DNA of 64,000 bases, taken from NCBI RefSeq assembly GCF_029625315.1, contig NZ_CP121110.1, positions 1-64,000 of the forward strand. The letters are read 5' to 3'. The DNA comes from Flavobacterium ginsengisoli (GTDB taxonomy: Bacteria > Bacteroidota > Bacteroidia > Flavobacteriales > Flavobacteriaceae). Both the position numbers and the translations under genes were made by a program. The notes under the pieces were generated by a model. It did not search any database, was not told where the DNA came from, and saw nothing but the letters and a program-made list of their open reading frames with translations. Of the stretch, positions 1 through 64,000 are shown in pieces; the first letter of the stretch is position 1; the number at the start of each line of letters is the position of its first letter.

Positions 1-1
1 C

Positions 2-718
2 GATTTAAACCGTACTACTCTGTTGGCCAATCAATATGTATTAGAAATAAAAAAAGCAGAACAGAATTTAAAAAACGAATTGCTAAGCCTTAAATATTTA
101 CTAGGCACTAAAGAAGAAATAAATATTGATTCTAATGATGATTTTGTATTTGTTCTGCCTTCAAATTTAGATGATTTTTTGCAGGAAGCTTTAGATAAAC
201 GAACAGATGTTTTGGCTTCTAAATCAATCTTAGATGTTGCCAATACTAATATCAATCTTCAAAAGTCATTGGCTTATCCGCAGCCTGAGTTGGGACTAAT
301 TTGCAATCCGCAAAACATGATTCCTTATGTTGGTTTATACGGTACAATTGAACTTCCTTTTTTTTCAAGAAATCAGGGAGAAATAAAAAAATCAAGTTAT
401 CTAAAACAACAGGCTGAACAAAATTTGGAAGCTACGCAGGTTTTAATTCGAACAGAAATAACAAATGCATACAATGCTTATCAGACTCAAAAAAGTAATC
501 TTGAAAATTTTGGCGGACTGCTGACAAGATCGGAAAACATTTTAAAGAGTGTAAAATATTCTTATTTGCGTGGAGGCACAACCATTATTGATTTTCTGGA
601 AGCACAGCGCAGTTGGCTTGACATACAACAGCAGTATTATGATTCTATGCAAGAATACAGAAGAAGTTATATCACATTACTTTACGCTTCAGGATTAATT
701 AATCAAATAGCACAATAA
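2..718 (+). CDS. TolC/CusC-family outer membrane efflux protein, C-terminal part
   Basis: The reading frame is open from base 2, so the gene starts before the window and only about the last 238 codons are present. The product resembles the second half of a TolC-like channel: long amphipathic helices rich in Q, N, E and A, then a repeat-like helix pair ending in a segment with TIIDFLEAQRSW, a form typical of the C-terminal helical repeat of outer membrane factors. It would form the outer-membrane duct of the tripartite pump encoded by the next genes. The adaptor starts 51 bases downstream on the same strand, followed by DUF190 and the RND pump, so this is one operon. Assignment to heavy-metal efflux (CusC/CzcC type) rests on the pump's motif, not on this protein itself. 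Confidence 0.88.
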   Translation, partial: DLNRTTLLANQYVLEIKKAEQNLKNELLSLKYLLGTKEEINIDSNDDFVFVLPSNLDDFLQEALDKRTDVLASKSILDVANTNINLQKSLAYPQPELGLICNPQNMIPYVGLYGTIELPFFSRNQGEIKKSSYLKQQAEQNLEATQVLIRTEITNAYNAYQTQKSNLENFGGLLTRSENILKSVKYSYLRGGTTIIDFLEAQRSWLDIQQQYYDSMQEYRRSYITLLYASGLINQIAQ

Positions 719-769
719 TGATTTGAGAGAACTGTCGAGATTCATTAAAAAAACAAATACTATCTACAT

Positions 770-1780
770 ATGAAACATTTAATAAAGTATAGCGGCATTA
801 TAGTTTTATTTCTTTACGCCTGCAGCGGAAAGGAAAAGAAACAAGATCAGGTAGTAAACAACTTGCCACAGGTTACGAACAACGGAAAAAACATTGTATT
901 TCCTACAGACAGCAGTGCTGTTTTTTTCGAAACAGAATCTATAGGAAATTCGGTTCTTAACAATCAAATTATGGCTCCTGCAAAAGTTTCTGCAACGGTT
1001 ATGAAATCTCAAGAAGGAGCATCACAAAATATCATTTTATTTGAAAATCCTGATTTGGCGACTAGTTATACTCAGCTTATTCAACACATTGCCAATATCA
1101 ATCAAATTCAGAACAAAAACATAAAACAAAAACAAATAGAAGTAGACCGTGCTAAGGACTTGCTGGCTCATGGTGCAGCAACGGGTAAAGATTTGTTGGA
1201 AGCGCAAACAGCATTATCTGTAGAACAGACCAATTTGGCCAATGAAAGAGCGGCTTTGATTGAGTACGAGACGAACTTGAAAGCTGGAGGATTTGAACCC
1301 GAAGCGCTCAAAAGAGCAAAAGCAGGAACATCATTTATTATTTGTGATATTCCGGAGAATCAGATAAGCAGAATAAAAAGTGGTGATAACTGTACCGTTC
1401 AATTTACCGCTTTTCCTAATGAAAAATTTTCTGGAAAAATTGATGACATTGCCGACATGATTGATCAATCTACCAGAATGGTTAAACTCCGAATCAGCTT
1501 AAATAATGCAAGCGGTAAATTTAAGGCTGGTATGTTTGCTACAGTTTCTTTTGGCATAAGCGAAGGAGATAACATAAGTATTGATAAAAACTCGTTGGTT
1601 ACCGTTCAGGCAAAAAATTATGTTTTTGTAAAAAAGAACAGTAAAGAATTTGAGCGTACCGAAGTAACAATCGGAAATCAGATAGGAGACAGAGTTGTCG
1701 TTTATAATGGTTTGATGAGTGGCGATGCTATAGCTGTTAAAGGTGTTATGCAGTTAAAAGGCCTCAGTTTTGGGTATTGA
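770..1780 (+). CDS. Efflux RND periplasmic adaptor lipoprotein (CusB/CzcB type)
   Basis: The 336-residue product begins with a lipoprotein signal ending LYAC (Cys18), so it should be anchored in the inner membrane facing the periplasm. A central coiled-coil hairpin (about residues 100-165, with QKQIEVDRAKDLLAHGAA) is flanked by beta-rich segments, and the C-terminal part contains the membrane-fusion signature around GKFKAGMFATVSF. It is the adaptor bridging the inner-membrane pump and the TolC-like channel. It is short for a CusB, with no obvious N-terminal metal-binding extension. It lies between the TolC-like gene and a DUF190 gene in an operon whose pump carries the heavy-metal RND signature, so divalent or monovalent metal efflux is likely. 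Confidence 0.88.
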   Translation: MKHLIKYSGIIVLFLYACSGKEKKQDQVVNNLPQVTNNGKNIVFPTDSSAVFFETESIGNSVLNNQIMAPAKVSATVMKSQEGASQNIILFENPDLATSYTQLIQHIANINQIQNKNIKQKQIEVDRAKDLLAHGAATGKDLLEAQTALSVEQTNLANERAALIEYETNLKAGGFEPEALKRAKAGTSFIICDIPENQISRIKSGDNCTVQFTAFPNEKFSGKIDDIADMIDQSTRMVKLRISLNNASGKFKAGMFATVSFGISEGDNISIDKNSLVTVQAKNYVFVKKNSKEFERTEVTIGNQIGDRVVVYNGLMSGDAIAVKGVMQLKGLSFGY

Positions 1781-1831
1781 AAACAAAGATTATGTCTGCA
1801 AAATATTTGCTAATACTTAAATGAAAAAACA

Positions 1832-2131
1832 ATGACACAAGCACAAGTATATATAGATAAAGATGAACTAAAAGGAACACAGCCTTTGTATGAGTACATT
1901 TTAAGATTTTTAATTGAACACAAAATTAAGGGAGCAACTATATTTCATGGTAAAATAGGATATGGAGCCAGTAGGTATCTTAACAGACCTCATGATTTGT
2001 TCAGTTTTGATAAAATACCTTTGCTGATCAATTTTATAGATGAAGATGAAAAGGTAAAATCTGTTTTAACGGCTTTACGAAAAGTCTACAAAGGAGGTTT
2101 TATAGTTACGAATCAAGTAGAAAAATGGTAA
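1832..2131 (+). CDS. DUF190 domain-containing protein
   Basis: This small 99-residue protein without a signal peptide fits the DUF190 family over its full length, with the GATIFHGKIGYG segment and hydrophobic beta strands of a ferredoxin-like/PII-like fold. Family members often sit beside cation transporters, and here the gene lies between the adaptor and the RND pump, ending four bases before the pump's ATG. Inference: a cytosolic regulator or metal sensor of the pump, analogous to PII-like proteins. No catalytic residues can be recognised. The close spacing indicates cotranscription and probably translational coupling with the pump. Confidence 0.85.
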   Translation: MTQAQVYIDKDELKGTQPLYEYILRFLIEHKIKGATIFHGKIGYGASRYLNRPHDLFSFDKIPLLINFIDEDEKVKSVLTALRKVYKGGFIVTNQVEKW

Positions 2132-2135
2132 ACAG

Positions 2136-5100
2136 ATGATTAAAAATTTACTCATATTCAGCCTTCGTAACCGCTGGGTTATAATTGCAATTAGTGTTGT
2201 TTTAATGGCAATAGGTTTTTGGTGTTTTACCAAATTAAAAATAGAAGCATATCCAGATATTGCAGATACGAATGTAATTATAGTAGCACAATATGACGGA
2301 AGAGCAACTGAAGAAGTAGAACAGCAAGTTACTATTCCGATTGAAAGAGCTTTGCAGAATACACCAAATGTTTTAGATCGAAGAAGCAGAACTATTTTTG
2401 GTTTGTCGGTAGTGCAACTTACTTTTAAAGATGGAACTGATGATTATTTTGCACGACAACAGGTAACAGAACGACTTGCAGAAGCTGAATTGCCAGATGG
2501 TGTTGCGCCTTCATTAGCGCCGCTTTCTACTGCTGTTGGGGAGATTTTTAGATACGTTGTAGAAGCACCGTCAAATTATAGCCAAGCAGAGCTTAGAGAT
2601 CTTCAGGATTGGGTTATAAAACCTGCTTTGCTCGCAAGTTCCTGGAATTGCCGATGTAACTACTTTTGGTGGTCCATTAAAGCAGTTTCATATTATTACT
2701 TCGCCAGAAAAACTGAGAAAATACAATCTTACGCTTAAAAACGTAATGGACGCAGTAGATGCAAACAATTTAAACACCGGTGGAAATATTATTGAAAGAG
2801 GCGGACAAGGTTTTGCAGTGCGTGGTTTGGGAGCAATTAAAACGGAAAGAGATATTCAAAATATTGTTCTTAAATCTGAAAACGGAGTTCCTGTTTTTGT
2901 TCGTGATGTAGCAACTGTAGAAATTACGCCACCACCGCCAAGTGGTGTAATGGGATATACCGTTACCCAAGACAAAAAAGATGTAAGCAGCGGCGTTGAA
3001 GGTATTATTCTTTTAAGACGATATGAAAACCCAAGTGAGGTTTTAATATTGCTAAAAGAAAGAATGGCTGAATTACAGGAAAATGATTTGCCTCAAGGTG
3101 TAAAATTGCGCCCTATGTATGACAGAACATTCTTGATCGATCATTCGCTAGAAACTGTTGCGCATACCTTGTTTGAAGGAATTTCTATTGTAATTATTCT
3201 ATTGATTCTGTTTCTTGGAAGTGTTAGAAGTGCATTAGTTGTAGCTTTAACCATTCCGTTTTCATTATTGTTTGCTTTTATTTTAATGAGGCTTACGGGT
3301 ATTCCTGCCAATTTACTTTCGCTAGGAGCAATAGATTTTGGAATTATTGTAGATGGAGCCTGTTTAATGGCTGAACATCTTATAAGGAAATACAGAACAG
3401 CCACACCAGAAGAAAAACAAGATGGGATTGTGCAAATCACATTACAAGCGACTCAAGAAGTGGGAAGAGAAATTTTCTTTTCAGTAACCATTATCATATT
3501 GGCTTATATGCCTATACTTTTAATGACTAGAGTAGAGGGTAAATTGTTTTCTCCAATGGCTTTAACTTTGGCTTTTGCTGTTATTGGTTCGATGTTGGGA
3601 GCGCTTACCTTTATTCCAGTTCTAATTTCTTTTGTTTATAGAAAAGCAATGCTTGATGTTGATAAACCTATAAAAGAACATAAAAATGTGGTGTTAGATT
3701 ATTTGACTAGATCATACGAAAAAGCATTATCTGGTTTTTTAAATAATTATAAAAAAACTACAGTAATTGGTTTTTCGATTGTAGCAATATTTATTTTATG
3801 CGGCTTAAAACTAGGAACCGAATTTTTACCCACATTAGATGAAGGATCGATCTTTTTAAGAGGAAATTTTCCTGCTGGAATTTCTATACAGGAAAATGCC
3901 AAATACGCTCCTAAAATCAGAAAAATAATAGCGAAGTATCCTCAAATATCTTACGTGATAACGCAAACAGGGCGTAATGATGATGGTACCGATCCGTTTC
4001 CTGCCAATAGGAATGAGATTTTAGTAGGATTAAAAGATTACAAACTCTGGAGCGATACCATTGCTAAGAAAGATTTGGTCGAAATAATTAAAAAAGATTT
4101 GCAACAGCAAATTCCATCAGTGCAATTTTCTTCAGGACAGCCAATTATCGATCAGGTTATGGAAATTGTAAACGGAAGTGCGGCAGATCTTGCAGTTTCT
4201 GTTGTGGGCGATGATTTGGAAATGATGAGAAAAAAGGCAGAAACAATTGCGCAAATTGCTAAAAATACGCAAGGTGCTGAGAATGTCAATATTGAACAAG
4301 AAGGAGAACAAGAGCAATTGGCAATTGATATTAATAGGGAACAAGTCGCGAGATTTGGAATTAATGTAGCAGATATTCAAAATATGATCGAGGTGGCAAT
4401 TGGCGGAAAAACAGTTTCAACTTTATACGATGGAGCAAAGCGTTATGACATTGTAGTTCGTTTTTTACCACAATACAGAAGTTCTATTGATGCGATAAAA
4501 GATATTTTAGTGCCATCTTCAAATGGCGCTTTAATTCCAATGAATCAATTGGCAAACATACATTTTGTTGAAGGACAAACTAATATTTATCGTTACGGAA
4601 GCAAACGAATGATTACCGTTAGAACCAATATTAGAGGAAGAGATCAGGGAAGTTTTGTAAAAGAACTGCAAAGTAAAGTAGGTAAAAATGTAACCGTGCC
4701 AAAAGGATATAGTATCATTTATGGAGGACAATATGAAAATCTCGAAAGAGCAGGAAAACAACTAGCATTTACCATTCCGCTTACTATTATTATGGTTTTC
4801 TTGTTTTTATTCATGCTATACAAAAACTTCCAGCATACTATGATTACCATGAGTTGTATTTTGTTTGCCTTAGGAGGCGGAATTGTAGCTTTACTTCTTA
4901 GAGGTTATTACTTTAATGTTTCTGCAGGTGTTGGTTTTGTGAGCATTTTTGGAATTTCGGTAATGTCGGGCGTACTTCTTGTATCGGCTCTTAATAGAAA
5001 AACAATGTTTAAGAATGATAATCTGCAAGAAAATGTATTGACAGCTTCAAAAGAACAATTAAGAGCTTTATTATCAATTTTGGTTGTGGCTATTGTGGGG

Positions 5101-5253
5101 CTAATTCCAGCGACTACATCTTCTGGTATTGGTTCAGATGTTCAGCGACCGCTTGCAACGGTAATTATAGGCGGTTTGAGTAGTACATTAATTTTTGCTC
5201 CAATATTAATTCCTCCTTTATATTTTTGGTTAAATGAGAGAAAAACGAAATAA
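2136..5253 (+). CDS. CusA/CzcA-family heavy-metal efflux RND pump (one-base frameshift near 2630)
   Basis: This is the inner-membrane proton-driven pump of the tripartite efflux system, about 1038 residues once one extra base is removed. The N-terminus (residues 1-165) reads in one frame and the rest in the next. At 2630-2635 the sequence GCTCGC interrupts the expected KPALLQVPGIADV; reading GCTGC restores it. Twelve membrane segments flank two large periplasmic loops. The fourth-helix motif DFGIIVDGA followed by a Glu is the heavy-metal (HME) RND signature, which separates it from drug RND pumps. The exact metal (Cu, Ag, Zn, Co or Ni) cannot be read from sequence. The rest of the frame is clean and without decay, so an assembly error is more likely than a pseudogene. 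A terminator follows at 5267. Confidence 0.9.
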
Positions 5254-5266
5254 AATCTAACATAAA

Positions 5267-5299
5267 AAAAAAGTCCCAATCAAATATTGGGACTTTTTT
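5267..5299. terminator. Bidirectional intrinsic terminator
   Basis: A perfect 14-bp stem (AAAAAAGTCCCAAT at 5267-5280) with a 5-base loop pairs with its complement ending in a T run at 5299. A-runs and T-runs on both sides let it serve both the RND pump gene from the left and the convergent lipoprotein gene from the right. Confidence 0.9.
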
Positions 5300-5305
5300 A
5301 TGCAT

Positions 5306-5770
5306 CTAATTTTTTTTATTTTCCAATTGCACCTCGAATTTTCCCCAATAAGGATTTTCCGCCATTTGAGAATGTCCAATAATTAGGATATAATCACCAG
5401 TTTGTTTGGCCTCTATTTTGAGTTCTGTACCAAAAGGCCCGTCTGCTGTTTTGTCTGGATAGATAATCTGGTTAAAACGAATATTGGCATTAGTTTTCTC
5501 CTGTATAATTCTTCCGTTTAATTCACTCGAAAATTCATTTTTAAATTTGACATATATTCTAGAATGTATAGAATCTACGTTGCCATTTGCAATAAATACA
5601 TTTTTTTCATTTTTATAATTCATAAAAATAGTATCGCCAATCTGTTTATTTTCTTGTTTTTGTGGCTCTTCAGTTGCTGTTTGTACTGTTTGAGGAGTAT
5701 TTTCGTTTCCTTTTTGCTTCTGGCAAGAATATGCCATAATGCATATCATAATTATTAAAAGACTTTTCAT
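5306..5770 (-). CDS. Hypothetical lipoprotein
   Basis: A 154-residue protein with a lipoprotein signal peptide (MAYSC, Cys16), then a low-complexity Q/N/E/T linker to about residue 45 and a beta-strand-rich C-terminal domain. That domain ends with a segment (TGDYILIIGHSQMAENPYWGKFEVQLE) resembling the compact beta-sandwich ends of pre-peptidase-like or inhibitor-like domains, but I do not recognise a named family. It is likely tethered to the outer membrane on the periplasmic side. It is a single-gene unit convergent with the metal efflux operon and shares its terminator. A TAAATTTG match (minus strand, 5794-5801) about 25 bases upstream could be its promoter -7 box. No function is proposed. 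Confidence 0.75.
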   Translation of the reverse strand: MKSLLIIMICIMAYSCQKQKGNENTPQTVQTATEEPQKQENKQIGDTIFMNYKNEKNVFIANGNVDSIHSRIYVKFKNEFSSELNGRIIQEKTNANIRFNQIIYPDKTADGPFGTELKIEAKQTGDYILIIGHSQMAENPYWGKFEVQLENKKN

Positions 5771-5985
5771 AACGGATTGATTTAGCGTTGATTCAAATTT
5801 AAGTGTAAAGTATCGATTGCTGTTATATAATTACATTTTGATTTTTAATGATCTGGCTTTTTCTAAAAATTACTTAGTGATTTTATTTTGGTTGCTCCTG
5901 TTAATTTGATTTAAAAGTAAAAGGAGCTGAAATATTTTATCTGCTATTTTGAACAGATTCAATCTGAAAAATAATTGACTAACTA

Positions 5986-5997
5986 ACAACCGATTGT
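5986..5997. promoter_or_regulatory. Candidate LacI-type operator, distal copy
   Basis: ACAACCGATTGT, an imperfect palindrome with a central CG (ACAA-N-CG-N-TTGT), the layout of LacI-family operators. An identical 12-mer recurs at 6284-6295 over the SusC promoter. The regulator is not in the window. Confidence 0.5.
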
Positions 5998-6283
5998 CTT
6001 TTTAAATTTTTTTAAAATCTAATTTGTTCTATTTTTTGATAAAATTGTAATTATTATCTTATTTATTAGTGTTTTACTATTTTTTTTATTCTAAATAAGA
6101 GTTTTGATTATTTTTTTATCAACGCTTATTTTGTTTTTTATTCAATTATAAGGTAATTATCGTTTCTTTTTTTGCGAGATTCTACAGTGTTTTATTTGTT
6201 TATGTTTAAATAATTTAAGATTAAAATAAGTATAATGTTTTTTTAGAGGGTATTTTTTGAATAATAAATAAAAAAATAATTAC
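5998..6283. other. AT-rich intergenic region upstream of SusC
   Basis: The 637-base gap 5771-6407 is very AT-rich with many T-tracts. Apart from the two operator-like 12-mers and the promoter at 6292-6320, I see no ORF, RNA gene or hairpin in it. The T-tracts suggest intrinsically bent DNA, which would suit looping between the two operator copies. Confidence 0.5.
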
Positions 6284-6295
6284 ACAACCGATTGT
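6284..6295. promoter_or_regulatory. Candidate LacI-type operator, promoter-overlapping copy
   Basis: Second identical copy of ACAACCGATTGT, 298 bases from the first. It overlaps the TTG -33 box of the promoter at 6292-6320, a position where a bound repressor would block transcription of the SusC/SusD pair. Confidence 0.55.
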
Positions 6296-6320
6296 TTTTT
6301 TGAAAAAAGATATATATTTG
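6292..6320 (+). promoter_or_regulatory. Bacteroidota-type promoter of the first SusC/SusD pair
   Basis: TTG at 6292-6294, an 18-base spacer and TATATTTG at 6313-6320 match the Bacteroidota primary sigma consensus (TTG, then TAnnTTTG). This implies a leader of about 85 bases before the ATG at 6408. Confidence 0.7.
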
Positions 6321-6407
6321 TTCAAAGACTTATTGCTTTTACCTAGAAATAAGTTTTGAAATGCTAACTAAACCATAAACCATATTTTAATTATTAAATC
6401 AATTTTT

Positions 6408-9400
6408 ATGACTAACTTTTTTGTTGCAAGTCAATCAAAGCTTCTCAAATGCTTTGGTTTTTTGATCTTAATGTTTGTCTTTTCGATTCAGTCGAATGCA
6501 CAGACAACAGTCACGGGAACAGTCTCAGATGCCAACGGGCCAATTCCTGGTGCTAATGTAAATGTAAAAGGAACAAAGACAGGTGTTAGTACCAGTTTTG
6601 ATGGTACTTATTCTATCAGTGTTCCTTCTAATGGAGTGCTTATTTTCAGTTTTTTAGGTTTTACAAGCCGTGAAGTAGGGGTTAATGGACAGAAAACCAT
6701 TAATGTAAAACTAGAAGAAGATTCTAATAATTTAAAAGAAGTAGTAGTTATTGGGTATGGAGCTCAGCGTAAAGAAGCGGTTACAGGATCGGTAGCTTCT
6801 ATTAAAGGTAGTGAAATACGTGAGGTTCCTTCTGCAAATATTACTCAGTCTATGCAGGGACGTCTTCCGGGGTTCAAATAACACAGACTTCAACGAAGCC
6901 TGGTGCTGCCATGCAAATTCGTATTCGTGGAACGCGTTCGTTAACAGCAGGAAATGATCCTTTGGTAGTTCTTGATGGTATTCCGTTCTCTGGTACTTTG
7001 GCAGATATTAGCCCTGAGGATATCAAAAGTGTCGATATATTAAAAGATGCATCGGCGACAGCTATTTATGGATCGCGAGGCGCAAACGGAGTTATTCTGG
7101 TAACAAGTAATAGAGGAACAAAAGGACAAAGAACTTCGATTGCTTATAATACTTATACCGGATATAAAACTGCTGTAAAATATCCAATGATGCAAGGACC
7201 TAAATATGTTGAGTTCCGTAAGCTTGCGGGAAAAAACCTTGTAAACGGAATCGATGAAGCTGATGATGTAAATACAGATTGGCAAGATCTTTTTTATAGA
7301 ACAGCAATCGTAACAAATCACGATATCGCAGTGACAGGAGGAACAGAAAATGGAAATTATAATGTTGGAGTTAATTATTATAAAGACCAAGCGGTTATTC
7401 CAGGATCTGAGTTTAATAGATATTCTATCCGTGCGGCTTTAGATCAAGAGATCGGTATTTTTAAAATTGGTTTTTCTTCTAATAATAATTACAGTATAAC
7501 TGATGGTGCTAGTTTAGGAATGTACGGAGTTTTAAGTATGTCGCCTATTGCAAATCCTTATAACGAAGATGGTTCGTTAAAAAGAACAGTAAGAATGCCT
7601 CAAGATGAAAATTGGGTGTACACTAAAGAAAGTATGCGAAATCTGGGAGATAAATGGGCAGATACAAACAAAGCTTTCGGTTCTTACAATTCTATTTATG
7701 GTGAACTTAAAATACCAGCAATTGACGGATTAAAAGCTCGTGTGAATCTAGGTGGCAATTACAGAACAAGTAATTCGGGCTCTTACACTGGTATTGGGGT
7801 TTTTAATGCTAATCCAGATAATCCAAATGTGGCCTCAATTGGAAATACGCAATCTACAAGCTGGACAGTAGAAACGTTGCTTACTTATGATCGTACATTT
7901 GCTGAAAAGCATAAAATAAACGCGTTGGCAATGTATTCTTCTGCACAAGATACTTACAACAGCTCATTAATTTCAAGAAGAAATATTGCCGGAGACAGTT
8001 TTCAGTATTTTAATTTAGGTCAGACTTCTACAGGTGATAATGATGACATTACTATAAACAATGGTAATCAGACTTATACTCAAAGTGGTTTGATTTCTTA
8101 TATGGCTCGTGCTATGTATTCTTATGCAGATCGCTATATGATAAGCGCTACAGTGCGTTCAGATGCTTCTTCGCGTCTAGCGCCTTCTAATCAATGGCAT
8201 ACATATCCAGCATTTTCAGCAGGATGGAATATTAGCAAAGAGTCTTTTATGAAGAATGTAAAATGGATCGACGCATTAAAACTTAGAGGAGGATACGGAC
8301 AGACGTCTAATCAATCGGTGGCGCCTTATGCTACGTTGGGGTATTTAAGTACAAGGCCTTATAATTTTGGATCTAATAATGCAACAGGATATTACGTTTC
8401 GACTCTTCCAAATCCAAATTTAGGATGGGAATATTCTATAACATCTAATTTTGGTTTGGATTTCTCTCTTTTTAATAACAGATTATCGGGAACGGCTGAA
8501 TATTACACGACAGATACGAAAGATCTTTTGTTAAGTGTTAATCTTCCAGTTACTTCTGGGGTTAGTTCTTATGTTGGAAATGTTGGATCAACTCAAAACA
8601 AAGGTTGGGAGCTTAGTCTTAATGGGGTAATTCTGGATAATTATAATGGATGGACTTGGGATGCTGGCGTTAATATTTACAGCAACAAAAACAAACTGGT
8701 ATCTCTGGCTTCAGGAATGACTGAAGATCAAAATAACTGGTGGTTTGTTGGAAAGCCTCTTAATGTGATTTACGATTATAAAAAAATAGGAATATGGCAG
8801 ACTGATGCGGAAGCAAAACAATACGAAGGGCCAGCAGGTCAAGCGGGTATGATTAGAGTGGCGTATACAGGAGATTATAATCCAGACGGGACACCAAAAA
8901 GGTTAATTGGGGCAGATGACAGACAAGTTCTAAATGCAGATCCTGATTTTCAAGGTGGTTTTAATACTAGAGTAGCTTATAAAAATTTTGATATTAGTGT
9001 TGTAGGTCTTTTTCAAAGCGGAGGTATCTTAAATAGTACACTTTACGGTTCTAATGGATATTTAAATATTAATGATGGGCGACGCGGACAAATAGATGTA
9101 GATTACTGGACACCAGAAAATACAGGAGCACAATTTCCAATGCCAGGTGGTCCTACAGAAAGTAATAATCCGAAATATGGTTCTACTTTAGGTTATTTTG
9201 ATGGTTCATTTGTTAAGTTAAAAACGATTACTCTTGGATACAGTTTAAACAAGCAATGGATTAAAAGTGCAGGAATGGAAAAACTAAAACTTTACTGTAC
9301 CATTCAGAATCCGTGGGTAATTTATTCTCCTTATCATAAATTATCTGGACTAGATCCTGAAACGAACTCTTATGCAAATGACGCTTCAAATATGGCAGTT

Positions 9401-9493
9401 GCCTATTCAGGAAACTTAAGTCGTTTATTAACTGTAGGATATAATACGCCACAGTCGCGCAATCTGATTTTAGGACTTAATATAATTTTTTAA
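6408..9493 (+). CDS. SusC/RagA-family TonB-linked outer membrane receptor (frameshift near 6871)
   Basis: TonB-dependent importer of about 1028 residues after correction. The order is: signal peptide (to about residue 32, ending SNAQ), a CarboxypepD_reg-like domain (TTVTGTVSDANGPIPGANV, to about residue 110), the TonB box-like EVVVIGYG, the plug (SVDILKDASATAIYGSRGANGV), and a 22-strand barrel ending in a hydrophobic strand with terminal Phe. The frame breaks at a G run near 6871, where one missing G (GGGG for GGGGG) turns LPGVQITQ into an early stop; adding it restores the plug. Both halves are otherwise clean. It is transcribed with the SusD gene 10 bases downstream. No glycoside hydrolase accompanies the pair, so the substrate is unknown. 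Confidence 0.93.
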
Positions 9494-9503
9494 AAAGACA
9501 GTA

Positions 9504-11483
9504 ATGAGACATATTAAAGTAAAAAAATATATTGTAACGGCACTTGCTTCAGTTTTTCTAGTAGGGTGTTCAGATAATATTTTGGACGAGAAGCCTAGAG
9601 CTATTTTTACTCCAGACTATTTTTCTACTCCAGAAGGGGTAATGGGAGGAATAACATCAATGTACGGCCATTTGAGATATATGTATGGAAGTGGTTATTT
9701 TTTAAATACTGGACAAATTGCAACTGATGAGTCAACTTGGGGGCAAAACTCAGATGGAAATGTTAAGAATTTAGACTTCTCAGGAGTTGGTGTAATTAAT
9801 GCTCAAACTAGTAATACAGGTATTGTGTGGGGAGCTACTTTTCCAAATATTAATACAGCTAGTGGTGTAATTGAGAATGCATCTAAAATTGGAACGATTT
9901 CTCCAGCGCTAATCGCAGAAGCAAGATTTTTTAGAGCTTTTGATTATTTTTTGTTGGTACAGACTTTTGGCGGTGTGCCATTGGATTTAGGAGCTGGAGA
10001 ATTAAAATTTAACTCTTCAACTGTAAGAACTTCTGTGCGTAATACAGTTCCTGAAGTTTACAGTAAAGCAATATTCCCAGATTTAAAACAAGCAGTTGAA
10101 GATTTGCCAGTTGCAGGACGTGTAACGGGAGGACTTACTAAAACTGCAAGACGTTTTTATCTTGCTAAAGCGTATTTGACCTTTGCATGGTGGCTTGAAA
10201 ATCCTAATAATATTCCAACTTATCCCGCAAGCGATCGTAAAGATTTGGACGGACATGATGCGGCTTGGTATTATCAGCAGGCTTACGATGTTGCGGTAGA
10301 AGCAATTAATAACCCAGGTCCTTTTGCATTGCTTCCTTCTTTTTATGAAGTTAGCGTAGGTAAAAACGATCGAAATAAAGAGATGCTTTTGTATGCTGAT
10401 CACACAGAAACTAGCTCTCTTTATAATGGTGGCGATATAGGTTATAGCGGAGGTGGTTTTAGTACTGATTATTTTGCTGGATGGTTTGGGCAATTTAATT
10501 ATACTGGAGTTAGAAGTTCTTCAAGCAACACTGGTTGGGCCGCGGTAAGTTCTGTGCAGCGTGAAGCAGAGCAACATTTAGGAAGACCTTGGACTATGTT
10601 GGCACCTCCTATTGAAGTGTTTAAAAAGACATTTGCCGATAAAACTAATGATTCTCGTTACGATGGTACTTTTACCACAGTTTACCGCGGAAACTGGGCA
10701 AAGGCAGGAATTACTGCTCCAGTATTATATAATGCAAATTATCTTCCTATAGCAAACGGTGATCCAGTTCTGACTTTCTTAAATGAGGATACATCAGGAA
10801 TTGATTATTCTAACTCAGTATTTAACAGTTCAATTGGAGCGGGAGTATTGCCAGGAAGAGCCGATTTTGTAATTGAACCAAGTGTAATCTCTAGGATATG
10901 TTATCCAGGAAACTGGAAATTAGGACCTTATCGTACAGATAATGGAGCAGGTTTAGGATCTCCTAATGGAAGTAGTACGCGTCCGTTTCCAATAGCTAAA
11001 TTCTCAGAACTGTATTTTGTTGCTGCCGAAGCCGCGGTTAAAGGCGCTTCTGTACAAGGAGGAAAAACAGCAAGAGATTTAATTAATGTTATTCGTGCTC
11101 GTGCCGGAAAATGGACTTTTGACAACAACGGAAACAAAGTAAAAACGCAAGATAATAGTGCGGCAATGACTGCAGCAACTCCAATGGTTATTGATATTGA
11201 TTATATTTTGGCAGAACGTTCAAGAGAATATTTTGGAGAAGGCTACAGATGGTATGATTTAGTGCGTACTCAAAAATGGACAGAATACGGAAATTCATTT
11301 TCAATCGCAGGAGCTACTAATCCAAACGATTGGAAAGATCACACTGTTAAGGTGTTTACAAGAACAATTTCTCCACAAAATTACCTTCGTCCAATACCAA
11401 CAAGCCAACTTGATGGTATGCAAATGTCAGCCGAAGAAAAAGCAGACTTATCAAAATCCTGGCTATTAGCCATTTCACAATAA
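9504..11483 (+). CDS. RagB/SusD-family surface glycan-binding lipoprotein
   Basis: A 659-residue lipoprotein (signal ending LVGCSDN) with the SusD organisation: TPR-like helices in the N-terminal half (IAEARFFRAFDYFLLVQTFGGVPL is the family's hallmark helix) and the C-terminal SusD signature ILAERSREYFGEGYRWYDLVR. It caps the SusC barrel encoded immediately upstream and delivers the ligand. It is longer than typical SusD proteins (about 500-550 residues), the extra length lying in the middle (about residues 270-480), where the ligand-binding loops are. A strong terminator follows at 11505, so SusC-SusD form a two-gene operon convergent with the beta-glucan locus. Confidence 0.93.
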   Translation: MRHIKVKKYIVTALASVFLVGCSDNILDEKPRAIFTPDYFSTPEGVMGGITSMYGHLRYMYGSGYFLNTGQIATDESTWGQNSDGNVKNLDFSGVGVINAQTSNTGIVWGATFPNINTASGVIENASKIGTISPALIAEARFFRAFDYFLLVQTFGGVPLDLGAGELKFNSSTVRTSVRNTVPEVYSKAIFPDLKQAVEDLPVAGRVTGGLTKTARRFYLAKAYLTFAWWLENPNNIPTYPASDRKDLDGHDAAWYYQQAYDVAVEAINNPGPFALLPSFYEVSVGKNDRNKEMLLYADHTETSSLYNGGDIGYSGGGFSTDYFAGWFGQFNYTGVRSSSSNTGWAAVSSVQREAEQHLGRPWTMLAPPIEVFKKTFADKTNDSRYDGTFTTVYRGNWAKAGITAPVLYNANYLPIANGDPVLTFLNEDTSGIDYSNSVFNSSIGAGVLPGRADFVIEPSVISRICYPGNWKLGPYRTDNGAGLGSPNGSSTRPFPIAKFSELYFVAAEAAVKGASVQGGKTARDLINVIRARAGKWTFDNNGNKVKTQDNSAAMTAATPMVIDIDYILAERSREYFGEGYRWYDLVRTQKWTEYGNSFSIAGATNPNDWKDHTVKVFTRTISPQNYLRPIPTSQLDGMQMSAEEKADLSKSWLLAISQ

Positions 11484-11504
11484 GGTTAGTTTAAGTTAGT
11501 TGAA

Positions 11505-11539
11505 AAATAGGAGCAAAAGATAAACTTTTGCTCCTATTT
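11505..11539. terminator. Intrinsic terminator between convergent operons
   Basis: A 15-bp stem whose left arm is AAATAGGAGCAAAAG (11505-11519), a 5-base loop, and the perfect complement to 11539. It sits just after the SusD stop and before the convergent GH16 gene. Confidence 0.85.
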
Positions 11540-11659
11540 AGTTTTTAGAGAACTCTAAGATAGAATTAAACTAATTTCCGATCTCAGCAAAACAGCTATG
11601 AATGCCGTTGAGGTAAAATTGTTTTGAAAAAAACGCTTGAAAATCAGCTAAAATTTAAA

Positions 11660-12598
11660 TTATATTGGTCTTTTATAAACTGTTACATCATCAACCCACA
11701 TCATTGCAGTTGAAAATAAATTGATTTTATTTGGGTCAATAAAATTGGAGTCTTTAGATCCAACATTCATATTTAATATAATAGAGTGTGGTCCAAAATT
11801 ATTGAGATTAAGATTATTGGCACTACCATTAGTATAAGTGGCTACAGTCACATTGTCGACTTTTATGGTTACTGTTACAACATTGTCTTTCATTTTCCAA
11901 AAAGATTCATATAAATGCCATCCGCCATTTCCATTGATATCAAAATTGGCAGGATAGTTTCTTTCTGCAGAGTTTCCTATAAGATTTGTTCCAGAAGAGG
12001 TTCCATAAAAAAGATTCGAGGTGAAACGACTTGCATTAGGAGCAAAAGAATAACCTTCCATAATATCTATTTCTCCTTTAGTTGGCCAGGCATTTCCCTG
12101 CACAGACCAAAAGGCTGGCCATGCACCATAAGTTTCAGTAAAAGACTTGTAAGTACCGCCATCCATAGCTATTAGCTTAATATTGGCAGAAAGCATATAC
12201 TCTGTGTTGTTTTCTGGTTTGTATTGATAATTTGAGGTAATGAACCCAGATTGATATTTGTATGTGCTTAATTTTGTAGTCTTGATCTCTAAACATTGTC
12301 TTCCGTCTCTCCATTGTGTGGTTGGCACAGAGCTATAATAATCGCAATACCAAGAATTATAATCTGCACGTTGCTCTTTTGTCCATTGCGACAAATTAGA
12401 ACCCACATCAAATGTTTCTTCAAATTGTTTGACCCAAGGCGCATCTGCTACTTTGCTTGTACTGTTTTTTGTAACTGTACTTGCATTTGTATTTTTTGAC
12501 TGGTCTTGTGCCATCGGACTTGCATCATCTGCACATGATGCAAATCCTAAACTTAACGCACATGAAACTGTTAATGCAAACAAATTTAATTTTTTCAT
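11660..12598 (-). CDS. GH16 family endo-beta-glucanase-like lipoprotein
   Basis: A 312-residue secreted enzyme with a lipoprotein signal (FASC), a disordered S/T/N/K linker to about residue 50 and one GH16 jelly-roll domain. The catalytic motif GEIDIMEG lies around residue 176: the first Glu is the nucleophile and the last Glu the acid/base. The preceding WPAFWSVQ loop is typical of laminarinase/licheninase-type GH16. It should cut beta-1,3 or mixed-linkage beta-1,3/1,4-glucan at the cell surface. It is the last gene of the minus-strand operon, 55 bases after GH10. GH16 also contains agarases and xyloglucanases; the short uninterrupted EIDIME favours beta-glucan. Confidence 0.88.
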   Translation of the reverse strand: MKKLNLFALTVSCALSLGFASCADDASPMAQDQSKNTNASTVTKNSTSKVADAPWVKQFEETFDVGSNLSQWTKEQRADYNSWYCDYYSSVPTTQWRDGRQCLEIKTTKLSTYKYQSGFITSNYQYKPENNTEYMLSANIKLIAMDGGTYKSFTETYGAWPAFWSVQGNAWPTKGEIDIMEGYSFAPNASRFTSNLFYGTSSGTNLIGNSAERNYPANFDINGNGGWHLYESFWKMKDNVVTVTIKVDNVTVATYTNGSANNLNLNNFGPHSIILNMNVGSKDSNFIDPNKINLFSTAMMWVDDVTVYKRPI

Positions 12599-12653
12599 AA
12601 TTTAATTTTTTGGTTTATTAATAGTTGAAGTAAATTATTATAGCTTAAAAAAA

Positions 12654-14044
12654 TTAATCTAAACCTTCTAGAAATCCAGTATGTGAACTTTTTATTGCAA
12701 AATTTGAATCGTATAATAAAGGCCAGTCGTTTCCTGGATGATTGAGTTCTGCACTAAAAGGAATCCACGATTCATTATCCTTCATTCCCCAAATCGTTAT
12801 AGCGTATTTATTTACTGCTGGAAGTGCATTGTATAGTTGTACAATTTCTTTGTATTTTTCTTTTTGAGCTAGCCTTCTTTCATTTGTAAAAGTTGAAATA
12901 TCGTTAGATTGATTTACCTGAATATCCAATTCTGAAACATGAATTTTCACGCCTTTTGCTACAGCTTTGTTAAAGTCGGCTTCGATTTGAGCTCTTGTTG
13001 GATTTAAATAGTTATTATGCATTTGAAAACCAATACCATCAATGATATTGCTTGCTTTTAAATCATCGACAATGCTAAAAACTTTATCTTGTTTAAGAAC
13101 ATTTGTTGAAGTTGCATAATCATTATAAAACAAAAGTAAAGAGTTGTCGCCGGCAGCGATTGCTGCATCTCTTGCCCATTGAAAACAGTCTTTTACATAA
13201 TTGGCACCCATTCGTTGAAGAAAAATTGTATTTCTCATCGTACCTCCATTATCATCTACAGCTTCATTTACGACATCCCAAGATTTTATTTTTCCTGCAT
13301 AATGCGTAACTACATCTGTAATGTACTTTTTAACTTCTGCTTTAAATTCAGCATCAGTTCCAGAGAAATCTTTTAACCATTGCGGTACCGAATTATGCCA
13401 TACCAAAGCATGACCGTGAACATTGATGTCATTAGAATTTCCGTAAGCAACAATTTTATCAGCAACAGTCCAGTTGTAAACACCGCTTGAAACAGAAATT
13501 TGATCCATTTTCATTTCATATTCGGCAGATATACTGCTAAATTCATTTTTCAATATAACATCATAAGGACTTCCGTTTGTTAATTGCGAAGCTTTAACTG
13601 CCATACCTACAAAAAACGGATTTGCCAATTTATTGGCTTTTACCTTTAAAAATGTTGGATCCTCAGGAATGTTGCTAGAACCCGTAGTTACAACACTAAT
13701 AATATTTGAATAGCCAGAAATCTCTGTTTCATTTTTTGCTCTAACTCGGTAATAATATTGTGTGCCTCCATTTAAACCTGAAACAACTTCATTTAAATCG
13801 ATAATTTCTTTTGCATTGTAATTTGGGACAAAAGTGGAGAAATTCTCATTGGTAGAAACATCTAGAAGATAACTTTTTGCGTGGGAAACGTAATTCCATT
13901 TTGCTCTAAAACCTTCGTCATTCACGTCTTTTGGAGCATTTGCAATAGGCGCTTCTAAAGCATTAACGGCGACATTGTCATCTTTTGAACAAGAGTTCAA
14001 AAAAAGAAAAGACAGGCCAGCATTAGTAAAAATTTAATTTTCAT
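12654..14044 (-). CDS. GH10 endo-1,4-beta-xylanase with FN3 domain (frameshift near the N-terminus)
   Basis: About 463 residues when the true start at 14044 (MKIKFLLMLACLFF) is joined to the main frame by adding one T in the T-run near 14003. This recovers a lipoprotein signal ending in LNSC. A fibronectin type III-like domain follows (about residues 35-115), then the GH10 barrel. The acid/base Glu lies in WDVVNEAVD (about residue 258) and the nucleophile in HVSELDIQ (about residue 370); HGHALVWHNSVPQWL is also GH10-typical. It cleaves internal xylan bonds, although some GH10 enzymes act on other beta-1,4-glycans. It lies between the glycan-binding protein and GH16 genes. A stem-loop just upstream may lower its expression relative to SusC/SusD. 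Confidence 0.9.
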
Positions 14045-14126
14045 ACTGTATTGTTATTATAGGTATTCTAGTTATTGGTAATACCCTTGTTTATAATTTT
14101 TTGTATCATTTTAGAGCTTATTTTAT

Positions 14127-14156
14127 AAAAGAGGTCGTTTTGTTACGACCTCTTTT
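14127..14156 (-). terminator. Stem-loop between glycan-binding protein and GH10 genes
   Basis: A perfect 12-bp stem (AAAAGAGGTCGT / ACGACCTCTTTT) with a 6-base loop and flanking T/A runs. It stands 22 bases after the stop of the glycan-binding protein gene and about 80 bases before the GH10 start. It may terminate, partially terminate, or protect the upstream mRNA from decay. Confidence 0.75.
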
Positions 14157-14177
14157 TATTTAAGTCTAAAAGTCTCT

Positions 14178-15281
14178 TTATTGGTAGCGAATTTTAATAT
14201 TGTCAAATTTTATTACACTTGGATTTGGCGTATCTCCTTGAGCAATACCGACTTTAATTTCATTAATTTTAGAAGGATCTAACGTTGCCGCCGAATTTGA
14301 ACCAAATCCGTAATTATCTTTAAAATCGCTTAATAATATTGTTTTGGTGATCCAGTTTACATCGGTCACTTTAAAATTATAGCCATAATTTACGCCATCA
14401 ATAGTATTTAGCTGAATAGCAAATTGAGCACCTACAACATTTGCGCTTACATCAATGTCTATAAATGTTTTTAGGGCATCATTGTTTGAAGAGCTTAGGA
14501 AACTAGCTCCACCGCCAGCACTACTTCCGTTATAACCATTTGCAGTTGAACCAGACCATGCTAATGTTGCATAACTTCCTGTTGGGCCACCAGTGGTATT
14601 GGCATTAAAACTATCGATATCACCATAAGCACTCCAATCTTCTCTGGAACCGTTTCCGTCAAAATCAGACACAAGAACTACAGTTGCAAAATTGATTGTT
14701 TTTTTTGCAGAACCACCAGGAGTAGTAACGACCAGCTCTGATCCTGAAATTGCGTCTGAAGGTAAACCGATGATAATTGAAGATGATGATTTTAGTGTAT
14801 AACTAAGTGTTTTTCCGCCCAAAGTGATGGAAGAAACATTGTAAAACCATGTTCCTTCAATTTCTAATGGAAACCCAGGAGTTGCTACCTCTGGAATTGT
14901 TTTTGTTATGGTAGGAGTAGGTTGTAAAATCTCTATGTTTTTGGTGACCGATCCTGTTCCTGTTACAAACGTAATAGGCTGTACACCAAATCTGCTTCCT
15001 AGTTTTTCGTCAAAAGGAATAGTAAAAATAAAAGCTTGATCTGAATTATAGTTTGGATTAAAACTGATGTTAATTTTATTGTCCAACGTAATTTTTTTTA
15101 ATCCTTTTAAACCTTCACCTTCAACTCTGACCTTGTTTAATGGAAAGGCCTGATTAAGCAAATCGCCAGGTTCGGCAACCATTGCATCAACGCTTGCAGT
15201 AGGTGCATCATCATTTTGGCAAGCGACAAAAGAAACCAGTGCTAGAAGAATTATAATTCTATATGTTATTTTCTTGATCAT
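14178..15281 (-). CDS. Surface glycan-binding lipoprotein with IPT/TIG-like domains
   Basis: A 367-residue lipoprotein (signal ending SFVACQND). The N-terminal half (residues about 35-200) consists of Ig-like, IPT/TIG-type beta-sandwich repeats with the motif GEGLKGLKKITL and a second EIEGTWFYNVSSITLGGK. The C-terminal half (from FDGNGSREDWSAYGD) is a jelly-roll-like domain ending IKFDNIKIRYQ, resembling carbohydrate-binding modules. This matches the position and layout of surface glycan-binding proteins encoded after SusD in beta-glucan and xylan loci. It would recruit polysaccharide to the SusCD complex and has no catalytic motif. It starts 8 bases after the SusD stop, so it is cotranscribed. 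Confidence 0.82.
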   Translation of the reverse strand: MIKKITYRIIILLALVSFVACQNDDAPTASVDAMVAEPGDLLNQAFPLNKVRVEGEGLKGLKKITLDNKINISFNPNYNSDQAFIFTIPFDEKLGSRFGVQPITFVTGTGSVTKNIEILQPTPTITKTIPEVATPGFPLEIEGTWFYNVSSITLGGKTLSYTLKSSSSIIIGLPSDAISGSELVVTTPGGSAKKTINFATVVLVSDFDGNGSREDWSAYGDIDSFNANTTGGPTGSYATLAWSGSTANGYNGSSAGGGASFLSSSNNDALKTFIDIDVSANVVGAQFAIQLNTIDGVNYGYNFKVTDVNWITKTILLSDFKDNYGFGSNSAATLDPSKINEIKVGIAQGDTPNPSVIKFDNIKIRYQ

Positions 15282-15289
15282 AGTAAATG

Positions 15290-16815
15290 TTAGTTAAAGT
15301 TAAAAGGAACAGGAGGCTCTAATAACGATGGATTAGTATCAATAGCAGTTTGCGGTAAAGGCAATTCAAAGTAGTTGCTTCCAGGAGTTATTTTTCTTGA
15401 AATCAATACTGTTCTGTCATCATCAGAATAAAATCCAACTTCTTGTTGTGAAATAATAGCTGTTGCTTCCGCTAGACCACGGCGTTTTAAATCAAAGAAA
15501 TATTGTCCTTCAAGTGCAAATTCAATTCTTCTTTCGTTAAATAAATCATCTCTTGTAAGAACTGTTTTAGCTGGTAATCCCGCTCTGGCTCTCACTTCAT
15601 TAAAAGAGTCTAAAGCAGCTGCAGAAGTAGTTGAACTGGCTCCTGCCAAAATAGCCTCAGAATTCATTAGTAAAACGTCAGAATACCTTAGTATGATTGT
15701 GTTTTGCGAAGTTCTCATAAAAAACACATCGTTTCTTTCGGCAGCAGATCCTACAATATACTTTCTGAAATTAGTCGCAGTCGATGAGTATATTTTTTTA
15801 TATCTGAAACCGCCTTGATTTTTTAACAATTCAGGATAAAAGTCACCATCTGTCATGATTGTGCTCTTTTTTCTAGTGTCATTTGGCTCAAAACCGCTTT
15901 GCAATGAAATAGAAGGCAGATAAACTCCCCAACCGTCACCACCGCCAGTTATTCCAGTACCACCAGGAACTATATACGCTTGATTTGTATTTTGCGTTCC
16001 CCATTCTGTAGCAACTGCCTTCCATTGCAGCCGCAAACATACTTTCGGCGCTATTATTATTTTCGGGACTGCTAAATAAGTTTCCGTACTCTTGAATTAA
16101 AGTGTATTGATTTCCGATAATTTTCTGAGTTAGAGTTGCACATTCTGCATATTCATTTAATGTCAAATGCACTTTTGCAAGAATTCCCATAGCAGACAAA
16201 TTTGGTAACATATCCTTTTTTTACCGAAGTTGCTGGTAAATTTTCGATCGCATATTCTAAATCTTGTTTTATGAATTTGTAAACATCTGTAACAAGATTT
16301 CTTTTTGGTTGCGCAGCCGATCCTGCTTTGTTGATAATAGGCACAGCTCCAAAGCTTCTTACCAGATAGAAATAAGCATTGGCTCTCATAAACCTTGATA
16401 TTGCTATGGCATTTTTATAAGATGCTTCTGGGAGCTCGCTTTTTCTGTCTTCAACCAAACTCATTAAATTATTAGATTGATCAATAACAGAAAACAAAGA
16501 AGTATATCCTTCTGTCAGGATTGGATTCTGCGAAGTTACCTGAGCGTCTTTAAATTGTGCATATGCACCATCAAATGTAAATGCGTTGCCAGCGTACATA
16601 TCGCCAACTGCAATTAAGAATTTATCATTAAAAGTAAACCAAGGTTTAAAATACAAACTCTCGGCAATTCCATCAAAAGCGGTAATTCCTTCGGGTAAAT
16701 CGCCAGGTGTCAATTGATTTTCAGATGGAGCATCCAAAAAATCATCAGAACAGGAAAATAAAGACAGCAATGGTATTACCATTCCGATCATAAAAAGTTT
16801 AAAAAGTTTTTTCAT
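15290..16815 (-). CDS. RagB/SusD-family lipoprotein (two frameshifts)
   Basis: About 507 residues after removing two extra bases. The start gives a lipoprotein signal ending LFSCSDD. The N-terminal helical domain (RFMRANAYFYLVRSFGAVPI) reads in one frame to about 16195, where GCAGAC stands for a likely GCAGC (KFAAMGILAKVHL expected). A short middle frame runs to about 16030, where a further inserted base lies in a GCAGCC context (QWKAVATEWG follows). The C-terminal SusD signature (FNERRIEFALEGQYFFDLKRRG) is intact. It is the SusC partner for beta-glucan or xylan oligosaccharides. It starts 59 bases after the SusC stop and is followed within 8 bases by the glycan-binding lipoprotein gene. Confidence 0.9.
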
Positions 16816-16874
16816 AACTATTATTTTTATTTTAACGACTATGAATCATTAAGTTAATTGTGTTTTTGTCGATT

Positions 16875-19800
16875 TTAAAACTCTAGATTTAGACCCATAG
16901 AAGTTATTCTCGGTACTGGGTATCTTCCTAGATCAATACCGCTAAGGGTTATATTTTGATCTAAATTTCCTAAAGCAGGATCAAAACCAGAGTATTTTGT
17001 CCATGTGTATAAGTTTTGGACATTGACATACAATCTAACTTTAGATATAATAGACTTTTCGAAGATTTTGCTTGGTAAATCGTAGCTCAAAGAAACATTC
17101 TGAATTCTTAAATAAGAACCATCTTCAACAAATCTATTTGAGATTCTTCCATTCCCATTTGGATCATTAAGCGTAATTCTAGGTTCATTCGTATTTTCAT
17201 TAACTCCTGGTTCAAAAGCATTTAAAGCTCTTGTGCTCACATTTGCAAATCGATCTCCAAATCCAGGATAGATACCATCTGTATAGTGACGAGTAAAGTT
17301 GTAGATTTCATTGCCTTGGCTTCCCGTTAAAGCAATTGATAAACTGATGTTTTTGTATTTAAAGTTATTGGTAAATGAATAAGTGAAATCAGGTATTGCG
17401 CTTCCTATAGAAGTCTGATCTTTAGCATCAATTTTCCCATCATTATTAAGATCTTTAAAACGAATATCACCAATTCCTGTTCCTGTTTCCTGAATTGGAC
17501 CTGCTGCTAATTCTGCTCGCATTTTTAAATATTCCATCTGTAACATATCCATAGAATTGTCCAACTGGCTGGCCTTCTGTAGTTCTAGTTACAGTATACA
17601 AGTCGAATTGAACTTTACCCAATAAAGATTTACCTGCCCCTTGAAAACTGGTAAGTTCATTATTGTATTTTGAGAAAATAATAGTACTATCCCAAGTAAA
17701 ATTATCTGTAACAATGTTTCTTGTGTTTAAGGTAAGTTCGACCCCTTTAGTTTGAATTTCACCCGTATTCAAATAATAATTTAACGCACTTTGATTTGAC
17801 TCATCATTGATTTGCTTAGTAAGGAAATTTGAAGAATGTTTTACATAATAATCAAAGTCTAATTTTACTCTATTGCTAAGCATTCCTAGTTCAAAACCAA
17901 TGTTAAAAGACTTAAGAGATTCCCATTTAATATCAGGATTTCCTAAATTATCAATTGTTGGAGACACGCCTCCAAAAGGAGATGCAGTCAATGAAAGAAT
18001 GGTTTGATATCTGTTAGCAGGAATGTTTTGATTTCCTACCGAACCATAACCACCTCTAAATTTCAGATAATTGACTGTATTAGATAAAGGTTCAAAAAAG
18101 CTTTCGTTACTAACAGTCCAACCTGCAGCAAATGATGGAAAATATCCCCATTTATTATTAGGTCCAAAGTTAGAAGAAGCATCAGCTCTTAAAGAAGCCG
18201 AAAAAGAATAGCGATTAGAAAAACTATAATTTAATCTCGAGATGTATGAGGTCATCGACCATCTTCCAGAACCATTTCCATTAACGGCGGTATCTATATC
18301 GCCTATGTTTAAGTTGGTAAAATCTTTGCTAAGGAAATCGCCCGATCTGTAACCGCTTAAATATTCGTATTGGCTTTCTTGTGCTTCCTGACCTAGTAAG
18401 AAAGTGAAATTATGTTTTTCACTAAATGTTTTATTATATGTCAAATAATTTTTTAAACTCCAGTAGAAACTTTGATCCTGCTGTTTAAAAGATTTATTTA
18501 ATAGCTCAGATACATTTCCTAAAGTGTAGGCAGGGGCAAAAGAGCCGCTCTTTTGCAAAATTTAAATCATATCCCAATTCTGTTCTAAAAACCAATCCTT
18601 TCGTAAGAGTGAAATCGGCAAAGACATTTCCATTAATTTTGTATCGGTCTGCTTTTGCGTTATTGTATTCTGATAATGCAATTGGGTTGGTTGCCTCATT
18701 TGCAGAAGAACCTAAACCGCTTGTTGGGCCGGCATAAGAACCATCGGCATATCTAACAGGTAATTCTGGAGACTGCCTTAATGTATTCATTACTAAACCA
18801 CCTCTGTCATCGTTTCGAACTACTTGTTGAGATGATCTGCTTATTGACATATTGTTGCCAATTTTAAGCCATGATTTTACATTTGAATCCACATTTAATC
18901 TCATAGACATTCTATTGAAATCTGAATTCATCACAATTCCTTCCTGATCAAAATAATTCAAAGAAGTATAATATCTTGTTCCGTCTTTTTCGCCTGAAAA
19001 TGATATTTGATGATTATACATAGTGGCAGTTCTAAAAAGTTCGTCCTGCCAGTTTGTTCCATTGCCTAATAAATTTGGTTTTTGATATTGATAAGGAACT
19101 GGTTCTCCATTTAGTTTGAAGATTTTAGTCTGATAAGCGGCATATTGAGGCAAGTTTAAAACATCAACTGAATTTGCCACTTGCTGAGTACCTAAATAGG
19201 TTTCATAGGTAAAAGCCGACTTTCCTTTTTTTCCTTTTTTAGTTGTAATCAAAACGACACCATTCGCACCATTTGCACCATATATTGCCGTTGATGAAGC
19301 ATCTTTTAGGATATCAATAGTTTCGATATCCGAAATATTTAATCCAGATAAAGCCGAGTTTTTAGTCTGCCCATTTCCTCCGCCTAATGCACTAAATGCA
19401 AATGAGTCGTTGTTTTTGTCTGCAAAAACAGGTGTTCCGTCAATTACATATAAAGGTTCATTTCCATTAATAGAGGTAATTCCCCTAATTTGCACCGAAA
19501 TTCCTCCTCCTGGAGTTCCAGAATTTTGAGTAACATTTACACCTGCCGCTTTACCTACAAGAGCTTGATCGATGGAAATAAAAGGTTTGTCTTGAATTTC
19601 AGATGCTTTGATGGAAGAAATAGCACCATTTACATCTTTTTCTTTTTGAAGTTCCGTAGCCAATAACCACGACTTCATTTAATTTCTCAAGGTCATTAAC
19701 CATGTTGACTACCATCACTGATTTTGTATCTGCTTGAAGGGATACAGTTTTGTAACCTATGTAGCTAAAAATCAATGTGCTTTTCGGATCTACATTGTTT

Positions 19801-19981
19801 AAAATAAATCCTCCGTCAAAATCAGTGGTTGTAGCATTTTTTGTTCCTTGTACTGCTACACCAACACCGGTAGGCCAAGACCTCCTGATGTTACTTTTCC
19901 TTTAACAGTTTGCGCAAAGAAAAAGTTTCCCCACATACATACTATTAAACATAATAGTTTTTTTAATGTTTTTTTCTGCAT
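16875..19981 (-). CDS. SusC/RagA-family TonB-linked receptor (four frameshifts)
   Basis: About 1034 residues when four single-base errors are corrected. The true start is the ATG at 19981 (MQKKTLKKLLCLIVC, signal to FFFAQ). Breaks: a missing G in CCGGTG near 19873, which cuts the CarboxypepD_reg-like domain after a few dozen residues; an A-run near 19650 just after EVVVIGYGTS; an extra A or G near 18553; and GCTCGC at 17515-17520 (GCTGC expected). All pieces line up to one SusC, with the plug motif ETIDILKDASSTAIYGANGANGV and a barrel ending LGLNLEF. The corrected length is an exact multiple of three. It heads the minus-strand operon SusC-SusD-SGBP-GH10-GH16. Confidence 0.9.
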
Positions 19982-20351
19982 AAAAATTGGTCGATTAAGT
20001 TAGTTTGTTTTTACTTGTAAAATATTTAATAGAAGAGACTTTTACATGTTCAAAAGTGGAGCTATAAGAAGATTCTCTTTTTCTTAAAAATTTCTTAACG
20101 AAAGTAAAATGTAGTGTGCTCGCTATTGTAGAACGCATGAAGCATATTGTGCAACAAATGATGCAAAAAATGGGGATTAAGGGCTGTTATTGCTGAAAAG
20201 AAACAATTATGATATAAAACAGGCGATAAAGTATTGCTGAAAAAACTGCTAAAAAAATACCTTTTGTATAAAAAAGAAGCAGTAATATTTTAGATATATT
20301 AGATTTTGCTCTCAAATAACAGAAAAGATTTTTGAGGAAATTGACTTACAA
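19982..20351. other. Intergenic region upstream of the SusC operon
   Basis: About 370 bases that must hold the promoter of the SusC operon and probably the binding site of the hybrid sensor's AraC domain. I see no clean TAnnTTTG box; the nearest is TACTTTCG (minus strand, 20098-20105). No ORF or RNA gene is visible. Confidence 0.4.
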
Positions 20352-20389
20352 AAAAAAGAGCTTCGATTATGGTATCGAAGCTCTTTTTT
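20352..20389. terminator. Intrinsic terminator after the hybrid sensor gene
   Basis: A 16-bp perfect stem (left arm AAAAAAGAGCTTCGAT, 20352-20367) with a 6-base loop and T-run to 20389, 30 bases after the hybrid sensor stop. A/T runs on both sides allow bidirectional use. Confidence 0.9.
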
Positions 20390-20418
20390 AGGCCATTCTC
20401 TATTTTAAAGAGATATTT

Positions 20419-23400
20419 TTAATGTTTGTTTTTTTGTTCTTTTTCTTGTGTGGGCAAATGTCCGTATTTAATCTTATAACATTTGGTGAAATAGGAGGGA
20501 GATGTAAATCCAACTTTATAGCTAATTTCATTAATATTATTATTTCCTTTTTCTATCAATTGTTTTGCCTTTTCTAATCGTACATTTCTAATAAATTCAT
20601 TTACCGAAACGCCTGTTAAGGTCTTTATCTTTCGATACAGCTGACTTCTGCTTAGGAAAATTTTAGATGATAGCAATTCCACGCTTAATTCTGGTTCGCT
20701 GATGTTTTCGTTTATAAAATGCAGAATTTTTTGAATGAAATCATTATCAAGAGAAGTTGTTTTTTCTTTACCATCTTTTGTGATTCCGCTATAAAATTTC
20801 TTAAACATGATTTGTCTGCTCGTAATAAGCTGTGCTAGGCTAGATTTTAAGATGTCTAACTCAAATGGTTTACTGAGATAAATATCAGCACCTGAATCTA
20901 TACCTTCTAATCGGTCTTTTACCATTGCTTTTGCCGAAAGCATTAATAATGGAATGTGGCTTGTTTTTAAATCGCCTTTTATTTTTTTACACATCTGCAG
21001 TCCGTCCATTACGGGCATTATAACATCTGTAATAATTAAATCTGGTAATTTCAGAACAGCAAGTTCGTAGCCTTTTTGACCATTTTCGGCGACAATAACT
21101 TTATATAATTTGCTTAGTTCCTGTTTTAGGTAGTTTCTCAATTCAGGATTATCTTCAACGATTAAAACAGTATATGGTTTTGCAGTTTCAGCAACATTTT
21201 CAGTTTGGTCTACATAATCATCTTGGTCGGTAGATTCAGATAGAAATTTAGTTTTAGTTTCTTCTATTTTTTTTGTTTTGTCCCCTTCAATTATTTCACT
21301 TTTCTTATACATAGATTTGCCTAAAGGAAAGGTTAATGTGAATTTTGTGCCTTGTCCTACCTGACTATCAACATCAATTCTTCCTTTATGAAGTTCCACA
21401 AATTCCTTTACAACCTCTAAACCAATTCCCGTACTTCCATAATAATCTTTATTTACATTATTGACCTGATAAAACCTGTCAAATATTCTTTTCAGATCTT
21501 TTTTGCGAATACCCGAACCTGTATCAGTAATCGTTATTGAAAAAGAAGGAACGATATTTCCATCAATTAGCAATAGATTATCGCCTTCTGATTTTGCTAT
21601 AGAAATAGTGATTGAGCCATTATCGGGAGTAAATTTAAAAGCATTTGAAATAATGTTGAACAGTATTTTTTCGAGCATTTTAGGATCTAACCAGTCCTCA
21701 AGCTCATCAAATTCAGACTCAAAATTAATAGTAATATTTCGTGAGGCGGCTTCCTCATCAAAATAACCTCTAATTCCCTGTGTAAAGGCTACGACTTCAA
21801 TTTTTCTGGCTTGAAGAAAAATTCTGTTGAATTCTAACTTATTAAAGTCCATAAGCTCATTGATAAGTCTGGAAAGCCTATCTGAACTTTTATGAACAAT
21901 TTTTAATTTGTTATGTATTTCAGGAGATAAATTTTTACTTTTTAGAATATCTTCTAAAGGGTTGATAATTAGTGTTAATGGTGTTCTGAATTCATGCGAA
22001 ATATTTGTGAAAAATTGCAGTTTATTATTGTTTAATTTCTCTGACTGAATATTTTTTTCTTTTTCTAAAATTATAGCCTGTTTTGCTTTAAAACGATTTT
22101 GATATATTTTATTAAGGTATATAGTTAGAAAAACCAGTATTGAAGTGTACAGTAAATAGGCCCAAATAGTTTTCCACCACGGCGGCAAGACTTTTATTTT
22201 TAATTCTAAAGGAACAGTATTCCACGAACCATCGGCATTTGCAGATTTTACTTTAAAAACATAATTACCTGGTGGCAAATTTGTATAAGTTGCGGCTCTG
22301 TTGTTTCCTACATAATTCCAATCTTTTTCAAAGCCTTGCAAATAATAAGCATATTGGTTTTTCTTAGAATAATTATAGTTAATTCCAACATATTCAATCG
22401 TAAAAACAGATTGCGTATGATTAAGAATGATTTCTTTACTCTGACCAATTACTTTGGTTAATGGAGAAGCATCTTCATTAGGTTTTACAGATTTATTGAA
22501 TAATTTAAAATCGCTGAAATACAATTTTGGAGCTTTCTCTACTTTTTTGATCTCGCTAGGATTAAAATAATTTACTCCCTCATAACTTCCAAAATACAGT
22601 TCTCCATTTCCATCTTTAAAGACCGCATTGTTGTTGAAATCATTATCAATAAGACCGTCATCTTTAGTAAAGCTGGTACTTTTTTTGTTTTTTAAATCAA
22701 GTTTTGTTAATCCTAATCCGCCGCTAATCCATAGATAGCCATTGTTGTCGGCAATTATGGCGCGAACAGATTTTTCTTTAAAACCTGGAAAATTATTATA
22801 GTTTGAAAATGTTCTATCTTTTTTATTATAGCTAAATAATCCTTCGCCGTCTGTTCCAATCCATATTGTTTTATCGTTAGACTCATAGATTGATAAAATA
22901 GTTTGGATGCTGTTATATTTCGTTTTGTCGTCGAACATGGCATCGCGCATTTTGGTAACTTTAAAACCAGAATCGTCTTTTAAACTTACCTGATATAAAC
23001 CCAAAATCGTTCCAACCCACAAAACATTATCAGAATCTACAAAAACTTTACGGATAAAAGCATTGTCCAAAGCGTGTTCTGTAAATGATTTTGTGTTGCA
23101 ATGAACAAATGTATTGTTCTTATTGTCAAAATAATGCAGTCCTTTTATGAAAGTTCCTATCCAGATTCTGCCCTTCAAATCCTCTGAAAAACTAAAAATT
23201 CTATTCGATTTTAATCCTTCAGTATTGGCAGTATTATAATTTATGAATCGAGTAGTGCCATTTTTTAAAAAGTAGATTCCGCGATCCCAACTTCCTATCC
23301 AAATATTTTGCTTACTGTCTATGAATATGGTTTGAATATCAGCAGCGTCTAAGCCAGAATAATAACTTTGGCTGTTTTTATTTACATGAATGAAACTTTT

Positions 23401-24567
23401 ATTGGTAAGATTATAAATGTCGAGACCGCCTCCTTCGTTACTGATTAACAGATCTCCTTTCTTGTCTTTTACAATTGAAGTGACATAGCTTGTCTGCAAA
23501 GAATTTTCGTTGTTGACTAGCGATTCAAGAGAATTAAATTTGTTATTTGGTTTGTCAAATACGCCAAGTCCTTTATTAAAATAGCCTAACCAGAGTCGCT
23601 TTTCTTTATCCTCATACAATGACCAGACAGAATTAGATTTTAAGCTAGAGTCATTATACTTGCTATGCAAATACTTCTGGATTACTTGGCCTTTATAGTT
23701 TACAATCAATAATCCATCATTTTCAGTACCACAAACTATATAATCTTGGTCGCTTTCTATAATTGATAAGATTTTGTTTTTGGTTATAAAATAATTTTCA
23801 AATTGGTAATTATCAGTTTCTGGCTTAATTTTAATCAGACCGTGTTCAGTAGTTCCCAGCCATATATATCCTAATTTATCTATGGCAAGATTTTCTATAT
23901 CGTCCAATAAAGGTTCTCTTTTAAACTTGTCTTTATAAACCTGTTTAAGTTTGCCGTTTAAATCAAGTTCTAAGAGGCCATAACTAGTTCCTAAATAGAT
24001 AATTCCTTGCTTATTTTTTACCGAAGATTTTATTAGGAAATTAAATTTATCCAGCACCTTTGACGGAATCAAAGTAGTTTTTAAAGTTTTTATGTTAAGT
24101 TTAAATAATCCAAAGCCATAAGTACCCAAGATTAAGTTTCCATTGTTATCTTGATTAATTGTCTTTACAGTAATGGGTTCATCATATCCTTTTCTGATTA
24201 CATCCTCAATATTGATTTTGGTAAAATTATCTAAATCTCTGTTATATAAGCATAAACCGTCATCAGTACCAACCCATAAGTTATTGTCAGAATCAACAAA
24301 AGTGGAATAGATAAAGTTACTGTTTATTGAGCCCGAATTTTTATTGTATTCATATCCAAAATAATTCACCCCGTCATATCGATACAAACCAGTGCCATTT
24401 GTGCCTATCCAGATAAAACCATTTTTATCTTGAATAATGGAAGAAATAGCTCTTTTTGAAGTAGTTTCCTGTATGCTTCTAAATTGATAGTTATCAAATT
24501 TATCTTGAGAAAATAGGCAATTCAAACCTATAAAGTAGCATACAAGAATATATTTAATATTTTTCAT
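20419..24567 (-). CDS. Hybrid two-component system sensor/regulator (HTCS)
   Basis: A single 1382-residue protein combining all two-component functions. In order: signal peptide (to about residue 20), a periplasmic double beta-propeller of Reg_prop repeats (many copies of the form GxIWIGTxxxGLxxY, residues about 25-670), a Y_Y_Y domain (about 690-770), one membrane helix (about 785-805), a HisKA domain with phospho-His in NISHEFRTPLTLI (about 859), HATPase_c with TDTGSGI and GIGLEVVKEFVELH, a receiver with phospho-Asp in IITDVIMPVMDG (about 1179), and a C-terminal AraC HTH (about 1280-1375). It senses an oligosaccharide from the target polysaccharide and activates the adjacent SusC operon. 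The gene has its own terminator. Confidence 0.95.
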   Translation of the reverse strand: MKNIKYILVCYFIGLNCLFSQDKFDNYQFRSIQETTSKRAISSIIQDKNGFIWIGTNGTGLYRYDGVNYFGYEYNKNSGSINSNFIYSTFVDSDNNLWVGTDDGLCLYNRDLDNFTKINIEDVIRKGYDEPITVKTINQDNNGNLILGTYGFGLFKLNIKTLKTTLIPSKVLDKFNFLIKSSVKNKQGIIYLGTSYGLLELDLNGKLKQVYKDKFKREPLLDDIENLAIDKLGYIWLGTTEHGLIKIKPETDNYQFENYFITKNKILSIIESDQDYIVCGTENDGLLIVNYKGQVIQKYLHSKYNDSSLKSNSVWSLYEDKEKRLWLGYFNKGLGVFDKPNNKFNSLESLVNNENSLQTSYVTSIVKDKKGDLLISNEGGGLDIYNLTNKSFIHVNKNSQSYYSGLDAADIQTIFIDSKQNIWIGSWDRGIYFLKNGTTRFINYNTANTEGLKSNRIFSFSEDLKGRIWIGTFIKGLHYFDNKNNTFVHCNTKSFTEHALDNAFIRKVFVDSDNVLWVGTILGLYQVSLKDDSGFKVTKMRDAMFDDKTKYNSIQTILSIYESNDKTIWIGTDGEGLFSYNKKDRTFSNYNNFPGFKEKSVRAIIADNNGYLWISGGLGLTKLDLKNKKSTSFTKDDGLIDNDFNNNAVFKDGNGELYFGSYEGVNYFNPSEIKKVEKAPKLYFSDFKLFNKSVKPNEDASPLTKVIGQSKEIILNHTQSVFTIEYVGINYNYSKKNQYAYYLQGFEKDWNYVGNNRAATYTNLPPGNYVFKVKSANADGSWNTVPLELKIKVLPPWWKTIWAYLLYTSILVFLTIYLNKIYQNRFKAKQAIILEKEKNIQSEKLNNNKLQFFTNISHEFRTPLTLIINPLEDILKSKNLSPEIHNKLKIVHKSSDRLSRLINELMDFNKLEFNRIFLQARKIEVVAFTQGIRGYFDEEAASRNITINFESEFDELEDWLDPKMLEKILFNIISNAFKFTPDNGSITISIAKSEGDNLLLIDGNIVPSFSITITDTGSGIRKKDLKRIFDRFYQVNNVNKDYYGSTGIGLEVVKEFVELHKGRIDVDSQVGQGTKFTLTFPLGKSMYKKSEIIEGDKTKKIEETKTKFLSESTDQDDYVDQTENVAETAKPYTVLIVEDNPELRNYLKQELSKLYKVIVAENGQKGYELAVLKLPDLIITDVIMPVMDGLQMCKKIKGDLKTSHIPLLMLSAKAMVKDRLEGIDSGADIYLSKPFELDILKSSLAQLITSRQIMFKKFYSGITKDGKEKTTSLDNDFIQKILHFINENISEPELSVELLSSKIFLSRSQLYRKIKTLTGVSVNEFIRNVRLEKAKQLIEKGNNNINEISYKVGFTSPSYFTKCYKIKYGHLPTQEKEQKNKH

Positions 24568-24782
24568 TTAATAGTAGTATTGATCAATCCTCGCCGAAAA
24601 CCCGTCTTTATTTTTTAAGTGTAATTAACAATATTAATAAAACTAAACAAAAAATATACTTTTAATTGTGAAATTTGTCATATTGTCAAAAACCTGAGTA
24701 TGATTAATTAATAATCTCACTCAGGTTATTAGATTGCTTAAAACAACATATTTTATACAAATAGATATAGTGCTTTTTCGAA

Positions 24783-27077
24783 TTAATTTAGTTCAAATTT
24801 TTCAGTAAGACCTTTATCAGAACTTCCTCCAACCATAATTTTAAAAGTTCCCGGTTCTACCAGATAATTTCCTTCGTTATCATAAAAACCAAGCTCTTTA
24901 TCCGTTAAAGTAAAGCTTACCGTTTTAGTTTCCCCTTTTTTCAGATTAACTAATTCAAAACCTTTCAATTCTTTAATCGGACGGACGATGCTTGCAAATT
25001 CATCATGAATGTACAATTGAACCACTTCTTTTCCGTCGTAATTTCCAGAGTTTGCAACTTCAACGCTTATGTGAACTTTTTCACCTTTTGCAAAAGATGT
25101 TTTATCCAGTTTCAGGTTTTTATAATCGAAAGTGGTGTAGCTCAATCCAAAACCGAATGGAAATTGGGGCGTTTTCTCCACATCCATGTAATGCGACCAG
25201 AAAACATTTTTATCGCTATCGATTGGCCTTCCTGTGCTGTATTTGTTATAGTAAATCGGCACCTGCCCCACATTTCTAGGAAATGACATCGGCAATTTTC
25301 CGCTCGGATTGTAATCTCCGTACAAAACCTGCGCAACTGCATTTCCGGCTTGGGTTCCCAAATGCCAAGCTTCCACAATGGCCGGAACATTTTCTGCCGC
25401 CCACGGAATGCTCAGCGGACGTCCATTGTTTAAAACCAAAACCACATTCGGATTCACTTTGTAGATTTCTTCCAATAATTCCTGCCGCAAACCTGGCAGA
25501 TTCAAATCGGTTCTGCTTCTCCCTTCACCGCTCTGGAATCCGTATTCGCCTAAAACCATTACTACGGCATCGGCATTTTTAGCCGCATTTTTAGCCGCTT
25601 CAAATCCGCTTCTGTCTGTTGTATTGAAAACGGTTTCCGTTAAGAAAGTTGCTTTCTGTTTTAATAAATCTGCCCCTTTTTCAAAAGTAAGCTGATTGCC
25701 TTTGTACTGCTGCATCCCTTCCAAAACCGAAACCGCGGTATCGTCTGAAACCGCAATTCTCCAGCTTCCCAACGGACTGTTTTTATCGTTTGCCAAAGCT
25801 CCGATCAAAGCGATTTTCTGACCTGATTTTTTCAGCGGAAGCAGATTCTTTTCGTTTTTCAGCAAAACGATCGATTTCTTTGCCATATCCAAAACGCCTT
25901 CGTTATTGGCTCTGCTTCCCACAACTTCTTTTTCGCGTTTTTCATCGCAATATCTGTACGGATCATCAAATAGTCCCAATTCAAATTTTACACGCAAAAT
26001 TCTGCGAACCGCGTCATCAATTAAAGATTCTTTTACTTTTCCCGATTTTACCAGATCAACCAGTTTTGCAACGTACAAATACGATTCCATATCCATATCA
26101 GAACCTGCAATTACGGCTTTTGCCGCTGCATCGGCTTCATCTTTTGCATAACCGTGTGCAATCATTTCGCGGATTGAAGCATAATCGGAAATCACGAATC
26201 CGTCAAACTTCCATTTTCCTTTTAGAATATCCCTTTGCAAAAAGGCATTTCCAGTTGCAGGAACACCGTTCAAAGTATTAAACGAATTCATAAACGTGCG
26301 AACTCCAGCGTCAACCGTTGCTTCAAAAGGAGGCAAGACCGAATTGTACAATTTCGAATTACTAATGTCTACGATATTATATTCCAATCCTGCTTCAACA
26401 TAACCGTAAGCCGCAAAATGTTTCGCACAAGCCGCAATCGTATTTGCTTTAGCCAAATCAGCAATGGTCTCTCCTTGAAAACCTTTAACTCGTGCATATC
26501 CAATTTTACTTCCTAAGTATGGATCTTCTCCCGAACCTTCCATCACACGTCCCCAACGCGCATCATTTGCCACATCAACATTTGGCCCAAAAGTCCAATT
26601 GATTCCGGATGCAGAAGCTTCATCTGCCGCAATCGCAGCCGATTTCTTAATCGCTTCCAAATCCCAGCTCGCCGCTTCTGCCAGCGGAATCGGGCTTAAC
26701 GTCTTATAGCCATGTATCACGTCAAAACCGATAATTAATGGAATTCCCAAGCGGGTTTGTTCGACTGCAATTTTCTGCACTGCGCGCACTTCTTTAACGC
26801 CGCGAACTGTCAGCATCGATCCCACAAGGCCTTTTCTTAAATGCTCGTATTTCAGTTCGGCTGTTCCGCCTTTTGGCGCCGGTCCGGTAACATCCCAAAA
26901 GCCATTGTATTGGTTCATCTGCCCAACTTTTTCCTCCAGCATCATTAATGGCAGAAGCAGGTCTATGCGCTGCTCAACAGTTTTATTTTTATCCAGATAC
27001 GGCTTCTTTTGTGCATTCATATTTCCAACAGTAAACAGAGCAAAAACTCCAATAGTTAGTAATTTTTTATTTTTCAT
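24783..27077 (-). CDS. bglX: GH3 beta-glucosidase, BglX type
   Basis: A 764-residue exo-glycosidase with a signal peptide ending MNAQ, suggesting a periplasmic location. It carries the GH3 N-terminal barrel, including GFDVIHGYKTLSPIPLAEAA and the nucleophile Asp in FVISDYASI (about residue 297). The GH3 C-terminal sandwich follows (VLGEYGFQSGEGRSRTDLNLPG), then a fibronectin III-like domain ending before residue 764. Length and order match BglX. It removes terminal glucose from beta-linked oligosaccharides such as cellobiose, laminaribiose and mixed-linkage fragments, completing the work of GH16. It is transcribed separately, 216 bases upstream of the sensor gene. Codon use is visibly more GC-rich in the middle (about 25.1-26.8 kb) than in neighbouring genes. 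Confidence 0.92.
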   Translation of the reverse strand: MKNKKLLTIGVFALFTVGNMNAQKKPYLDKNKTVEQRIDLLLPLMMLEEKVGQMNQYNGFWDVTGPAPKGGTAELKYEHLRKGLVGSMLTVRGVKEVRAVQKIAVEQTRLGIPLIIGFDVIHGYKTLSPIPLAEAASWDLEAIKKSAAIAADEASASGINWTFGPNVDVANDARWGRVMEGSGEDPYLGSKIGYARVKGFQGETIADLAKANTIAACAKHFAAYGYVEAGLEYNIVDISNSKLYNSVLPPFEATVDAGVRTFMNSFNTLNGVPATGNAFLQRDILKGKWKFDGFVISDYASIREMIAHGYAKDEADAAAKAVIAGSDMDMESYLYVAKLVDLVKSGKVKESLIDDAVRRILRVKFELGLFDDPYRYCDEKREKEVVGSRANNEGVLDMAKKSIVLLKNEKNLLPLKKSGQKIALIGALANDKNSPLGSWRIAVSDDTAVSVLEGMQQYKGNQLTFEKGADLLKQKATFLTETVFNTTDRSGFEAAKNAAKNADAVVMVLGEYGFQSGEGRSRTDLNLPGLRQELLEEIYKVNPNVVLVLNNGRPLSIPWAAENVPAIVEAWHLGTQAGNAVAQVLYGDYNPSGKLPMSFPRNVGQVPIYYNKYSTGRPIDSDKNVFWSHYMDVEKTPQFPFGFGLSYTTFDYKNLKLDKTSFAKGEKVHISVEVANSGNYDGKEVVQLYIHDEFASIVRPIKELKGFELVNLKKGETKTVSFTLTDKELGFYDNEGNYLVEPGTFKIMVGGSSDKGLTEKFELN

Positions 27078-27169
27078 TTGTGGTTTTAAGTTTTATTATT
27101 GAGGTTACTAAATTCAGATATACAATGCGCTTTATTATAGTATTTTTAATTGCTATAATAATCAGATTT

Positions 27170-27188
27170 CCAAACATCAAATGTTTGG
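27170..27188. repeat. Short inverted repeat upstream of GH3
   Basis: CCAAACAT, 3 bases, ATGTTTGG: an 8-bp perfect inverted repeat about 95 bases upstream of the GH3 start. It could be a regulator site; no regulator can be named. Confidence 0.35.
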
Positions 27189-27267
27189 TTTCTAAGAGTG
27201 TAAATTTAGTTTTGCAGTAATAATAATAGTAGCACATTTGAAGCATTATCTATGACAGATGATGCAT

Positions 27268-27336
27268 AAAAAACTTTACTATCAATCAAACCACTAGATT
27301 TTTGCTATGTGTTTTGATTGATAGTAAGTTTTTTTT
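27268..27336. repeat. Long inverted repeat with 21-base loop
   Basis: Two arms of about 23 bases (core TACTATCAATCAAA and its complement, one bulge), flanked by A-run and T-run. It looks like an oversized bidirectional terminator or a small palindromic element. It is not adjacent to the end of any recognised gene, as GH3 reads away from it. Confidence 0.6.
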
Positions 27337-27449
27337 AAAAATAGATGTATGATTCTTTGAGATGAAAGCGCTAAAAAAAAGGAAGTTTTGGTTAAATAAA
27401 ACTATCAAATATAGAAAGTGGTTTATTAAGTTCGTTTACTCCTCATATT

Positions 27450-27518
27450 TTATTTTTCTCCAAAACCGCCATAGTTTTTTGTGTCAAAATTGTAGGCAAC
27501 TCCAAATATCGAGGCGCA
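27450..27518 (-). pseudogene. Possible C-terminal remnant of an outer-membrane protein
   Basis: A 22-codon open stretch ending in a stop translates to ASIFGVAYNFDTKNYGGFGEK, resembling the last strand and tail of a beta-barrel protein. It is preceded by an in-frame stop and has no start. The rest of the gap 27337-27681 shows no ORF I trust. Weak evidence. Confidence 0.2.
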
Positions 27519-27681
27519 CTATTTTGTCACAAAACTAAGAGTTATTAGTATTTGCCATAATTTTAGGTTTCGTCCATTCGAACTTAAACTTCGTGGTCCT
27601 TTATTCAGCTGAGTTTTTAATTTCTAGAAAAGTGATGGATTCCAATTCTACCACAAAGAATTGACTGAAGAAAATTAATGT

Positions 27682-28345
27682 CTAAATTGTTTTTGTATAG
27701 CAAATTAAAGTAATAACGTTTACTTGTCTGGTGTTTTTTAATTTGTTGCGAGCAAGTCCGTAGCATTTCATAGATTTTAGACTTTCAATAAGAGCGTCTT
27801 TTGCAGAGAGGTAATCACTTAATTCTTGCTTAGTTTCTGGACATCTTGTATCACCCCATCTGCCAGCAAAATCTAACATAATACCATCTAAAAAATCACT
27901 ACATGTATTGGCTCGTTCTGCTTTCTTTTCTAGATTTAAGCTTCCGACTAATCCAGTTAATGACCCTGCAATTAAACTAGTTAATGCTTGCTCCTTTTGT
28001 GTCTCCATCAGAAAAAAGACCATATATACCGCCTCCAACACCTACTACTGTACCAGTAATTACAAAAGCAGTTCCAGCTTTATTTGATTTTTTTCGTACA
28101 ATTTCGTTTTTGTCTTTATATTCCTTGACCATTAATATAAAATCATTTCTGTCTTTCTCCCAAATTTTGCAATCACGTGTAGAAACTAGATTATTATTTG
28201 TTAAATTAGTGATTTCTGTTTTCAATGATTTTTGATAATCTAATAAAATACTATTTTGATTATTTGTAAAAGATTTTGTAGGACTGCAACTTGAAAATGT
28301 AGAAATAGCAACAAATAATACTGTAATCCATTTGAAAATTTTCAT
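27682..28345 (-). CDS. Hypothetical lipoprotein (one frameshift)
   Basis: About 220 residues after correction. The N-terminus is a lipoprotein signal (FSSCSPTKS, Cys20), followed by a helical segment rich in K, E and N, a glycine-rich membrane-like stretch (FVITGTVVGVGGGIYGLF, about residues 94-111) and a C-terminal helical part with TCSDFLDGIMLDF. The two halves are in different frames; at 27986-27991 the plus strand reads GCTTGC where GCTGC would give KGAALTSLIAG and one continuous protein. No named family is recognised. The glycine-zipper-like stretch suggests membrane insertion or oligomerisation. It is a single-gene unit between the GH3 locus and tRNA-Tyr. Confidence 0.7.
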
Positions 28346-28922
28346 ATAATTTGGTTTTAAGTTACGATACTATAAATTTTGATTTTTTATGTCATTTAAT
28401 GTTTGGACTTAGATCTTAAGTAATGTCCAAATAAATTTGTTTTGAAAATCTTAAATAGATTTTCTTTTCACAATAAAAGTAGTTACATTTTTAATACTTC
28501 ATTTAAGTAAAAGTACCTGATTTTTAATATTTTGTTCTGTTTTGCTGAATTTTAAATCCTGTCTTACTAAAAAAGTATTTCTCTATTTGGAATTCCATAT
28601 TTGAAATTCCAAATCCCAAACTAAAACTGCTTTCCAACATAATCCTACTTTTTAAATTAATAAATGTAGAATAATATTACTACCAAATCAAGTCGTTAAC
28701 CCCTGTAAGATAAGGGATTTTCACTGTTTCTGGTGCACTTTTCTGCGCGCCTGAAAGTGCACCAATTCTGTACCTTTAATTTTGTGAGCTTTTATAAATA
28801 TTGAAAATAGGCCTAAAACGAAAAAAACCTGCAAATCATTGAATTTGCAGGTCTTCAGACATTTTTTATGGCTTTTTAAAAAGATTGAAAACTTAAAGTT
28901 CTCTGCCTTTTCGGCCTTTTCG
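28346..28922. other. Intergenic region, nothing recognised
   Basis: AT-rich spacer between the lipoprotein gene and tRNA-Tyr. No convincing ORF, hairpin terminator or promoter is visible. An open frame overlapping its right end merely runs antisense through the tRNA. Confidence 0.4.
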
Positions 28923-29003
28923 TGGGGAGAGCAGGATTCGAACCTGCGAAGTTCACACAGCAGATTTACAGTCTGCCCTCGTTGGCCGCTTGAGTATCTC
29001 CCC
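28923..29003 (-). tRNA. tRNA-Tyr (GTA)
   Basis: The minus strand folds as a class II tRNA. Acceptor stem GGGGAGA (from 29003) pairs with TCTCCCC (ending 28924), with discriminator A. The anticodon loop ACTGTAAATC carries GTA, and the T arm is GCAGGTTCGAATCCTGC. The long variable arm is typical of bacterial tRNA-Tyr. CCA is not encoded. Confidence 0.96.
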
Positions 29004-29418
29004 GATCTCAGCTTATTGTGCTTTGTTATTCTTAGCGGTGGCAAAGATAGCAACGTTTTCTACATTTCCAAACAAAAAAACGACTTAATTTTAAGTTATT
29101 TTAAAGTTATTTTTTAATTATCTGAAATTGAATAAAATAAAAACAAGCTAAATTGAGTTTTTTTAAAAATTTTCACAAAAGAAAGAATATTCTTAAGTGT
29201 TGTCTATTGTTTTTACTTTGGGTTTTTTCTTCAATAAAGTTGTCAGGTACTACTTTTATTGATGTCTTAGACGGAATATTGAGAATATAATTTCTAATTT
29301 AATCTTGATTTGTAATTGTCTTTTTCTAATCGAAAAAAAGCAGGCAGTTTAAAAATTGTCATTGTAAATAACGTTTTTTAAGACGAGCTTCTGTTTTTAA
29401 GGCAATATGCCATAAAAC
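29004..29418. other. Intergenic region, nothing recognised
   Basis: Spacer between tRNA-Tyr and the terminator of the thioredoxin-like gene. It should contain the tRNA promoter near 29004-29060. No ORF or repeat is seen. Confidence 0.4.
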
Positions 29419-29446
29419 AAAAAAATCTCCACGAGGGAGATTTTTT
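29419..29446 (-). terminator. Intrinsic terminator after the TlpA-like gene
   Basis: An 11-bp stem (AAAAAATCTCC / GGAGATTTTTT) with a 5-base loop, 19 bases after the stop of the minus-strand thioredoxin-like gene. Confidence 0.88.
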
Positions 29447-29464
29447 ATTATTTTAAATAGAAGA

Positions 29465-30631
29465 TTATTTTGCTAGCAATTCTTGAATTTTTGCTTTTAA
29501 TTCATCGCCTCTTAAATCTTGCGCAACTACTTTTCCTGATGCATCAAGAATAAAAGTTGCAGGAATTGCTTCAACATTATATTGTCTTGCAATTGGTTCA
29601 TCCCAAAATTTTAGATTAGAAACCTGAGTCCAAGTTAAACCATCTTTTGCAATAGCTTCTTTCCATTTTGCGACATCTTTATCAAGAGATACCCCGATAA
29701 TGTTTAATCCTTTAGAATGAAATTCTTTGTATAAAGCCACAATATGCGGATTTTCCTGTCTGCATGGTCCGCACCATGATGCCCAGAAATCTACAATAGT
29801 TGCTTTTCCTAGACTTTCTTTAAGCGAAACCATTTTTCCTTCTGGATTCGGAGCCGAAAAATCTGCTCTTCATTTACCGCTACCTACCGCTGGAGCTGTA
29901 GCACCAACTGATGGCATTTTTGCTTGACCAAATCTAGTTTTGATTTCTTTTCCTGGAGCAGTATTTTTTATAGACTCATCTAAACCATTGTAAAGACCTT
30001 CTAATTTTTTCATATCAGCAGTTGGATCATTCAATAAACTTTGAATAATTAAAGCTGTAATGAAAGATTTTGGGTGATTTTCAGCATAAGCTAAATATTT
30101 CTTTTTGCTACCGTCTTGTACTTCTTTTTGGATTTCCATGTACTGTTTCATCAAGCCATTGATAGTTGCTGTATCTTGAGCTTGTTGAGCTTGTTTCATT
30201 TTGTCGTTGTTCTTTTTCTGGAAATCAATTAAACTTTTTTGAGTTTTGTTCATTTCTTCCATGAAAGTTACATACTCATCATTGTTGTAAGTTCCAGAAA
30301 TTTTAGATTTGTGGATACTATCTTTATCAATAGCAATTTTAATTTCCCCAGTTTCTAAGATAAATGGGATAGGTCCGTTAGCACCTTGTAATATTAATGT
30401 ATGGAAAGCTGGTTCAGTAACTTTTCCTTTAATTTCAAATTTTCCGTTTTCAACTTTTACTGTATCAAGAGAAACTGGCATTCTTGTAGCAGGATCCTGA
30501 CCTTGCAAGATAATAGTTTTTCCATTTTCAATTCCTGTAGCAGTACCAGTAATAAGGTATTCTCCATCTTTAACTTTACTGCAAGAAATGATAGCTGCAG
30601 AAGCTGTAAGTACAAAAAGTATTTTTTTCAT
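29465..30631 (-). CDS. TlpA-like thiol-disulfide oxidoreductase with DUF4369 (in-frame stop at 29870)
   Basis: A 388-codon secreted or lipoprotein product (signal ending AAIISCSK). The N-terminal DUF4369 domain (residues about 20-125, YLITGTATGIENGKTIILQG) and a charged helical linker precede a thioredoxin/AhpC-TSA domain with the redox motif WASWCGPCRQE. It acts in the periplasm in disulfide exchange. A TGA at 29870-29872 separates the two domains in the same frame, right before ADFSAPNPEGKMVSL, where TlpA-like domains normally begin. Two compensating indels (one A in GGTAAATG and one base in the nearby AGAGCAG) would explain it; a real nonsense mutation cannot be excluded. The thioredoxin part alone has no signal peptide. 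Confidence 0.85.
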
Positions 30632-30665
30632 TATAAAAAATTAATTAGTTAATTGATTTGTGCAA

Positions 30666-30673
30666 CAAAAGTA
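30666..30673 (-). promoter_or_regulatory. Promoter -7 box of the TlpA-like gene
   Basis: Minus strand TACTTTTG matches TAnnTTTG, 35 bases before the ATG. The -33 box is not clear. Confidence 0.5.
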
Positions 30674-30839
30674 TCTAAAATTATAAAACATACAGAATTT
30701 TGTAACCTAAAATTTTGTTATAGTTTTTTTTGTCTTAAAATGCATGAAATCAGCATGTTTGTTGGTCTAATTTGATCAAAAACTCTTAATAAGAAACTTA
30801 TTTGGACTATCTGTGTTCAAATATTTGAATTTTAGGCAT

Positions 30840-30872
30840 AAAAAAAGCACTCGTTTAATAGAGTGCTTTTTT
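30840..30872 (-). terminator. Intrinsic terminator after the J-domain/KTSC gene
   Basis: Stem AAAAAAGCACTC / GAGTGCTTTTTT with an 8-base loop, just after the minus-strand stop at 30895. Confidence 0.88.
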
Positions 30873-30894
30873 GTAAAATATAGTAGAATAAAAA

Positions 30895-31335
30895 CTATTC
30901 TTGATTTGTTTTCTTTCTCCAAGTAAAAGAGTTTAATATATGTCTTTTAGCGAATCTTGCTGGAGAATCTGCATTTACCATTTTTACGTAAGTTGCTTTT
31001 GGAACACTAATGTATTCGTAAACACTTCCGTTAGAAAAGTCAATAATTAAACGACCTTCAACAAATTTATAATCTGTTATAGAACAAGTTGAAATTGTTT
31101 CTGTGTACTCAGGTAAATTAAGTTTGATAGTATCAGGGTGAATACTTACTAAAAAGTGGTAAGCTTCGATAATCGTTTTACTTTTTTCTTCTGCTTCTTT
31201 TAAACCAGCTTCATTTCCCACAAATTTATCAGGATGAGATTCTTTCATCGCATTACGATAAATTGTCTTTAAATCTTTTAACTCTGCAGTTTTTTCTACG
31301 TTTAGTAACTTGCGGTATTCAACTATTTTTTTCAT
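30895..31335 (-). CDS. J-domain and KTSC domain protein
   Basis: A 146-residue cytosolic protein. Residues 5-65 form a J domain with the essential HPD tripeptide (His34-Asp36, in MKESHPDKF), so it may stimulate an Hsp70 (DnaK) ATPase. Residues about 75-140 form a KTSC-like domain (a small beta-rich domain often found in single-domain proteins), with ITDYKFVEGRLIIDFSNGSVYEYISVP. There is no Gly/Phe or zinc-finger region, so it is not a general DnaJ but a specialised cochaperone. It is a single gene with its own promoter box (31406-31413) and terminator. The domain fusion is conserved in flavobacteria to my knowledge, but its client is unknown. Confidence 0.82.
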   Translation of the reverse strand: MKKIVEYRKLLNVEKTAELKDLKTIYRNAMKESHPDKFVGNEAGLKEAEEKSKTIIEAYHFLVSIHPDTIKLNLPEYTETISTCSITDYKFVEGRLIIDFSNGSVYEYISVPKATYVKMVNADSPARFAKRHILNSFTWRKKTNQE

Positions 31336-31405
31336 AAATAAAAGGTAACTACTTGTCTATTAGTTTGAAATCGTTTTGTTTTAGTTCAAATCGACAAATT
31401 TTTTG

Positions 31406-31413
31406 CAAAGGTA
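31406..31413 (-). promoter_or_regulatory. Promoter -7 box of the J-domain gene
   Basis: Minus strand TACCTTTG matches TAnnTTTG, about 70 bases upstream of the ATG. No clear -33 box. Confidence 0.5.
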
Positions 31414-31479
31414 CACTTTTTTTTAACTTTTCAGTTTTGATCGAAAAAATATTGAAAAAAGTTAACTGTAAGTTTATTT

Positions 31480-31682
31480 TACCCCAAAGTGCACAAGGAT
31501 TTTTTTAACCGCAAAGTACGCAGAGAATTACGCAAAGCACACAAAGATTTTTTTGAGATTCATTAGAATGAAAAGTTCACAAAGCTATGTCTACACAAAG
31601 CTTTGCGAACTTAAATATTCTCAATCTTATAACACTCGGAAAAAATAAACTTAGCGTTCTTTGCGTTAAAAACTTAACCATT
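31480..31682. repeat. CGCAAAG-family palindromic repeat, copy 1
   Basis: A roughly 200-base composite inverted repeat. The left side carries AACCGCAAAGTACGCAGAG and CGCAAAGCACACAAAG, the centre CACAAAGCTTTGCGAAC, and the right side CTTAGCGTTCTTTGCGTT. The same left-centre-right order recurs at 52558-52690. No ORF of substance lies in it. Confidence 0.7.
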
Positions 31683-31687
31683 TCAAC

Positions 31688-31721
31688 AAAAAACTTGAAA
31701 CTTGAAACTTGAAACAAAAAA
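31688..31721. repeat. GAAACTTGAAAC-type repeat, short copy
   Basis: Tandem heptamer-like units (GAAACTT repeated) directly after the stop of the minus-strand gene at 31722. Related sequence occurs at 32747-32812 and near 52520. Confidence 0.55.
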
Positions 31722-31967
31722 CTATTCCGGCTTATGATTCGCTTTATCGAAGTTTCTTGATTTTTTAGGATATTTATCATAGCTCATGTCGCTTGGGTTT
31801 TCAATAACAGACTTTATTGTAATCCAATCGCCTTCTTTAAATTTAGCTTGAACCATTTTGTAGTCTAAAAGATATACGCCACAGAAATAATTATTATTTT
31901 CATCTTTTTCGATAATGCCAGTAAAAACTCCTTTTTGAGGCATATTTTGTTCTAAATCTTTAGACAT
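31722..31967 (-). CDS. Hypothetical small protein
   Basis: An 81-residue soluble protein, starting at the internal ATG at 31967 (MSKDLEQNMPQKG). An upstream in-frame start at 32006 would place the start inside the promoter box at 31994-32001. The central part has alternating hydrophobic strands (GVFTGIIEKDENNNYFCGVYLLD, then KEGDWITIKSVIE), suggesting a small beta-barrel; the tail is charged. No family is recognised. It is divergent from the gene starting at 32050. Confidence 0.65.
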   Translation of the reverse strand: MSKDLEQNMPQKGVFTGIIEKDENNNYFCGVYLLDYKMVQAKFKEGDWITIKSVIENPSDMSYDKYPKKSRNFDKANHKPE

Positions 31968-31993
31968 GATTTTTTTGTTTTGAATTAAAGGAA

Positions 31994-32001
31994 CAAAGGT
32001 A
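31994..32001 (-). promoter_or_regulatory. Promoter -7 box of the 81-residue hypothetical gene
   Basis: Minus strand TACCTTTG (TAnnTTTG), 27 bases upstream of the chosen start. It supports the internal ATG. Confidence 0.55.
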
Positions 32002-32038
32002 AGCAATTAATGTTTTAGGGAGTTCGCTGTAATCTGAG

Positions 32039-32046
32039 TATATTTG
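32039..32046 (+). promoter_or_regulatory. Promoter -7 box placing transcription at the ATG (leaderless)
   Basis: TATATTTG matches TAnnTTTG and ends four bases before the ATG at 32050. If used, transcription would start at or next to the start codon. Confidence 0.5.
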
Positions 32047-32049
32047 CAC

Positions 32050-32592
32050 ATGCAAAAAAACTTTAAACCACATCCTAATTCTTTTAAAAATACGTTTTGT
32101 GCTTTTAATGAAGTACTTGCAAATTCAATTCAAGGATTGAAAAAACAATTTGAAAGCAAAGCAGGAAGCGCCTATTATTATACAGAAGAAGGAATGTATC
32201 GCGTTTCGAATCATTGGGGAAGATTGGCCAATAGTAAATGGCGTTTAATTGCCCGAAATCCAGAAACGGAATCAAAAACTAAAATTGGTTTTGCAAAGTG
32301 GGAAGAATTTTATCCTGATAATGCCGAAGAAAAGCTCTACTATATTAAAGCCGATTTTGAAAACAACCTTGCCAATTACGAGCACAAAAATAATCCTGAA
32401 TATGACGGAAAAGCAGTTTTAAGAACGAGTTCTGAAACCACAAAACGGTTGAAACAGATTAGAAACCTACAGCAGCTGACCAATTGGGCAAAACATTTTG
32501 ACTATGACGATATTGTTGATTTGCGAAAACAAATTATCAACGAATTGATTTTTACTGAAAAAACGTTAGAACAAATTAAAAGAGAAGTGTAA
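32050..32592 (+). CDS. Hypothetical protein, conserved-looking
   Basis: A 180-residue soluble protein without signal or membrane segments. It is rich in aromatic and basic residues (GMYRVSNHWGRLANSKWRLIA; FAKWEEFYP) with a helical C-terminus (RLKQIRNLQQLTNWAKHFDYDDIVDLRKQI). I do not recognise the family. The start at ATG 32050 is preferred over an upstream TTG at 32044, which lies inside the promoter box. The stop overlaps the ATG of the next small gene (TAATG), so the two are translationally coupled. Confidence 0.7.
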   Translation: MQKNFKPHPNSFKNTFCAFNEVLANSIQGLKKQFESKAGSAYYYTEEGMYRVSNHWGRLANSKWRLIARNPETESKTKIGFAKWEEFYPDNAEEKLYYIKADFENNLANYEHKNNPEYDGKAVLRTSSETTKRLKQIRNLQQLTNWAKHFDYDDIVDLRKQIINELIFTEKTLEQIKREV

Positions 32593-32738
32593 TGGGACGT
32601 AATAACGAGAGGAACATCAAAAAGCACAACGATAAATTGCATAAAGCCCAGGCAAAAGCCAAACAAGCAGAAATTGCAAGAAAAGAAAAATTAAAGGAAA
32701 TCGTAAAGAAATTCAACGAAAGTAAAAACGAAGAGTAA
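32592..32738 (+). CDS. Small basic protein, 48 residues
   Basis: The ATG at 32592 overlaps the preceding stop by one base (TAATG). The 48-residue product (MGRNNERNIKKHNDKLHK...) is almost entirely one Lys/Ala/Glu-rich amphipathic helix. Lys and Arg make up about a third of it, suggesting RNA or ribosome binding. The reading frame is clean and the coupling to the upstream gene is convincing. Function unknown. Confidence 0.6.
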   Translation: MGRNNERNIKKHNDKLHKAQAKAKQAEIARKEKLKEIVKKFNESKNEE

Positions 32739-32746
32739 ATAAATAG

Positions 32747-32812
32747 TTTCAAGTTTTAGGTTTCATGTTACAAGTTAGCAGAGCAAACCTGAAACTTGAA
32801 ACCTGAAACAAA
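32747..32812. repeat. GTTTCAAGTTT-family inverted repeat
   Basis: Left arm GTTTCAAGTTTTAGGTTTC and right arm GAAACTTGAAACCTGAAAC, separated by about 25 bases, form a hairpin between the 48-residue gene and the next gene. The same family is at 31688-31721. Confidence 0.65.
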
Positions 32813-32820
32813 AAAAAGTA

Positions 32821-33055
32821 ATGAATAGTAAATTCGAAACACTAAAAGCAAACGTACAGGAAATCATTGATTTGATTGCTCGCGAAAAACGATAGAGAAG
32901 CAAACAATAAATTATTGGAAGTAAGCGAAACACTTGACGAAATGATTGATTTTGCTGAAGAAGATGAAGAGGTGAGAGAAATCACTCGTTATCAGGTTTT
33001 GTTGAATCAGCTTCATGTAAAAATTAATGGAGAAGAACCAGTTGATGGAGAATAA
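32821..33055 (+). CDS. Hypothetical small acidic helical protein (one frameshift)
   Basis: About 77 residues after correction. The frame starting MNSKFETLKANVQEIIDLIA breaks at GCTCGC (32878-32883); reading GCTGC continues it as AKNDREANNKLLEVSETL and onward to the stop at 33055. Without correction the ORF is only about 24 codons, which is why it is easily missed. The product is acidic and all-helical, possibly a small adaptor. It overlaps the start of the YchJ-like gene by 11 bases, indicating an operon. Confidence 0.65.
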
Positions 33056-33425
33056 AAAATGTTTTTGCGATACAGGATTGCTTTTTGAAAATTGCTGTGA
33101 ATTGTATTTAAGTGGTAATCAAAAAGCCCCTTCAGCATTGGCTTTAATGCGATCTAGATATTCGGCGTATGCAACTCATAATGCCGATTATCTTATGGAA
33201 ACAACTCATGTTTCTGAAAGAAAATACTATTCAAAAGCTGAAATTTTAAGATGGGCTGTTTCTAATAAATGGCAGAAACTAGAAATATTGAGTTTTACTG
33301 AAAATACAGTCGAATTCAAAGCTTATTTTTTAGATTCAAACAATAATCCGCAAGTACATTACGAATTCTCTACTTTTAAATTCGAAAATGGTGCTTGGTA
33401 TTATGTAGACGGAAAGTTTGAATAA
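33045..33425 (+). CDS. YchJ-family metal-binding protein
   Basis: A 126-residue protein from the ATG at 33045 (MENKKCFCDTG); an ATG at 33027 would add six residues. The N-terminal cysteine cluster CFCDTGLLFENCC matches the SEC-C/YchJ zinc-binding motif. The family core follows: APSALALMRSRYSAYATHNADYLMETTH, then an NTF2-like alpha-beta domain ending FENGAWYYVDGKF. The family's biological role is unknown. It overlaps the preceding small gene and probably belongs to its operon. Confidence 0.85.
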   Translation: MENKKCFCDTGLLFENCCELYLSGNQKAPSALALMRSRYSAYATHNADYLMETTHVSERKYYSKAEILRWAVSNKWQKLEILSFTENTVEFKAYFLDSNNNPQVHYEFSTFKFENGAWYYVDGKFE

Positions 33426-33532
33426 TTATTATATCTAACACTGTTAGTCTGCGGATTTTGGTTAAATATTTTAACTAAAAATTAATAAACGATTCGTTTT
33501 TCATAATTCTAAAAAGATGTAATTTTAGATTT

Positions 33533-34651
33533 ATGAAAAACGAATTTAAAAAAGGCTTTTATTTTAAGACTTACGAAGCTCCTTTTCAGTCTCCGTTTGA
33601 CAAACTTTTTACGATTTTTAAAGAGCTAATCACCCATACTTCGGGCGATTTTGATGAAGCAATAAACTGGCTTCGGGAACTGGACAAAGAATATAAACTT
33701 ACAGACGAAAATTATACCATTGACGACTTTATTGAAGATCTGAAGAAGAAAGGATACATTAGAGATGAAGTAAAAGGAGATGGAAGTTCTGGTTTCGGAA
33801 TTACTGCAAAAACCGAAAGAGCCATTAGACAGCAAGCTTTAGATCAGATTTTTGGAAACTTGAAAAAATCTGGGAGCGGAAATCATAAAACAAAATATGC
33901 GGGAAGTGGTGATGAGCATACGGGAGAATTCCGTGAATATAATTTTGGCGACAGTTTAGAAAGAATTTCTTTAACCGAAAGCCTTCGAAATGCTCAAGTT
34001 AATAACGGTGTCGATAGTTTTATGCTTACTGAAAATGATTTGATCGTAGAAGACGCCCAATACAAAGCGCAAATGAGTACGGTTTTGATGATCGATATCA
34101 GTCATAGTATGATTTTATACGGAGAAGACCGAATTACTCCTGCCAAAAAAGTAGCCATGGCTTTGGCAGAGTTAATCACAACAAGATACCCAAAAGATAC
34201 GTTAGATATATTGGTTTTCGGGAATGATGCTTGGACAATTCCGATTAAAGATTTACCGTATTTACAAGTTGGTCCTTATCATACTAATACGGTTGCTGGT
34301 TTGCAATTGGCGATGGATATTTTGCGTAGAAAGCGAAATACCAACAAGCAGATTTTTATGATTACGGACGGAAAACCAAGTTGCGTTCGTGAGCGTGATG
34401 GCTCTTATTATATGAATAGTAATGGTTTAGACGAATACATTGTCGATAAATGCTACACTCAGGCACAACAGGCAAGAAAACTCCATATTCCGATTACGAC
34501 TTTTATGATTGCTAGAGATCCGTATTTACAGCGTTTTGTGAATCAGTTTACAGAAGCTAATCAAGGAAAAGCATTTTATACCGGAATAAAAGGTTTGGGT
34601 GAAATGATTTTTGAAGATTACGAAGCAAATAGGAAGAAGAGGATTAAGTAA
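33533..34651 (+). CDS. VWA domain protein paired with MoxR-like ATPase
   Basis: A 372-residue cytosolic protein. The N-terminal 150 residues are helical and charged. The C-terminal part is a von Willebrand A domain with the metal-ion-dependent adhesion site DISHSM (D-x-S-x-S, about residue 187) and further MIDAS elements (ITDGKP). Such proteins pair with AAA+ ATPases of the MoxR/chelatase type, as in Mg-chelatase D-I, and the ATPase gene follows 157 bases downstream. The likely role is chaperone-like insertion of a metal or remodelling of a target. Neither gene sits beside an obvious client. Confidence 0.83.
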   Translation: MKNEFKKGFYFKTYEAPFQSPFDKLFTIFKELITHTSGDFDEAINWLRELDKEYKLTDENYTIDDFIEDLKKKGYIRDEVKGDGSSGFGITAKTERAIRQQALDQIFGNLKKSGSGNHKTKYAGSGDEHTGEFREYNFGDSLERISLTESLRNAQVNNGVDSFMLTENDLIVEDAQYKAQMSTVLMIDISHSMILYGEDRITPAKKVAMALAELITTRYPKDTLDILVFGNDAWTIPIKDLPYLQVGPYHTNTVAGLQLAMDILRRKRNTNKQIFMITDGKPSCVRERDGSYYMNSNGLDEYIVDKCYTQAQQARKLHIPITTFMIARDPYLQRFVNQFTEANQGKAFYTGIKGLGEMIFEDYEANRKKRIK

Positions 34652-34765
34652 GTTGCTAAGGTTCTAAGACGCTAAGATACTAAGGTTTCTTTGCATACGC
34701 ATATAAACGTTGCGTATATTGTAGAGACGCACCGCAGTGCGTCTAAGCACAGTAATGACACAAAG
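34651..34765. repeat. CTTAG-family repeat and GACGCAC palindrome
   Basis: GTTGCTAAGGTTCTAAGACG and following CTAAG units (34651-34687), then a palindrome AGACGCAC-CGCA-GTGCGTCT near 34724-34744 and an AATGACA/TGTCATT hairpin near 34755. Three repeat types are stacked between the VWA and ATPase genes. Confidence 0.65.
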
Positions 34766-34808
34766 CATTGTCATTAAAAAATAAATAAACAAACTATATT
34801 TCAACACA

Positions 34809-36272
34809 ATGGAAATAAATACTATAAAGACATTAGGTCAATTAAAAGCCACTGGATATAAAACTACAAGCATTAAGGATGAATTGCGAAATAATCTACG
34901 TGAAAAAATCAAATCGGGAAAACCTGTTTTTGAAGGCGTTCATGGATTTGAGAATACCGTAATTCCAGAATTGGAGCGCGCAATTTTATCTCGTCACAAT
35001 ATTAATCTATTAGGACTTCGCGGTCAGGCAAAAACGCGTTTAGCTCGCAAAATGGTAGAATTATTAGACGAATATATTCCGTTTGTGGAAGGTTCAGAAA
35101 TTAATGATGATCCGTTAAATCCAATTTCTCGTTTTGCAAAGGATTTAATTGCTGAAAAAGGAGATGAAACACCGATTTCATGGTTGCACAGAAGCGAACG
35201 TTTCTTCGAGAAGCTGGCAACGCCAGATGTAACCGTTGCCGATTTAATTGGTGATGTCGATCCGATAAAAGCGGCAAATTTGAAGTTGTCGTACGCAGAT
35301 GATCGTGTAATCCACTTCGGAATGATTCCGAGAGCGAATCGCTGTATTTTTGTTATTAATGAATTGCCAGATTTGCAAGCCAGAATTCAAGTAGCGTTAT
35401 TCAACATATTGCAGGAAGGTGATATTCAGATTAGAGGTTTCAAATTGAGAATGCCTTTAGATATGCAATTTGTTTTCACTGCAAATCCAGAAGATTATAC
35501 CAACAGAGGAAGTATTGTAACGCCTTTAAAAGATAGAATTGGTTCACAAATTCTAACGCATTATCCGGAAAGTATCGAGATTGCCAGAACGATTACTGAG
35601 CAAGAGTCTAAATTAGATCAAAATCAGACTGATGTTGTATATGTTCCGAGTTTAGCGAGAGATATTTTAGAGCAAATTAGTTTTGAAGCTCGTGAAAGCG
35701 AATATATTGACAATAAAAGTGGTGTAAGTGCCAGAATGAGCATTACGGCGTTTGAAAATTTAATAAGTACAGCTGAGCGTCGCGCATTGATTTCAGGTGT
35801 CGATAAAACGACTTTACGTTTATCTGATTTTATCGGAATTATTCCAGCCATTACAGGTAAAGTAGAATTAGTTTATGAAGGAGAGCAGGAGGGAGCCGAT
35901 GTTGTGGCTGAAAGCTTAATTGGTTCTGCAATCAGAACTTTATTCCCTGAATATTTTCCTAAAATCGAAAAATTGGAAAAACCTGATGAAAAAACACCAT
36001 ACTCAGATCTTGTGGAATGGTTTTTTGCCGAGAGCGGTTTCGAGTTGTTAGATGATGCTTCTGATAAAGAGTATAAAAGCATTCTAGATGAAGTGGCTCC
36101 TTTAGATGATTTATTGAAAAAATACCAGCCTCAATTAGCAAAAGAAGATGTATATTTTATGAAAGAATTTATTCTTTGGGGATTGGTAGAATATAAGAAA
36201 CTGAGCAAAGACCGTTTTGCAAAAGGAAGTCAGTTTAGAGATATTTACGGAAGTTATATTAGTAAATTTTAA
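34809..36272 (+). CDS. AAA+ ATPase, Mg-chelatase subunit I-like
   Basis: A 487-residue AAA+ protein. Walker A-like GLRGQAKTRLARK lies near residue 75, the helix-2 insert region has DLIGDVDPIKA, and Walker B-like CIFVINELPDL lies near residue 180 with Asn in place of the usual Asp. The sensor region contains FVFTANPEDYTNRGSIVTPLKDRIG, typical of chelatase/MoxR ATPases. It is predicted to form a hexameric ring and act with the VWA protein encoded upstream. The target is unknown; there are no other tetrapyrrole genes here, so chlorophyll-type chelation is not suggested. Confidence 0.87.
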   Translation: MEINTIKTLGQLKATGYKTTSIKDELRNNLREKIKSGKPVFEGVHGFENTVIPELERAILSRHNINLLGLRGQAKTRLARKMVELLDEYIPFVEGSEINDDPLNPISRFAKDLIAEKGDETPISWLHRSERFFEKLATPDVTVADLIGDVDPIKAANLKLSYADDRVIHFGMIPRANRCIFVINELPDLQARIQVALFNILQEGDIQIRGFKLRMPLDMQFVFTANPEDYTNRGSIVTPLKDRIGSQILTHYPESIEIARTITEQESKLDQNQTDVVYVPSLARDILEQISFEARESEYIDNKSGVSARMSITAFENLISTAERRALISGVDKTTLRLSDFIGIIPAITGKVELVYEGEQEGADVVAESLIGSAIRTLFPEYFPKIEKLEKPDEKTPYSDLVEWFFAESGFELLDDASDKEYKSILDEVAPLDDLLKKYQPQLAKEDVYFMKEFILWGLVEYKKLSKDRFAKGSQFRDIYGSYISKF

Positions 36273-36297
36273 AAACATAATATTAAAATATAATCTG

Positions 36298-36332
36298 GTC
36301 TAGCTGGTTTTTTAAAACCGGCTGGACTTTTT
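36298..36332 (+). terminator. Intrinsic terminator after the AAA+ gene
   Basis: Imperfect stem (GTC..GCTGGTTTT / AAAACCGGCTGGAC) followed by a T-run to about 36332, 26 bases after the ATPase stop. Confidence 0.7.
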
Positions 36333-36372
36333 TATTTTACAATAGCTACTTTTACAATCCAAAAATAAATTT

Positions 36373-37224
36373 ATGTTATTTCTTATATTAAGTATTCTTT
36401 GCAGTGTTATTGTAGGTGTTATATTCAAAATTTCTAGAAAATATAATGCTAATCCGTCGCAAATTATTTCGTTTAATTATATCGTCGCGATTACGCTTTG
36501 TTACTTTACTTTTGCGCCAGATCTAAATGCATTAGACAATAAAGCACCATTAGAAATCTACACTTCTGTTGGAATTTTACTTCCGATTTTATTTCTGTTT
36601 TTAGCACTTTCTATAAAGTATATGGGAATTGCAAAGACAGATGCAGCGCAAAGATTGTCGTTATTTATTCCTATTCTGGCAGCTTGGCTCTTGTTTAATG
36701 AAGGATTTAATACTTATAAAGTTATAGGAGTTCTAGTTGGTTTTGTCGCACTTTTATTCATCTTAAAAAAGCCGTCAGACAACGCAGAAAACAAATGGAT
36801 TTATCCAGCAACAGTTTTACTTGGTTTTGGAGTTATAGATATTCTTTTTAAGAAAATAGCCTTATATACTGTCGTTCCTTATACAACATCTTTGTTTTTT
36901 GTCTTTCTAATTGCTTTTGCTGTTTCTATTCTTATAGTGATTTACAAGTTCTTTATAGCAAAAGAAAAGTTTGTTTTAAAAAGCATTCCTTTTGGAATAT
37001 TGGTCGGCGTTTTTAACTTCGGAAATATATTATTCTACTTAAAGGCTCATAAAGCATTTGCAGAAAATCCGTCAACGGTCTTTGCAGGAATGAATATGGG
37101 CGTAATTATTTTAGGAACTCTTATCGGAGCTTTTTTCTTTAAAGAGAAACTTTCAAAAATTAATATTTTAGGTTTGTTTTTGGCTCTTATAGCAGTTGTT
37201 TTTATATTTTTATCACAATTATAG
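36373..37224 (+). CDS. EamA/DMT-family transporter
   Basis: A 283-residue integral membrane protein with about ten hydrophobic helices arranged as two five-helix EamA-like repeats, the length and layout of drug/metabolite transporters. Family members export amino acids, sugars or drugs; the substrate cannot be read. The N-terminus lacks a cleavable signal. It is a single-gene unit, with a terminator before it and a regulatory region after it. Confidence 0.87.
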   Translation: MLFLILSILCSVIVGVIFKISRKYNANPSQIISFNYIVAITLCYFTFAPDLNALDNKAPLEIYTSVGILLPILFLFLALSIKYMGIAKTDAAQRLSLFIPILAAWLLFNEGFNTYKVIGVLVGFVALLFILKKPSDNAENKWIYPATVLLGFGVIDILFKKIALYTVVPYTTSLFFVFLIAFAVSILIVIYKFFIAKEKFVLKSIPFGILVGVFNFGNILFYLKAHKAFAENPSTVFAGMNMGVIILGTLIGAFFFKEKLSKINILGLFLALIAVVFIFLSQL

Positions 37225-37333
37225 TAATTTTTTTTAGTTCATAAACCTTTAATTTACAGTTGCTTTTGTAAGTAAATTAAAAATCTTTTAAATTAACCCT
37301 ACTAATTCTATAGAATTTATAAATATATTTTTG

Positions 37334-37341
37334 TAGCTTTG
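37334..37341 (+). promoter_or_regulatory. Promoter -7 box before the leader peptide
   Basis: TAGCTTTG matches TAnnTTTG, 8 bases before the ATG at 37350. The -33 box is unclear. Confidence 0.5.
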
Positions 37342-37349
37342 TCTCAACA

Positions 37350-37505
37350 ATGAAAAACTATAGTCAAAATATAAGAACGTCTTTTCCATGTCTGCTTTGC
37401 GATGTGCTGCATGATGAATCACGTTTTGAAATGGCGTTAATAGAGAAAGTACTTGTTAGTTATTTTTTTTTAGCCTTTCATTGCACCATGAAAGGCTTTT
37501 TTTGA
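37350..37505 (+). CDS. Candidate 51-residue leader peptide ending in a terminator
   Basis: ATG at 37350 gives a 51-residue frame (MKNYSQNIRTSFPCLLCDVLHDE...) with a CLLC pair and its last dozen codons, including the FF-TGA end, inside the stem-loop at 37472-37503. Ribosome progress would therefore decide whether that hairpin forms, the logic of an attenuator. It could equally be the mRNA start of a small regulatory RNA of about 160 bases. No family is recognised. Confidence 0.4.
   Translation: MKNYSQNIRTSFPCLLCDVLHDESRFEMALIEKVLVSYFFLAFHCTMKGFF
37472..37503 (+). terminator. Intrinsic terminator/attenuator upstream of glutamate dehydrogenase
   Basis: A 10-bp perfect stem AGCCTTTCAT / ATGAAAGGCT with a 6-base loop and a T-run. 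It lies about 175 bases upstream of the dehydrogenase ATG and follows a promoter box, so it would end a short transcript. Confidence 0.8.
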
Positions 37506-37524
37506 ATCATTAAAAAATCAAGAT

Positions 37525-37602
37525 ATGAGAACCAACAGAAATATGAAAATTTTGATGCGCCGTTGCCTAATCAAGATTCCGTGTTGCATCGAATTTGAAT
37601 AA
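37525..37602 (+). CDS. Candidate 25-residue cysteine-containing peptide
   Basis: A 26-codon frame encodes a very basic peptide (MRTNRNMKILMRRCLIKIPC, then CIEFE) with a CC pair. It sits between the terminator and the dehydrogenase gene. It may be a second leader peptide; there is no independent proof that it is translated. Confidence 0.3.
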   Translation: MRTNRNMKILMRRCLIKIPCCIEFE

Positions 37603-37678
37603 TAAAAGAGAACGCGTCTTCAAAAGAGAAGAAGATCAATAAAAATAAAAAGATAACCCAAACCTAACACTATATATT

Positions 37679-38964
37679 ATGAGTTCAGAAATTATAAAAC
37701 ACAATCCGTTTCAATCGATGATTGATCGCTTTAATATCGCCGCAGATATTTTGAATTTAGATGATTCTATCAGACAAAAATTGCAACGCCCAGAAAAACA
37801 AATCACAGTAAATTTTTCTATTACATTAGATAATGGAAATGTTCAGAACTTCGAAGGATACCGCGTAATTCACAATACAGCTTTAGGTCCTTCAAAAGGT
37901 GGAATTCGTTACGATACTGCTGTAAACTTGGACGAAGTAAAGGCACTTGCCGCCTGGATGACCTGGAAATCTGCTGTAACTGGAATTCCCTTTGGTGGTG
38001 CTAAAGGCGGCATTATTTGCGATCCGAGAAATCATTCTAAAACAGAATTAGAAAAAATCACAAGAGCTTATACCAAAGCTTTATCCGATATTTTCGGACC
38101 AGAAAAGGATGTTCCTGCTCCAGATATGGGAACTGGCCCAGACGAAATGGGTTGGTTAATGGATGAATTTTCGTTATTGCACGGAAGACCAATTCATGCT
38201 GTAGTTACAGGAAAGCATCTTCATTCTGGCGGATCTTTAGGCAGAGTAGAAGCTACTGGAAGGGGATTAAGCATTATTACGCTTTTGGCGCTTCAAAAAC
38301 TAAAAATCAGACCAGCAAGAGCTACGGCAGCAATTCAAGGTTTTGGAAATGTTGGATTGCATTCTGCTTTGTTTCTTCATGAAAAAGGAGTGAAGATTGT
38401 AGCTGTAAGTGATGTTTCAGAAGCATTTTATAATCCGAACGGAATTAATATTCCAGAATTGATCTTGTATTATAATCTGAATAACAAAACCATAAAAGGA
38501 TATCCTAATTCGGTAGCGATTAAACATGAAGATTTATTGCTTTTAGATGTTGATGTTTTAATTCGGCCGCAAAAGAAGATGTTATTACGCAGAAGAATGC
38601 TGGAGATATTCAAGCGAGAATTATCGTTGAAGGCGCAAATGGTCCAGTTGCTTCAGATGCAGATCAAATTTTACATGATAAAAATATATTAGTTGTTCCT
38701 GATATTTTAGCCAATGCTGGTGGTGTTACCGTTTCTTATTTCGAATGGCTTCAGAATTCGCTTTTGGAGTCTTGGAGAATTCACCAGATTAACAAACGTC
38801 TGGAAGATATTTTAGAGAAAGGTTTTGAAACTGTTTTTAGAGTTGCAGTAAAACACAATGTAACGCCTCGTATTGTCGCTTATATTATTGCTTTGAAAAA
38901 AGTGGCCGAAACACAGTCGGTTAAAGAAGTGGCATTGGAAGCTCCTTTATTTAAGCAGAATTAA
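37679..38964 (+). CDS. Glutamate dehydrogenase (Glu/Leu/Phe/Val family), one frameshift
   Basis: About 428 residues after correction. It interconverts glutamate and 2-oxoglutarate plus ammonia with NAD(P). The N-terminal domain carries the substrate region with [18 protein letters not shown] and the catalytic Lys in PFGGAKGGI, followed by [14 protein letters not shown]. The Rossmann domain has [10 protein letters not shown]. The frame breaks near 38556, where ATTCGGCC lacks one base ([17 protein letters not shown] is expected); downstream, VEGANGP and the C-terminal helix are in the next frame. The length and the intact motifs favour GDH over leucine dehydrogenase. The upstream leader peptides and terminator suggest attenuation control. 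Confidence 0.9.
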
Positions 38965-39096
38965 AATCAGGTTTATTTCGTAAAAGATCATTTTCGTTGA
39001 TTACGTTTTTTGTCTGCTAAAAACGTAATTGATGGAAGTGTCTTTTTCGTTTGAACTAGTAATTATAATTTTTAGAATCGAAAAGTATCATACAAA

Positions 39097-40320
39097 ATGA
39101 AAAACATCAATTTTCTAGCATTTGCCATGCCGGCCTTTTTTCTTTTTTTGTTTTTGGAATATAAGCTTGCTCAACGCAGAAAAAGGCCTGAAATTTTTAA
39201 TTATGAAAGTTCTGTTTCCAATATTTCCATCGGAATTGCAGAGCGTTTGATTAACTTATTTGTTGCGGCGAGTTTTTACCAATTGTATTATTTGATTTAT
39301 GACGATTATAGAATATTTGATATTCCGACTAATGCTTTAGTTTGGTTTGCACTAATTCTAGCTACCGATTTTGTCTGGTATTGGTACCATCGATTAGGAC
39401 ACGAAGTCAATTTTTTCTGGGCTGCGCATATTGTGCATCATCATAGTGAAGAATTTAATTTTACAGCTGCAGCTAGAATTACGACATTTCAAGCCATTAT
39501 TAGAACAGGATTTTGGTGTATTTTACCTTTTATTGGTTTTCATCCGAGCATGGTCATTACGATGTTAATTGTTCATGGTGCTTACTCTTTCTTCACACAT
39601 ACACAGCTTATTGGCAAAATAAAATGGCTAGAATATGTATTTGTAACACCTTCTGTTCACGGAGTGCATCATGCTTCTGACGAAAAATATCTAGATAAAA
39701 ATTACGGCGATATGTTCACTTTTTGGGATCGTCTTTTTGGAACTTTCCAAACGGAAGAAGAAAAACCAAAATACGGATTGACGCATCCTTTGAAAAGCTA
39801 CAGTTTCTTATGGCAACATTTTCATTATTACTTCGAAATCTACGAATTATGGAAACGCTCCAGTGGATTCAAAGCGAGATGGAATGCTATCTTCGGAAGT
39901 CCAGCCGATATGGATCAGGATATTCGACCAACTTTAGAAAAGCGTTTTCTTCAGGATAAAACAGCTCCAAACCAACGACTTCGGTTTAAGAATTACCTTT
40001 ATATTCAATTAGGGTTTTGTACGTTTATTTTAACCATTTTCACTTATTATTTTGATTATTTAGAGAGCTACGATAAAATATTTGTGCTTTCGCTGGTCAT
40101 TATAACTTTAATCAATTGTGGTGCTTTGTTAGAACAGCGAAAATGGATTTATTATCTAGAATATGCTCGTTTGGCCTTGATCTCAACTTATTTTCTATAT
40201 GAAGAAGATTTAATCGCATTTTTCTTTGTTCCGATTGCTGTAATGATTTTTGCAGAGCAACTGTTTTCATTAAGTACGATTTATCAGAATACTATTTTAC
40301 AGTTAGAAACAACAGAATAA
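39097..40320 (+). CDS. Sterol desaturase/fatty acid hydroxylase family membrane protein
   Basis: A 407-residue membrane protein with the di-iron histidine clusters of the fatty acid hydroxylase superfamily: HRLGHE (about residue 100), HIVHHHSEEFN (about 112) and HGVHHASD (about 190), all on the cytosolic side of four predicted helices. A C-terminal extension (about residues 290-400) adds further membrane segments. It probably inserts hydroxyl groups or double bonds into lipids or carotenoids. The substrate cannot be told. It is a single-gene unit followed by a repeat block. Confidence 0.87.
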   Translation: MKNINFLAFAMPAFFLFLFLEYKLAQRRKRPEIFNYESSVSNISIGIAERLINLFVAASFYQLYYLIYDDYRIFDIPTNALVWFALILATDFVWYWYHRLGHEVNFFWAAHIVHHHSEEFNFTAAARITTFQAIIRTGFWCILPFIGFHPSMVITMLIVHGAYSFFTHTQLIGKIKWLEYVFVTPSVHGVHHASDEKYLDKNYGDMFTFWDRLFGTFQTEEEKPKYGLTHPLKSYSFLWQHFHYYFEIYELWKRSSGFKARWNAIFGSPADMDQDIRPTLEKRFLQDKTAPNQRLRFKNYLYIQLGFCTFILTIFTYYFDYLESYDKIFVLSLVIITLINCGALLEQRKWIYYLEYARLALISTYFLYEEDLIAFFFVPIAVMIFAEQLFSLSTIYQNTILQLETTE

Positions 40321-40321
40321 G

Positions 40322-40480
40322 ATAGTCCCAGAGGGACGAAATATTTATAGAAAAGATATTTGCAGATGTAGAAAAGTCCCAGCGGAGTGACATAAATATA
40401 TATGTCACTCCGCTGGGGCTTTTTTGATGGACGTTTAAATTGCATTCTATAAATATGCCGCTCCTCCGGAGCTGTAATAC
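40322..40480. repeat. TCCCAGAGGGACGAAATAT-type repeat with 20-bp hairpin
   Basis: A composite element: TCCCAGAGGGACGAAATAT near 40325, then a 20-bp hairpin (40375-40394 pairing with 40401-40420, core CCCAGCGGAGTGACATA, T-run after), then a degenerate inverted remnant (CTATAAATATGCCGCTCC... near 40450). The hairpin also serves as a terminator for the hydroxylase gene. Confidence 0.75.
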
Positions 40481-40507
40481 TAGTTATCGTTTGCACGCAG
40501 ACGAAAA

Positions 40508-40550
40508 AACTTAGCATCTTAGAACCTTAGTATCTCAGCAACTTAGATTG
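40508..40550. repeat. CTTAG-family repeat
   Basis: Reads AACTTAGCATCTTAGAACC and continues with TTAGTATCTCAGCAACTTAG, that is, CTTAG units at 10-12 base spacing. It lies just beyond the stop of the SusR-like gene. Confidence 0.7.
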
Positions 40551-40573
40551 TCTTAATTTCCATAATCTTCTGC

Positions 40574-42142
40574 TCAAAAGTATCTTTTAAAGTCGGATTT
40601 ACTTTTAATTCTGGTTTTGTACGTATAAATTGTAGCTACAGAAAGTTCAAGAAATTCGGCCATTTGATTGCTGTCTTGGATTCCTAATCTGTATAAAGCA
40701 AAAATTCGCAATTCGGTATTTAAAAGTTCGCCTTTTTTGACAATGCATTTATGATCGTTTGGAAATAATTTATTAAAATCTGTTACGAATGTCGGGAACA
40801 GTTTCAAGAAAATTTCATCAAACTGATGAAACAGATTCTCGCGTTCTTCTTTTACATTATAACGCTTTAAACTCGCAATAACTTCATCTGTTTTTTTAGT
40901 GATGATTTTATGCGCCGTACTTTTCTGTATATGGTCTATTTTATTAATAAAGGCCGAAGTTGCTTTAATAAAATAGGTAATATATTCTTCTTTAATGGCA
41001 TTGGCTTCGCTCAAACTCACATTCATTTCCTGCAATTGCAAATACGAATCGGCCATAATTTTTCTGGCTTTGTTCTTTTCTTTTAATTGTTTGAAAATTA
41101 TGCCAAGGAAAACGAAAATGATAACCGTTAAGATCGTCAAAAGAATAATAATCTTCTCTAGTTTGTCATTTTTGTCTTTTACATTATTTAATTGCGCTTT
41201 TTCGATAATAGGTAAAATCGATGAAATCTCAATTTTTCGATGTCTTGCATTATAAAACGTAGCATCATCCATTGCAATATTGATATACTCGTTTGCTTTA
41301 TCCAAATACCCCATTTTAAAAAGTTCATTGGCTAAATTTCGGAGTGCAACGGTTTCTTTCGTCGCATTTTTAACATCGGCAATGGCGGCAAGAGCCAAAT
41401 ATTGAATGGCTTTTTTGGTATAACCCCGTTCAGAATAAATATATCCGAGACTCGAAGTTGCAATTCCGTAATAATCTGGTGGAAGATTGTAGTTGTTAAT
41501 CCAATAACTGAAAGCAAATTCGGCACCGCGCCAGTCTTGCTGTTTTAGACGTTTCAAACTTTCTGCAGCCCAATATTCATTGGTGTTGGTTCCGATTAAT
41601 TCTAGTGCTTTTTTTAAGAAATGATTTCCTTGCTGTACATAATGAATATTAAAGCGCTGATCACGGTTATAATCGGCTAAATCGTAGTAAGCACGAGCTT
41701 TTATGTTATAATATTCAAATTTATTTCTTTGATCCAGTTTGGTATCGTCTATAACATTTAGCGTGTCAATTGCTTCTTTAAAAAGTCCAGAAGACAAAAG
41801 CACAAAACCTTCTTTGATTCGGCTTTTAGATAAAAACTTTGGATCTTTTAGAATCTTAGCTTTGATTTTGGACTGCTCTAAATAATAATATGCAGAGTCG
41901 TACTTAAAAGATTTGTATTCATCAAACAATGACATATAGCAATTATAAAGCTCTTCGTTGTTTTGACTAAGAGTAAATTTAGATACGCTTTTCTTTAAAG
42001 CTTCTATTTTTCGATATTTCTGTTTCAGGTAAATGTCTTTTTTCAAGAGAACCTGATCTAATTCTTCTAAATAAGGATTGTTCTCTTTCGCGGCAAGAGA
42101 AAAACCTCCTAAGAAGAAAAGCAAGATCAATATTCTTCGCAT
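40574..42142 (-). CDS. SusR-like regulator, DUF6377 type
   Basis: A 522-residue membrane-bound regulator. It has a signal peptide (SLAAKENN), tetratricopeptide-like helices (about residues 25-320, with [13 protein letters not shown] and [14 protein letters not shown]), a membrane helix ([19 protein letters not shown], about 338-356), a coiled coil and a C-terminal helix-turn-helix ([20 protein letters not shown]). This is the DUF6377 layout shared with SusR, the starch regulator of Bacteroides. It is divergent from an alpha-glycan locus carrying GH97 (SusB-like), which supports control of that locus by an oligosaccharide sensed in the periplasm. Confidence 0.82.
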
Positions 42143-42624
42143 GATTTTGTTTTGGTTTAGGGAAAAGATTGGTTGATTGATATAGTTAGTTAATTCGATT
42201 TAAAATTAAGAATAAGTTTGAGATTAAGCTAAACCTGTTTTTTTAGAATCTTGTAAATTGTTTAATAAGATAGCTTTGAAAGGGGATTTTCTGGGTGAAA
42301 ATAAGCTGTAAATGTTAAAAACAGGTAATTTATTTGCAATTATACAATAAAAACTAGTTATATATATGCATAGTGAAAAAAATATCATGATTATTTTACA
42401 TATTGTCATTTTTACCATTAAAAAATAGCCGATTTTCATCTAAACAGCATCTTGATTTTTTACTTGTTAGTAAAAATATAAAACATTGATTATTAATTAG
42501 TTGTGTTTTTTATTGTTTGAATTTCATCTTGATTTTTATCAGATTTTTTTTTAGGATTTATTTAACGTCTAGTTTCGCTGTATCCTTTTGAAGGGGATAA
42601 CAAACTAACAAAAACCAAAAATTT
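42143..42624. other. Divergent regulatory region of the alpha-glycan locus
   Basis: A 482-base AT-rich gap between the SusR-like gene and the first lipoprotein gene. It must hold both promoters and the regulator's site, but I see no exact TAnnTTTG match near either start and no strong palindrome. Confidence 0.4.
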
Positions 42625-43149
42625 ATGAAATGTAAAAGTCTTTATTGGCTAGCTTTTATGATGTGTTTTTTTGCAATCGGATGCGATAACACAGATGACG
42701 GAAGCTATGTAGCACCAATTACTCTTTATGAAAAAGTAAACGGGAATTGGGGATTAACAAATCTGAAAATGGTTGATGAAGTTGCGAAAGCAAATAATAT
42801 TCAGCCAAACGAAGAAAACTTGAGTACTTATTTTAACTACGAAGATTTTAAAATCAAATTTAACGTAGATGAAAAGAACAATCCAACAAGTTATGAAGTA
42901 ACAGGAGATGTCCCTCCGTTATTTGCTCCTAAGGGATATTGGGCACTTAGCTCAGAATTTCAATCGTCTATCACTGGTGTTGGAACCAAAATCTATCTGT
43001 ACAGCGATGCACAGAAAACGCAGAAAATAGATGAATTGAGATTAGTTTCGGTTCCAGGTAAAACCAGAGAAATGCAGATTCAATTGGTACGTTCTTCTGG
43101 CGGTGTAGATTTCTTGTCTTATGTGTTTAAATTAAATGCTATTAATTAA
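42625..43149 (+). CDS. DUF5004-type lipoprotein of the alpha-glycan locus
   Basis: A 174-residue lipoprotein (signal ending AIGCDNTDD). The single beta-rich domain resembles DUF5004/lipocalin-like proteins found in Sus-like loci: NGNWGLTNLKMVDE at the N-terminus, EDFKIKF in the middle and a strand RSSGGVDFLSYVFKL at the end. It is likely exposed at the outer membrane. Role unknown, presumably accessory glycan binding. It is the first gene of the operon, 8 bases before the next gene. Confidence 0.75.
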   Translation: MKCKSLYWLAFMMCFFAIGCDNTDDGSYVAPITLYEKVNGNWGLTNLKMVDEVAKANNIQPNEENLSTYFNYEDFKIKFNVDEKNNPTSYEVTGDVPPLFAPKGYWALSSEFQSSITGVGTKIYLYSDAQKTQKIDELRLVSVPGKTREMQIQLVRSSGGVDFLSYVFKLNAIN

Positions 43150-43157
43150 AAAGTAAT

Positions 43158-44242
43158 ATGAAAAAGTTTATATATACAATTTTACTTGCCTTGTTGATGG
43201 CTCCTAATTTTATTCAGGCACAAGAAGCTGCTGGAGCTGTTGGGGCAATGTCATCGTATCCTGCTGTTTACAAATATGATGAACAAGTTACTTGGTATTT
43301 TGATATGTCGGCATCGACATTTGCTGAAACAGAAGATTTATATATCTGGATTTGGTCTCCATCTGAACCAGATGCTGGACACTGGGAAAACTCGTCTGAT
43401 TTTGCAAAACTGAAATACGAGGGAAATAAAATCTGGAGTTTTACGCTAACTCCAACTCTTTATTTTTCTAAAACTCCAGAACAAATTGCTCGCGAGTGAT
43501 GGATTTTGGTTCCGTTTAAAAAACAAAAACGGATCTAAGCAAAGTGATGTTGCAAATATGGCGTATGTTGATTTTTCTTCTTTTTACACTTCAGGTGAAT
43601 TATTTAGATCATATCCAACAAAACCATTAATCGATAAACCGGTAAGTATTTTGTTTAATGCAAATCTTAATCCAGCATTTGCGGGCACTCCAAGTGTACA
43701 TATGCATGGAGGTTTAAATGACTGGGCTATTCAGCAAATGTATGAAGCCGCAAAACCAGATGTTGCTTGCAAAAACAAAATTAAAAGACTTAGGGAATGG
43801 TTTTTATAAAATGGATTTTATTCCTAAGCAGTACTTTAATGCTCCGGATGATTTTGTAATGGAAAAGATAAACTTTCTGATGGTAGCAGAGAATTGGACA
43901 GCAAATTCTGGCGATCAGGTTATTTACGCAGGAGAATTTGTTCCGCCACCGCCACCAAGTTTCGCTTTCTTTCCATCACAAATCAGTCAAAAAGATTTTC
44001 TTGGAATGTCAAGAAAAAACAATGAGGTAGGTGTAAACAAATTGATCTACACGATTACAGCTGGACCAAAAACAATTTCTGGTGAGTTTACTGGAGGAAC
44101 TGCAGAAATTAAAGGTTTTGTCAATTTAGTATCAGAATTAAATGGAGTTCCAAGTTTAAGCGAAATCCATGTTTTGGTAAAAGACAACAAAGACAAAACG
44201 ATTTCGGATACGACGATTCCGCTAAAAACTTTAGATAAATAA
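43158..44242 (+). CDS. SusE/SusF-like glycan-binding protein (two frameshifts)
   Basis: About 360 residues after removing two inserted bases. It has a signal peptide (IQAQEAAG) but no lipobox cysteine, which is unusual for SusE/F. It has two beta-sandwich modules with carbohydrate-contact-like aromatics (YIWIWSPSEPDAGHWEN; MHGGLNDWAIQQMY) and a C-terminal domain after a proline-rich linker (PPPPPSFAFFPSQISQ). Breaks at GCTCGC (43488-43493) and GCTTGC (43765-43770); reading GCTGC gives EQIAASDGFWFRL and KPDVAAKTKLKDLG. It probably holds polysaccharide near the SusCD complex. Cotranscribed with SusC. Confidence 0.75.
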
Positions 44243-44270
44243 TCACTATTAAATTAAAACACCAATTCTA

Positions 44271-47200
44271 ATGAATAGTAAAAATACAAAAAGCGTCCTG
44301 CATCAAATGTGGACTGCTAAGGCAGCGGTATTGATGATTTTTATGCTTTTTCTTTCTGCTAGTACTTTCGCGCAGACGAAAAAGCAAATCTCAGGAACCG
44401 TTTATGACAATACTGGTACGGTATTGCCAGGAGCTTCTATCATTGAAGTAGGAACAAAAAACGGAACAACAACAGATTTTGATGGTAAATTTAACCTTCA
44501 GGTAGCCGTAGGAGGTGCAATCGAAGTTTCGTTCATCGGATCAACAACACAAAAAATTCAGATTACTGGAAATAGTGCTAATCTTGAAGTGCGTCTGCAA
44601 AATGATGGTTATACATTGGCCGAAGTACAAGTAGTTTCTGTAGGTTACGGAAAAGTAAAAAAAGCAGATTTAACGGGAGCGATTTCTACCGTTGGTGCAG
44701 ATGAATTGCTAAAAGGAACTATTGGTTCAACAGAGCAAGTTTTGCAAGGAAAAGTAGCCGGATTAAGTATTATACGTCCTTCTGGAGATCCAGTCGCAGG
44801 TTCTACAATTCGCCTTCGTGGAGGAACTTCTCTAACAGCAAGCAACAGTCCGTTAATTGTGGTAGATGGTATTGCAGGAGTTGATATTAACGTGGTTCAG
44901 CCTTCAGACATTAAATCGGTTGACGTTCTTAAAGATGCTTCGGCAACTGCAATTTATGGTTCTCGTGGAGCAAATGGGGTAATTATGATTACTACAAAAT
45001 CGGGAACAAAAGGGGTTTCTGTTGTTTACAACGGACAAACTGGTATTGGTTATGTGAGTAATAACTTAGATCTTCTTTCTGCAAATCAATGGAGAGGATA
45101 TGTACGCCAGAATCAAATTGGAGATGCGGTAGATTATGGTGGAAATACAAACTGGCAAAAAGCAATCGAGCAGACAGCAATTTCTCAATCTCATACTTTA
45201 AGTATCAATTCTGGTAAAGCAGACAGTGGTTTTAGAACTTCACTTTCTTACTTAAATAACGAGGGAGTTATTAAAAAATCTGGATTAGAAAGATTAAGCG
45301 GAAATGTTAGTGCTTACCAATTTCTTGGAGATAACAAAGAAGTAAAATTTGATATGGGATTATTTGCAAACATTGACAAATGGCACCCAATCGATTACAG
45401 AATTTTTGAAAGAGCTTATAACTTAAACCCAACAATTCCGGTTTATGATTCAGAAGGAAATTTCAGTTCGATAGTGGCAAACCTTTATCAGAATCCTGTT
45501 GAGATTTTAACAAACAGAACTTTTGATAACGAAAGACATAGACTTTTGGGTTACTTTAAAACAGATGTAAAATTCTTAAACGACTTTACTGCTACAGCAA
45601 ATATTTCGTTAGAGCATAATGCAGTAAAAGGAGGTACTTACAAACCATCTTATGCAGTTATGGAAGGACAGACTGAAGGCGGTTATGCACAAAGAACTTA
45701 TGATGAATTTACAAATGCACAAGGTGAGCTTTATGTAAATTACAGCAAAGTAATAGACAAACACACCATTGGTGCTTTGGCAGGGTATTCTTATCTTGAA
45801 AATATTTATCAAGGTTTTGGAGCACAAAGAGGTGGTTTCGTAACAGATGCTTTCAGTTATAATAACTTAGGTGCTGGTTCTAACTATCGTTTAGGCGATG
45901 TGTATTCATACAAAGGAAAATCTAATTTAGTATCTTTTTATGCTCGTGCTAACTACGGTTACGATGGTAAATATTTATTGACTGCGACAGTAAGACGCGA
46001 CGGATCTAGCCGTTTTGGAGAAAATAATAAATGGGGAACTTTCCCATCTGCTTCTGCGGCATGGAGAGTTTCTAATGAAGAATTTATGAGTTCTACAAAA
46101 GGATGGTTAGACAATTTAAAAGTAAGAGTTGGTTACGGAGTTACAGGAAATCAAGATGGAATTGGAGAGTATAAATCGCTTTCTATTTTAGGAGTTGGAA
46201 GCGACAGTTATTATGATCCAATTACCAAAACTTGGAGTTTGGCTTATTCTCCAAAACAAAATCCAAATCCTGATTTGAAATGGGAATCTACAGAACAAGT
46301 TAACGTTGGTTTTGATTTTGGACTTTTCAATAGAATTACTGGATCATTCGAATATTATTCTAAAAAAACAAAAGATTTACTATACACGTACGAAGTGCCT
46401 CAACCTCCATATTTAGTTGGAACAATGTTGGCCAACGTTGGTGAAATGTCAAATAAAGGAGTAGAGTTAACTTTGAATGCGGACATTATTAGAGGAGATA
46501 AATTCAATTGGAATGCGAATTTGACTCTTGGACATAACGTTCAGAAAATCGAAAAACTTTCTAACCCAACTTATAAAACAGATGTTATCTACAGCGGATC
46601 TCTTCATGGTTTGGCAGGTATGTCTGGACAATATTCTCAAATTATTGCTGAAGGATATCCTGTTGGAACCTTCTGGGGATTCAGAAATGCTGGTTTAGAT
46701 GCAAACGGAAAAATTCAATATTATAACGCGGCAGGACAAGTTGTTGACGAAAGTGCATTGGTTGATGCTGATAAAACAGATTTAGGAAATATTCAGCCAG
46801 ATCTAACTTTAGGAATTGGAATGAATTTTACTTATGGAAATTTTGATCTTGGATTTTCTGGATACGGAATGTTTGGACAAAAAGCTTTAAACGCGACAAA
46901 TATGATGTTGAACGATCCGACTAGATTGCCAGCTTATAATGTGCCAGATGCTTTCTTAAGCAGCGGAATTACTTCGCCTCCAAAATATTCAGATTACTGG
47001 ATCGAAGATGCTTCTTTCTTCAGACTTCAGACATTGACTTTTGGTTATACTTTACCATTGAAGTACAAGAAATCTAAATTTAGAATGTATGTAATGGGCG
47101 AAAACTTATTTGTAATAACAGGTTACAAAGGCGTAGATCCAGAGATTGGTTTAAATGCTCAAGACGGAATCAATCAAACTGGAGTAATGGATAAAACTGG

Positions 47201-47288
47201 TTTGGCAGCTCCTGGAATTGACAGATACAACAATTATCCTAGACCAACTACTATTTCTGTTGGATTAAATTTTACGCTGAATAACTAA
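44271..47288 (+). CDS. SusC/RagA-family TonB-linked outer membrane receptor
   Basis: A 1005-residue receptor in one clean frame. Signal peptide (ASTFAQ), CarboxypepD_reg-like domain (KQISGTVYDNTGTVLPGAS), the VQVVSVGYGKVKKADLTGAI segment before the plug, plug motif KSVDVLKDASATAIYGSRGANGV and a barrel ending VGLNFTLNN. It imports oligosaccharides released by the surface enzymes, powered by TonB. It is paired with the SusD gene 28 bases downstream. It is the only one of the three SusC genes here without a frameshift. Confidence 0.95.
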   Translation: MNSKNTKSVLHQMWTAKAAVLMIFMLFLSASTFAQTKKQISGTVYDNTGTVLPGASIIEVGTKNGTTTDFDGKFNLQVAVGGAIEVSFIGSTTQKIQITGNSANLEVRLQNDGYTLAEVQVVSVGYGKVKKADLTGAISTVGADELLKGTIGSTEQVLQGKVAGLSIIRPSGDPVAGSTIRLRGGTSLTASNSPLIVVDGIAGVDINVVQPSDIKSVDVLKDASATAIYGSRGANGVIMITTKSGTKGVSVVYNGQTGIGYVSNNLDLLSANQWRGYVRQNQIGDAVDYGGNTNWQKAIEQTAISQSHTLSINSGKADSGFRTSLSYLNNEGVIKKSGLERLSGNVSAYQFLGDNKEVKFDMGLFANIDKWHPIDYRIFERAYNLNPTIPVYDSEGNFSSIVANLYQNPVEILTNRTFDNERHRLLGYFKTDVKFLNDFTATANISLEHNAVKGGTYKPSYAVMEGQTEGGYAQRTYDEFTNAQGELYVNYSKVIDKHTIGALAGYSYLENIYQGFGAQRGGFVTDAFSYNNLGAGSNYRLGDVYSYKGKSNLVSFYARANYGYDGKYLLTATVRRDGSSRFGENNKWGTFPSASAAWRVSNEEFMSSTKGWLDNLKVRVGYGVTGNQDGIGEYKSLSILGVGSDSYYDPITKTWSLAYSPKQNPNPDLKWESTEQVNVGFDFGLFNRITGSFEYYSKKTKDLLYTYEVPQPPYLVGTMLANVGEMSNKGVELTLNADIIRGDKFNWNANLTLGHNVQKIEKLSNPTYKTDVIYSGSLHGLAGMSGQYSQIIAEGYPVGTFWGFRNAGLDANGKIQYYNAAGQVVDESALVDADKTDLGNIQPDLTLGIGMNFTYGNFDLGFSGYGMFGQKALNATNMMLNDPTRLPAYNVPDAFLSSGITSPPKYSDYWIEDASFFRLQTLTFGYTLPLKYKKSKFRMYVMGENLFVITGYKGVDPEIGLNAQDGINQTGVMDKTGLAAPGIDRYNNYPRPTTISVGLNFTLNN

Positions 47289-47316
47289 GCGAATTGATAA
47301 CCATAAAATATTAACA

Positions 47317-48828
47317 ATGAAAATCAAAATAACAGCAGCCATACTTTTAAGCATGCTTTTTACGGTATCATGTACTGATTTGAACGAGCAGCTGTATGAT
47401 CAGGTAGAAGATGGAAATTTCGGAAATACAACCAAAGAAGTTGATGCGCTGGTAGGTGGGGCTTATTCTTCTTTAAGAGGATTCTCCGATGCAATCTCAA
47501 ATAATTTTCCAACTTGCGAATATGTTTTCTTTTTGAATGAAGTAGTTTCAGACGAAGCTACAATTCCGACCAGAGGTACAAACTGGTACGATGGAGGACA
47601 ATACCAAGACGCACAAAAACATACTTGGAAAGCAGACAATAGAATGATTCTTTCTGCTTGGCGTTACAATTATACTGGAGTTGCTAAAATCAATGCGATT
47701 ATTTATCAAATCGATAAATCATCTCTTAGCGATAAATCAAAAGAACCGATTTATGCAGAATTGAAAGCACTTAGAGCGTATTACTATTACAATCTTTTAG
47801 ATTTATTCGGAAATGTGCCAATTGTAACCAATTTTGAAGATACATCTCTTCCAACCAATTCAACAAGAAAAGAAGTTTACGATTTTGTTGAAAAAGAATT
47901 GACAGATGCTATTCCGCATTTAAATCCAAATGTGGTATATTCTAAAATGACTAGAAATGTTGCTTATTCTATTTTGGCTAGATTGTATCTTAATTCAGAA
48001 GCGTTTATTGGTCAGCCACGTTGGCAAGATTGTATCAATATGTGCCAAAAGGTTACAGGATACAGCTTAACACCAGATTTCTTTTCGAATTTCGTAACAG
48101 AAAATCAGACTTCGCCAGAAATTATTTTTGCAATTCCTTACGATTCAAAAGCAGGAACAGTAGGAAACTACATGAACTCAATGTCTTGCCATTACAATCA
48201 GAATCTAGCTATTTCTGCAATTCCAAACAATTATCCTTGGAGTGCAAACGGAATGTGCGCGCAACCTGGAGTTTATTCTTCTTTTGCAGATACAGATAAG
48301 AGAAAAAAATGTATGCTAGAAGGCGATCAGATTAATCTTGCGACAGGAAGTGTAATCATTATGAGCAATGGAGAGCCTCTTACTTATACAGAGAACCTAA
48401 CAAGTCTTGAAGATGCGAAAGAAAATGAAGGAGTTCGTTTGCATAAATACGAAATGAAAGCAGGAGAACAATGGGAACGTGATCACGATTTTGTTTTAAT
48501 CCGCTATTCAGAAATCTTAATGATGCAAGCAGAATGTTACGTTCGTTTAGGTTCGCCAGATTTAGCAAGACCATTTTTAGAGCAAGTTGCGTCTCGTGCA
48601 GGTGAAGAATTGCCAGCAACAATTGATCTTAAATTTATTGATCAAGAGTTATTGAAAGAATTCACATTTGAAGGAAGAAGAAGAACAGACAACATCCGTT
48701 TCGGAACATTCTTCGAGCCATGGTGGTCAAAAGGCACAACGGAAAAATACAGAGCAATTTTCCCAATTCCAAGTACCGTTTTAACTACTAATAAAAATCT
48801 TAAACAAAATCCTGGGTATCCAAATTAG
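47317..48828 (+). CDS. RagB/SusD-family lipoprotein
   Basis: A 503-residue lipoprotein (signal ending TVSCTDL), normal length for SusD. Family features include KALRAYYYYNLLDLFGNVPI in the N-terminal half, the SIFAIPYDS-like EIIFAIPYDSKAG and the C-terminal ELLKEFTFEGRRRTDNIRFG. It forms the lid of the adjacent SusC. It is followed by a hairpin terminator at 48838, so the downstream GH genes may depend on readthrough or their own promoter. Confidence 0.94.
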   Translation: MKIKITAAILLSMLFTVSCTDLNEQLYDQVEDGNFGNTTKEVDALVGGAYSSLRGFSDAISNNFPTCEYVFFLNEVVSDEATIPTRGTNWYDGGQYQDAQKHTWKADNRMILSAWRYNYTGVAKINAIIYQIDKSSLSDKSKEPIYAELKALRAYYYYNLLDLFGNVPIVTNFEDTSLPTNSTRKEVYDFVEKELTDAIPHLNPNVVYSKMTRNVAYSILARLYLNSEAFIGQPRWQDCINMCQKVTGYSLTPDFFSNFVTENQTSPEIIFAIPYDSKAGTVGNYMNSMSCHYNQNLAISAIPNNYPWSANGMCAQPGVYSSFADTDKRKKCMLEGDQINLATGSVIIMSNGEPLTYTENLTSLEDAKENEGVRLHKYEMKAGEQWERDHDFVLIRYSEILMMQAECYVRLGSPDLARPFLEQVASRAGEELPATIDLKFIDQELLKEFTFEGRRRTDNIRFGTFFEPWWSKGTTEKYRAIFPIPSTVLTTNKNLKQNPGYPN

Positions 48829-48837
48829 GTTACTAGA

Positions 48838-48884
48838 ATGTCAGTCTTCCATGTTGGTTAGTCGTGGAAGGCTGACATGTTTTT
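48838..48884 (+). terminator. Intrinsic terminator after SusD
   Basis: A 14-bp stem (ATGTCAGTCTTCCA / TGGAAGGCTGACAT, one G-T pair) with a 13-base loop and T-rich tail, 9 bases after the SusD stop. Confidence 0.8.
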
Positions 48885-48945
48885 AATTTTTTAGTAACAG
48901 ATTCTAAAGATTAGAAACTGAATTAGAGGATAAAAAAAGATTTTG

Positions 48946-49041
48946 TTTCACGCAGATTCTGCAGATTAAAGCAGATTTTATTTTAAATGTTAAAAAATAA
49001 TCTGCGCATATCTGCTTAAATCTTTTTAAATCTGCGTGAAA
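48946..49041. repeat. CACGCAGATT-family inverted repeat
   Basis: Left arm TTTCACGCAGATTCTGCAG with AAAGCAGATTT; right arm AATCTGCGCATATCTGCTT with AAATCTGCGTGAAA. The outer arms pair over about 14 bases. It lies between the SusD terminator and the GH99-like gene. Confidence 0.7.
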
Positions 49042-49117
49042 TAAATTAATCACAATAAAATCCTTTTTAATCTTTTAATCTGTGGCAAAATATAAAAATA
49101 ACAAACAGTACATCAAT

Positions 49118-50361
49118 ATGAAAAGATATATCACATCGTTGGCTTTTGTTTTGATGAGTATTGTGATGGTTGCGGTTGCAGCAGCGATGACAAAGGCTCA
49201 GACAAACCAGTAGAACCAGAAAAAACAAACCCTGTTGCGATTGAGAAAACCAACAGCACCAAAATTTATATGCACTACATGCCGTGGTTTGAAACCAACG
49301 AAAGCAGTGCCGATAAAAAATGGGGATATCATTGGACAATGGCAAACAAAAATCCGAACAACGTAGGGGCAAACGGCCGAAGAGAAATTGCATCGTACTA
49401 TTATCCGCTGATTGGGCCTTATCACTCAGGCGATAAAAATGTGATTGAAAATCATTTATTGATGATGAAATATTCAGGAATTGACGGAATTCTCATTGAT
49501 TGGTACGGTACTTACGATGTAAACGATTACGGAATGATTAAAGAAAACACAGATCAGTTAATTGAAATGCTCGACAAAGTTGGTTTAGAATATGCCATTG
49601 TATACGAAGATCGATTCTTGACAAATGTTGTAAATGCAGGAAAAGCAATTTCCGTAACCAGTGCGACAAAAACAGATTTGGCATATGTAGAAAAGAATTA
49701 TTTTTCTGATGCTAATTATATTAAGATTAATGGTAAACCGCTGTTAATGAATTTTGGACCAATTGTTTTGAAGACCCCAGCTGAATGGACAAATGTCTTT
49801 AATACTTTAACAGCAAAACCAACTTTCTTGACACTTTGGGATCACTCTTCATTGGCAGGAGAAAATGCTTCTGGAGAATATGCTTGGGTATACAAAGACA
49901 ACAGTTATTTGACAAACTTTTATACCAATACAAAACCAAAATTGGGTGTAGCAATGGGAAGCGCTTATCCAGGTTTTAAAGATTTTTATGCCGCAGGCGG
50001 AGGCGGCGCTGCTATTGGATGGACTATAGAACATAACAACGGAGCGACACTTGATGAAACTTTGACTTTGGCAAAAAACGCCAATGTAAATTACCTGCAG
50101 CTGATTACGTGGAATGATTTCGGTGAAGGAACCATGATTGAACCAACGGTTGAGTTTGGTTATTCTTTTGTTGAAAAAATAAAAACTTTCGCTGGAGTAA
50201 AAAACACAGAAAGTACATTTCCAGATATCAGCAAATTGTATGATTTACGCGTACAGAAAAAAGGAAATGTCGAGGCCCAGAAAAAACTCGATCAAGCTTT
50301 TAATTATTTTGTTTCTATGCAACCTGCTAAAGCAAAACAAGTAATGAGCGAAATTAAATAG
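49118..50361 (+). CDS. GH99/GH71-like glycoside hydrolase, lipoprotein (one frameshift)
   Basis: About 414 residues after correction. The start at 49118 (MKRYITSLAFVLMSIV) joins the main frame if one G is added in GCGGTTGC near 49174, giving the lipobox VAGC; without it the ORF appears to start at 49270 without any signal. The catalytic barrel has KIYMHYMPWFETNES, GIDGILIDWYGTYD, VGLEYAIVYEDRF and LQLITWNDFGEGTMIEP, typical of GH99/GH71-like proteins that act on alpha-linked glycans. The exact activity is unknown. It is followed 25 bases later by GH97, fitting an alpha-glycan target. Confidence 0.78.
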
Positions 50362-50386
50362 AGCTGTAATTAATACAATTTAAATA

Positions 50387-52407
50387 ATGAAAAACAGAAA
50401 ATATAGATACTGTCTTGTGGCTTTAGCATCAATGCTGGTTATGGCCTGCAGTACTAAAAAAACGTATAAAATCAGTTCTCCTGAAAAGATCTCTGAATTA
50501 ACTTTTGAATTAACGCCTACTGGACAGCCTCAATATAGTTTTTCTTCTAACGGAAAATCGGTTATTGAGCCTTCTCTTATGGGATTTGAGTTTCAAGGCT
50601 TGGCCAAAATGACTGATGGTTTTGAAGTCGTTTCTACAGAAGAAAAAGCGGCAGATGAAACTTGGGAACAACCTTGGGGAGAATTCAAAAAGGTAAGAGA
50701 TCATCATAACGAACTGATTGTTCATTTAAAAGAAGCAAAAGGCGAGGAGCGTTTAGTTGATATTATATTCAGAGTTTTTGATGATGGAGTTGGATTTCGT
50801 TATGAATTTCCAAAACAGCCTCATTTAGGAAAAGTTAAAATCTCTAATGAAGTAACGCAATTTACTTTTAAAGACAATAACGAAGTTTGGTGGATTCCAG
50901 TTCACCGCGAAAATAGTTATTACGAAAGTGAATATCGTAAAACATTAATGAGTAAAACAGATACGATTAATACGCCTGCAACTTTTGAAACTAAAGACAA
51001 ATCGTATGTAGCCATTCACGAAGCTAACTTGACAGATTTTGCTTCAATGACGCTTTTAAAAACTACAGACAAACAGTATAAAAGTGATTTAGTGCCGTGG
51101 GCAGATGGTGTAAAAGTATATGCAGAAACACCATTTAAAACACCGTGGAGAACTATTGTTGTGGGTAAAACTCCTGGAGATGTAGCAACTTCGACTATTA
51201 TGCTGAATTTAAATGAGCCTTCAAAAATTGAAGATTTATCTTGGATCACTCCTTCAAAATATATTGGAATCTGGTGGGGAATGCATTTAGAAAAATATAC
51301 TTGGGGACAAGGGCCAAAACATGGTGCGACAACAAAAAACACAAAAGAATATATTGATTTTGTCGCGAAAAATGGTTTTGACGGAGTTTTAGTTGAAGGA
51401 TGGAATGAAGGCTGGGACGGAGACTGGACTGCAGATGGTTCTGCATTTAGTTTTGTAAAAGCATATCCAGATTTTAATTTGGAAGAAATCACAAAATATG
51501 CTTGCGATGAAAAATGTTCGTTTAATAGGACATCATGAAACAGCTGGAGCAACCAAAAACTACGAGAACCAACTGGATGATGCATTTAAATTGTATCAGA
51601 AAATGGGAGTAAACTCAGTAAAAACAGGTTATGTAAACAAATATTTGGATAAAAAAGAATGGCATGATAGCCAATACGGAGCACGTCATTACAGAAAAGT
51701 GATCGAAACTGCTTGCTAAATATCATATCATGATTGACAACCATGAACCAATGAAAGGAACGGGTTTACAGCGTACATATCCAAACTTTATGTCTCAAGA
51801 AGGCGGACGTGGACAAGAATATAATGCATGGTCGGTAGACGGAGGAAATACACCAGAGCATTTAACAACTTTGCCATTTACAAGAATGCTTTCTGGACCA
51901 TTTGATTACACGCCTGGGAACTTCAATTTTGATTACAAAACTCCATCTGGAGCAAAAGTGCAGACTACTTTGGCAAATCAATTGGCATTGTACGTGATTA
52001 TTTTCAGTCCGTTGCAAATGGCTTCAGATTTACCTGAAAATTACGAAGGCAAACCAGAATTTCAATTCGTAAAAGATGTGCCATGTACTTGGTCTGATAC
52101 TAAAGTATTAGATTCTAAAATTGGAGAATACACTACAATTGCTCGTAAAGATTGGGATGAGAAGAATTGGTATTTAGGTTCAATCACAAATAGAAATGCA
52201 AGAGACTTAAAAGTAGCTTTGTCATTTTTAGATAAAGACAAAGAATACGAAGCAGAAATCTATGCAGACGGACCTGGAGCAAATTATAAAACCAATCCGT
52301 ATCCAGTTACAATCTCTAAACAAAAAGTAAACAGTAAAACTGTTTTAAATATCAAATTGGCAGCTGGCGGAGGAACAGCAGTAAAATTCTCTCCAATCGA
52401 AAAATAG
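50387..52407 (+). CDS. GH97 alpha-glucosidase-like lipoprotein (two frameshifts)
   Basis: About 672 residues after removing two inserted bases. Signal peptide with lipobox MACS. The N-terminal beta-sandwich (residues 25-270) is followed by the barrel with IGIWWGMHLEKYTWGQGP, EGWNEGWDGDW (about residue 342) and DNHEPMKGTGLQRTYPN then SQEGGRGQEYN (about 451 and 470). The Glu residues in NHEP and SQEG match the inverting, SusB-like branch rather than the retaining alpha-galactosidase branch. Breaks lie at GCTTGC (51500-51505) and GCTTGC (51711-51716); reading GCTGC restores KYAAMKNVRLIGHHETAG and IETAAKYHIMIDNHE. It would release glucose from alpha-oligosaccharides. Confidence 0.9.
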
Positions 52408-52476
52408 TTTTTTTTAAGCTTCTGAGAATCTAAGTTTATAAAGTTTTATTTTGAGTTAAGTAAGTTTAAGTTTGGT

Positions 52477-52516
52477 AATAAACCCGATAGCTTTAGAGTT
52501 ATCGGGTTTATTTTTT
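52477..52516 (+). terminator. Intrinsic terminator after GH97
   Basis: A 13-bp stem AATAAACCCGATA / TATCGGGTTTATT with about a 10-base loop and T-run, 70 bases after the GH97 stop. Confidence 0.88.
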
Positions 52517-52557
52517 TGTTTCAGGTTTTAGGTTTGAGAGACTTTGATTATAATTTT

Positions 52558-52690
52558 ACCGCAAAGCGCACAAAGTTTTTTCGCAAAGTCCGCAAAGGTT
52601 TTTTATTGAGGTTTTGTAAAAACATATAGTTCGCAAAGCTTTGTATAAAAACTTTGCGAACTTTGCGTAATCCTTAGCGCTCTTTGCGGT
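52558..52690. repeat. CGCAAAG-family palindromic repeat, copy 2
   Basis: Left CCGCAAAGCGCACAAAG and CGCAAAGTCCGCAAAGG, centre CGCAAAGCTTTG and ACTTTGCGAACTTTGCG, right CTTAGCGCTCTTTGCGG. The same organisation as 31480-31682, which argues for a defined element rather than chance. Confidence 0.72.
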
Positions 52691-52697
52691 TAAAAAA

Positions 52698-52738
52698 AAC
52701 TTAGAACCTTAGCAACTTAGAATCTTAGCCTCTTAGAG
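52698..52738. repeat. CTTAG-family repeat
   Basis: AACTTAGAACCTTAGCAACT followed by further CTTAG units. It lies between the CGCAAAG element and the stop of the convergent outer-membrane protein gene. Confidence 0.7.
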
Positions 52739-52745
52739 AGAACCT

Positions 52746-53660
52746 TTATCTTGTAACTTTAACATGTTTTCCAAAAGTATACACCGCTGTTATAGTAGGT
52801 CCGTTATATCCCCATTTTAAGAAACCGTTTAAACGTTCTTGAACCGTATCTATTCTAAAATTTAAACCGGTATAGCCCGCAGTAAGACTAAAGTTATTTA
52901 CTACATTATATAAAACCGATAAATTATAGCTTATGATTCGGCCATCGGTGTCATTAATTTTTACAGCAAGATAATTTACGTTGGCATATAAACCCCAGCG
53001 TTTTCCGAGAACAAATTCTCCCCATATTCCAACATCTGGAAGCGGAGCAGTAAAATTAAAGCTATCACGATATTCTACACTTTGCGTATTAGCATTTAAT
53101 TTTAGGCCTAAATCTGTAAAAAGGACATGCGCACCAATTAACAGTCCCGCTTGATATTTTGGTTTGGATAAAATAGCATAACCATAAGCAATTCTAGCAA
53201 TCTGTACATTAAAAGTACCACGAACACTTCCGTTAATTGGATAAGTATGATCTCCGAAATTAATATCTCTTTGCAACGTTTTTGTTGCAGTTCTGTCTAG
53301 CACAAAATATTCAAAACCTAATCGGGATCTTTTGGAGATACGCCAATCAAATGTTCCTAAAAATGATACGGTCGACTTAGAAAATCCTAAATCATTTTCA
53401 AGATCAATTTCGGTTCCTATATTTCCGTTATTGCCTTCAACCTGAACTTGGGTATTATTTACAGGAAAAAATCCACCCGCAGAAACTTTAAATTTTCTAT
53501 TGTGCCACGGCAAATCTTCTAAAGATGTATCTTGGAAATCATCTTTTTCAGTTTTTACAATTGTTGTTAAGTCTTCGTCTTTGCTGGTTTCCGCAACTGT
53601 TTGAGCGTTTAGCGGAATCCAAAGGAGCATCATTACCAAAAAAATAAATAATTGTTTCAT
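52746..53660 (-). CDS. Outer membrane beta-barrel protein, hypothetical
   Basis: A 304-residue protein with a signal peptide (IPLNAQ), a short acidic linker to about residue 50, and about ten amphipathic strands (KFKVSAGGFFPVNN; RLGFEYFVLDR; YQAGLLIGAHVLFTDLGL; WGLYANVNYLAVKI) ending YTFGKHVKVTR. It resembles small OmpA/OmpW-type barrels or lipid A-modifying barrels, but no catalytic motif is visible. It is a single gene, divergent from the MarR-MATE pair. Confidence 0.75.
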   Translation of the reverse strand: MKQLFIFLVMMLLWIPLNAQTVAETSKDEDLTTIVKTEKDDFQDTSLEDLPWHNRKFKVSAGGFFPVNNTQVQVEGNNGNIGTEIDLENDLGFSKSTVSFLGTFDWRISKRSRLGFEYFVLDRTATKTLQRDINFGDHTYPINGSVRGTFNVQIARIAYGYAILSKPKYQAGLLIGAHVLFTDLGLKLNANTQSVEYRDSFNFTAPLPDVGIWGEFVLGKRWGLYANVNYLAVKINDTDGRIISYNLSVLYNVVNNFSLTAGYTGLNFRIDTVQERLNGFLKWGYNGPTITAVYTFGKHVKVTR

Positions 53661-53801
53661 TAGAGTAGTTTTTTAAGTTTTTATTAGGTAATATTTAACA
53701 ATTAAAGTTAGTAAAAATAATCGTTCATTTTTGTTTTTAAGATCGAATTATTTTCACGAATTACTTGGTTGTCAGTAAAATAAGAATTTGTTTAGAAAAA
53801 T

Positions 53802-53816
53802 AGTTGACATGTCACT
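53802..53816. promoter_or_regulatory. Candidate MarR operator O1
   Basis: AGTTGACATGTCACT, containing the perfect palindrome TGACATGTCA, overlaps the TTG -33 box of the marR-like promoter. A closely related 16-bp perfect palindrome is at 54331-54346, before the MATE gene. Confidence 0.6.
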
Positions 53817-53832
53817 CTTTTTTGTAATTTTG
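53804..53832 (+). promoter_or_regulatory. Promoter of the MarR-like gene, leaderless
   Basis: TTG (53804-53806), 18 bases, TAATTTTG (53825-53832): a near-ideal Bacteroidota promoter. The ATG is 5 bases past the -7 box, so transcription should begin at the start codon. Confidence 0.75.
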
Positions 53833-53836
53833 TCCC

Positions 53837-54313
53837 ATGGAAATTAAACATACCGATAAAGAGAATTTTTCAAATTTTTGGAAAGAAGAAATATCAGATA
53901 GTTTCTTCTTTCAGATTCACCGTATTAAAAGAGCAATTTTTAGACGAACTAATGCGTTAATGACAGAAGCGGGAATCACCTTGCAGCTGGAGCAATTGCC
54001 ACTACTGATGATTTTGCATCATAAAAGCCTTTCGCAGAGAGAATTGTCAGACAAAACAATGCGTGATAAATCGTCTATTTTGAGAAGTATTTCAGCCTTA
54101 GAGAAAAAGAACTTAGTTGAGGTGGTAAAAGACAAAATAGATAAACGTAAAAATATCGTGAGTCTTACTGATGAAGGGATTTCACTAGCAAAAAGTATCC
54201 GATTGCTGATGAAAAGAGCAGAAGAAGAGGTAATGTCTGTTTTTTCGCCAAAAGAAAGAATAGAAGCATTGAATGCCGTAAGGTCTTATGCAGATAAGTT
54301 AGAAACGCTCTAA
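53837..54313 (+). CDS. MarR-family transcriptional regulator
   Basis: A 158-residue regulator with the MarR winged-helix core: helix-turn-helix around SQRELSDKTMRDKSSILRSISALEKKNLVE (about residues 68-97) and the wing DKIDKRKNIVSLTDEG. N- and C-terminal helices form the dimer interface. MarR proteins repress their own gene and a linked efflux gene until an aromatic ligand binds. Here a MATE transporter gene follows 59 bases downstream and matching palindromes precede both genes. The start at 53837 is fixed by the promoter ending 5 bases before it. Confidence 0.92.
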   Translation: MEIKHTDKENFSNFWKEEISDSFFFQIHRIKRAIFRRTNALMTEAGITLQLEQLPLLMILHHKSLSQRELSDKTMRDKSSILRSISALEKKNLVEVVKDKIDKRKNIVSLTDEGISLAKSIRLLMKRAEEEVMSVFSPKERIEALNAVRSYADKLETL

Positions 54314-54330
54314 TTTTTTTAAACTTTAAA

Positions 54331-54346
54331 AGTTGATATATCAACT
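54331..54346. promoter_or_regulatory. Candidate MarR operator O2
   Basis: AGTTGATATATCAACT, a perfect 16-bp palindrome in the 59-base gap before the MATE gene. It differs from O1 in the two central variable bases and one base of the right arm. Confidence 0.6.
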
Positions 54347-54372
54347 GATTTTTAAATAATTATTTTGAATAA

Positions 54373-55794
54373 ATGAAAAAAAATGAATTGTTAGAGGGGC
54401 CAATCCTTTCTTCATTATTAAAATTAGCAATTCCGATTATGATTGCTAATTTGCTACAAGCCGCGTATCAGTTAGTTGATGCTTTTTGGGTAGGACGCTT
54501 AGGTGGCGATGCTGTTGCAGCGGTTTCGATAAGCACACCCGTAATATTTTTAACCATTGCTTTAGGGACAGGATTGGCGATTGCAGGTTCTATTTTAATT
54601 GCACAATATTTTGGAGCAGGAAACCAGAAAATGGTTAATCACGTGGCGGCACAGACTTTGTCAATGGTAATTATCGTTTCTATTTTCTTATCGATTGTAG
54701 GATATATTCTCAGTCCATATTTCTTATATCTGTTAAAGGTAGAGCCTACAGTTTATGTTGATGCATTAGGATTTATGCGTGTAGCATTTGTAGGTTTAGT
54801 TTTTAGTTTCGGATTTATGATTTTTCAATCGATTATGCGTGGAGTTGGACGTGTAACGTTGCCCGTTTATATTGTTTTAGGAACGGTTATTTTGAATTTT
54901 GCATTAGACCCGCTGTTTATTTACGGATGGAAATTTATTCCAGCTTTAGGCGTTAAAGGTGCTGCTTTGGCTACTTTATTTACACAGCTTTTGGCTATTA
55001 TAATTGGATTTGCAATCTTGTTTAGAGGGAAACACGGAATTCATCTTCGCATTTCAGATTTTAAACCTGATTATAAACACATAAAAAGAGCTTTTGAAAT
55101 TGGTTTTCCTTCTTCAATTGAACAATCTATGCGTGCGTTGGGAATGATGGCTATTACATTTTTAATTGTTCGTTTTGGAACTTTAACGGTTGCATCGTAT
55201 GGTGCGGGCTCCAACTTAATTCAGCTGATTTTAATTCCTGCTTTAGGTTTATCTATGGCGATTGCTACTCTTGTTGGACAAAATATTGGTGCTGGAAATG
55301 TTGATCGTGTTGCCGAAATTTCAAAACTAGGAGCTTATCTAGGTTTTGGACTATTGACTGGTCTCGGAATCATAGCGTATATATTTGCACCATATTTAAT
55401 CGCTTTTTTTGTACCAAATGACCAAGCAGTTATTAAAGGAGGAACAGAGTTGCTAAGAATTACTTGTCTCTCTTGGGGATTTTTAGGGTTGCAACTGTGC
55501 CTAACAGGAGTTTTTCGCGCTGTAGGAAACACAAAATTGCCAATGATTCTAACTTTGGTTTCGCAATGGGTAATTCAATTTCCATTGGCTTATATTTTAT
55601 CTCACAATACTTCTTTAGGCAAAATCGGAATTTGGTGGGCCTTTCCAACAGCTTCTGTTTTAACCGCTCTTATTACGTTAATTATTTATGCAAAAGGAGA
55701 TTGGAAGAAAGAAAGACTTACTGGTAAAACCAATAAATTGATTGATAAGGTTGAAAGCGAAATTGTTAAAGAAGGATTTGATATTTCTAAATAA
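54373..55794 (+). CDS. MATE-family efflux transporter
   Basis: A 473-residue polytopic protein with twelve predicted helices in two homologous halves. The N-terminal half begins ELLEGPILSSLLKLAIPIMIANLLQ and contains LVDAFWVGRLGGDAVAAVSI, the MATE signature. It exports cationic or aromatic toxic compounds using a sodium or proton gradient. The MarR-like gene just upstream and its operator copies indicate substrate-induced expression. A terminator follows at 55837. Confidence 0.93.
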   Translation: MKKNELLEGPILSSLLKLAIPIMIANLLQAAYQLVDAFWVGRLGGDAVAAVSISTPVIFLTIALGTGLAIAGSILIAQYFGAGNQKMVNHVAAQTLSMVIIVSIFLSIVGYILSPYFLYLLKVEPTVYVDALGFMRVAFVGLVFSFGFMIFQSIMRGVGRVTLPVYIVLGTVILNFALDPLFIYGWKFIPALGVKGAALATLFTQLLAIIIGFAILFRGKHGIHLRISDFKPDYKHIKRAFEIGFPSSIEQSMRALGMMAITFLIVRFGTLTVASYGAGSNLIQLILIPALGLSMAIATLVGQNIGAGNVDRVAEISKLGAYLGFGLLTGLGIIAYIFAPYLIAFFVPNDQAVIKGGTELLRITCLSWGFLGLQLCLTGVFRAVGNTKLPMILTLVSQWVIQFPLAYILSHNTSLGKIGIWWAFPTASVLTALITLIIYAKGDWKKERLTGKTNKLIDKVESEIVKEGFDISK

Positions 55795-55805
55795 AGTTCC
55801 TGACA

Positions 55806-55835
55806 TGTTAAGACACTAAGGTTCTAAGATTTTTT
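55806..55835. repeat. CTTAG-family repeat, minus-oriented arm
   Basis: TTAAGACACTAAGGTTCTAAG. The complementary arm (CTTAGCATCTTAGTAACTTAG) is at 55936-55963, so the two flank the gap after the MATE gene. Confidence 0.65.
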
Positions 55836-55836
55836 G

Positions 55837-55865
55837 AAGACGCATATTAATGCGTCTTTTTTTTT
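55837..55865 (+). terminator. Intrinsic terminator after MATE gene
   Basis: A 9-bp stem AAGACGCAT / ATGCGTCTT with a 4-base loop and a run of about nine T residues. Confidence 0.85.
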
Positions 55866-55935
55866 AAATTTTTCTTACATTTTTTTGATATTGAAAAAAC
55901 AAAAAATCAGTATCTTTCAAACTTTGTAAATAAAA

Positions 55936-55963
55936 ACTTAGCATCTTAGTAACTTAGCAACTC
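55936..55963. repeat. CTTAG-family repeat, plus-oriented arm
   Basis: CTTAGCATCTTAGTAACTTAG followed directly by the next gene's start region at 55969. It leaves almost no room for a separate promoter. Confidence 0.6.
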
Positions 55964-55968
55964 TAAAA

Positions 55969-57132
55969 ATGGCCAAAAATCTAAAGCGTTATTTCGTAAA
56001 ATCTGTTATTATATTAGCCTTAATTCACTTAGCTTACTTTTTATATGGTTATTTTACTTTTGAAGGCATAAAGAAAATCGACATCTACACCGAATTTTAT
56101 CGATTTAAATTTTACGATGACGTTTCAATTTCGCACTTCTTTGTAAGTGGTTTGTTTTTACTTGTATTCTTGATATTTTTAATTCGAAACCATTCTAGAG
56201 AAAATTACAAAGGAGGAGACTTGCTTAAAGTTGGCATTTGTCTACTATTTGTTTCATTTCTGACCTTTTCATTTTTCGTTAGCTATAGTTTCGGAATGAA
56301 TGCTAAATTGAAATCGGAATTGTCTGAAAATGATTTTAATAAAGACAAAAAACTTTTGAATGTATTAAATCCATTCTTATATAAATACACTTCGTATACT
56401 TCTGAAAAATTATTCAATTACGAGAATATATTATATCCAAAACCTTATCCTGTAATAAAAGAAGTAGATACTATCGAGCCTGGCGAATATCCTATTACAG
56501 AAGACAATTATTATAGCATTGATACCATAAAAGTTTTAACAAGCACTTTTGATAAAACAACAAGTAAAGCAGATAGTATTTTTGAAATTATGGGTTTTGA
56601 TAAAGAACAACTGCACAAAAGAGTGATTTCAAAAAGGATTATAGGAGATAGCACAGCCATTATTTTTAAAAGTGTTCCTGTACATCCAGAACACGACGAG
56701 GATATTTGTATTTTCCTAGAAAACCAGTCTTTGTTTAATCCAGTTTATGGAGATTCTATTGACAAACAGCAATATCAAGCCGCTGTAGATCGATATAAAT
56801 TATTATATAATACAAAGAAAGATTCGTTAACATATACTTTTCAGAAATTGGATACACTTCTGAAGAAATACAATATAGAAACAAATTTGATTCCGAAATT
56901 GCTGACTCAAGATGCATATCATTACAGAGATAACCACGGCGAACCTTTAAATAGAATTCGAAATGATTTTGATAGAAAAGCTTTAGCAGAAAAATTTACA
57001 ACTTTAGATAAATTATTTTACCAACCAAATTACTTGCATCCTAATATTGTTGCAATCTACTTTGCTGTAATTGTGATAGTTTGGATCTTTTTGTTTTTGT
57101 TTTACATTCTTTTCAATAAGAAAAAGGTCTAG
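55969..57132 (+). CDS. Hypothetical membrane protein
   Basis: A 387-residue protein with three N-terminal hydrophobic segments (about residues 10-30, 52-70 and 85-108) and one at the C-terminus (about 361-380, VAIYFAVIVIVWIFLFLFYI). Between them lies a large soluble charged domain of about 250 residues, probably periplasmic. No enzymatic motif or family is recognised. The promoter region is occupied by a CTTAG repeat arm, so transcription may begin inside or before the repeat. Single-gene unit. Confidence 0.65.
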   Translation: MAKNLKRYFVKSVIILALIHLAYFLYGYFTFEGIKKIDIYTEFYRFKFYDDVSISHFFVSGLFLLVFLIFLIRNHSRENYKGGDLLKVGICLLFVSFLTFSFFVSYSFGMNAKLKSELSENDFNKDKKLLNVLNPFLYKYTSYTSEKLFNYENILYPKPYPVIKEVDTIEPGEYPITEDNYYSIDTIKVLTSTFDKTTSKADSIFEIMGFDKEQLHKRVISKRIIGDSTAIIFKSVPVHPEHDEDICIFLENQSLFNPVYGDSIDKQQYQAAVDRYKLLYNTKKDSLTYTFQKLDTLLKKYNIETNLIPKLLTQDAYHYRDNHGEPLNRIRNDFDRKALAEKFTTLDKLFYQPNYLHPNIVAIYFAVIVIVWIFLFLFYILFNKKKV

Positions 57133-57204
57133 TAAAAATAACAATGGCAAAATCAACTTAAGTTTTAAATTGATTTTGCCATTGTCATTGCAATTAGATT
57201 TTTA

Positions 57205-57639
57205 CTAAACTCTATGATAATCTGCTTTCCAGTGTACGATTGCTTTTTTGATTGCATTTCCAGTTAAGTTATTTTTTAAAACGTCTTCAACAAGTGGAAC
57301 TAATTCGTTGTCTGGCGCAAAACGCAACGCAAATATTTGATCATCTGTAAGCTTGTATTCAAATTCTTCAAATCTTTTCCCTGTAAGGGTAAAGTAGCGG
57401 TAACGCATTTCTAAACGTACAATTCTGTTTTGAAGCGTTAGCGCATAATGCTGTCGCAGCATGTAGGCTACTGCAAAAAGGAATACAAAAGCTACGCTTA
57501 TAAAACCCCATATTAAATGATCTTCTGTTGTAATAGCCAAATAAACGCTAGCAACTAAAAATAAAATTAAAACAGGATAATATATAAAATGGTGCGGAGT
57601 ATAAAATCGTATATGATTGTAATATGTCTGGATTTTCAT
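57205..57639 (-). CDS. DUF6526 family membrane protein
   Basis: A 144-residue protein whose N-terminus has the family-typical NHIRFYTPHHFIYYPVLILF, two membrane helices (about residues 17-35 and 43-62) and a cytosolic tail with a conserved-looking RYRYFTLTGKRFEEFEYKLTDDQIFALRFA. The family is widespread in Bacteroidota with unknown function. A hairpin at 57672-57705 stands just upstream. Confidence 0.8.
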   Translation of the reverse strand: MKIQTYYNHIRFYTPHHFIYYPVLILFLVASVYLAITTEDHLIWGFISVAFVFLFAVAYMLRQHYALTLQNRIVRLEMRYRYFTLTGKRFEEFEYKLTDDQIFALRFAPDNELVPLVEDVLKNNLTGNAIKKAIVHWKADYHRV

Positions 57640-57671
57640 GTTTTTATGTTTAAATGGCGACCTATAAAAAC

Positions 57672-57705
57672 AAAGCTACTCTATATTTCTATAGAGTAGC
57701 TTTTT
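57672..57705 (-). terminator. Hairpin, probable terminator of the DNA glycosylase transcript
   Basis: A 14-bp perfect stem (AAAGCTACTCTATA / TATAGAGTAGCTTT) with a 4-base loop and flanking A/T runs. It lies downstream of the minus-strand glycosylase gene (by about 230 bases) and just upstream of the DUF6526 start. A CAAAGCTA on the plus strand inside it could also be a promoter box for DUF6526. Confidence 0.65.
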
Positions 57706-57775
57706 CCCAAAAATAAACTAACATAACCAATGTTCTCTTTATAGACTAAACTTTTTACAGTTTGCTTTGTAAATT

Positions 57776-57871
57776 TTAATAAGAAGAAAGCCTTTCCATT
57801 TCGTTTTTCAAATCTTCAATATGGCTTATTTTTCTTTGATGTAAAATTAGATCGAGAGCGTTTAAATTTTG
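57776..57871 (-). pseudogene. Small coding-like remnant
   Basis: A 31-codon open stretch with no start codon, ending with a stop at 57776. It translates to a protein-like helix (ALDLILHQRKISHIEDLKNE, then MERLSSY). It may be the tail of a decayed gene or a small gene hidden by an indel. Nothing else is seen in the 57706-57938 gap. Confidence 0.25.
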
Positions 57872-57938
57872 TTATACTTTAAAAGGAAAAAGTTACATGA
57901 TTTCAATATTCGTATTTAAATTGTATAAAAAAGAATCT

Positions 57939-58424
57939 TTATAATAAGGTTTTAATGACGCTCCATTCCTTTAATTTATCTTGAAAAGTCTTGCCGGCAT
58001 TGGCGGGACTTGTTGATGGAAGTGTAAACGTTTTATATTCCTTTGTCAAGTGAACATATTTTTTAAAAAATGCTTGCGCCTTTTGTCCGTTAAAAAGAAT
58101 ACTGTCTATTTTAGAGTGAGTTGCTAAAAAATGTTCGAAATCATTTGCGATTTCGTTTTTTATGGCACTGTCCAAGCTTCCAATACGATCGCAAAATTGT
58201 AAGACATCCCATAATGCGATATCATTTTTAATTAATAAGCTTTTTCGTATTTCGTAATCATTAGAAAATTCTTCTCCCAAAATCTGAAACATTAATTTCC
58301 AAAAGTTATTCTGATTATGACCATAATATTGATTGAGTTCCAAAGATTTTGTTCCAGGCATAGTGCCTAAAATCAGAATTTTAGAATTTGGAGAACTAAT
58401 AGGAGCAAAGGAAAAACTTTTCAT
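57939..58424 (-). CDS. DNA-deoxyinosine glycosylase (UDG superfamily, family 6)
   Basis: A 161-residue base-excision repair enzyme. It has the superfamily core: GTMPGTKSLELNQYYGHNQNNFWK at the N-terminus (motif 1 with the conserved Asn-containing loop) and the DNA-intercalation loop LPSTSPANAG near the C-terminus. This set matches the hypoxanthine-DNA glycosylase branch rather than classical Ung, which has GQDPYH. It removes deoxyinosine arising from adenine deamination. Single-gene unit. Confidence 0.87.
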   Translation of the reverse strand: MKSFSFAPISSPNSKILILGTMPGTKSLELNQYYGHNQNNFWKLMFQILGEEFSNDYEIRKSLLIKNDIALWDVLQFCDRIGSLDSAIKNEIANDFEHFLATHSKIDSILFNGQKAQAFFKKYVHLTKEYKTFTLPSTSPANAGKTFQDKLKEWSVIKTLL

Positions 58425-58592
58425 GTTTTAATAAATAATGGCTTATGTTAAAATAAACATTTATAAGGAATTATAAAACAAAACTGAAAAATTATATAAC
58501 ATTTTTGGCCTGTCTTTAAGCGAACTTTGATTCTCAGATTTTTAGCAAATAATCTGTTTAAGGAATTATAGAATTTTAAAATCCGGCGAACC

Positions 58593-59618
58593 ATGAAAAT
58601 TGTTACTATAAATACAGAAAAAACTCAAAATATATTTGATGAACTTCAGACTAGTTTTGGCGGAAAGGTGACTTTTGATTTAGACGAATATGCACTTAAA
58701 GTAGAAAACGACTTTGCAGAAGGTTCTATTATTGGAGCTTCCTTTAATGATAATATCTCATACGTTCAGTTTGATATGACATTTTCTGGAGATGTCAGAC
58801 TAGATTTTCTAAATGTAAAATCGTCACCTATTTATTTTGCATATTGTTCTAAAGGTAATCTTTCGCATAGTTTTGGGTTAAATGGAGAAGAGCGAAAATT
58901 GAAAACCTTTCAGACTGCAATAGTAACATCAAAAGAAAATCAAGATAATGTATTATTTTTTGAGAAAGGAAAAAAAACAAAACTCACCTTAATTATTGTC
59001 GGAACTGAGATTGATGATGCCAATAAAGCCCATTCTTTAAGTCAGCAAGTAAAAGATACTTTTTTTGAGAATAATCAAGTAACAGATTTCTTTTATATAG
59101 GATCGTATAATTTGCAGATTGCAGAAAAAATAGAACAGCTTAATTCTATTACACAAAAAGGAATTGTTAGAAATTTGTTGAAAGAAGGAATAATGAGAAT
59201 TATTCTTGCAATGGAAATACAACAGCACTCTGATGATTTGTATGCTTTTGCAAATGAATCAAACGGATTGACTTTGCGAGAAATGGAAGAAATAAAAGAG
59301 CTTTCAGAATTCATAAAAACAAGTCCAGAAGAAGCCTTTTCAATCAAATCTTTGAGTAAAAAATCTGGATTATCGCCAAACAAACTTCAAGAAGGTTTTA
59401 AAATGATTCACAATCGTACTGTCAACGATTATATTACACACATGCGTGTTCTTAAAGCCGAAATCCTAATCAGAACATCCGATCTAAATATTTCAGAAAT
59501 AGTGTATTGCATTGGTTTCACCAGCAGAAGTTATTTCTCTAAAATATTTAAACAAAAATTTAACTGCAGCCCAAAAGAGTATAAGTTTAATTTGAATTCT
59601 TTGGCTATTACGGCCTAG
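58593..59618 (+). CDS. AraC-family transcriptional regulator
   Basis: A 341-residue regulator. The N-terminal 200 residues form a cupin-like sensor (YVQFDMTFSGDVRLDF; IYFAYCSKGNLSHSF). The C-terminal AraC domain (about residues 240-335) has FSIKSLSKKSGLSPNKLQEGFKMIHNRTVNDYITHMR and the second helix-turn-helix ISEIVYCIGFTSRSYFSKIFKQKFNCSPKEYK. The layout resembles the regulators of siderophore or ferric uptake genes (PchR-like), but no such target gene is adjacent. Single gene followed by a large repeat block. Confidence 0.88.
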   Translation: MKIVTINTEKTQNIFDELQTSFGGKVTFDLDEYALKVENDFAEGSIIGASFNDNISYVQFDMTFSGDVRLDFLNVKSSPIYFAYCSKGNLSHSFGLNGEERKLKTFQTAIVTSKENQDNVLFFEKGKKTKLTLIIVGTEIDDANKAHSLSQQVKDTFFENNQVTDFFYIGSYNLQIAEKIEQLNSITQKGIVRNLLKEGIMRIILAMEIQQHSDDLYAFANESNGLTLREMEEIKELSEFIKTSPEEAFSIKSLSKKSGLSPNKLQEGFKMIHNRTVNDYITHMRVLKAEILIRTSDLNISEIVYCIGFTSRSYFSKIFKQKFNCSPKEYKFNLNSLAITA

Positions 59619-59624
59619 CGGCTG

Positions 59625-59900
59625 GAGTTGCTAAGATTCTGAGGTTCTAAGTTTTTTTGAGAGAACTTGATGGTTTATCATAAAAAAACTGTCGCTAGCT
59701 CAAAAGCATAATTATATTTTAAGTCGCTAAGATTCTAAGGTTTTTGGAAAAGCTCAGAATCTTAGCAACTTAGTATCTCAAAAAAAGTACTGTCGCTAGC
59801 TCTAAAGCACATTATATACACAATAAGGTTCTAAGATTCTATAGTTTTCAAAAAAAACTTAGAATCTTAGAACCTTAGTTTCTTAGTATCTAAAAAATTC
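59625..59900. repeat. CTTAG-family repeat block with three hairpins
   Basis: About 275 bases with three hairpin units built from GGTTCTAAG / CTTAGAACC-type arms (near 59630-59665, 59720-59785 and 59820-59895). Between them, a 20-plus-base unit starting ACTGTCGCTAGCTC is duplicated at 59689 and 59789, 100 bases apart. This is the densest repeat block of the window and holds no gene. Confidence 0.75.
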
Positions 59901-59901
59901 A

Positions 59902-59909
59902 TACATTTG
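59902..59909 (+). promoter_or_regulatory. Promoter -7 box of the MarR-GNAT gene
   Basis: TACATTTG matches TAnnTTTG. No TTG is visible at the expected distance, as the repeat block ends there. Confidence 0.55.
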
Positions 59910-59923
59910 TATAACTAGTTATA
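59910..59923. promoter_or_regulatory. Candidate autoregulatory operator of MarR-GNAT
   Basis: TATAACTAGTTATA, a perfect 14-bp palindrome directly after the -7 box, at the predicted transcription start. This is where a MarR dimer would block its own promoter. Confidence 0.55.
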
Positions 59924-59940
59924 TAATTAATTATTTGTTT

Positions 59941-60894
59941 ATGGAATTTTTTGATAAAGTTGGAAAAGCGGCGTTAGGAAGCCGTTTACGTTTAATGACT
60001 GCTATTGTTACCGATGATGTTGCCAAAATATATGAATTGTATGGAGTTGATTTTGTGCCGAAGTGGTTTCCTGTATTTTATACATTGGCAGAAGAACGTG
60101 AAATAACCATTACTGAAATTGCCAATGAAATTGGTCATTCTCAGCCTTCTGTCAGCAAAATCATTCAGGAAATGATTGGTGCAGGATTAATTCAAGAAAG
60201 CGCAAAAACAGATGATAAACGTAAGAATAATGTAGCACTTACTGAAAAAGGAATTTTAATTTCGAAGAAAATCAAGCAAGCAGCTAGAAGATATTGATGT
60301 TGCAATTGAAGGGATAATTACTGAAAGCAAGCATAATTTGTGGGCAGCATTGGAAGAATGGGAGTTTTTACTAGAGCAAAAATCTTTAATAAAAAGAGTT
60401 AGCGAACAAAAGAAAAAAGAGAAAGCAAAGATGTAAAAATTGTAGAATATAAACCAGAATATCAGCAAGCTTTTAGAGAATTGAATGTAGAGTGGATCTC
60501 GAAATATTTTGAAATGGAAGAAGCCGATTATAAAGCGTTGGATAATCCTGAAGATTATATCTTGAAAAAAGGAGGAAAAATTCTTGTGGCTTTATATGAA
60601 AATGAACCTGTAGGAGTTTGTGCTTTGATTAAAATGAACAATTCCGAATATGATTTTGAAATGGCAAAAATGGCCGTTTCTCCAAAAGCACAAGGAAAAA
60701 GTATTGGTTGGCTTTTAGGAAAAGCAATTGCCGAAAAAGCAAAAGAACTAGGAGCAAAAAAAATATATTTAGAGAGTAATACAATCTTAAAACCTGCAAT
60801 AAACCTATATTATAAATTAGGCTTCGAAAAAGTTTTCGGTCTTGAAACTCCGTACAAAAGATGTAATATTCAGATGGAATTAATAATTAAATAA
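59941..60894 (+). CDS. MarR-GNAT fusion: transcription regulator plus acetyltransferase (two compensating frameshifts)
   Basis: About 317 residues read from the ATG at 59941. Residues 1-150 are a MarR winged-helix domain (ITITEIANEIGHSQPSVSKIIQEM and wing DDKRKNNVALTEKG). The C-terminal 150 residues are a GNAT acetyltransferase with the acetyl-CoA motif SPKAQGKSIGWLLGKAIAEK. The frame shifts +1 at GCAAGC (60276-60281, GCAGC expected, giving KQQLEDIDVAIEG) and returns near 60430 in an A-run before DVKIVEYKPEYQQAF. Fused MarR-GNAT proteins are a known family. The acetyl acceptor is unknown. A cupin gene follows after 6 bases. Confidence 0.87.
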
Positions 60895-60900
60895 AGAACA

Positions 60901-61224
60901 ATGAAAAATGTTGTAAAAAAAGAAAATGCTGTTTCAAGACAATTTTTAGGAGTTGATTTTGTAGTACTTTCAATAGGGAAAGATTCTATGGTGACAAAAA
61001 TGTTATATAAATCAACTGATTCCGTGCCATTCCATAAACATTCAAATGAACAAAGTGGTTATGTTATTTCAGGAGCCTACAAACTAAGATTTGAAGGAAA
61101 AGAATTTTTATTAAATGTGGGAGATACTTATTCAATTCCTGCAAATATTGAACATTCTATAGAAATTATAGAACCAGGAGAAGTTGTAGATGTATTTACA
61201 CCTATAAGACAAGATTATTTGTAA
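60901..61224 (+). CDS. Cupin domain protein
   Basis: A 107-residue single-cupin protein. Metal-ligand motif 1 is PFHKHSNEQSGYVISGAYKLRFEG (two His, one Glu-like) and motif 2 is GDTYSIPANIEHSIEI (His). It could be a small metal-dependent enzyme or ligand-binding protein. Its start is 6 bases after the MarR-GNAT stop, so it is cotranscribed and probably linked to the same response. Confidence 0.85.
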   Translation: MKNVVKKENAVSRQFLGVDFVVLSIGKDSMVTKMLYKSTDSVPFHKHSNEQSGYVISGAYKLRFEGKEFLLNVGDTYSIPANIEHSIEIIEPGEVVDVFTPIRQDYL

Positions 61225-61225
61225 T

Positions 61226-61302
61226 TAAGTTGCTAAGGTTCTAAGATACTAAGACTCTAAGAAAAAAACTTAGAACCTTAGTATCTCAGTATCTTAGAAT
61301 CT
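61226..61302. repeat. CTTAG-family inverted repeat between convergent genes
   Basis: Left arm GTTGCTAAGGTTCTAAGATA with further CTAAG units; right arm CTTAGAACCTTAGTATCTCA and continuing. The arms can pair over about 30 bases with an A-run loop. It fills the whole gap between the cupin gene and the convergent oxidoreductase gene, so it likely works as their shared terminator. Confidence 0.8.
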
Positions 61303-61305
61303 TTT

Positions 61306-62505
61306 CTATCTTCCAAATCGATAATAATCTAAATCTGTATTTTTTTTGTTATTGAGAGAATCCAGGATTGAATTCATTCCGATTACACTGAAAGTAATTC
61401 CGTTTCCTCCGAAGCCTAGAATATAATGTTCATTTTTTCTCGGATTAGGTTTTCCAAAGTAAGGAAGACCATCTTTGGTTTCTCCAAAAGTGCCTGCCCA
61501 AGAATAGTCAATTTTAAAATCTAAATCTGGAAACCTTTTAAAAAATTGCTTTAAAAGATACGCTTCTTTTTTAGGAAGCAATTTATCTCGTTTTGTTGTA
61601 TCCTTAAAATCCTCATCGCCGCCGCCCATTATGATACGATTATCTTCTGTAGTTCGAATGTAATGATATGGAGAAGCGGTATCCCAAAAAATAGTGTTTT
61701 TAAAATGCTCTGGAAGATCAGACTGACTTTCAGAAGTGATAACATAAGTACTTTTTAAATCGACTACTTTTTCTTTTAAAGTTTCTGTGCTTTCATAACC
61801 GGTGCAATGTATGATGTGATCGGCAGTAATAGTATGTTTGGAATCTGTAGTGGCAAGAATTCTGCCTTTTTGATGCTGAATGGAAGCAATGTTAGTTCGG
61901 TCAAAAATTTGCATTCCCTTTTCATGGCAATGAAATAAAAGATCGGTTGCCAGTTTAAAAGGATCCATAACAGCGGCTGTTTTAGATTCTACCCCAGCAA
62001 TTGCATTCAATCCCATTTTTTGCAATTCAGATCTGCTCAACCAGCTTATTTCAAAACCATGCTGTTTTCTGGCTTTGAATTCATTTTTTAAATAGGGAAC
62101 ATCTTTTTTTAAAGTAGTGAAATAAACACTTTTTTTAAACTCGAAACCACAATCGCAACCAACAGTATCAATTATGTTTCGAAGATCAAAAATGGCTTTT
62201 TTTCCGTTTTGATAACTATCTATAGCACATCTAGCACCACGAAGTTTTATTAGTTGATGCAACGGAACATCAATTTCGTACTGTAATAAGGCCGTACTGC
62301 CTGAAGTGCTTCCACCGCAGACATCGCGACGGTCTACAAGAACAATTTTTTTTCCTTCATTTAATAATTTATATGCTGTTAAAGCTCCTGTTATGCCACC
62401 ACCGATGATTAAAATGTCGGTATGGATATCAGAATCTATTGAAGGGTAACTTTGTTTTATGGCATTTTTTAAAGGCCAATAGGTTTCAGTAGAGCTCAGT
62501 TTCAT
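61306..62505 (-). CDS. FAD-dependent oxidoreductase, DAO family
   Basis: A 399-residue soluble flavoprotein. The FAD-binding Rossmann motif is ILIIGGGITGALTAYKLLNEG (about residues 31-51), followed by DRRDVCGGSTSGSTALLQYE, typical of the D-amino-acid oxidase/glycine oxidase group. The C-terminal half has FGETKDGLPYFG and ILGFGGNGITFSVIG, the second flavin contact. It oxidises an amine or amino-acid-like substrate, not identified. Its ATG overlaps the preceding gene's stop (ATGA). Confidence 0.88.
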   Translation of the reverse strand: MKLSSTETYWPLKNAIKQSYPSIDSDIHTDILIIGGGITGALTAYKLLNEGKKIVLVDRRDVCGGSTSGSTALLQYEIDVPLHQLIKLRGARCAIDSYQNGKKAIFDLRNIIDTVGCDCGFEFKKSVYFTTLKKDVPYLKNEFKARKQHGFEISWLSRSELQKMGLNAIAGVESKTAAVMDPFKLATDLLFHCHEKGMQIFDRTNIASIQHQKGRILATTDSKHTITADHIIHCTGYESTETLKEKVVDLKSTYVITSESQSDLPEHFKNTIFWDTASPYHYIRTTEDNRIIMGGGDEDFKDTTKRDKLLPKKEAYLLKQFFKRFPDLDFKIDYSWAGTFGETKDGLPYFGKPNPRKNEHYILGFGGNGITFSVIGMNSILDSLNNKKNTDLDYYRFGR

Positions 62506-63017
62506 TTTTTGGTTATTTTTTTAGTGGTGCTTTTGGCAGGTTTTTTAGTATTATTTGGTTTATTATTTTTTTCTTTTTTACGGCTATGAACTTCTTCTGC
62601 TTCCGCAATAGAGTGAGATGTTCTTATAGTGATGTCTTTTTTTGCCAATTTGCTAAGGTGATGGTAATATTTCTGAATAATGATCATTTCTTCTTCAGTC
62701 ATGTTTTCTATATCAACAAGACTATTGCTCGATAAATCGTTGGATGCCACTAATTCGTTTAGTTTTAATTGAATAGCAAGCGAATCTTTATTTTGCGCTT
62801 TTTGAATTAAGAAAACCATCAAAAAAGTAATGATTGTTGTACCTGTATTAATAACCAATTGCCAAGTTTCGGAATAATCGAAAATTGGTCCCGAAGCAGC
62901 CCATGCGATAACAAGAAAAAGAGCTCCAATAAAGGCTGGTGTGCTTCCGGCAGCTTTTGAAACTTTAGAAGCAAACTTTTCGAAAGCGCCGCTTTTATGT
63001 TGAGATATAGAATTCAT
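62502..63017 (-). CDS. Low-affinity iron permease-like membrane protein
   Basis: A 171-residue protein with two membrane helices (about residues 27-46, AFIGALFLVIAWAA, and 55-75, LVINTGTTIITFLMVFLIQKAQNKD). The following NKDSLAIQLKLNELVA segment is the hallmark of the family annotated as low-affinity iron permease. A very basic Lys-rich tail (residues 145-171) is unusual and may bind DNA or membrane. Transport activity has not been shown for bacterial members as far as I know. It overlaps the FAD gene by four bases and starts 2 bases after the AsmA-like gene's stop. Confidence 0.82.
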   Translation of the reverse strand: MNSISQHKSGAFEKFASKVSKAAGSTPAFIGALFLVIAWAASGPIFDYSETWQLVINTGTTIITFLMVFLIQKAQNKDSLAIQLKLNELVASNDLSSNSLVDIENMTEEEMIIIQKYYHHLSKLAKKDITIRTSHSIAEAEEVHSRKKEKNNKPNNTKKPAKSTTKKITKK

Positions 63018-63019
63018 TA

Positions 63020-64000
63020 TTATTTTGTTTTGGGTTTGCTGACTTTTTCTTTTCGAATTACTTTATTGTTTTTTTCATCATAAACGGCAGGATTAATTTC
63101 CTGCCCAGTTTTACTGAATATTTTAATTTTGGGAGCTTCATGCGTTCCAGTAATTACAATTGGAAAACCTATGATTCCGAAAAGCGGAAGTCCTAAGCGC
63201 ATTCTAAGATCCAAAAGTCCGTCAAAGCTTGTAGTTCCTTTAATGGTTGGCCTAAAGCTGGCTACATTAAAAGTAAATGGCTCAATTTTTATAAGGTTTT
63301 TGTCGATAGTCGATTTAATTTCAATTCCTTTCATATCGGGATTGTCCAAACCGCTTTGTCCTGTTTTAGAGCTAATTCCGTCAAAAAGTTTGAGACCTTT
63401 AATTTTTACATCACGCAAATTTATTGTTCCTCCGCCTTGCATCGATTCATAAATTGGTCCCATATTTCCGTTCAAATCTCCTTTTACACTGTAGTCAACA
63501 GAAACTATTCCGTGCGCTTTTTCAGCAGCAGTAACCATGTCATGAAACATCGGAATTTCTTTGTATGCTCTTTGAACATCAAAATCTTTTGCTGTAAAAT
63601 GAGCATCAAAATGTGCCGAAGTTGGAGATTCGTCTTTGTATAATGCATTAATTCCTAAAACACAATCGATGATATTAAAGGTAATGTTTTCTAAGTAAAA
63701 TCCTTCTTTTTTTATCCCTATTTTTCCGTTTAATTTGTTAAAAACCAATTTGTTATACTCTATTTTGTCTGCGCTGGCATCTAAATTTACATTTAGGTTT
63801 TTTGGAATAATGACAACACCGCTCATTTTTGGGTGATCTTCTTTGGCATATTCTACTTCTAGGTTTCGATCCTTGTTTTCGCCGTCTTCAAGCGCCATAA
63901 ATTCATCAACATTAATTAGTTTTGATTTTAGGTTGAAGTTTCCGCTCAAAGTCCCTTTCGATTCTAAAAAGTAATTGATCGTATTTAAGAGATAACCATT
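63020..64000 (-). CDS. AsmA-like protein, C-terminal part
   Basis: The frame is open to the window edge, so the N-terminus is missing; 326 codons are visible. The product has the AsmA-type C-terminal repeat strands (YNKLVFNKLNGKIGIKKEGF; LENITFNIIDCVLG; GGTINLRDVKIKGLKLFDGI) and the ending FGIIGFPIVITGTHEAPKIKIFS. AsmA-like proteins are large periplasmic bridges for phospholipid transport to the outer membrane. It heads a three-gene run with the permease-like and FAD genes. Confidence 0.83.
   Translation of the reverse strand, partial: NGYLLNTINYFLESKGTLSGNFNLKSKLINVDEFMALEDGENKDRNLEVEYAKEDHPKMSGVVIIPKNLNVNLDASADKIEYNKLVFNKLNGKIGIKKEGFYLENITFNIIDCVLGINALYKDESPTSAHFDAHFTAKDFDVQRAYKEIPMFHDMVTAAEKAHGIVSVDYSVKGDLNGNMGPIYESMQGGGTINLRDVKIKGLKLFDGISSKTGQSGLDNPDMKGIEIKSTIDKNLIKIEPFTFNVASFRPTIKGTTSFDGLLDLRMRLGLPLFGIIGFPIVITGTHEAPKIKIFSKTGQEINPAVYDEKNNKVIRKEKVSKPKTK

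What the first reader, a model, noticed from the sequence alone, without database searches (positions are those of the whole stretch)
2630..60281. Nine frameshifts share one signature: GCTGC read as GCTCGC or GCTTGC
Reading frames break exactly at GCTCGC (2630, 17515, 32878, 43488) or GCTTGC/GCAAGC (27986, 43765, 51500, 51711, 60276). In each, deleting one base to give GCTGC (or GCAGC) restores a family-consistent protein. Two further breaks (16192 GCAGAC, 16027 GCAGCC) fit less exactly. The hexamer lies in both orientations relative to the coding strand, so an mRNA-level recoding signal is excluded. The pattern suggests a systematic base-calling error at GCTGC, as known for nanopore reads over modified cytosines. 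If so, the genome may carry a GCWGC-type methyltransferase. Many GCTGC sites are intact, so it is a bias, not a rule.
Basis: partly seen in the sequence, partly recalled or inferred. Interest (0 to 1): 0.75.

Follow-up and report, generated by a model that had tools for sequence, protein, structure and literature searches.

The report
Methylation-linked sequencing errors in Flavobacterium
Many genes in this Flavobacterium genome look broken only because the sequencing misread about half of the GCAGC/GCTGC sites, which one of the bacterium's own DNA-methylating enzymes probably marks; it is a sequencing artefact of a known kind.

Summary
Confirmed, and larger than reported. The window lies in a 5.41-Mb one-contig Flavobacterium genome. 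The ~99% identical strain IB48 covers 10 of the 11 listed breaks: in all 10 the window carries one extra base; nine are GCWGC in IB48, one is GCCGC. Over 344 kb, 60 of 477 GCWGC sites hold an inserted base (0.49 expected) and 243 of 477 are altered, mostly by substitutions that keep the frame, e.g. GCAGC to GCGAC. The change is one-way (243 lost, 19 gained), orientation-neutral and blind to coding (58 of 67 in ORFs, against 35 of 130 other frame-changing indels), and splits the only glycyl-tRNA synthetase found and DnaE: not real mutation. A second signature is deletion in CCGG (12 of 179 sites). The genome has two C5-methyltransferases: one beside an HpaII-family (CCGG) endonuclease, one resembling methyltransferases beside Bsp6I-family (GCNGC) endonucleases. 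Best reading: miscalls of native, probably nanopore, reads at methylated sites. The same kind of error at this motif is in print for Listeria (PMC10687267, passages).

The parts
2630..2635 (+). Six-base word in place of a GCWGC of IB48; breaks a gene of the RND efflux-pump type (2136-5253; name by eye)
11442..11447 (+).
16027..16032 (+). Extra base at a GCWGC of IB48; breaks a SusD-like gene on the minus strand
16192..16197 (+). Six-base word in place of a GCWGC of IB48; breaks the same SusD-like gene
17515..17520 (+). Six-base word in place of a GCWGC of IB48; breaks a SusC-like gene on the minus strand
20118..20123 (+).
27986..27991 (+). Listed GCTTGC; no counterpart in the IB48 contigs fetched, untested
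32878..32883 (+). Six-base word in place of a GCWGC of IB48
33446..33452 (+).
37389..37395 (+).
40497..40502 (+).
43488..43493 (+). Six-base word in place of a GCWGC of IB48; one of two breaks in a gene that is a single 360-aa ORF in IB48
43765..43770 (+). Second break in the same gene, at a GCWGC of IB48
51500..51505 (+). Six-base word in place of a GCWGC of IB48; breaks a gene that is a single 672-aa ORF in IB48
51711..51716 (+). Six-base word where IB48 reads GCCGC; second break in the same gene
60276..60281 (+). Six-base word in place of a GCWGC of IB48; breaks a gene that is a single 316-aa ORF in IB48
19865..19870 (+). One base fewer than IB48 in a CCGG context (second signature)
38562..38567 (+). 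One base fewer than IB48 in a CCGG (second signature)
49170..49176 (+). One base fewer than IB48 in a CCGG (second signature)

Best explanation
The frame breaks are errors of the assembly, not of the genome. The bacterium's own C5-cytosine methyltransferases modify GCNGC (at least GCWGC) and CCGG sites. Reads taken from native DNA, most probably nanopore reads without short-read polishing, give a shifted signal at these sites. The base caller then writes GCWGC as another five-base word (mostly GCGAC on the GCAGC strand) or as a six-base word, and drops a base in CCGG. The length changes break reading frames. Shown: the changes, their motifs, their one-way direction, orientation-neutrality and blindness to coding, and the presence of two matching methyltransferase genes. 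Inferred: the platform, the modification itself, and which enzyme makes it.
For: GCWGC: 60 of 477 sites with an inserted base, 0.49 expected; 243 of 477 altered, 243 lost against 19 gained; an extra base in IB48 inside a GCWGC of this genome in 1 of 253. Nine other pentamers are kept at 76-97%, the two lowest being able to overlap GCWGC. GCWGC length changes are in ORFs in 58 of 67 cases like the sites themselves (431 of 477), other frame-changing indels in 35 of 130 (p 3.6e-16). The only glycine-tRNA ligase found and DnaE are split. Related species read as IB48 90 times and as this genome once at 16 altered sites, and as neither 138 times. CCGG deletions: 12 of 179 sites, 0.06 expected, 0 of 175 in reverse. 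Homopolymers of six or more shortened 41 times, lengthened 8 times. Genes: PF00145 methyltransferase plus RE_HpaII endonuclease; a second PF00145 gene sharing the recognition block of methyltransferases next to Bsp6I-family endonucleases. Precedents: PMC10687267 (passages), PMC6591954 (passages).
Against: No raw reads, and the platform is unknown. IB48 is a sister strain, not the same DNA. GCSGC, which a GCNGC enzyme should also mark, is hardly affected (117 of 137 kept; insertions in 6 of 137). The recognition block is also found in a relative next to an NgoFVII-family endonuclease and in one next to a PLD-domain endonuclease, so it does not fix the exact specificity. About half of the GCWGC sites are read correctly. 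Weak matches to N6-type methyltransferase families exist, and families other than five were not searched.
Confidence: 0.95

Rival explanations
1. A base-calling or polishing bias at GCWGC and CCGG words that has nothing to do with methylation (a plain sequence-context error).
For: Which sites fail depends on the flanks (A 61% against G 36% on the 3' side of the GCAGC strand; the GCAAGC form is followed by A in 23 of 24 cases), and the modification was not measured.
Against: The two affected words are those expected of the two C5-methyltransferases found; other pentamers are not affected to a like degree; GCWGC errors were tied to modification in Listeria and vanished after whole-genome amplification (PMC10687267, passages).
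Confidence: 0.04
2. Real mutations: gene decay, phase variation or methylation-driven mutation at GCWGC sites in this strain.
For: Methylated cytosine is mutable, and a Vsr gene stands beside the methyltransferase; some altered forms (GCAAC 21, GCAGT 4) are what deamination would give.
Against: The main forms (GCGAC 89, insertions) are not deamination products; length changes ignore coding; the only glycine-tRNA ligase found and DnaE would be broken; half of the sites would have changed while control words stay at 76-97%.
Confidence: 0.007
3. Programmed frameshifting or another RNA-level recoding signal at the six-base words.
For: Only the shared hexamers.
Against: They lie in both orientations to genes and also between genes; IB48 has single open frames there; most altered sites are substitutions without a frame change.
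Confidence: 0.003

Closest known systems
Modification-mediated nanopore errors at GCAGC/GCTGC in Listeria ST87 (PMC10687267; passages seen)
   Same: Same pentamer, native-DNA reads, a lineage with a methyltransferase; the passages also report errors at GCSGC.
   Different: Another phylum; there errors are described as mismatches and tied to the mza system; here insertions as well, a Vsr-linked methyltransferase, and a second motif (CCGG).
Dcm-motif consensus errors of nanopore base callers (PMC6591954; passages seen)
   Same: m5C motif missing from the training set gives consensus errors; homopolymer errors come next.
   Different: Motif CCWGG in Enterobacteriaceae.
Methyltransferases next to Bsp6I-family endonucleases (GCNGC in passages of PMC9465063 and PMC9799307)
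   Same: 51-54% identity in the alignment and a shared recognition block.
   Different: No endonuclease gene beside it here; Vsr instead.
M.BatI, GCDGC-specific m5C methyltransferase (PMC8936443; abstract and passages seen)
   Same: Full methylation of GCWGC and one-strand methylation of GCSGC would fit the strong GCWGC and weak GCSGC footprint.
   Different: Prophage orphan of another phylum; its sequence was not compared here.
HpaII restriction-modification system
   Same: RE_HpaII endonuclease next to a C5-methyltransferase and a CCGG footprint.
   Different: The IB48 endonuclease at that place is only 31% identical to this one.

Membership tests
Modification-mediated nanopore base-calling errors | Errors concentrate at one short motif, in both orientations | tested here: met
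Modification-mediated nanopore base-calling errors | Changes confined to one assembly and blind to selection | tested here: met
Modification-mediated nanopore base-calling errors | A methyltransferase gene fitting the motif is in the genome | tested here: met
   (by family and recognition block; specificity itself not measured)
Modification-mediated nanopore base-calling errors | Reads are nanopore reads of native DNA; errors vanish in amplified DNA or short reads of the same isolate | not testable with these tools
   No reads or platform record; homopolymer shortening 41 to 8 is only indirect
GCNGC (Bsp6I-type) m5C methyltransferase | C5-methyltransferase domain (PF00145) with intact frame | tested here: met
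GCNGC (Bsp6I-type) m5C methyltransferase | Recognition block shared with methyltransferases beside Bsp6I-family endonucleases | tested here: met
   but also shared with relatives beside NgoFVII-family and PLD-domain endonucleases, so not decisive for the exact motif
GCNGC (Bsp6I-type) m5C methyltransferase | GCSGC affected as GCWGC is | tested here: not met
   117 of 137 GCSGC kept against 234 of 477 GCWGC; points to GCWGC or GCDGC preference, or to better base calling of GCSGC
Bsp6I restriction-modification system | Bsp6I-family endonuclease beside the methyltransferase | tested here: not met
   Neighbours are Vsr and riboflavin synthase (riboflavin synthase by eye); so not filed as that system
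HpaII restriction-modification system (CCGG) | RE_HpaII endonuclease next to a C5-methyltransferase | tested here: met
mza defence system (Listeria precedent) | mza gene cluster around the methyltransferase | not tested
   ORFs around the Bsp6I-like gene were listed but no mza model was run

The most novel reading that the evidence does not exclude
Finished assemblies made from native-DNA reads keep a readable imprint of the methylome: comparing one such assembly with a short-read sister strain gives the motif of each m5C enzyme without raw data. Here that imprint would assign a GCWGC-preferring (GCNGC or GCDGC) specificity to a solitary methyltransferase-Vsr pair kept beside riboflavin synthase in 4 of 4 Flavobacterium genomes examined (this one and three), which would make it a conserved housekeeping-type methylation of this clade.
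Probability: 0.5. Interest if true: 0.45.

Novelty: new member of a known kind. Interest (0 to 1): 0.3.

Why it matters
Scaled up from the 344 kb compared (inference), this assembly would hold about 3,800 altered GCWGC sites and about 1,050 false length changes at them, so its pseudogene calls, completeness estimate (95.5%) and strain distances are unreliable. It is the genome held for its species in the search collection, so false frameshifts can spread into databases. It also suggests a cheap way to read methyltransferase specificity from deposited assemblies.

Tried and rejected
Strand asymmetry: in the window the breaks lie mostly in GCTGC orientation, which looked replication-linked; over 344 kb the orientations are equal, so it was dropped.

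Other methyltransferases: PF01555 none, PF02086 none, PF02384 two weak hits of 27.8 and 22.1 bits, PF07669 two weak hits of 24.2 and 22.7 bits. The weak hits were not pursued. Families beyond these and PF00145 were not searched.

The solved-structure search put HhaI methyltransferase first for both enzymes, which says nothing on specificity here. The homologue search listed 120 relatives with generic names or none. The phage search listed 40 of 1,707 records; one was named orphan methyltransferase M.SPRI, at 39% identity; none was pursued.

CCGG substitutions (CTGG 13, CCAG 9 of 179) are matched in the reverse direction (12, 10 of 175) and are taken as true variation; only the deletions are taken as errors.

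Literature searches: GCWGC with methyl; nanopore, methylation, GCTGC, errors; GCNGC with target recognition domain; Flavobacterium with GCNGC; nanopore with methylation motif and assembly errors; Bsp6I with GCNGC. One search found one paper, not about GCNGC methylation of Flavobacterium by its title and abstract. Passages of PMC6329791 show m4C at GCWGC in Chloroflexi; this genome has no PF01555 match, so m4C is thought less likely, but it is not excluded. Passages of PMC10305163 and PMC12392509 were seen and add only background.

In this version I corrected the layout, added the NgoFVII and PLD-domain neighbours as evidence against an exact motif, and recounted the totals; the odds for the best explanation were set at 0.95.
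Full report
What was claimed. Nine (plus two looser) reading-frame breaks in the window share a GCTGC or GCAGC that has become a six-base word, suggesting a methylation-linked base-calling error.

Where the window lies. It is bases 1-64,000 of a single 5,414,540-base contig, completeness 95.52%. An AAA-type ATPase of the window (34809-36272; name by eye) has its best match, 100% over 487 residues, in Flavobacterium sp. IB48, whose contig title is of the SPAdes style, that is, short-read (the reading of the title is mine). In the first alignment the two agree at 99.03% over 17.7 kb.

The listed breaks. 59,569 of 64,000 window bases align with IB48. Ten of the eleven breaks are covered, and at each the window has exactly one extra base. 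Nine of the ten read GCTGC or GCAGC in IB48, including both looser ones; at 51711 IB48 reads GCCGC. 27986 lies in a stretch not covered by the IB48 contigs fetched, and 20 other genomes gave only short matches or none.

Scale. 344,105 bases of IB48 were compared with this genome, in blocks of at least 95% identity and 1,000 bases from 8 regions (shorter or less similar blocks were dropped). This set does not include window bases 1-28,611, whose IB48 counterpart was found later. Of 106 one-base insertions, 69 touch a GCNGC. Counting only insertions strictly inside the motif and leaving out runs of three or more, 60 of 477 GCWGC sites are hit against 0.49 expected, and 6 of 137 GCSGC sites against 0.14. 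Substitutions are commoner than insertions: 243 of 477 GCWGC sites are altered, read on the GCAGC strand as GCGAC 89, GCGGC 28, GCAAGC 24, GCAAC 21, GCAGAC 18, GCGAGC 13 and rarer forms. Nine control pentamers are kept at 76-97%; the two lowest, CAGCA and CTGCA, can overlap GCWGC. With GCWGC contexts masked, the strongest remaining 5-mer is CGATC, 45 lost and 18 gained, p 4.5e-4 before correction for hundreds of words.

Not real mutation. Losses outnumber gains 243 to 19. At 16 altered sites in one stretch, 15 related loci agree with IB48 90 times, with this genome once, and with neither 138 times; at 12 kept sites the figures are 75, 0 and 105. So these relatives vary, but hardly ever show the altered form. 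GCWGC length changes lie in ORFs in 58 of 67 cases, like the sites themselves (431 of 477), whereas other frame-changing indels avoid ORFs (35 of 130; Fisher p 3.6e-16). 48 IB48 ORFs are hit; ten of the 48 were scanned and include glycine-tRNA ligase, DNA polymerase III alpha and aspartate-semialdehyde dehydrogenase. The glycine-tRNA ligase query matches only its two pieces in this genome. DnaE matches three pieces, and the only other match is a 33-39% identical relative. A cell is not expected to live with these breaks (established knowledge of these enzymes).

Genome-wide. GCWGC density is 0.65 per kb in 744,033 counted positions of this genome and 1.45 in 480,023 of IB48; in all 20 spaced 20-kb stretches it is at most 0.9. 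GCGAC is 0.66 per kb here and 0.44 in IB48. Scaling 243 and 67 events per 344 kb to 5.41 Mb gives about 3,800 altered sites and 1,050 length changes (inference).

A second signature. Of 31 one-base deletions outside runs of four or more, 12 fall in CCGG (12 of 179 sites, 0.06 expected), none in the reverse direction (0 of 175). Homopolymers of six or more are shortened 41 times and lengthened 8 times; homopolymer length errors are a usual nanopore fault (PMC6591954, passages).

The enzymes. The genome has two PF00145 genes. The first, at 3,188,603, is followed by an HpaII-family endonuclease (PF09561, 314.5 bits); HpaII cuts CCGG (recalled). The ORF was in view before the deletions were listed. 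The second, at 4,007,513, lies beside Vsr. Seven of the 30 plasmid records listed were opened: six are 50-54% identical, one is a 39% identical outgroup. Three have an annotated Bsp6I-family endonuclease next to the methyltransferase, one an NgoFVII-family endonuclease and a Vsr (NgoFVII recognises GCSGC, recalled), one a hypothetical protein, one a PLD-domain endonuclease, and the outgroup another type II endonuclease. Bsp6I recognises GCNGC (PMC9799307 and PMC9465063, passages). The block YVRENK..VCPTLTANMGTGGHNVP is shared, with small changes, by the second enzyme and the five of these relatives that were aligned (three Bsp6I, one NgoFVII, one PLD neighbour), and is absent from the HpaII-type enzyme and the outgroup. 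So the GCNGC class is supported but not the exact middle base. Passages of PMC9465063 report GCNGC modification only in the strain with the Bsp6I-type gene; there it is called m4C although predicted m5C. IB48 carries both methyltransferases at 97% and 99% protein identity, yet has an extra base in only 1 of 253 GCWGC sites of this genome, as expected of short reads.

Open points. GCSGC is much less affected (117 of 137 kept). Either the enzyme favours GCWGC, like M.BatI, which methylates GCWGC on both strands and GCSGC on one (PMC8936443, abstract and passages), or GCSGC is better learned by base callers (inference). Which sites fail depends on the flanks: the rate is 61% with A and 36% with G on the 3' side of the GCAGC strand, 53% with A and 58% with T against 37% with G on the 5' side, and the GCAAGC form is followed by A in 23 of 24 cases.

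Precedent and novelty. The same motif and mechanism are in print for Listeria ST87 (PMC10687267, passages), and the general effect for Dcm sites (PMC6591954, passages). This is therefore a new instance of a known artefact, with two methyltransferases and two footprints in one assembly.

Noticed in passing
window 6408-24567 and 44271-52407: Polysaccharide-utilisation clusters with SusC/SusD-like genes, a hybrid two-component regulator and glycosidase-like genes (names by eye from the translations).
   Followed up: no
window 24865-28611, tRNA-Tyr at 28922-29003: The IB48 counterpart of window 1-24864 is on one contig end and that of 28612 onward inside another contig, whose sequence before that point does not match the window: a rearrangement or island next to tRNA-Tyr, or a contig break.
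   Followed up: partly
L001 (G000:C1:3188603) and L103 (IB48): The CCGG-type methyltransferases are 97% identical but the endonucleases beside them only 31%: the endonuclease gene seems to have been swapped.
   Followed up: no
L002, L105, L106, L107: The GCNGC-class methyltransferase and Vsr stand beside riboflavin synthase in 4 of 4 Flavobacterium genomes examined, at 94.5-99.4% methyltransferase identity, without a recognised endonuclease beside them in this genome.
   Followed up: partly
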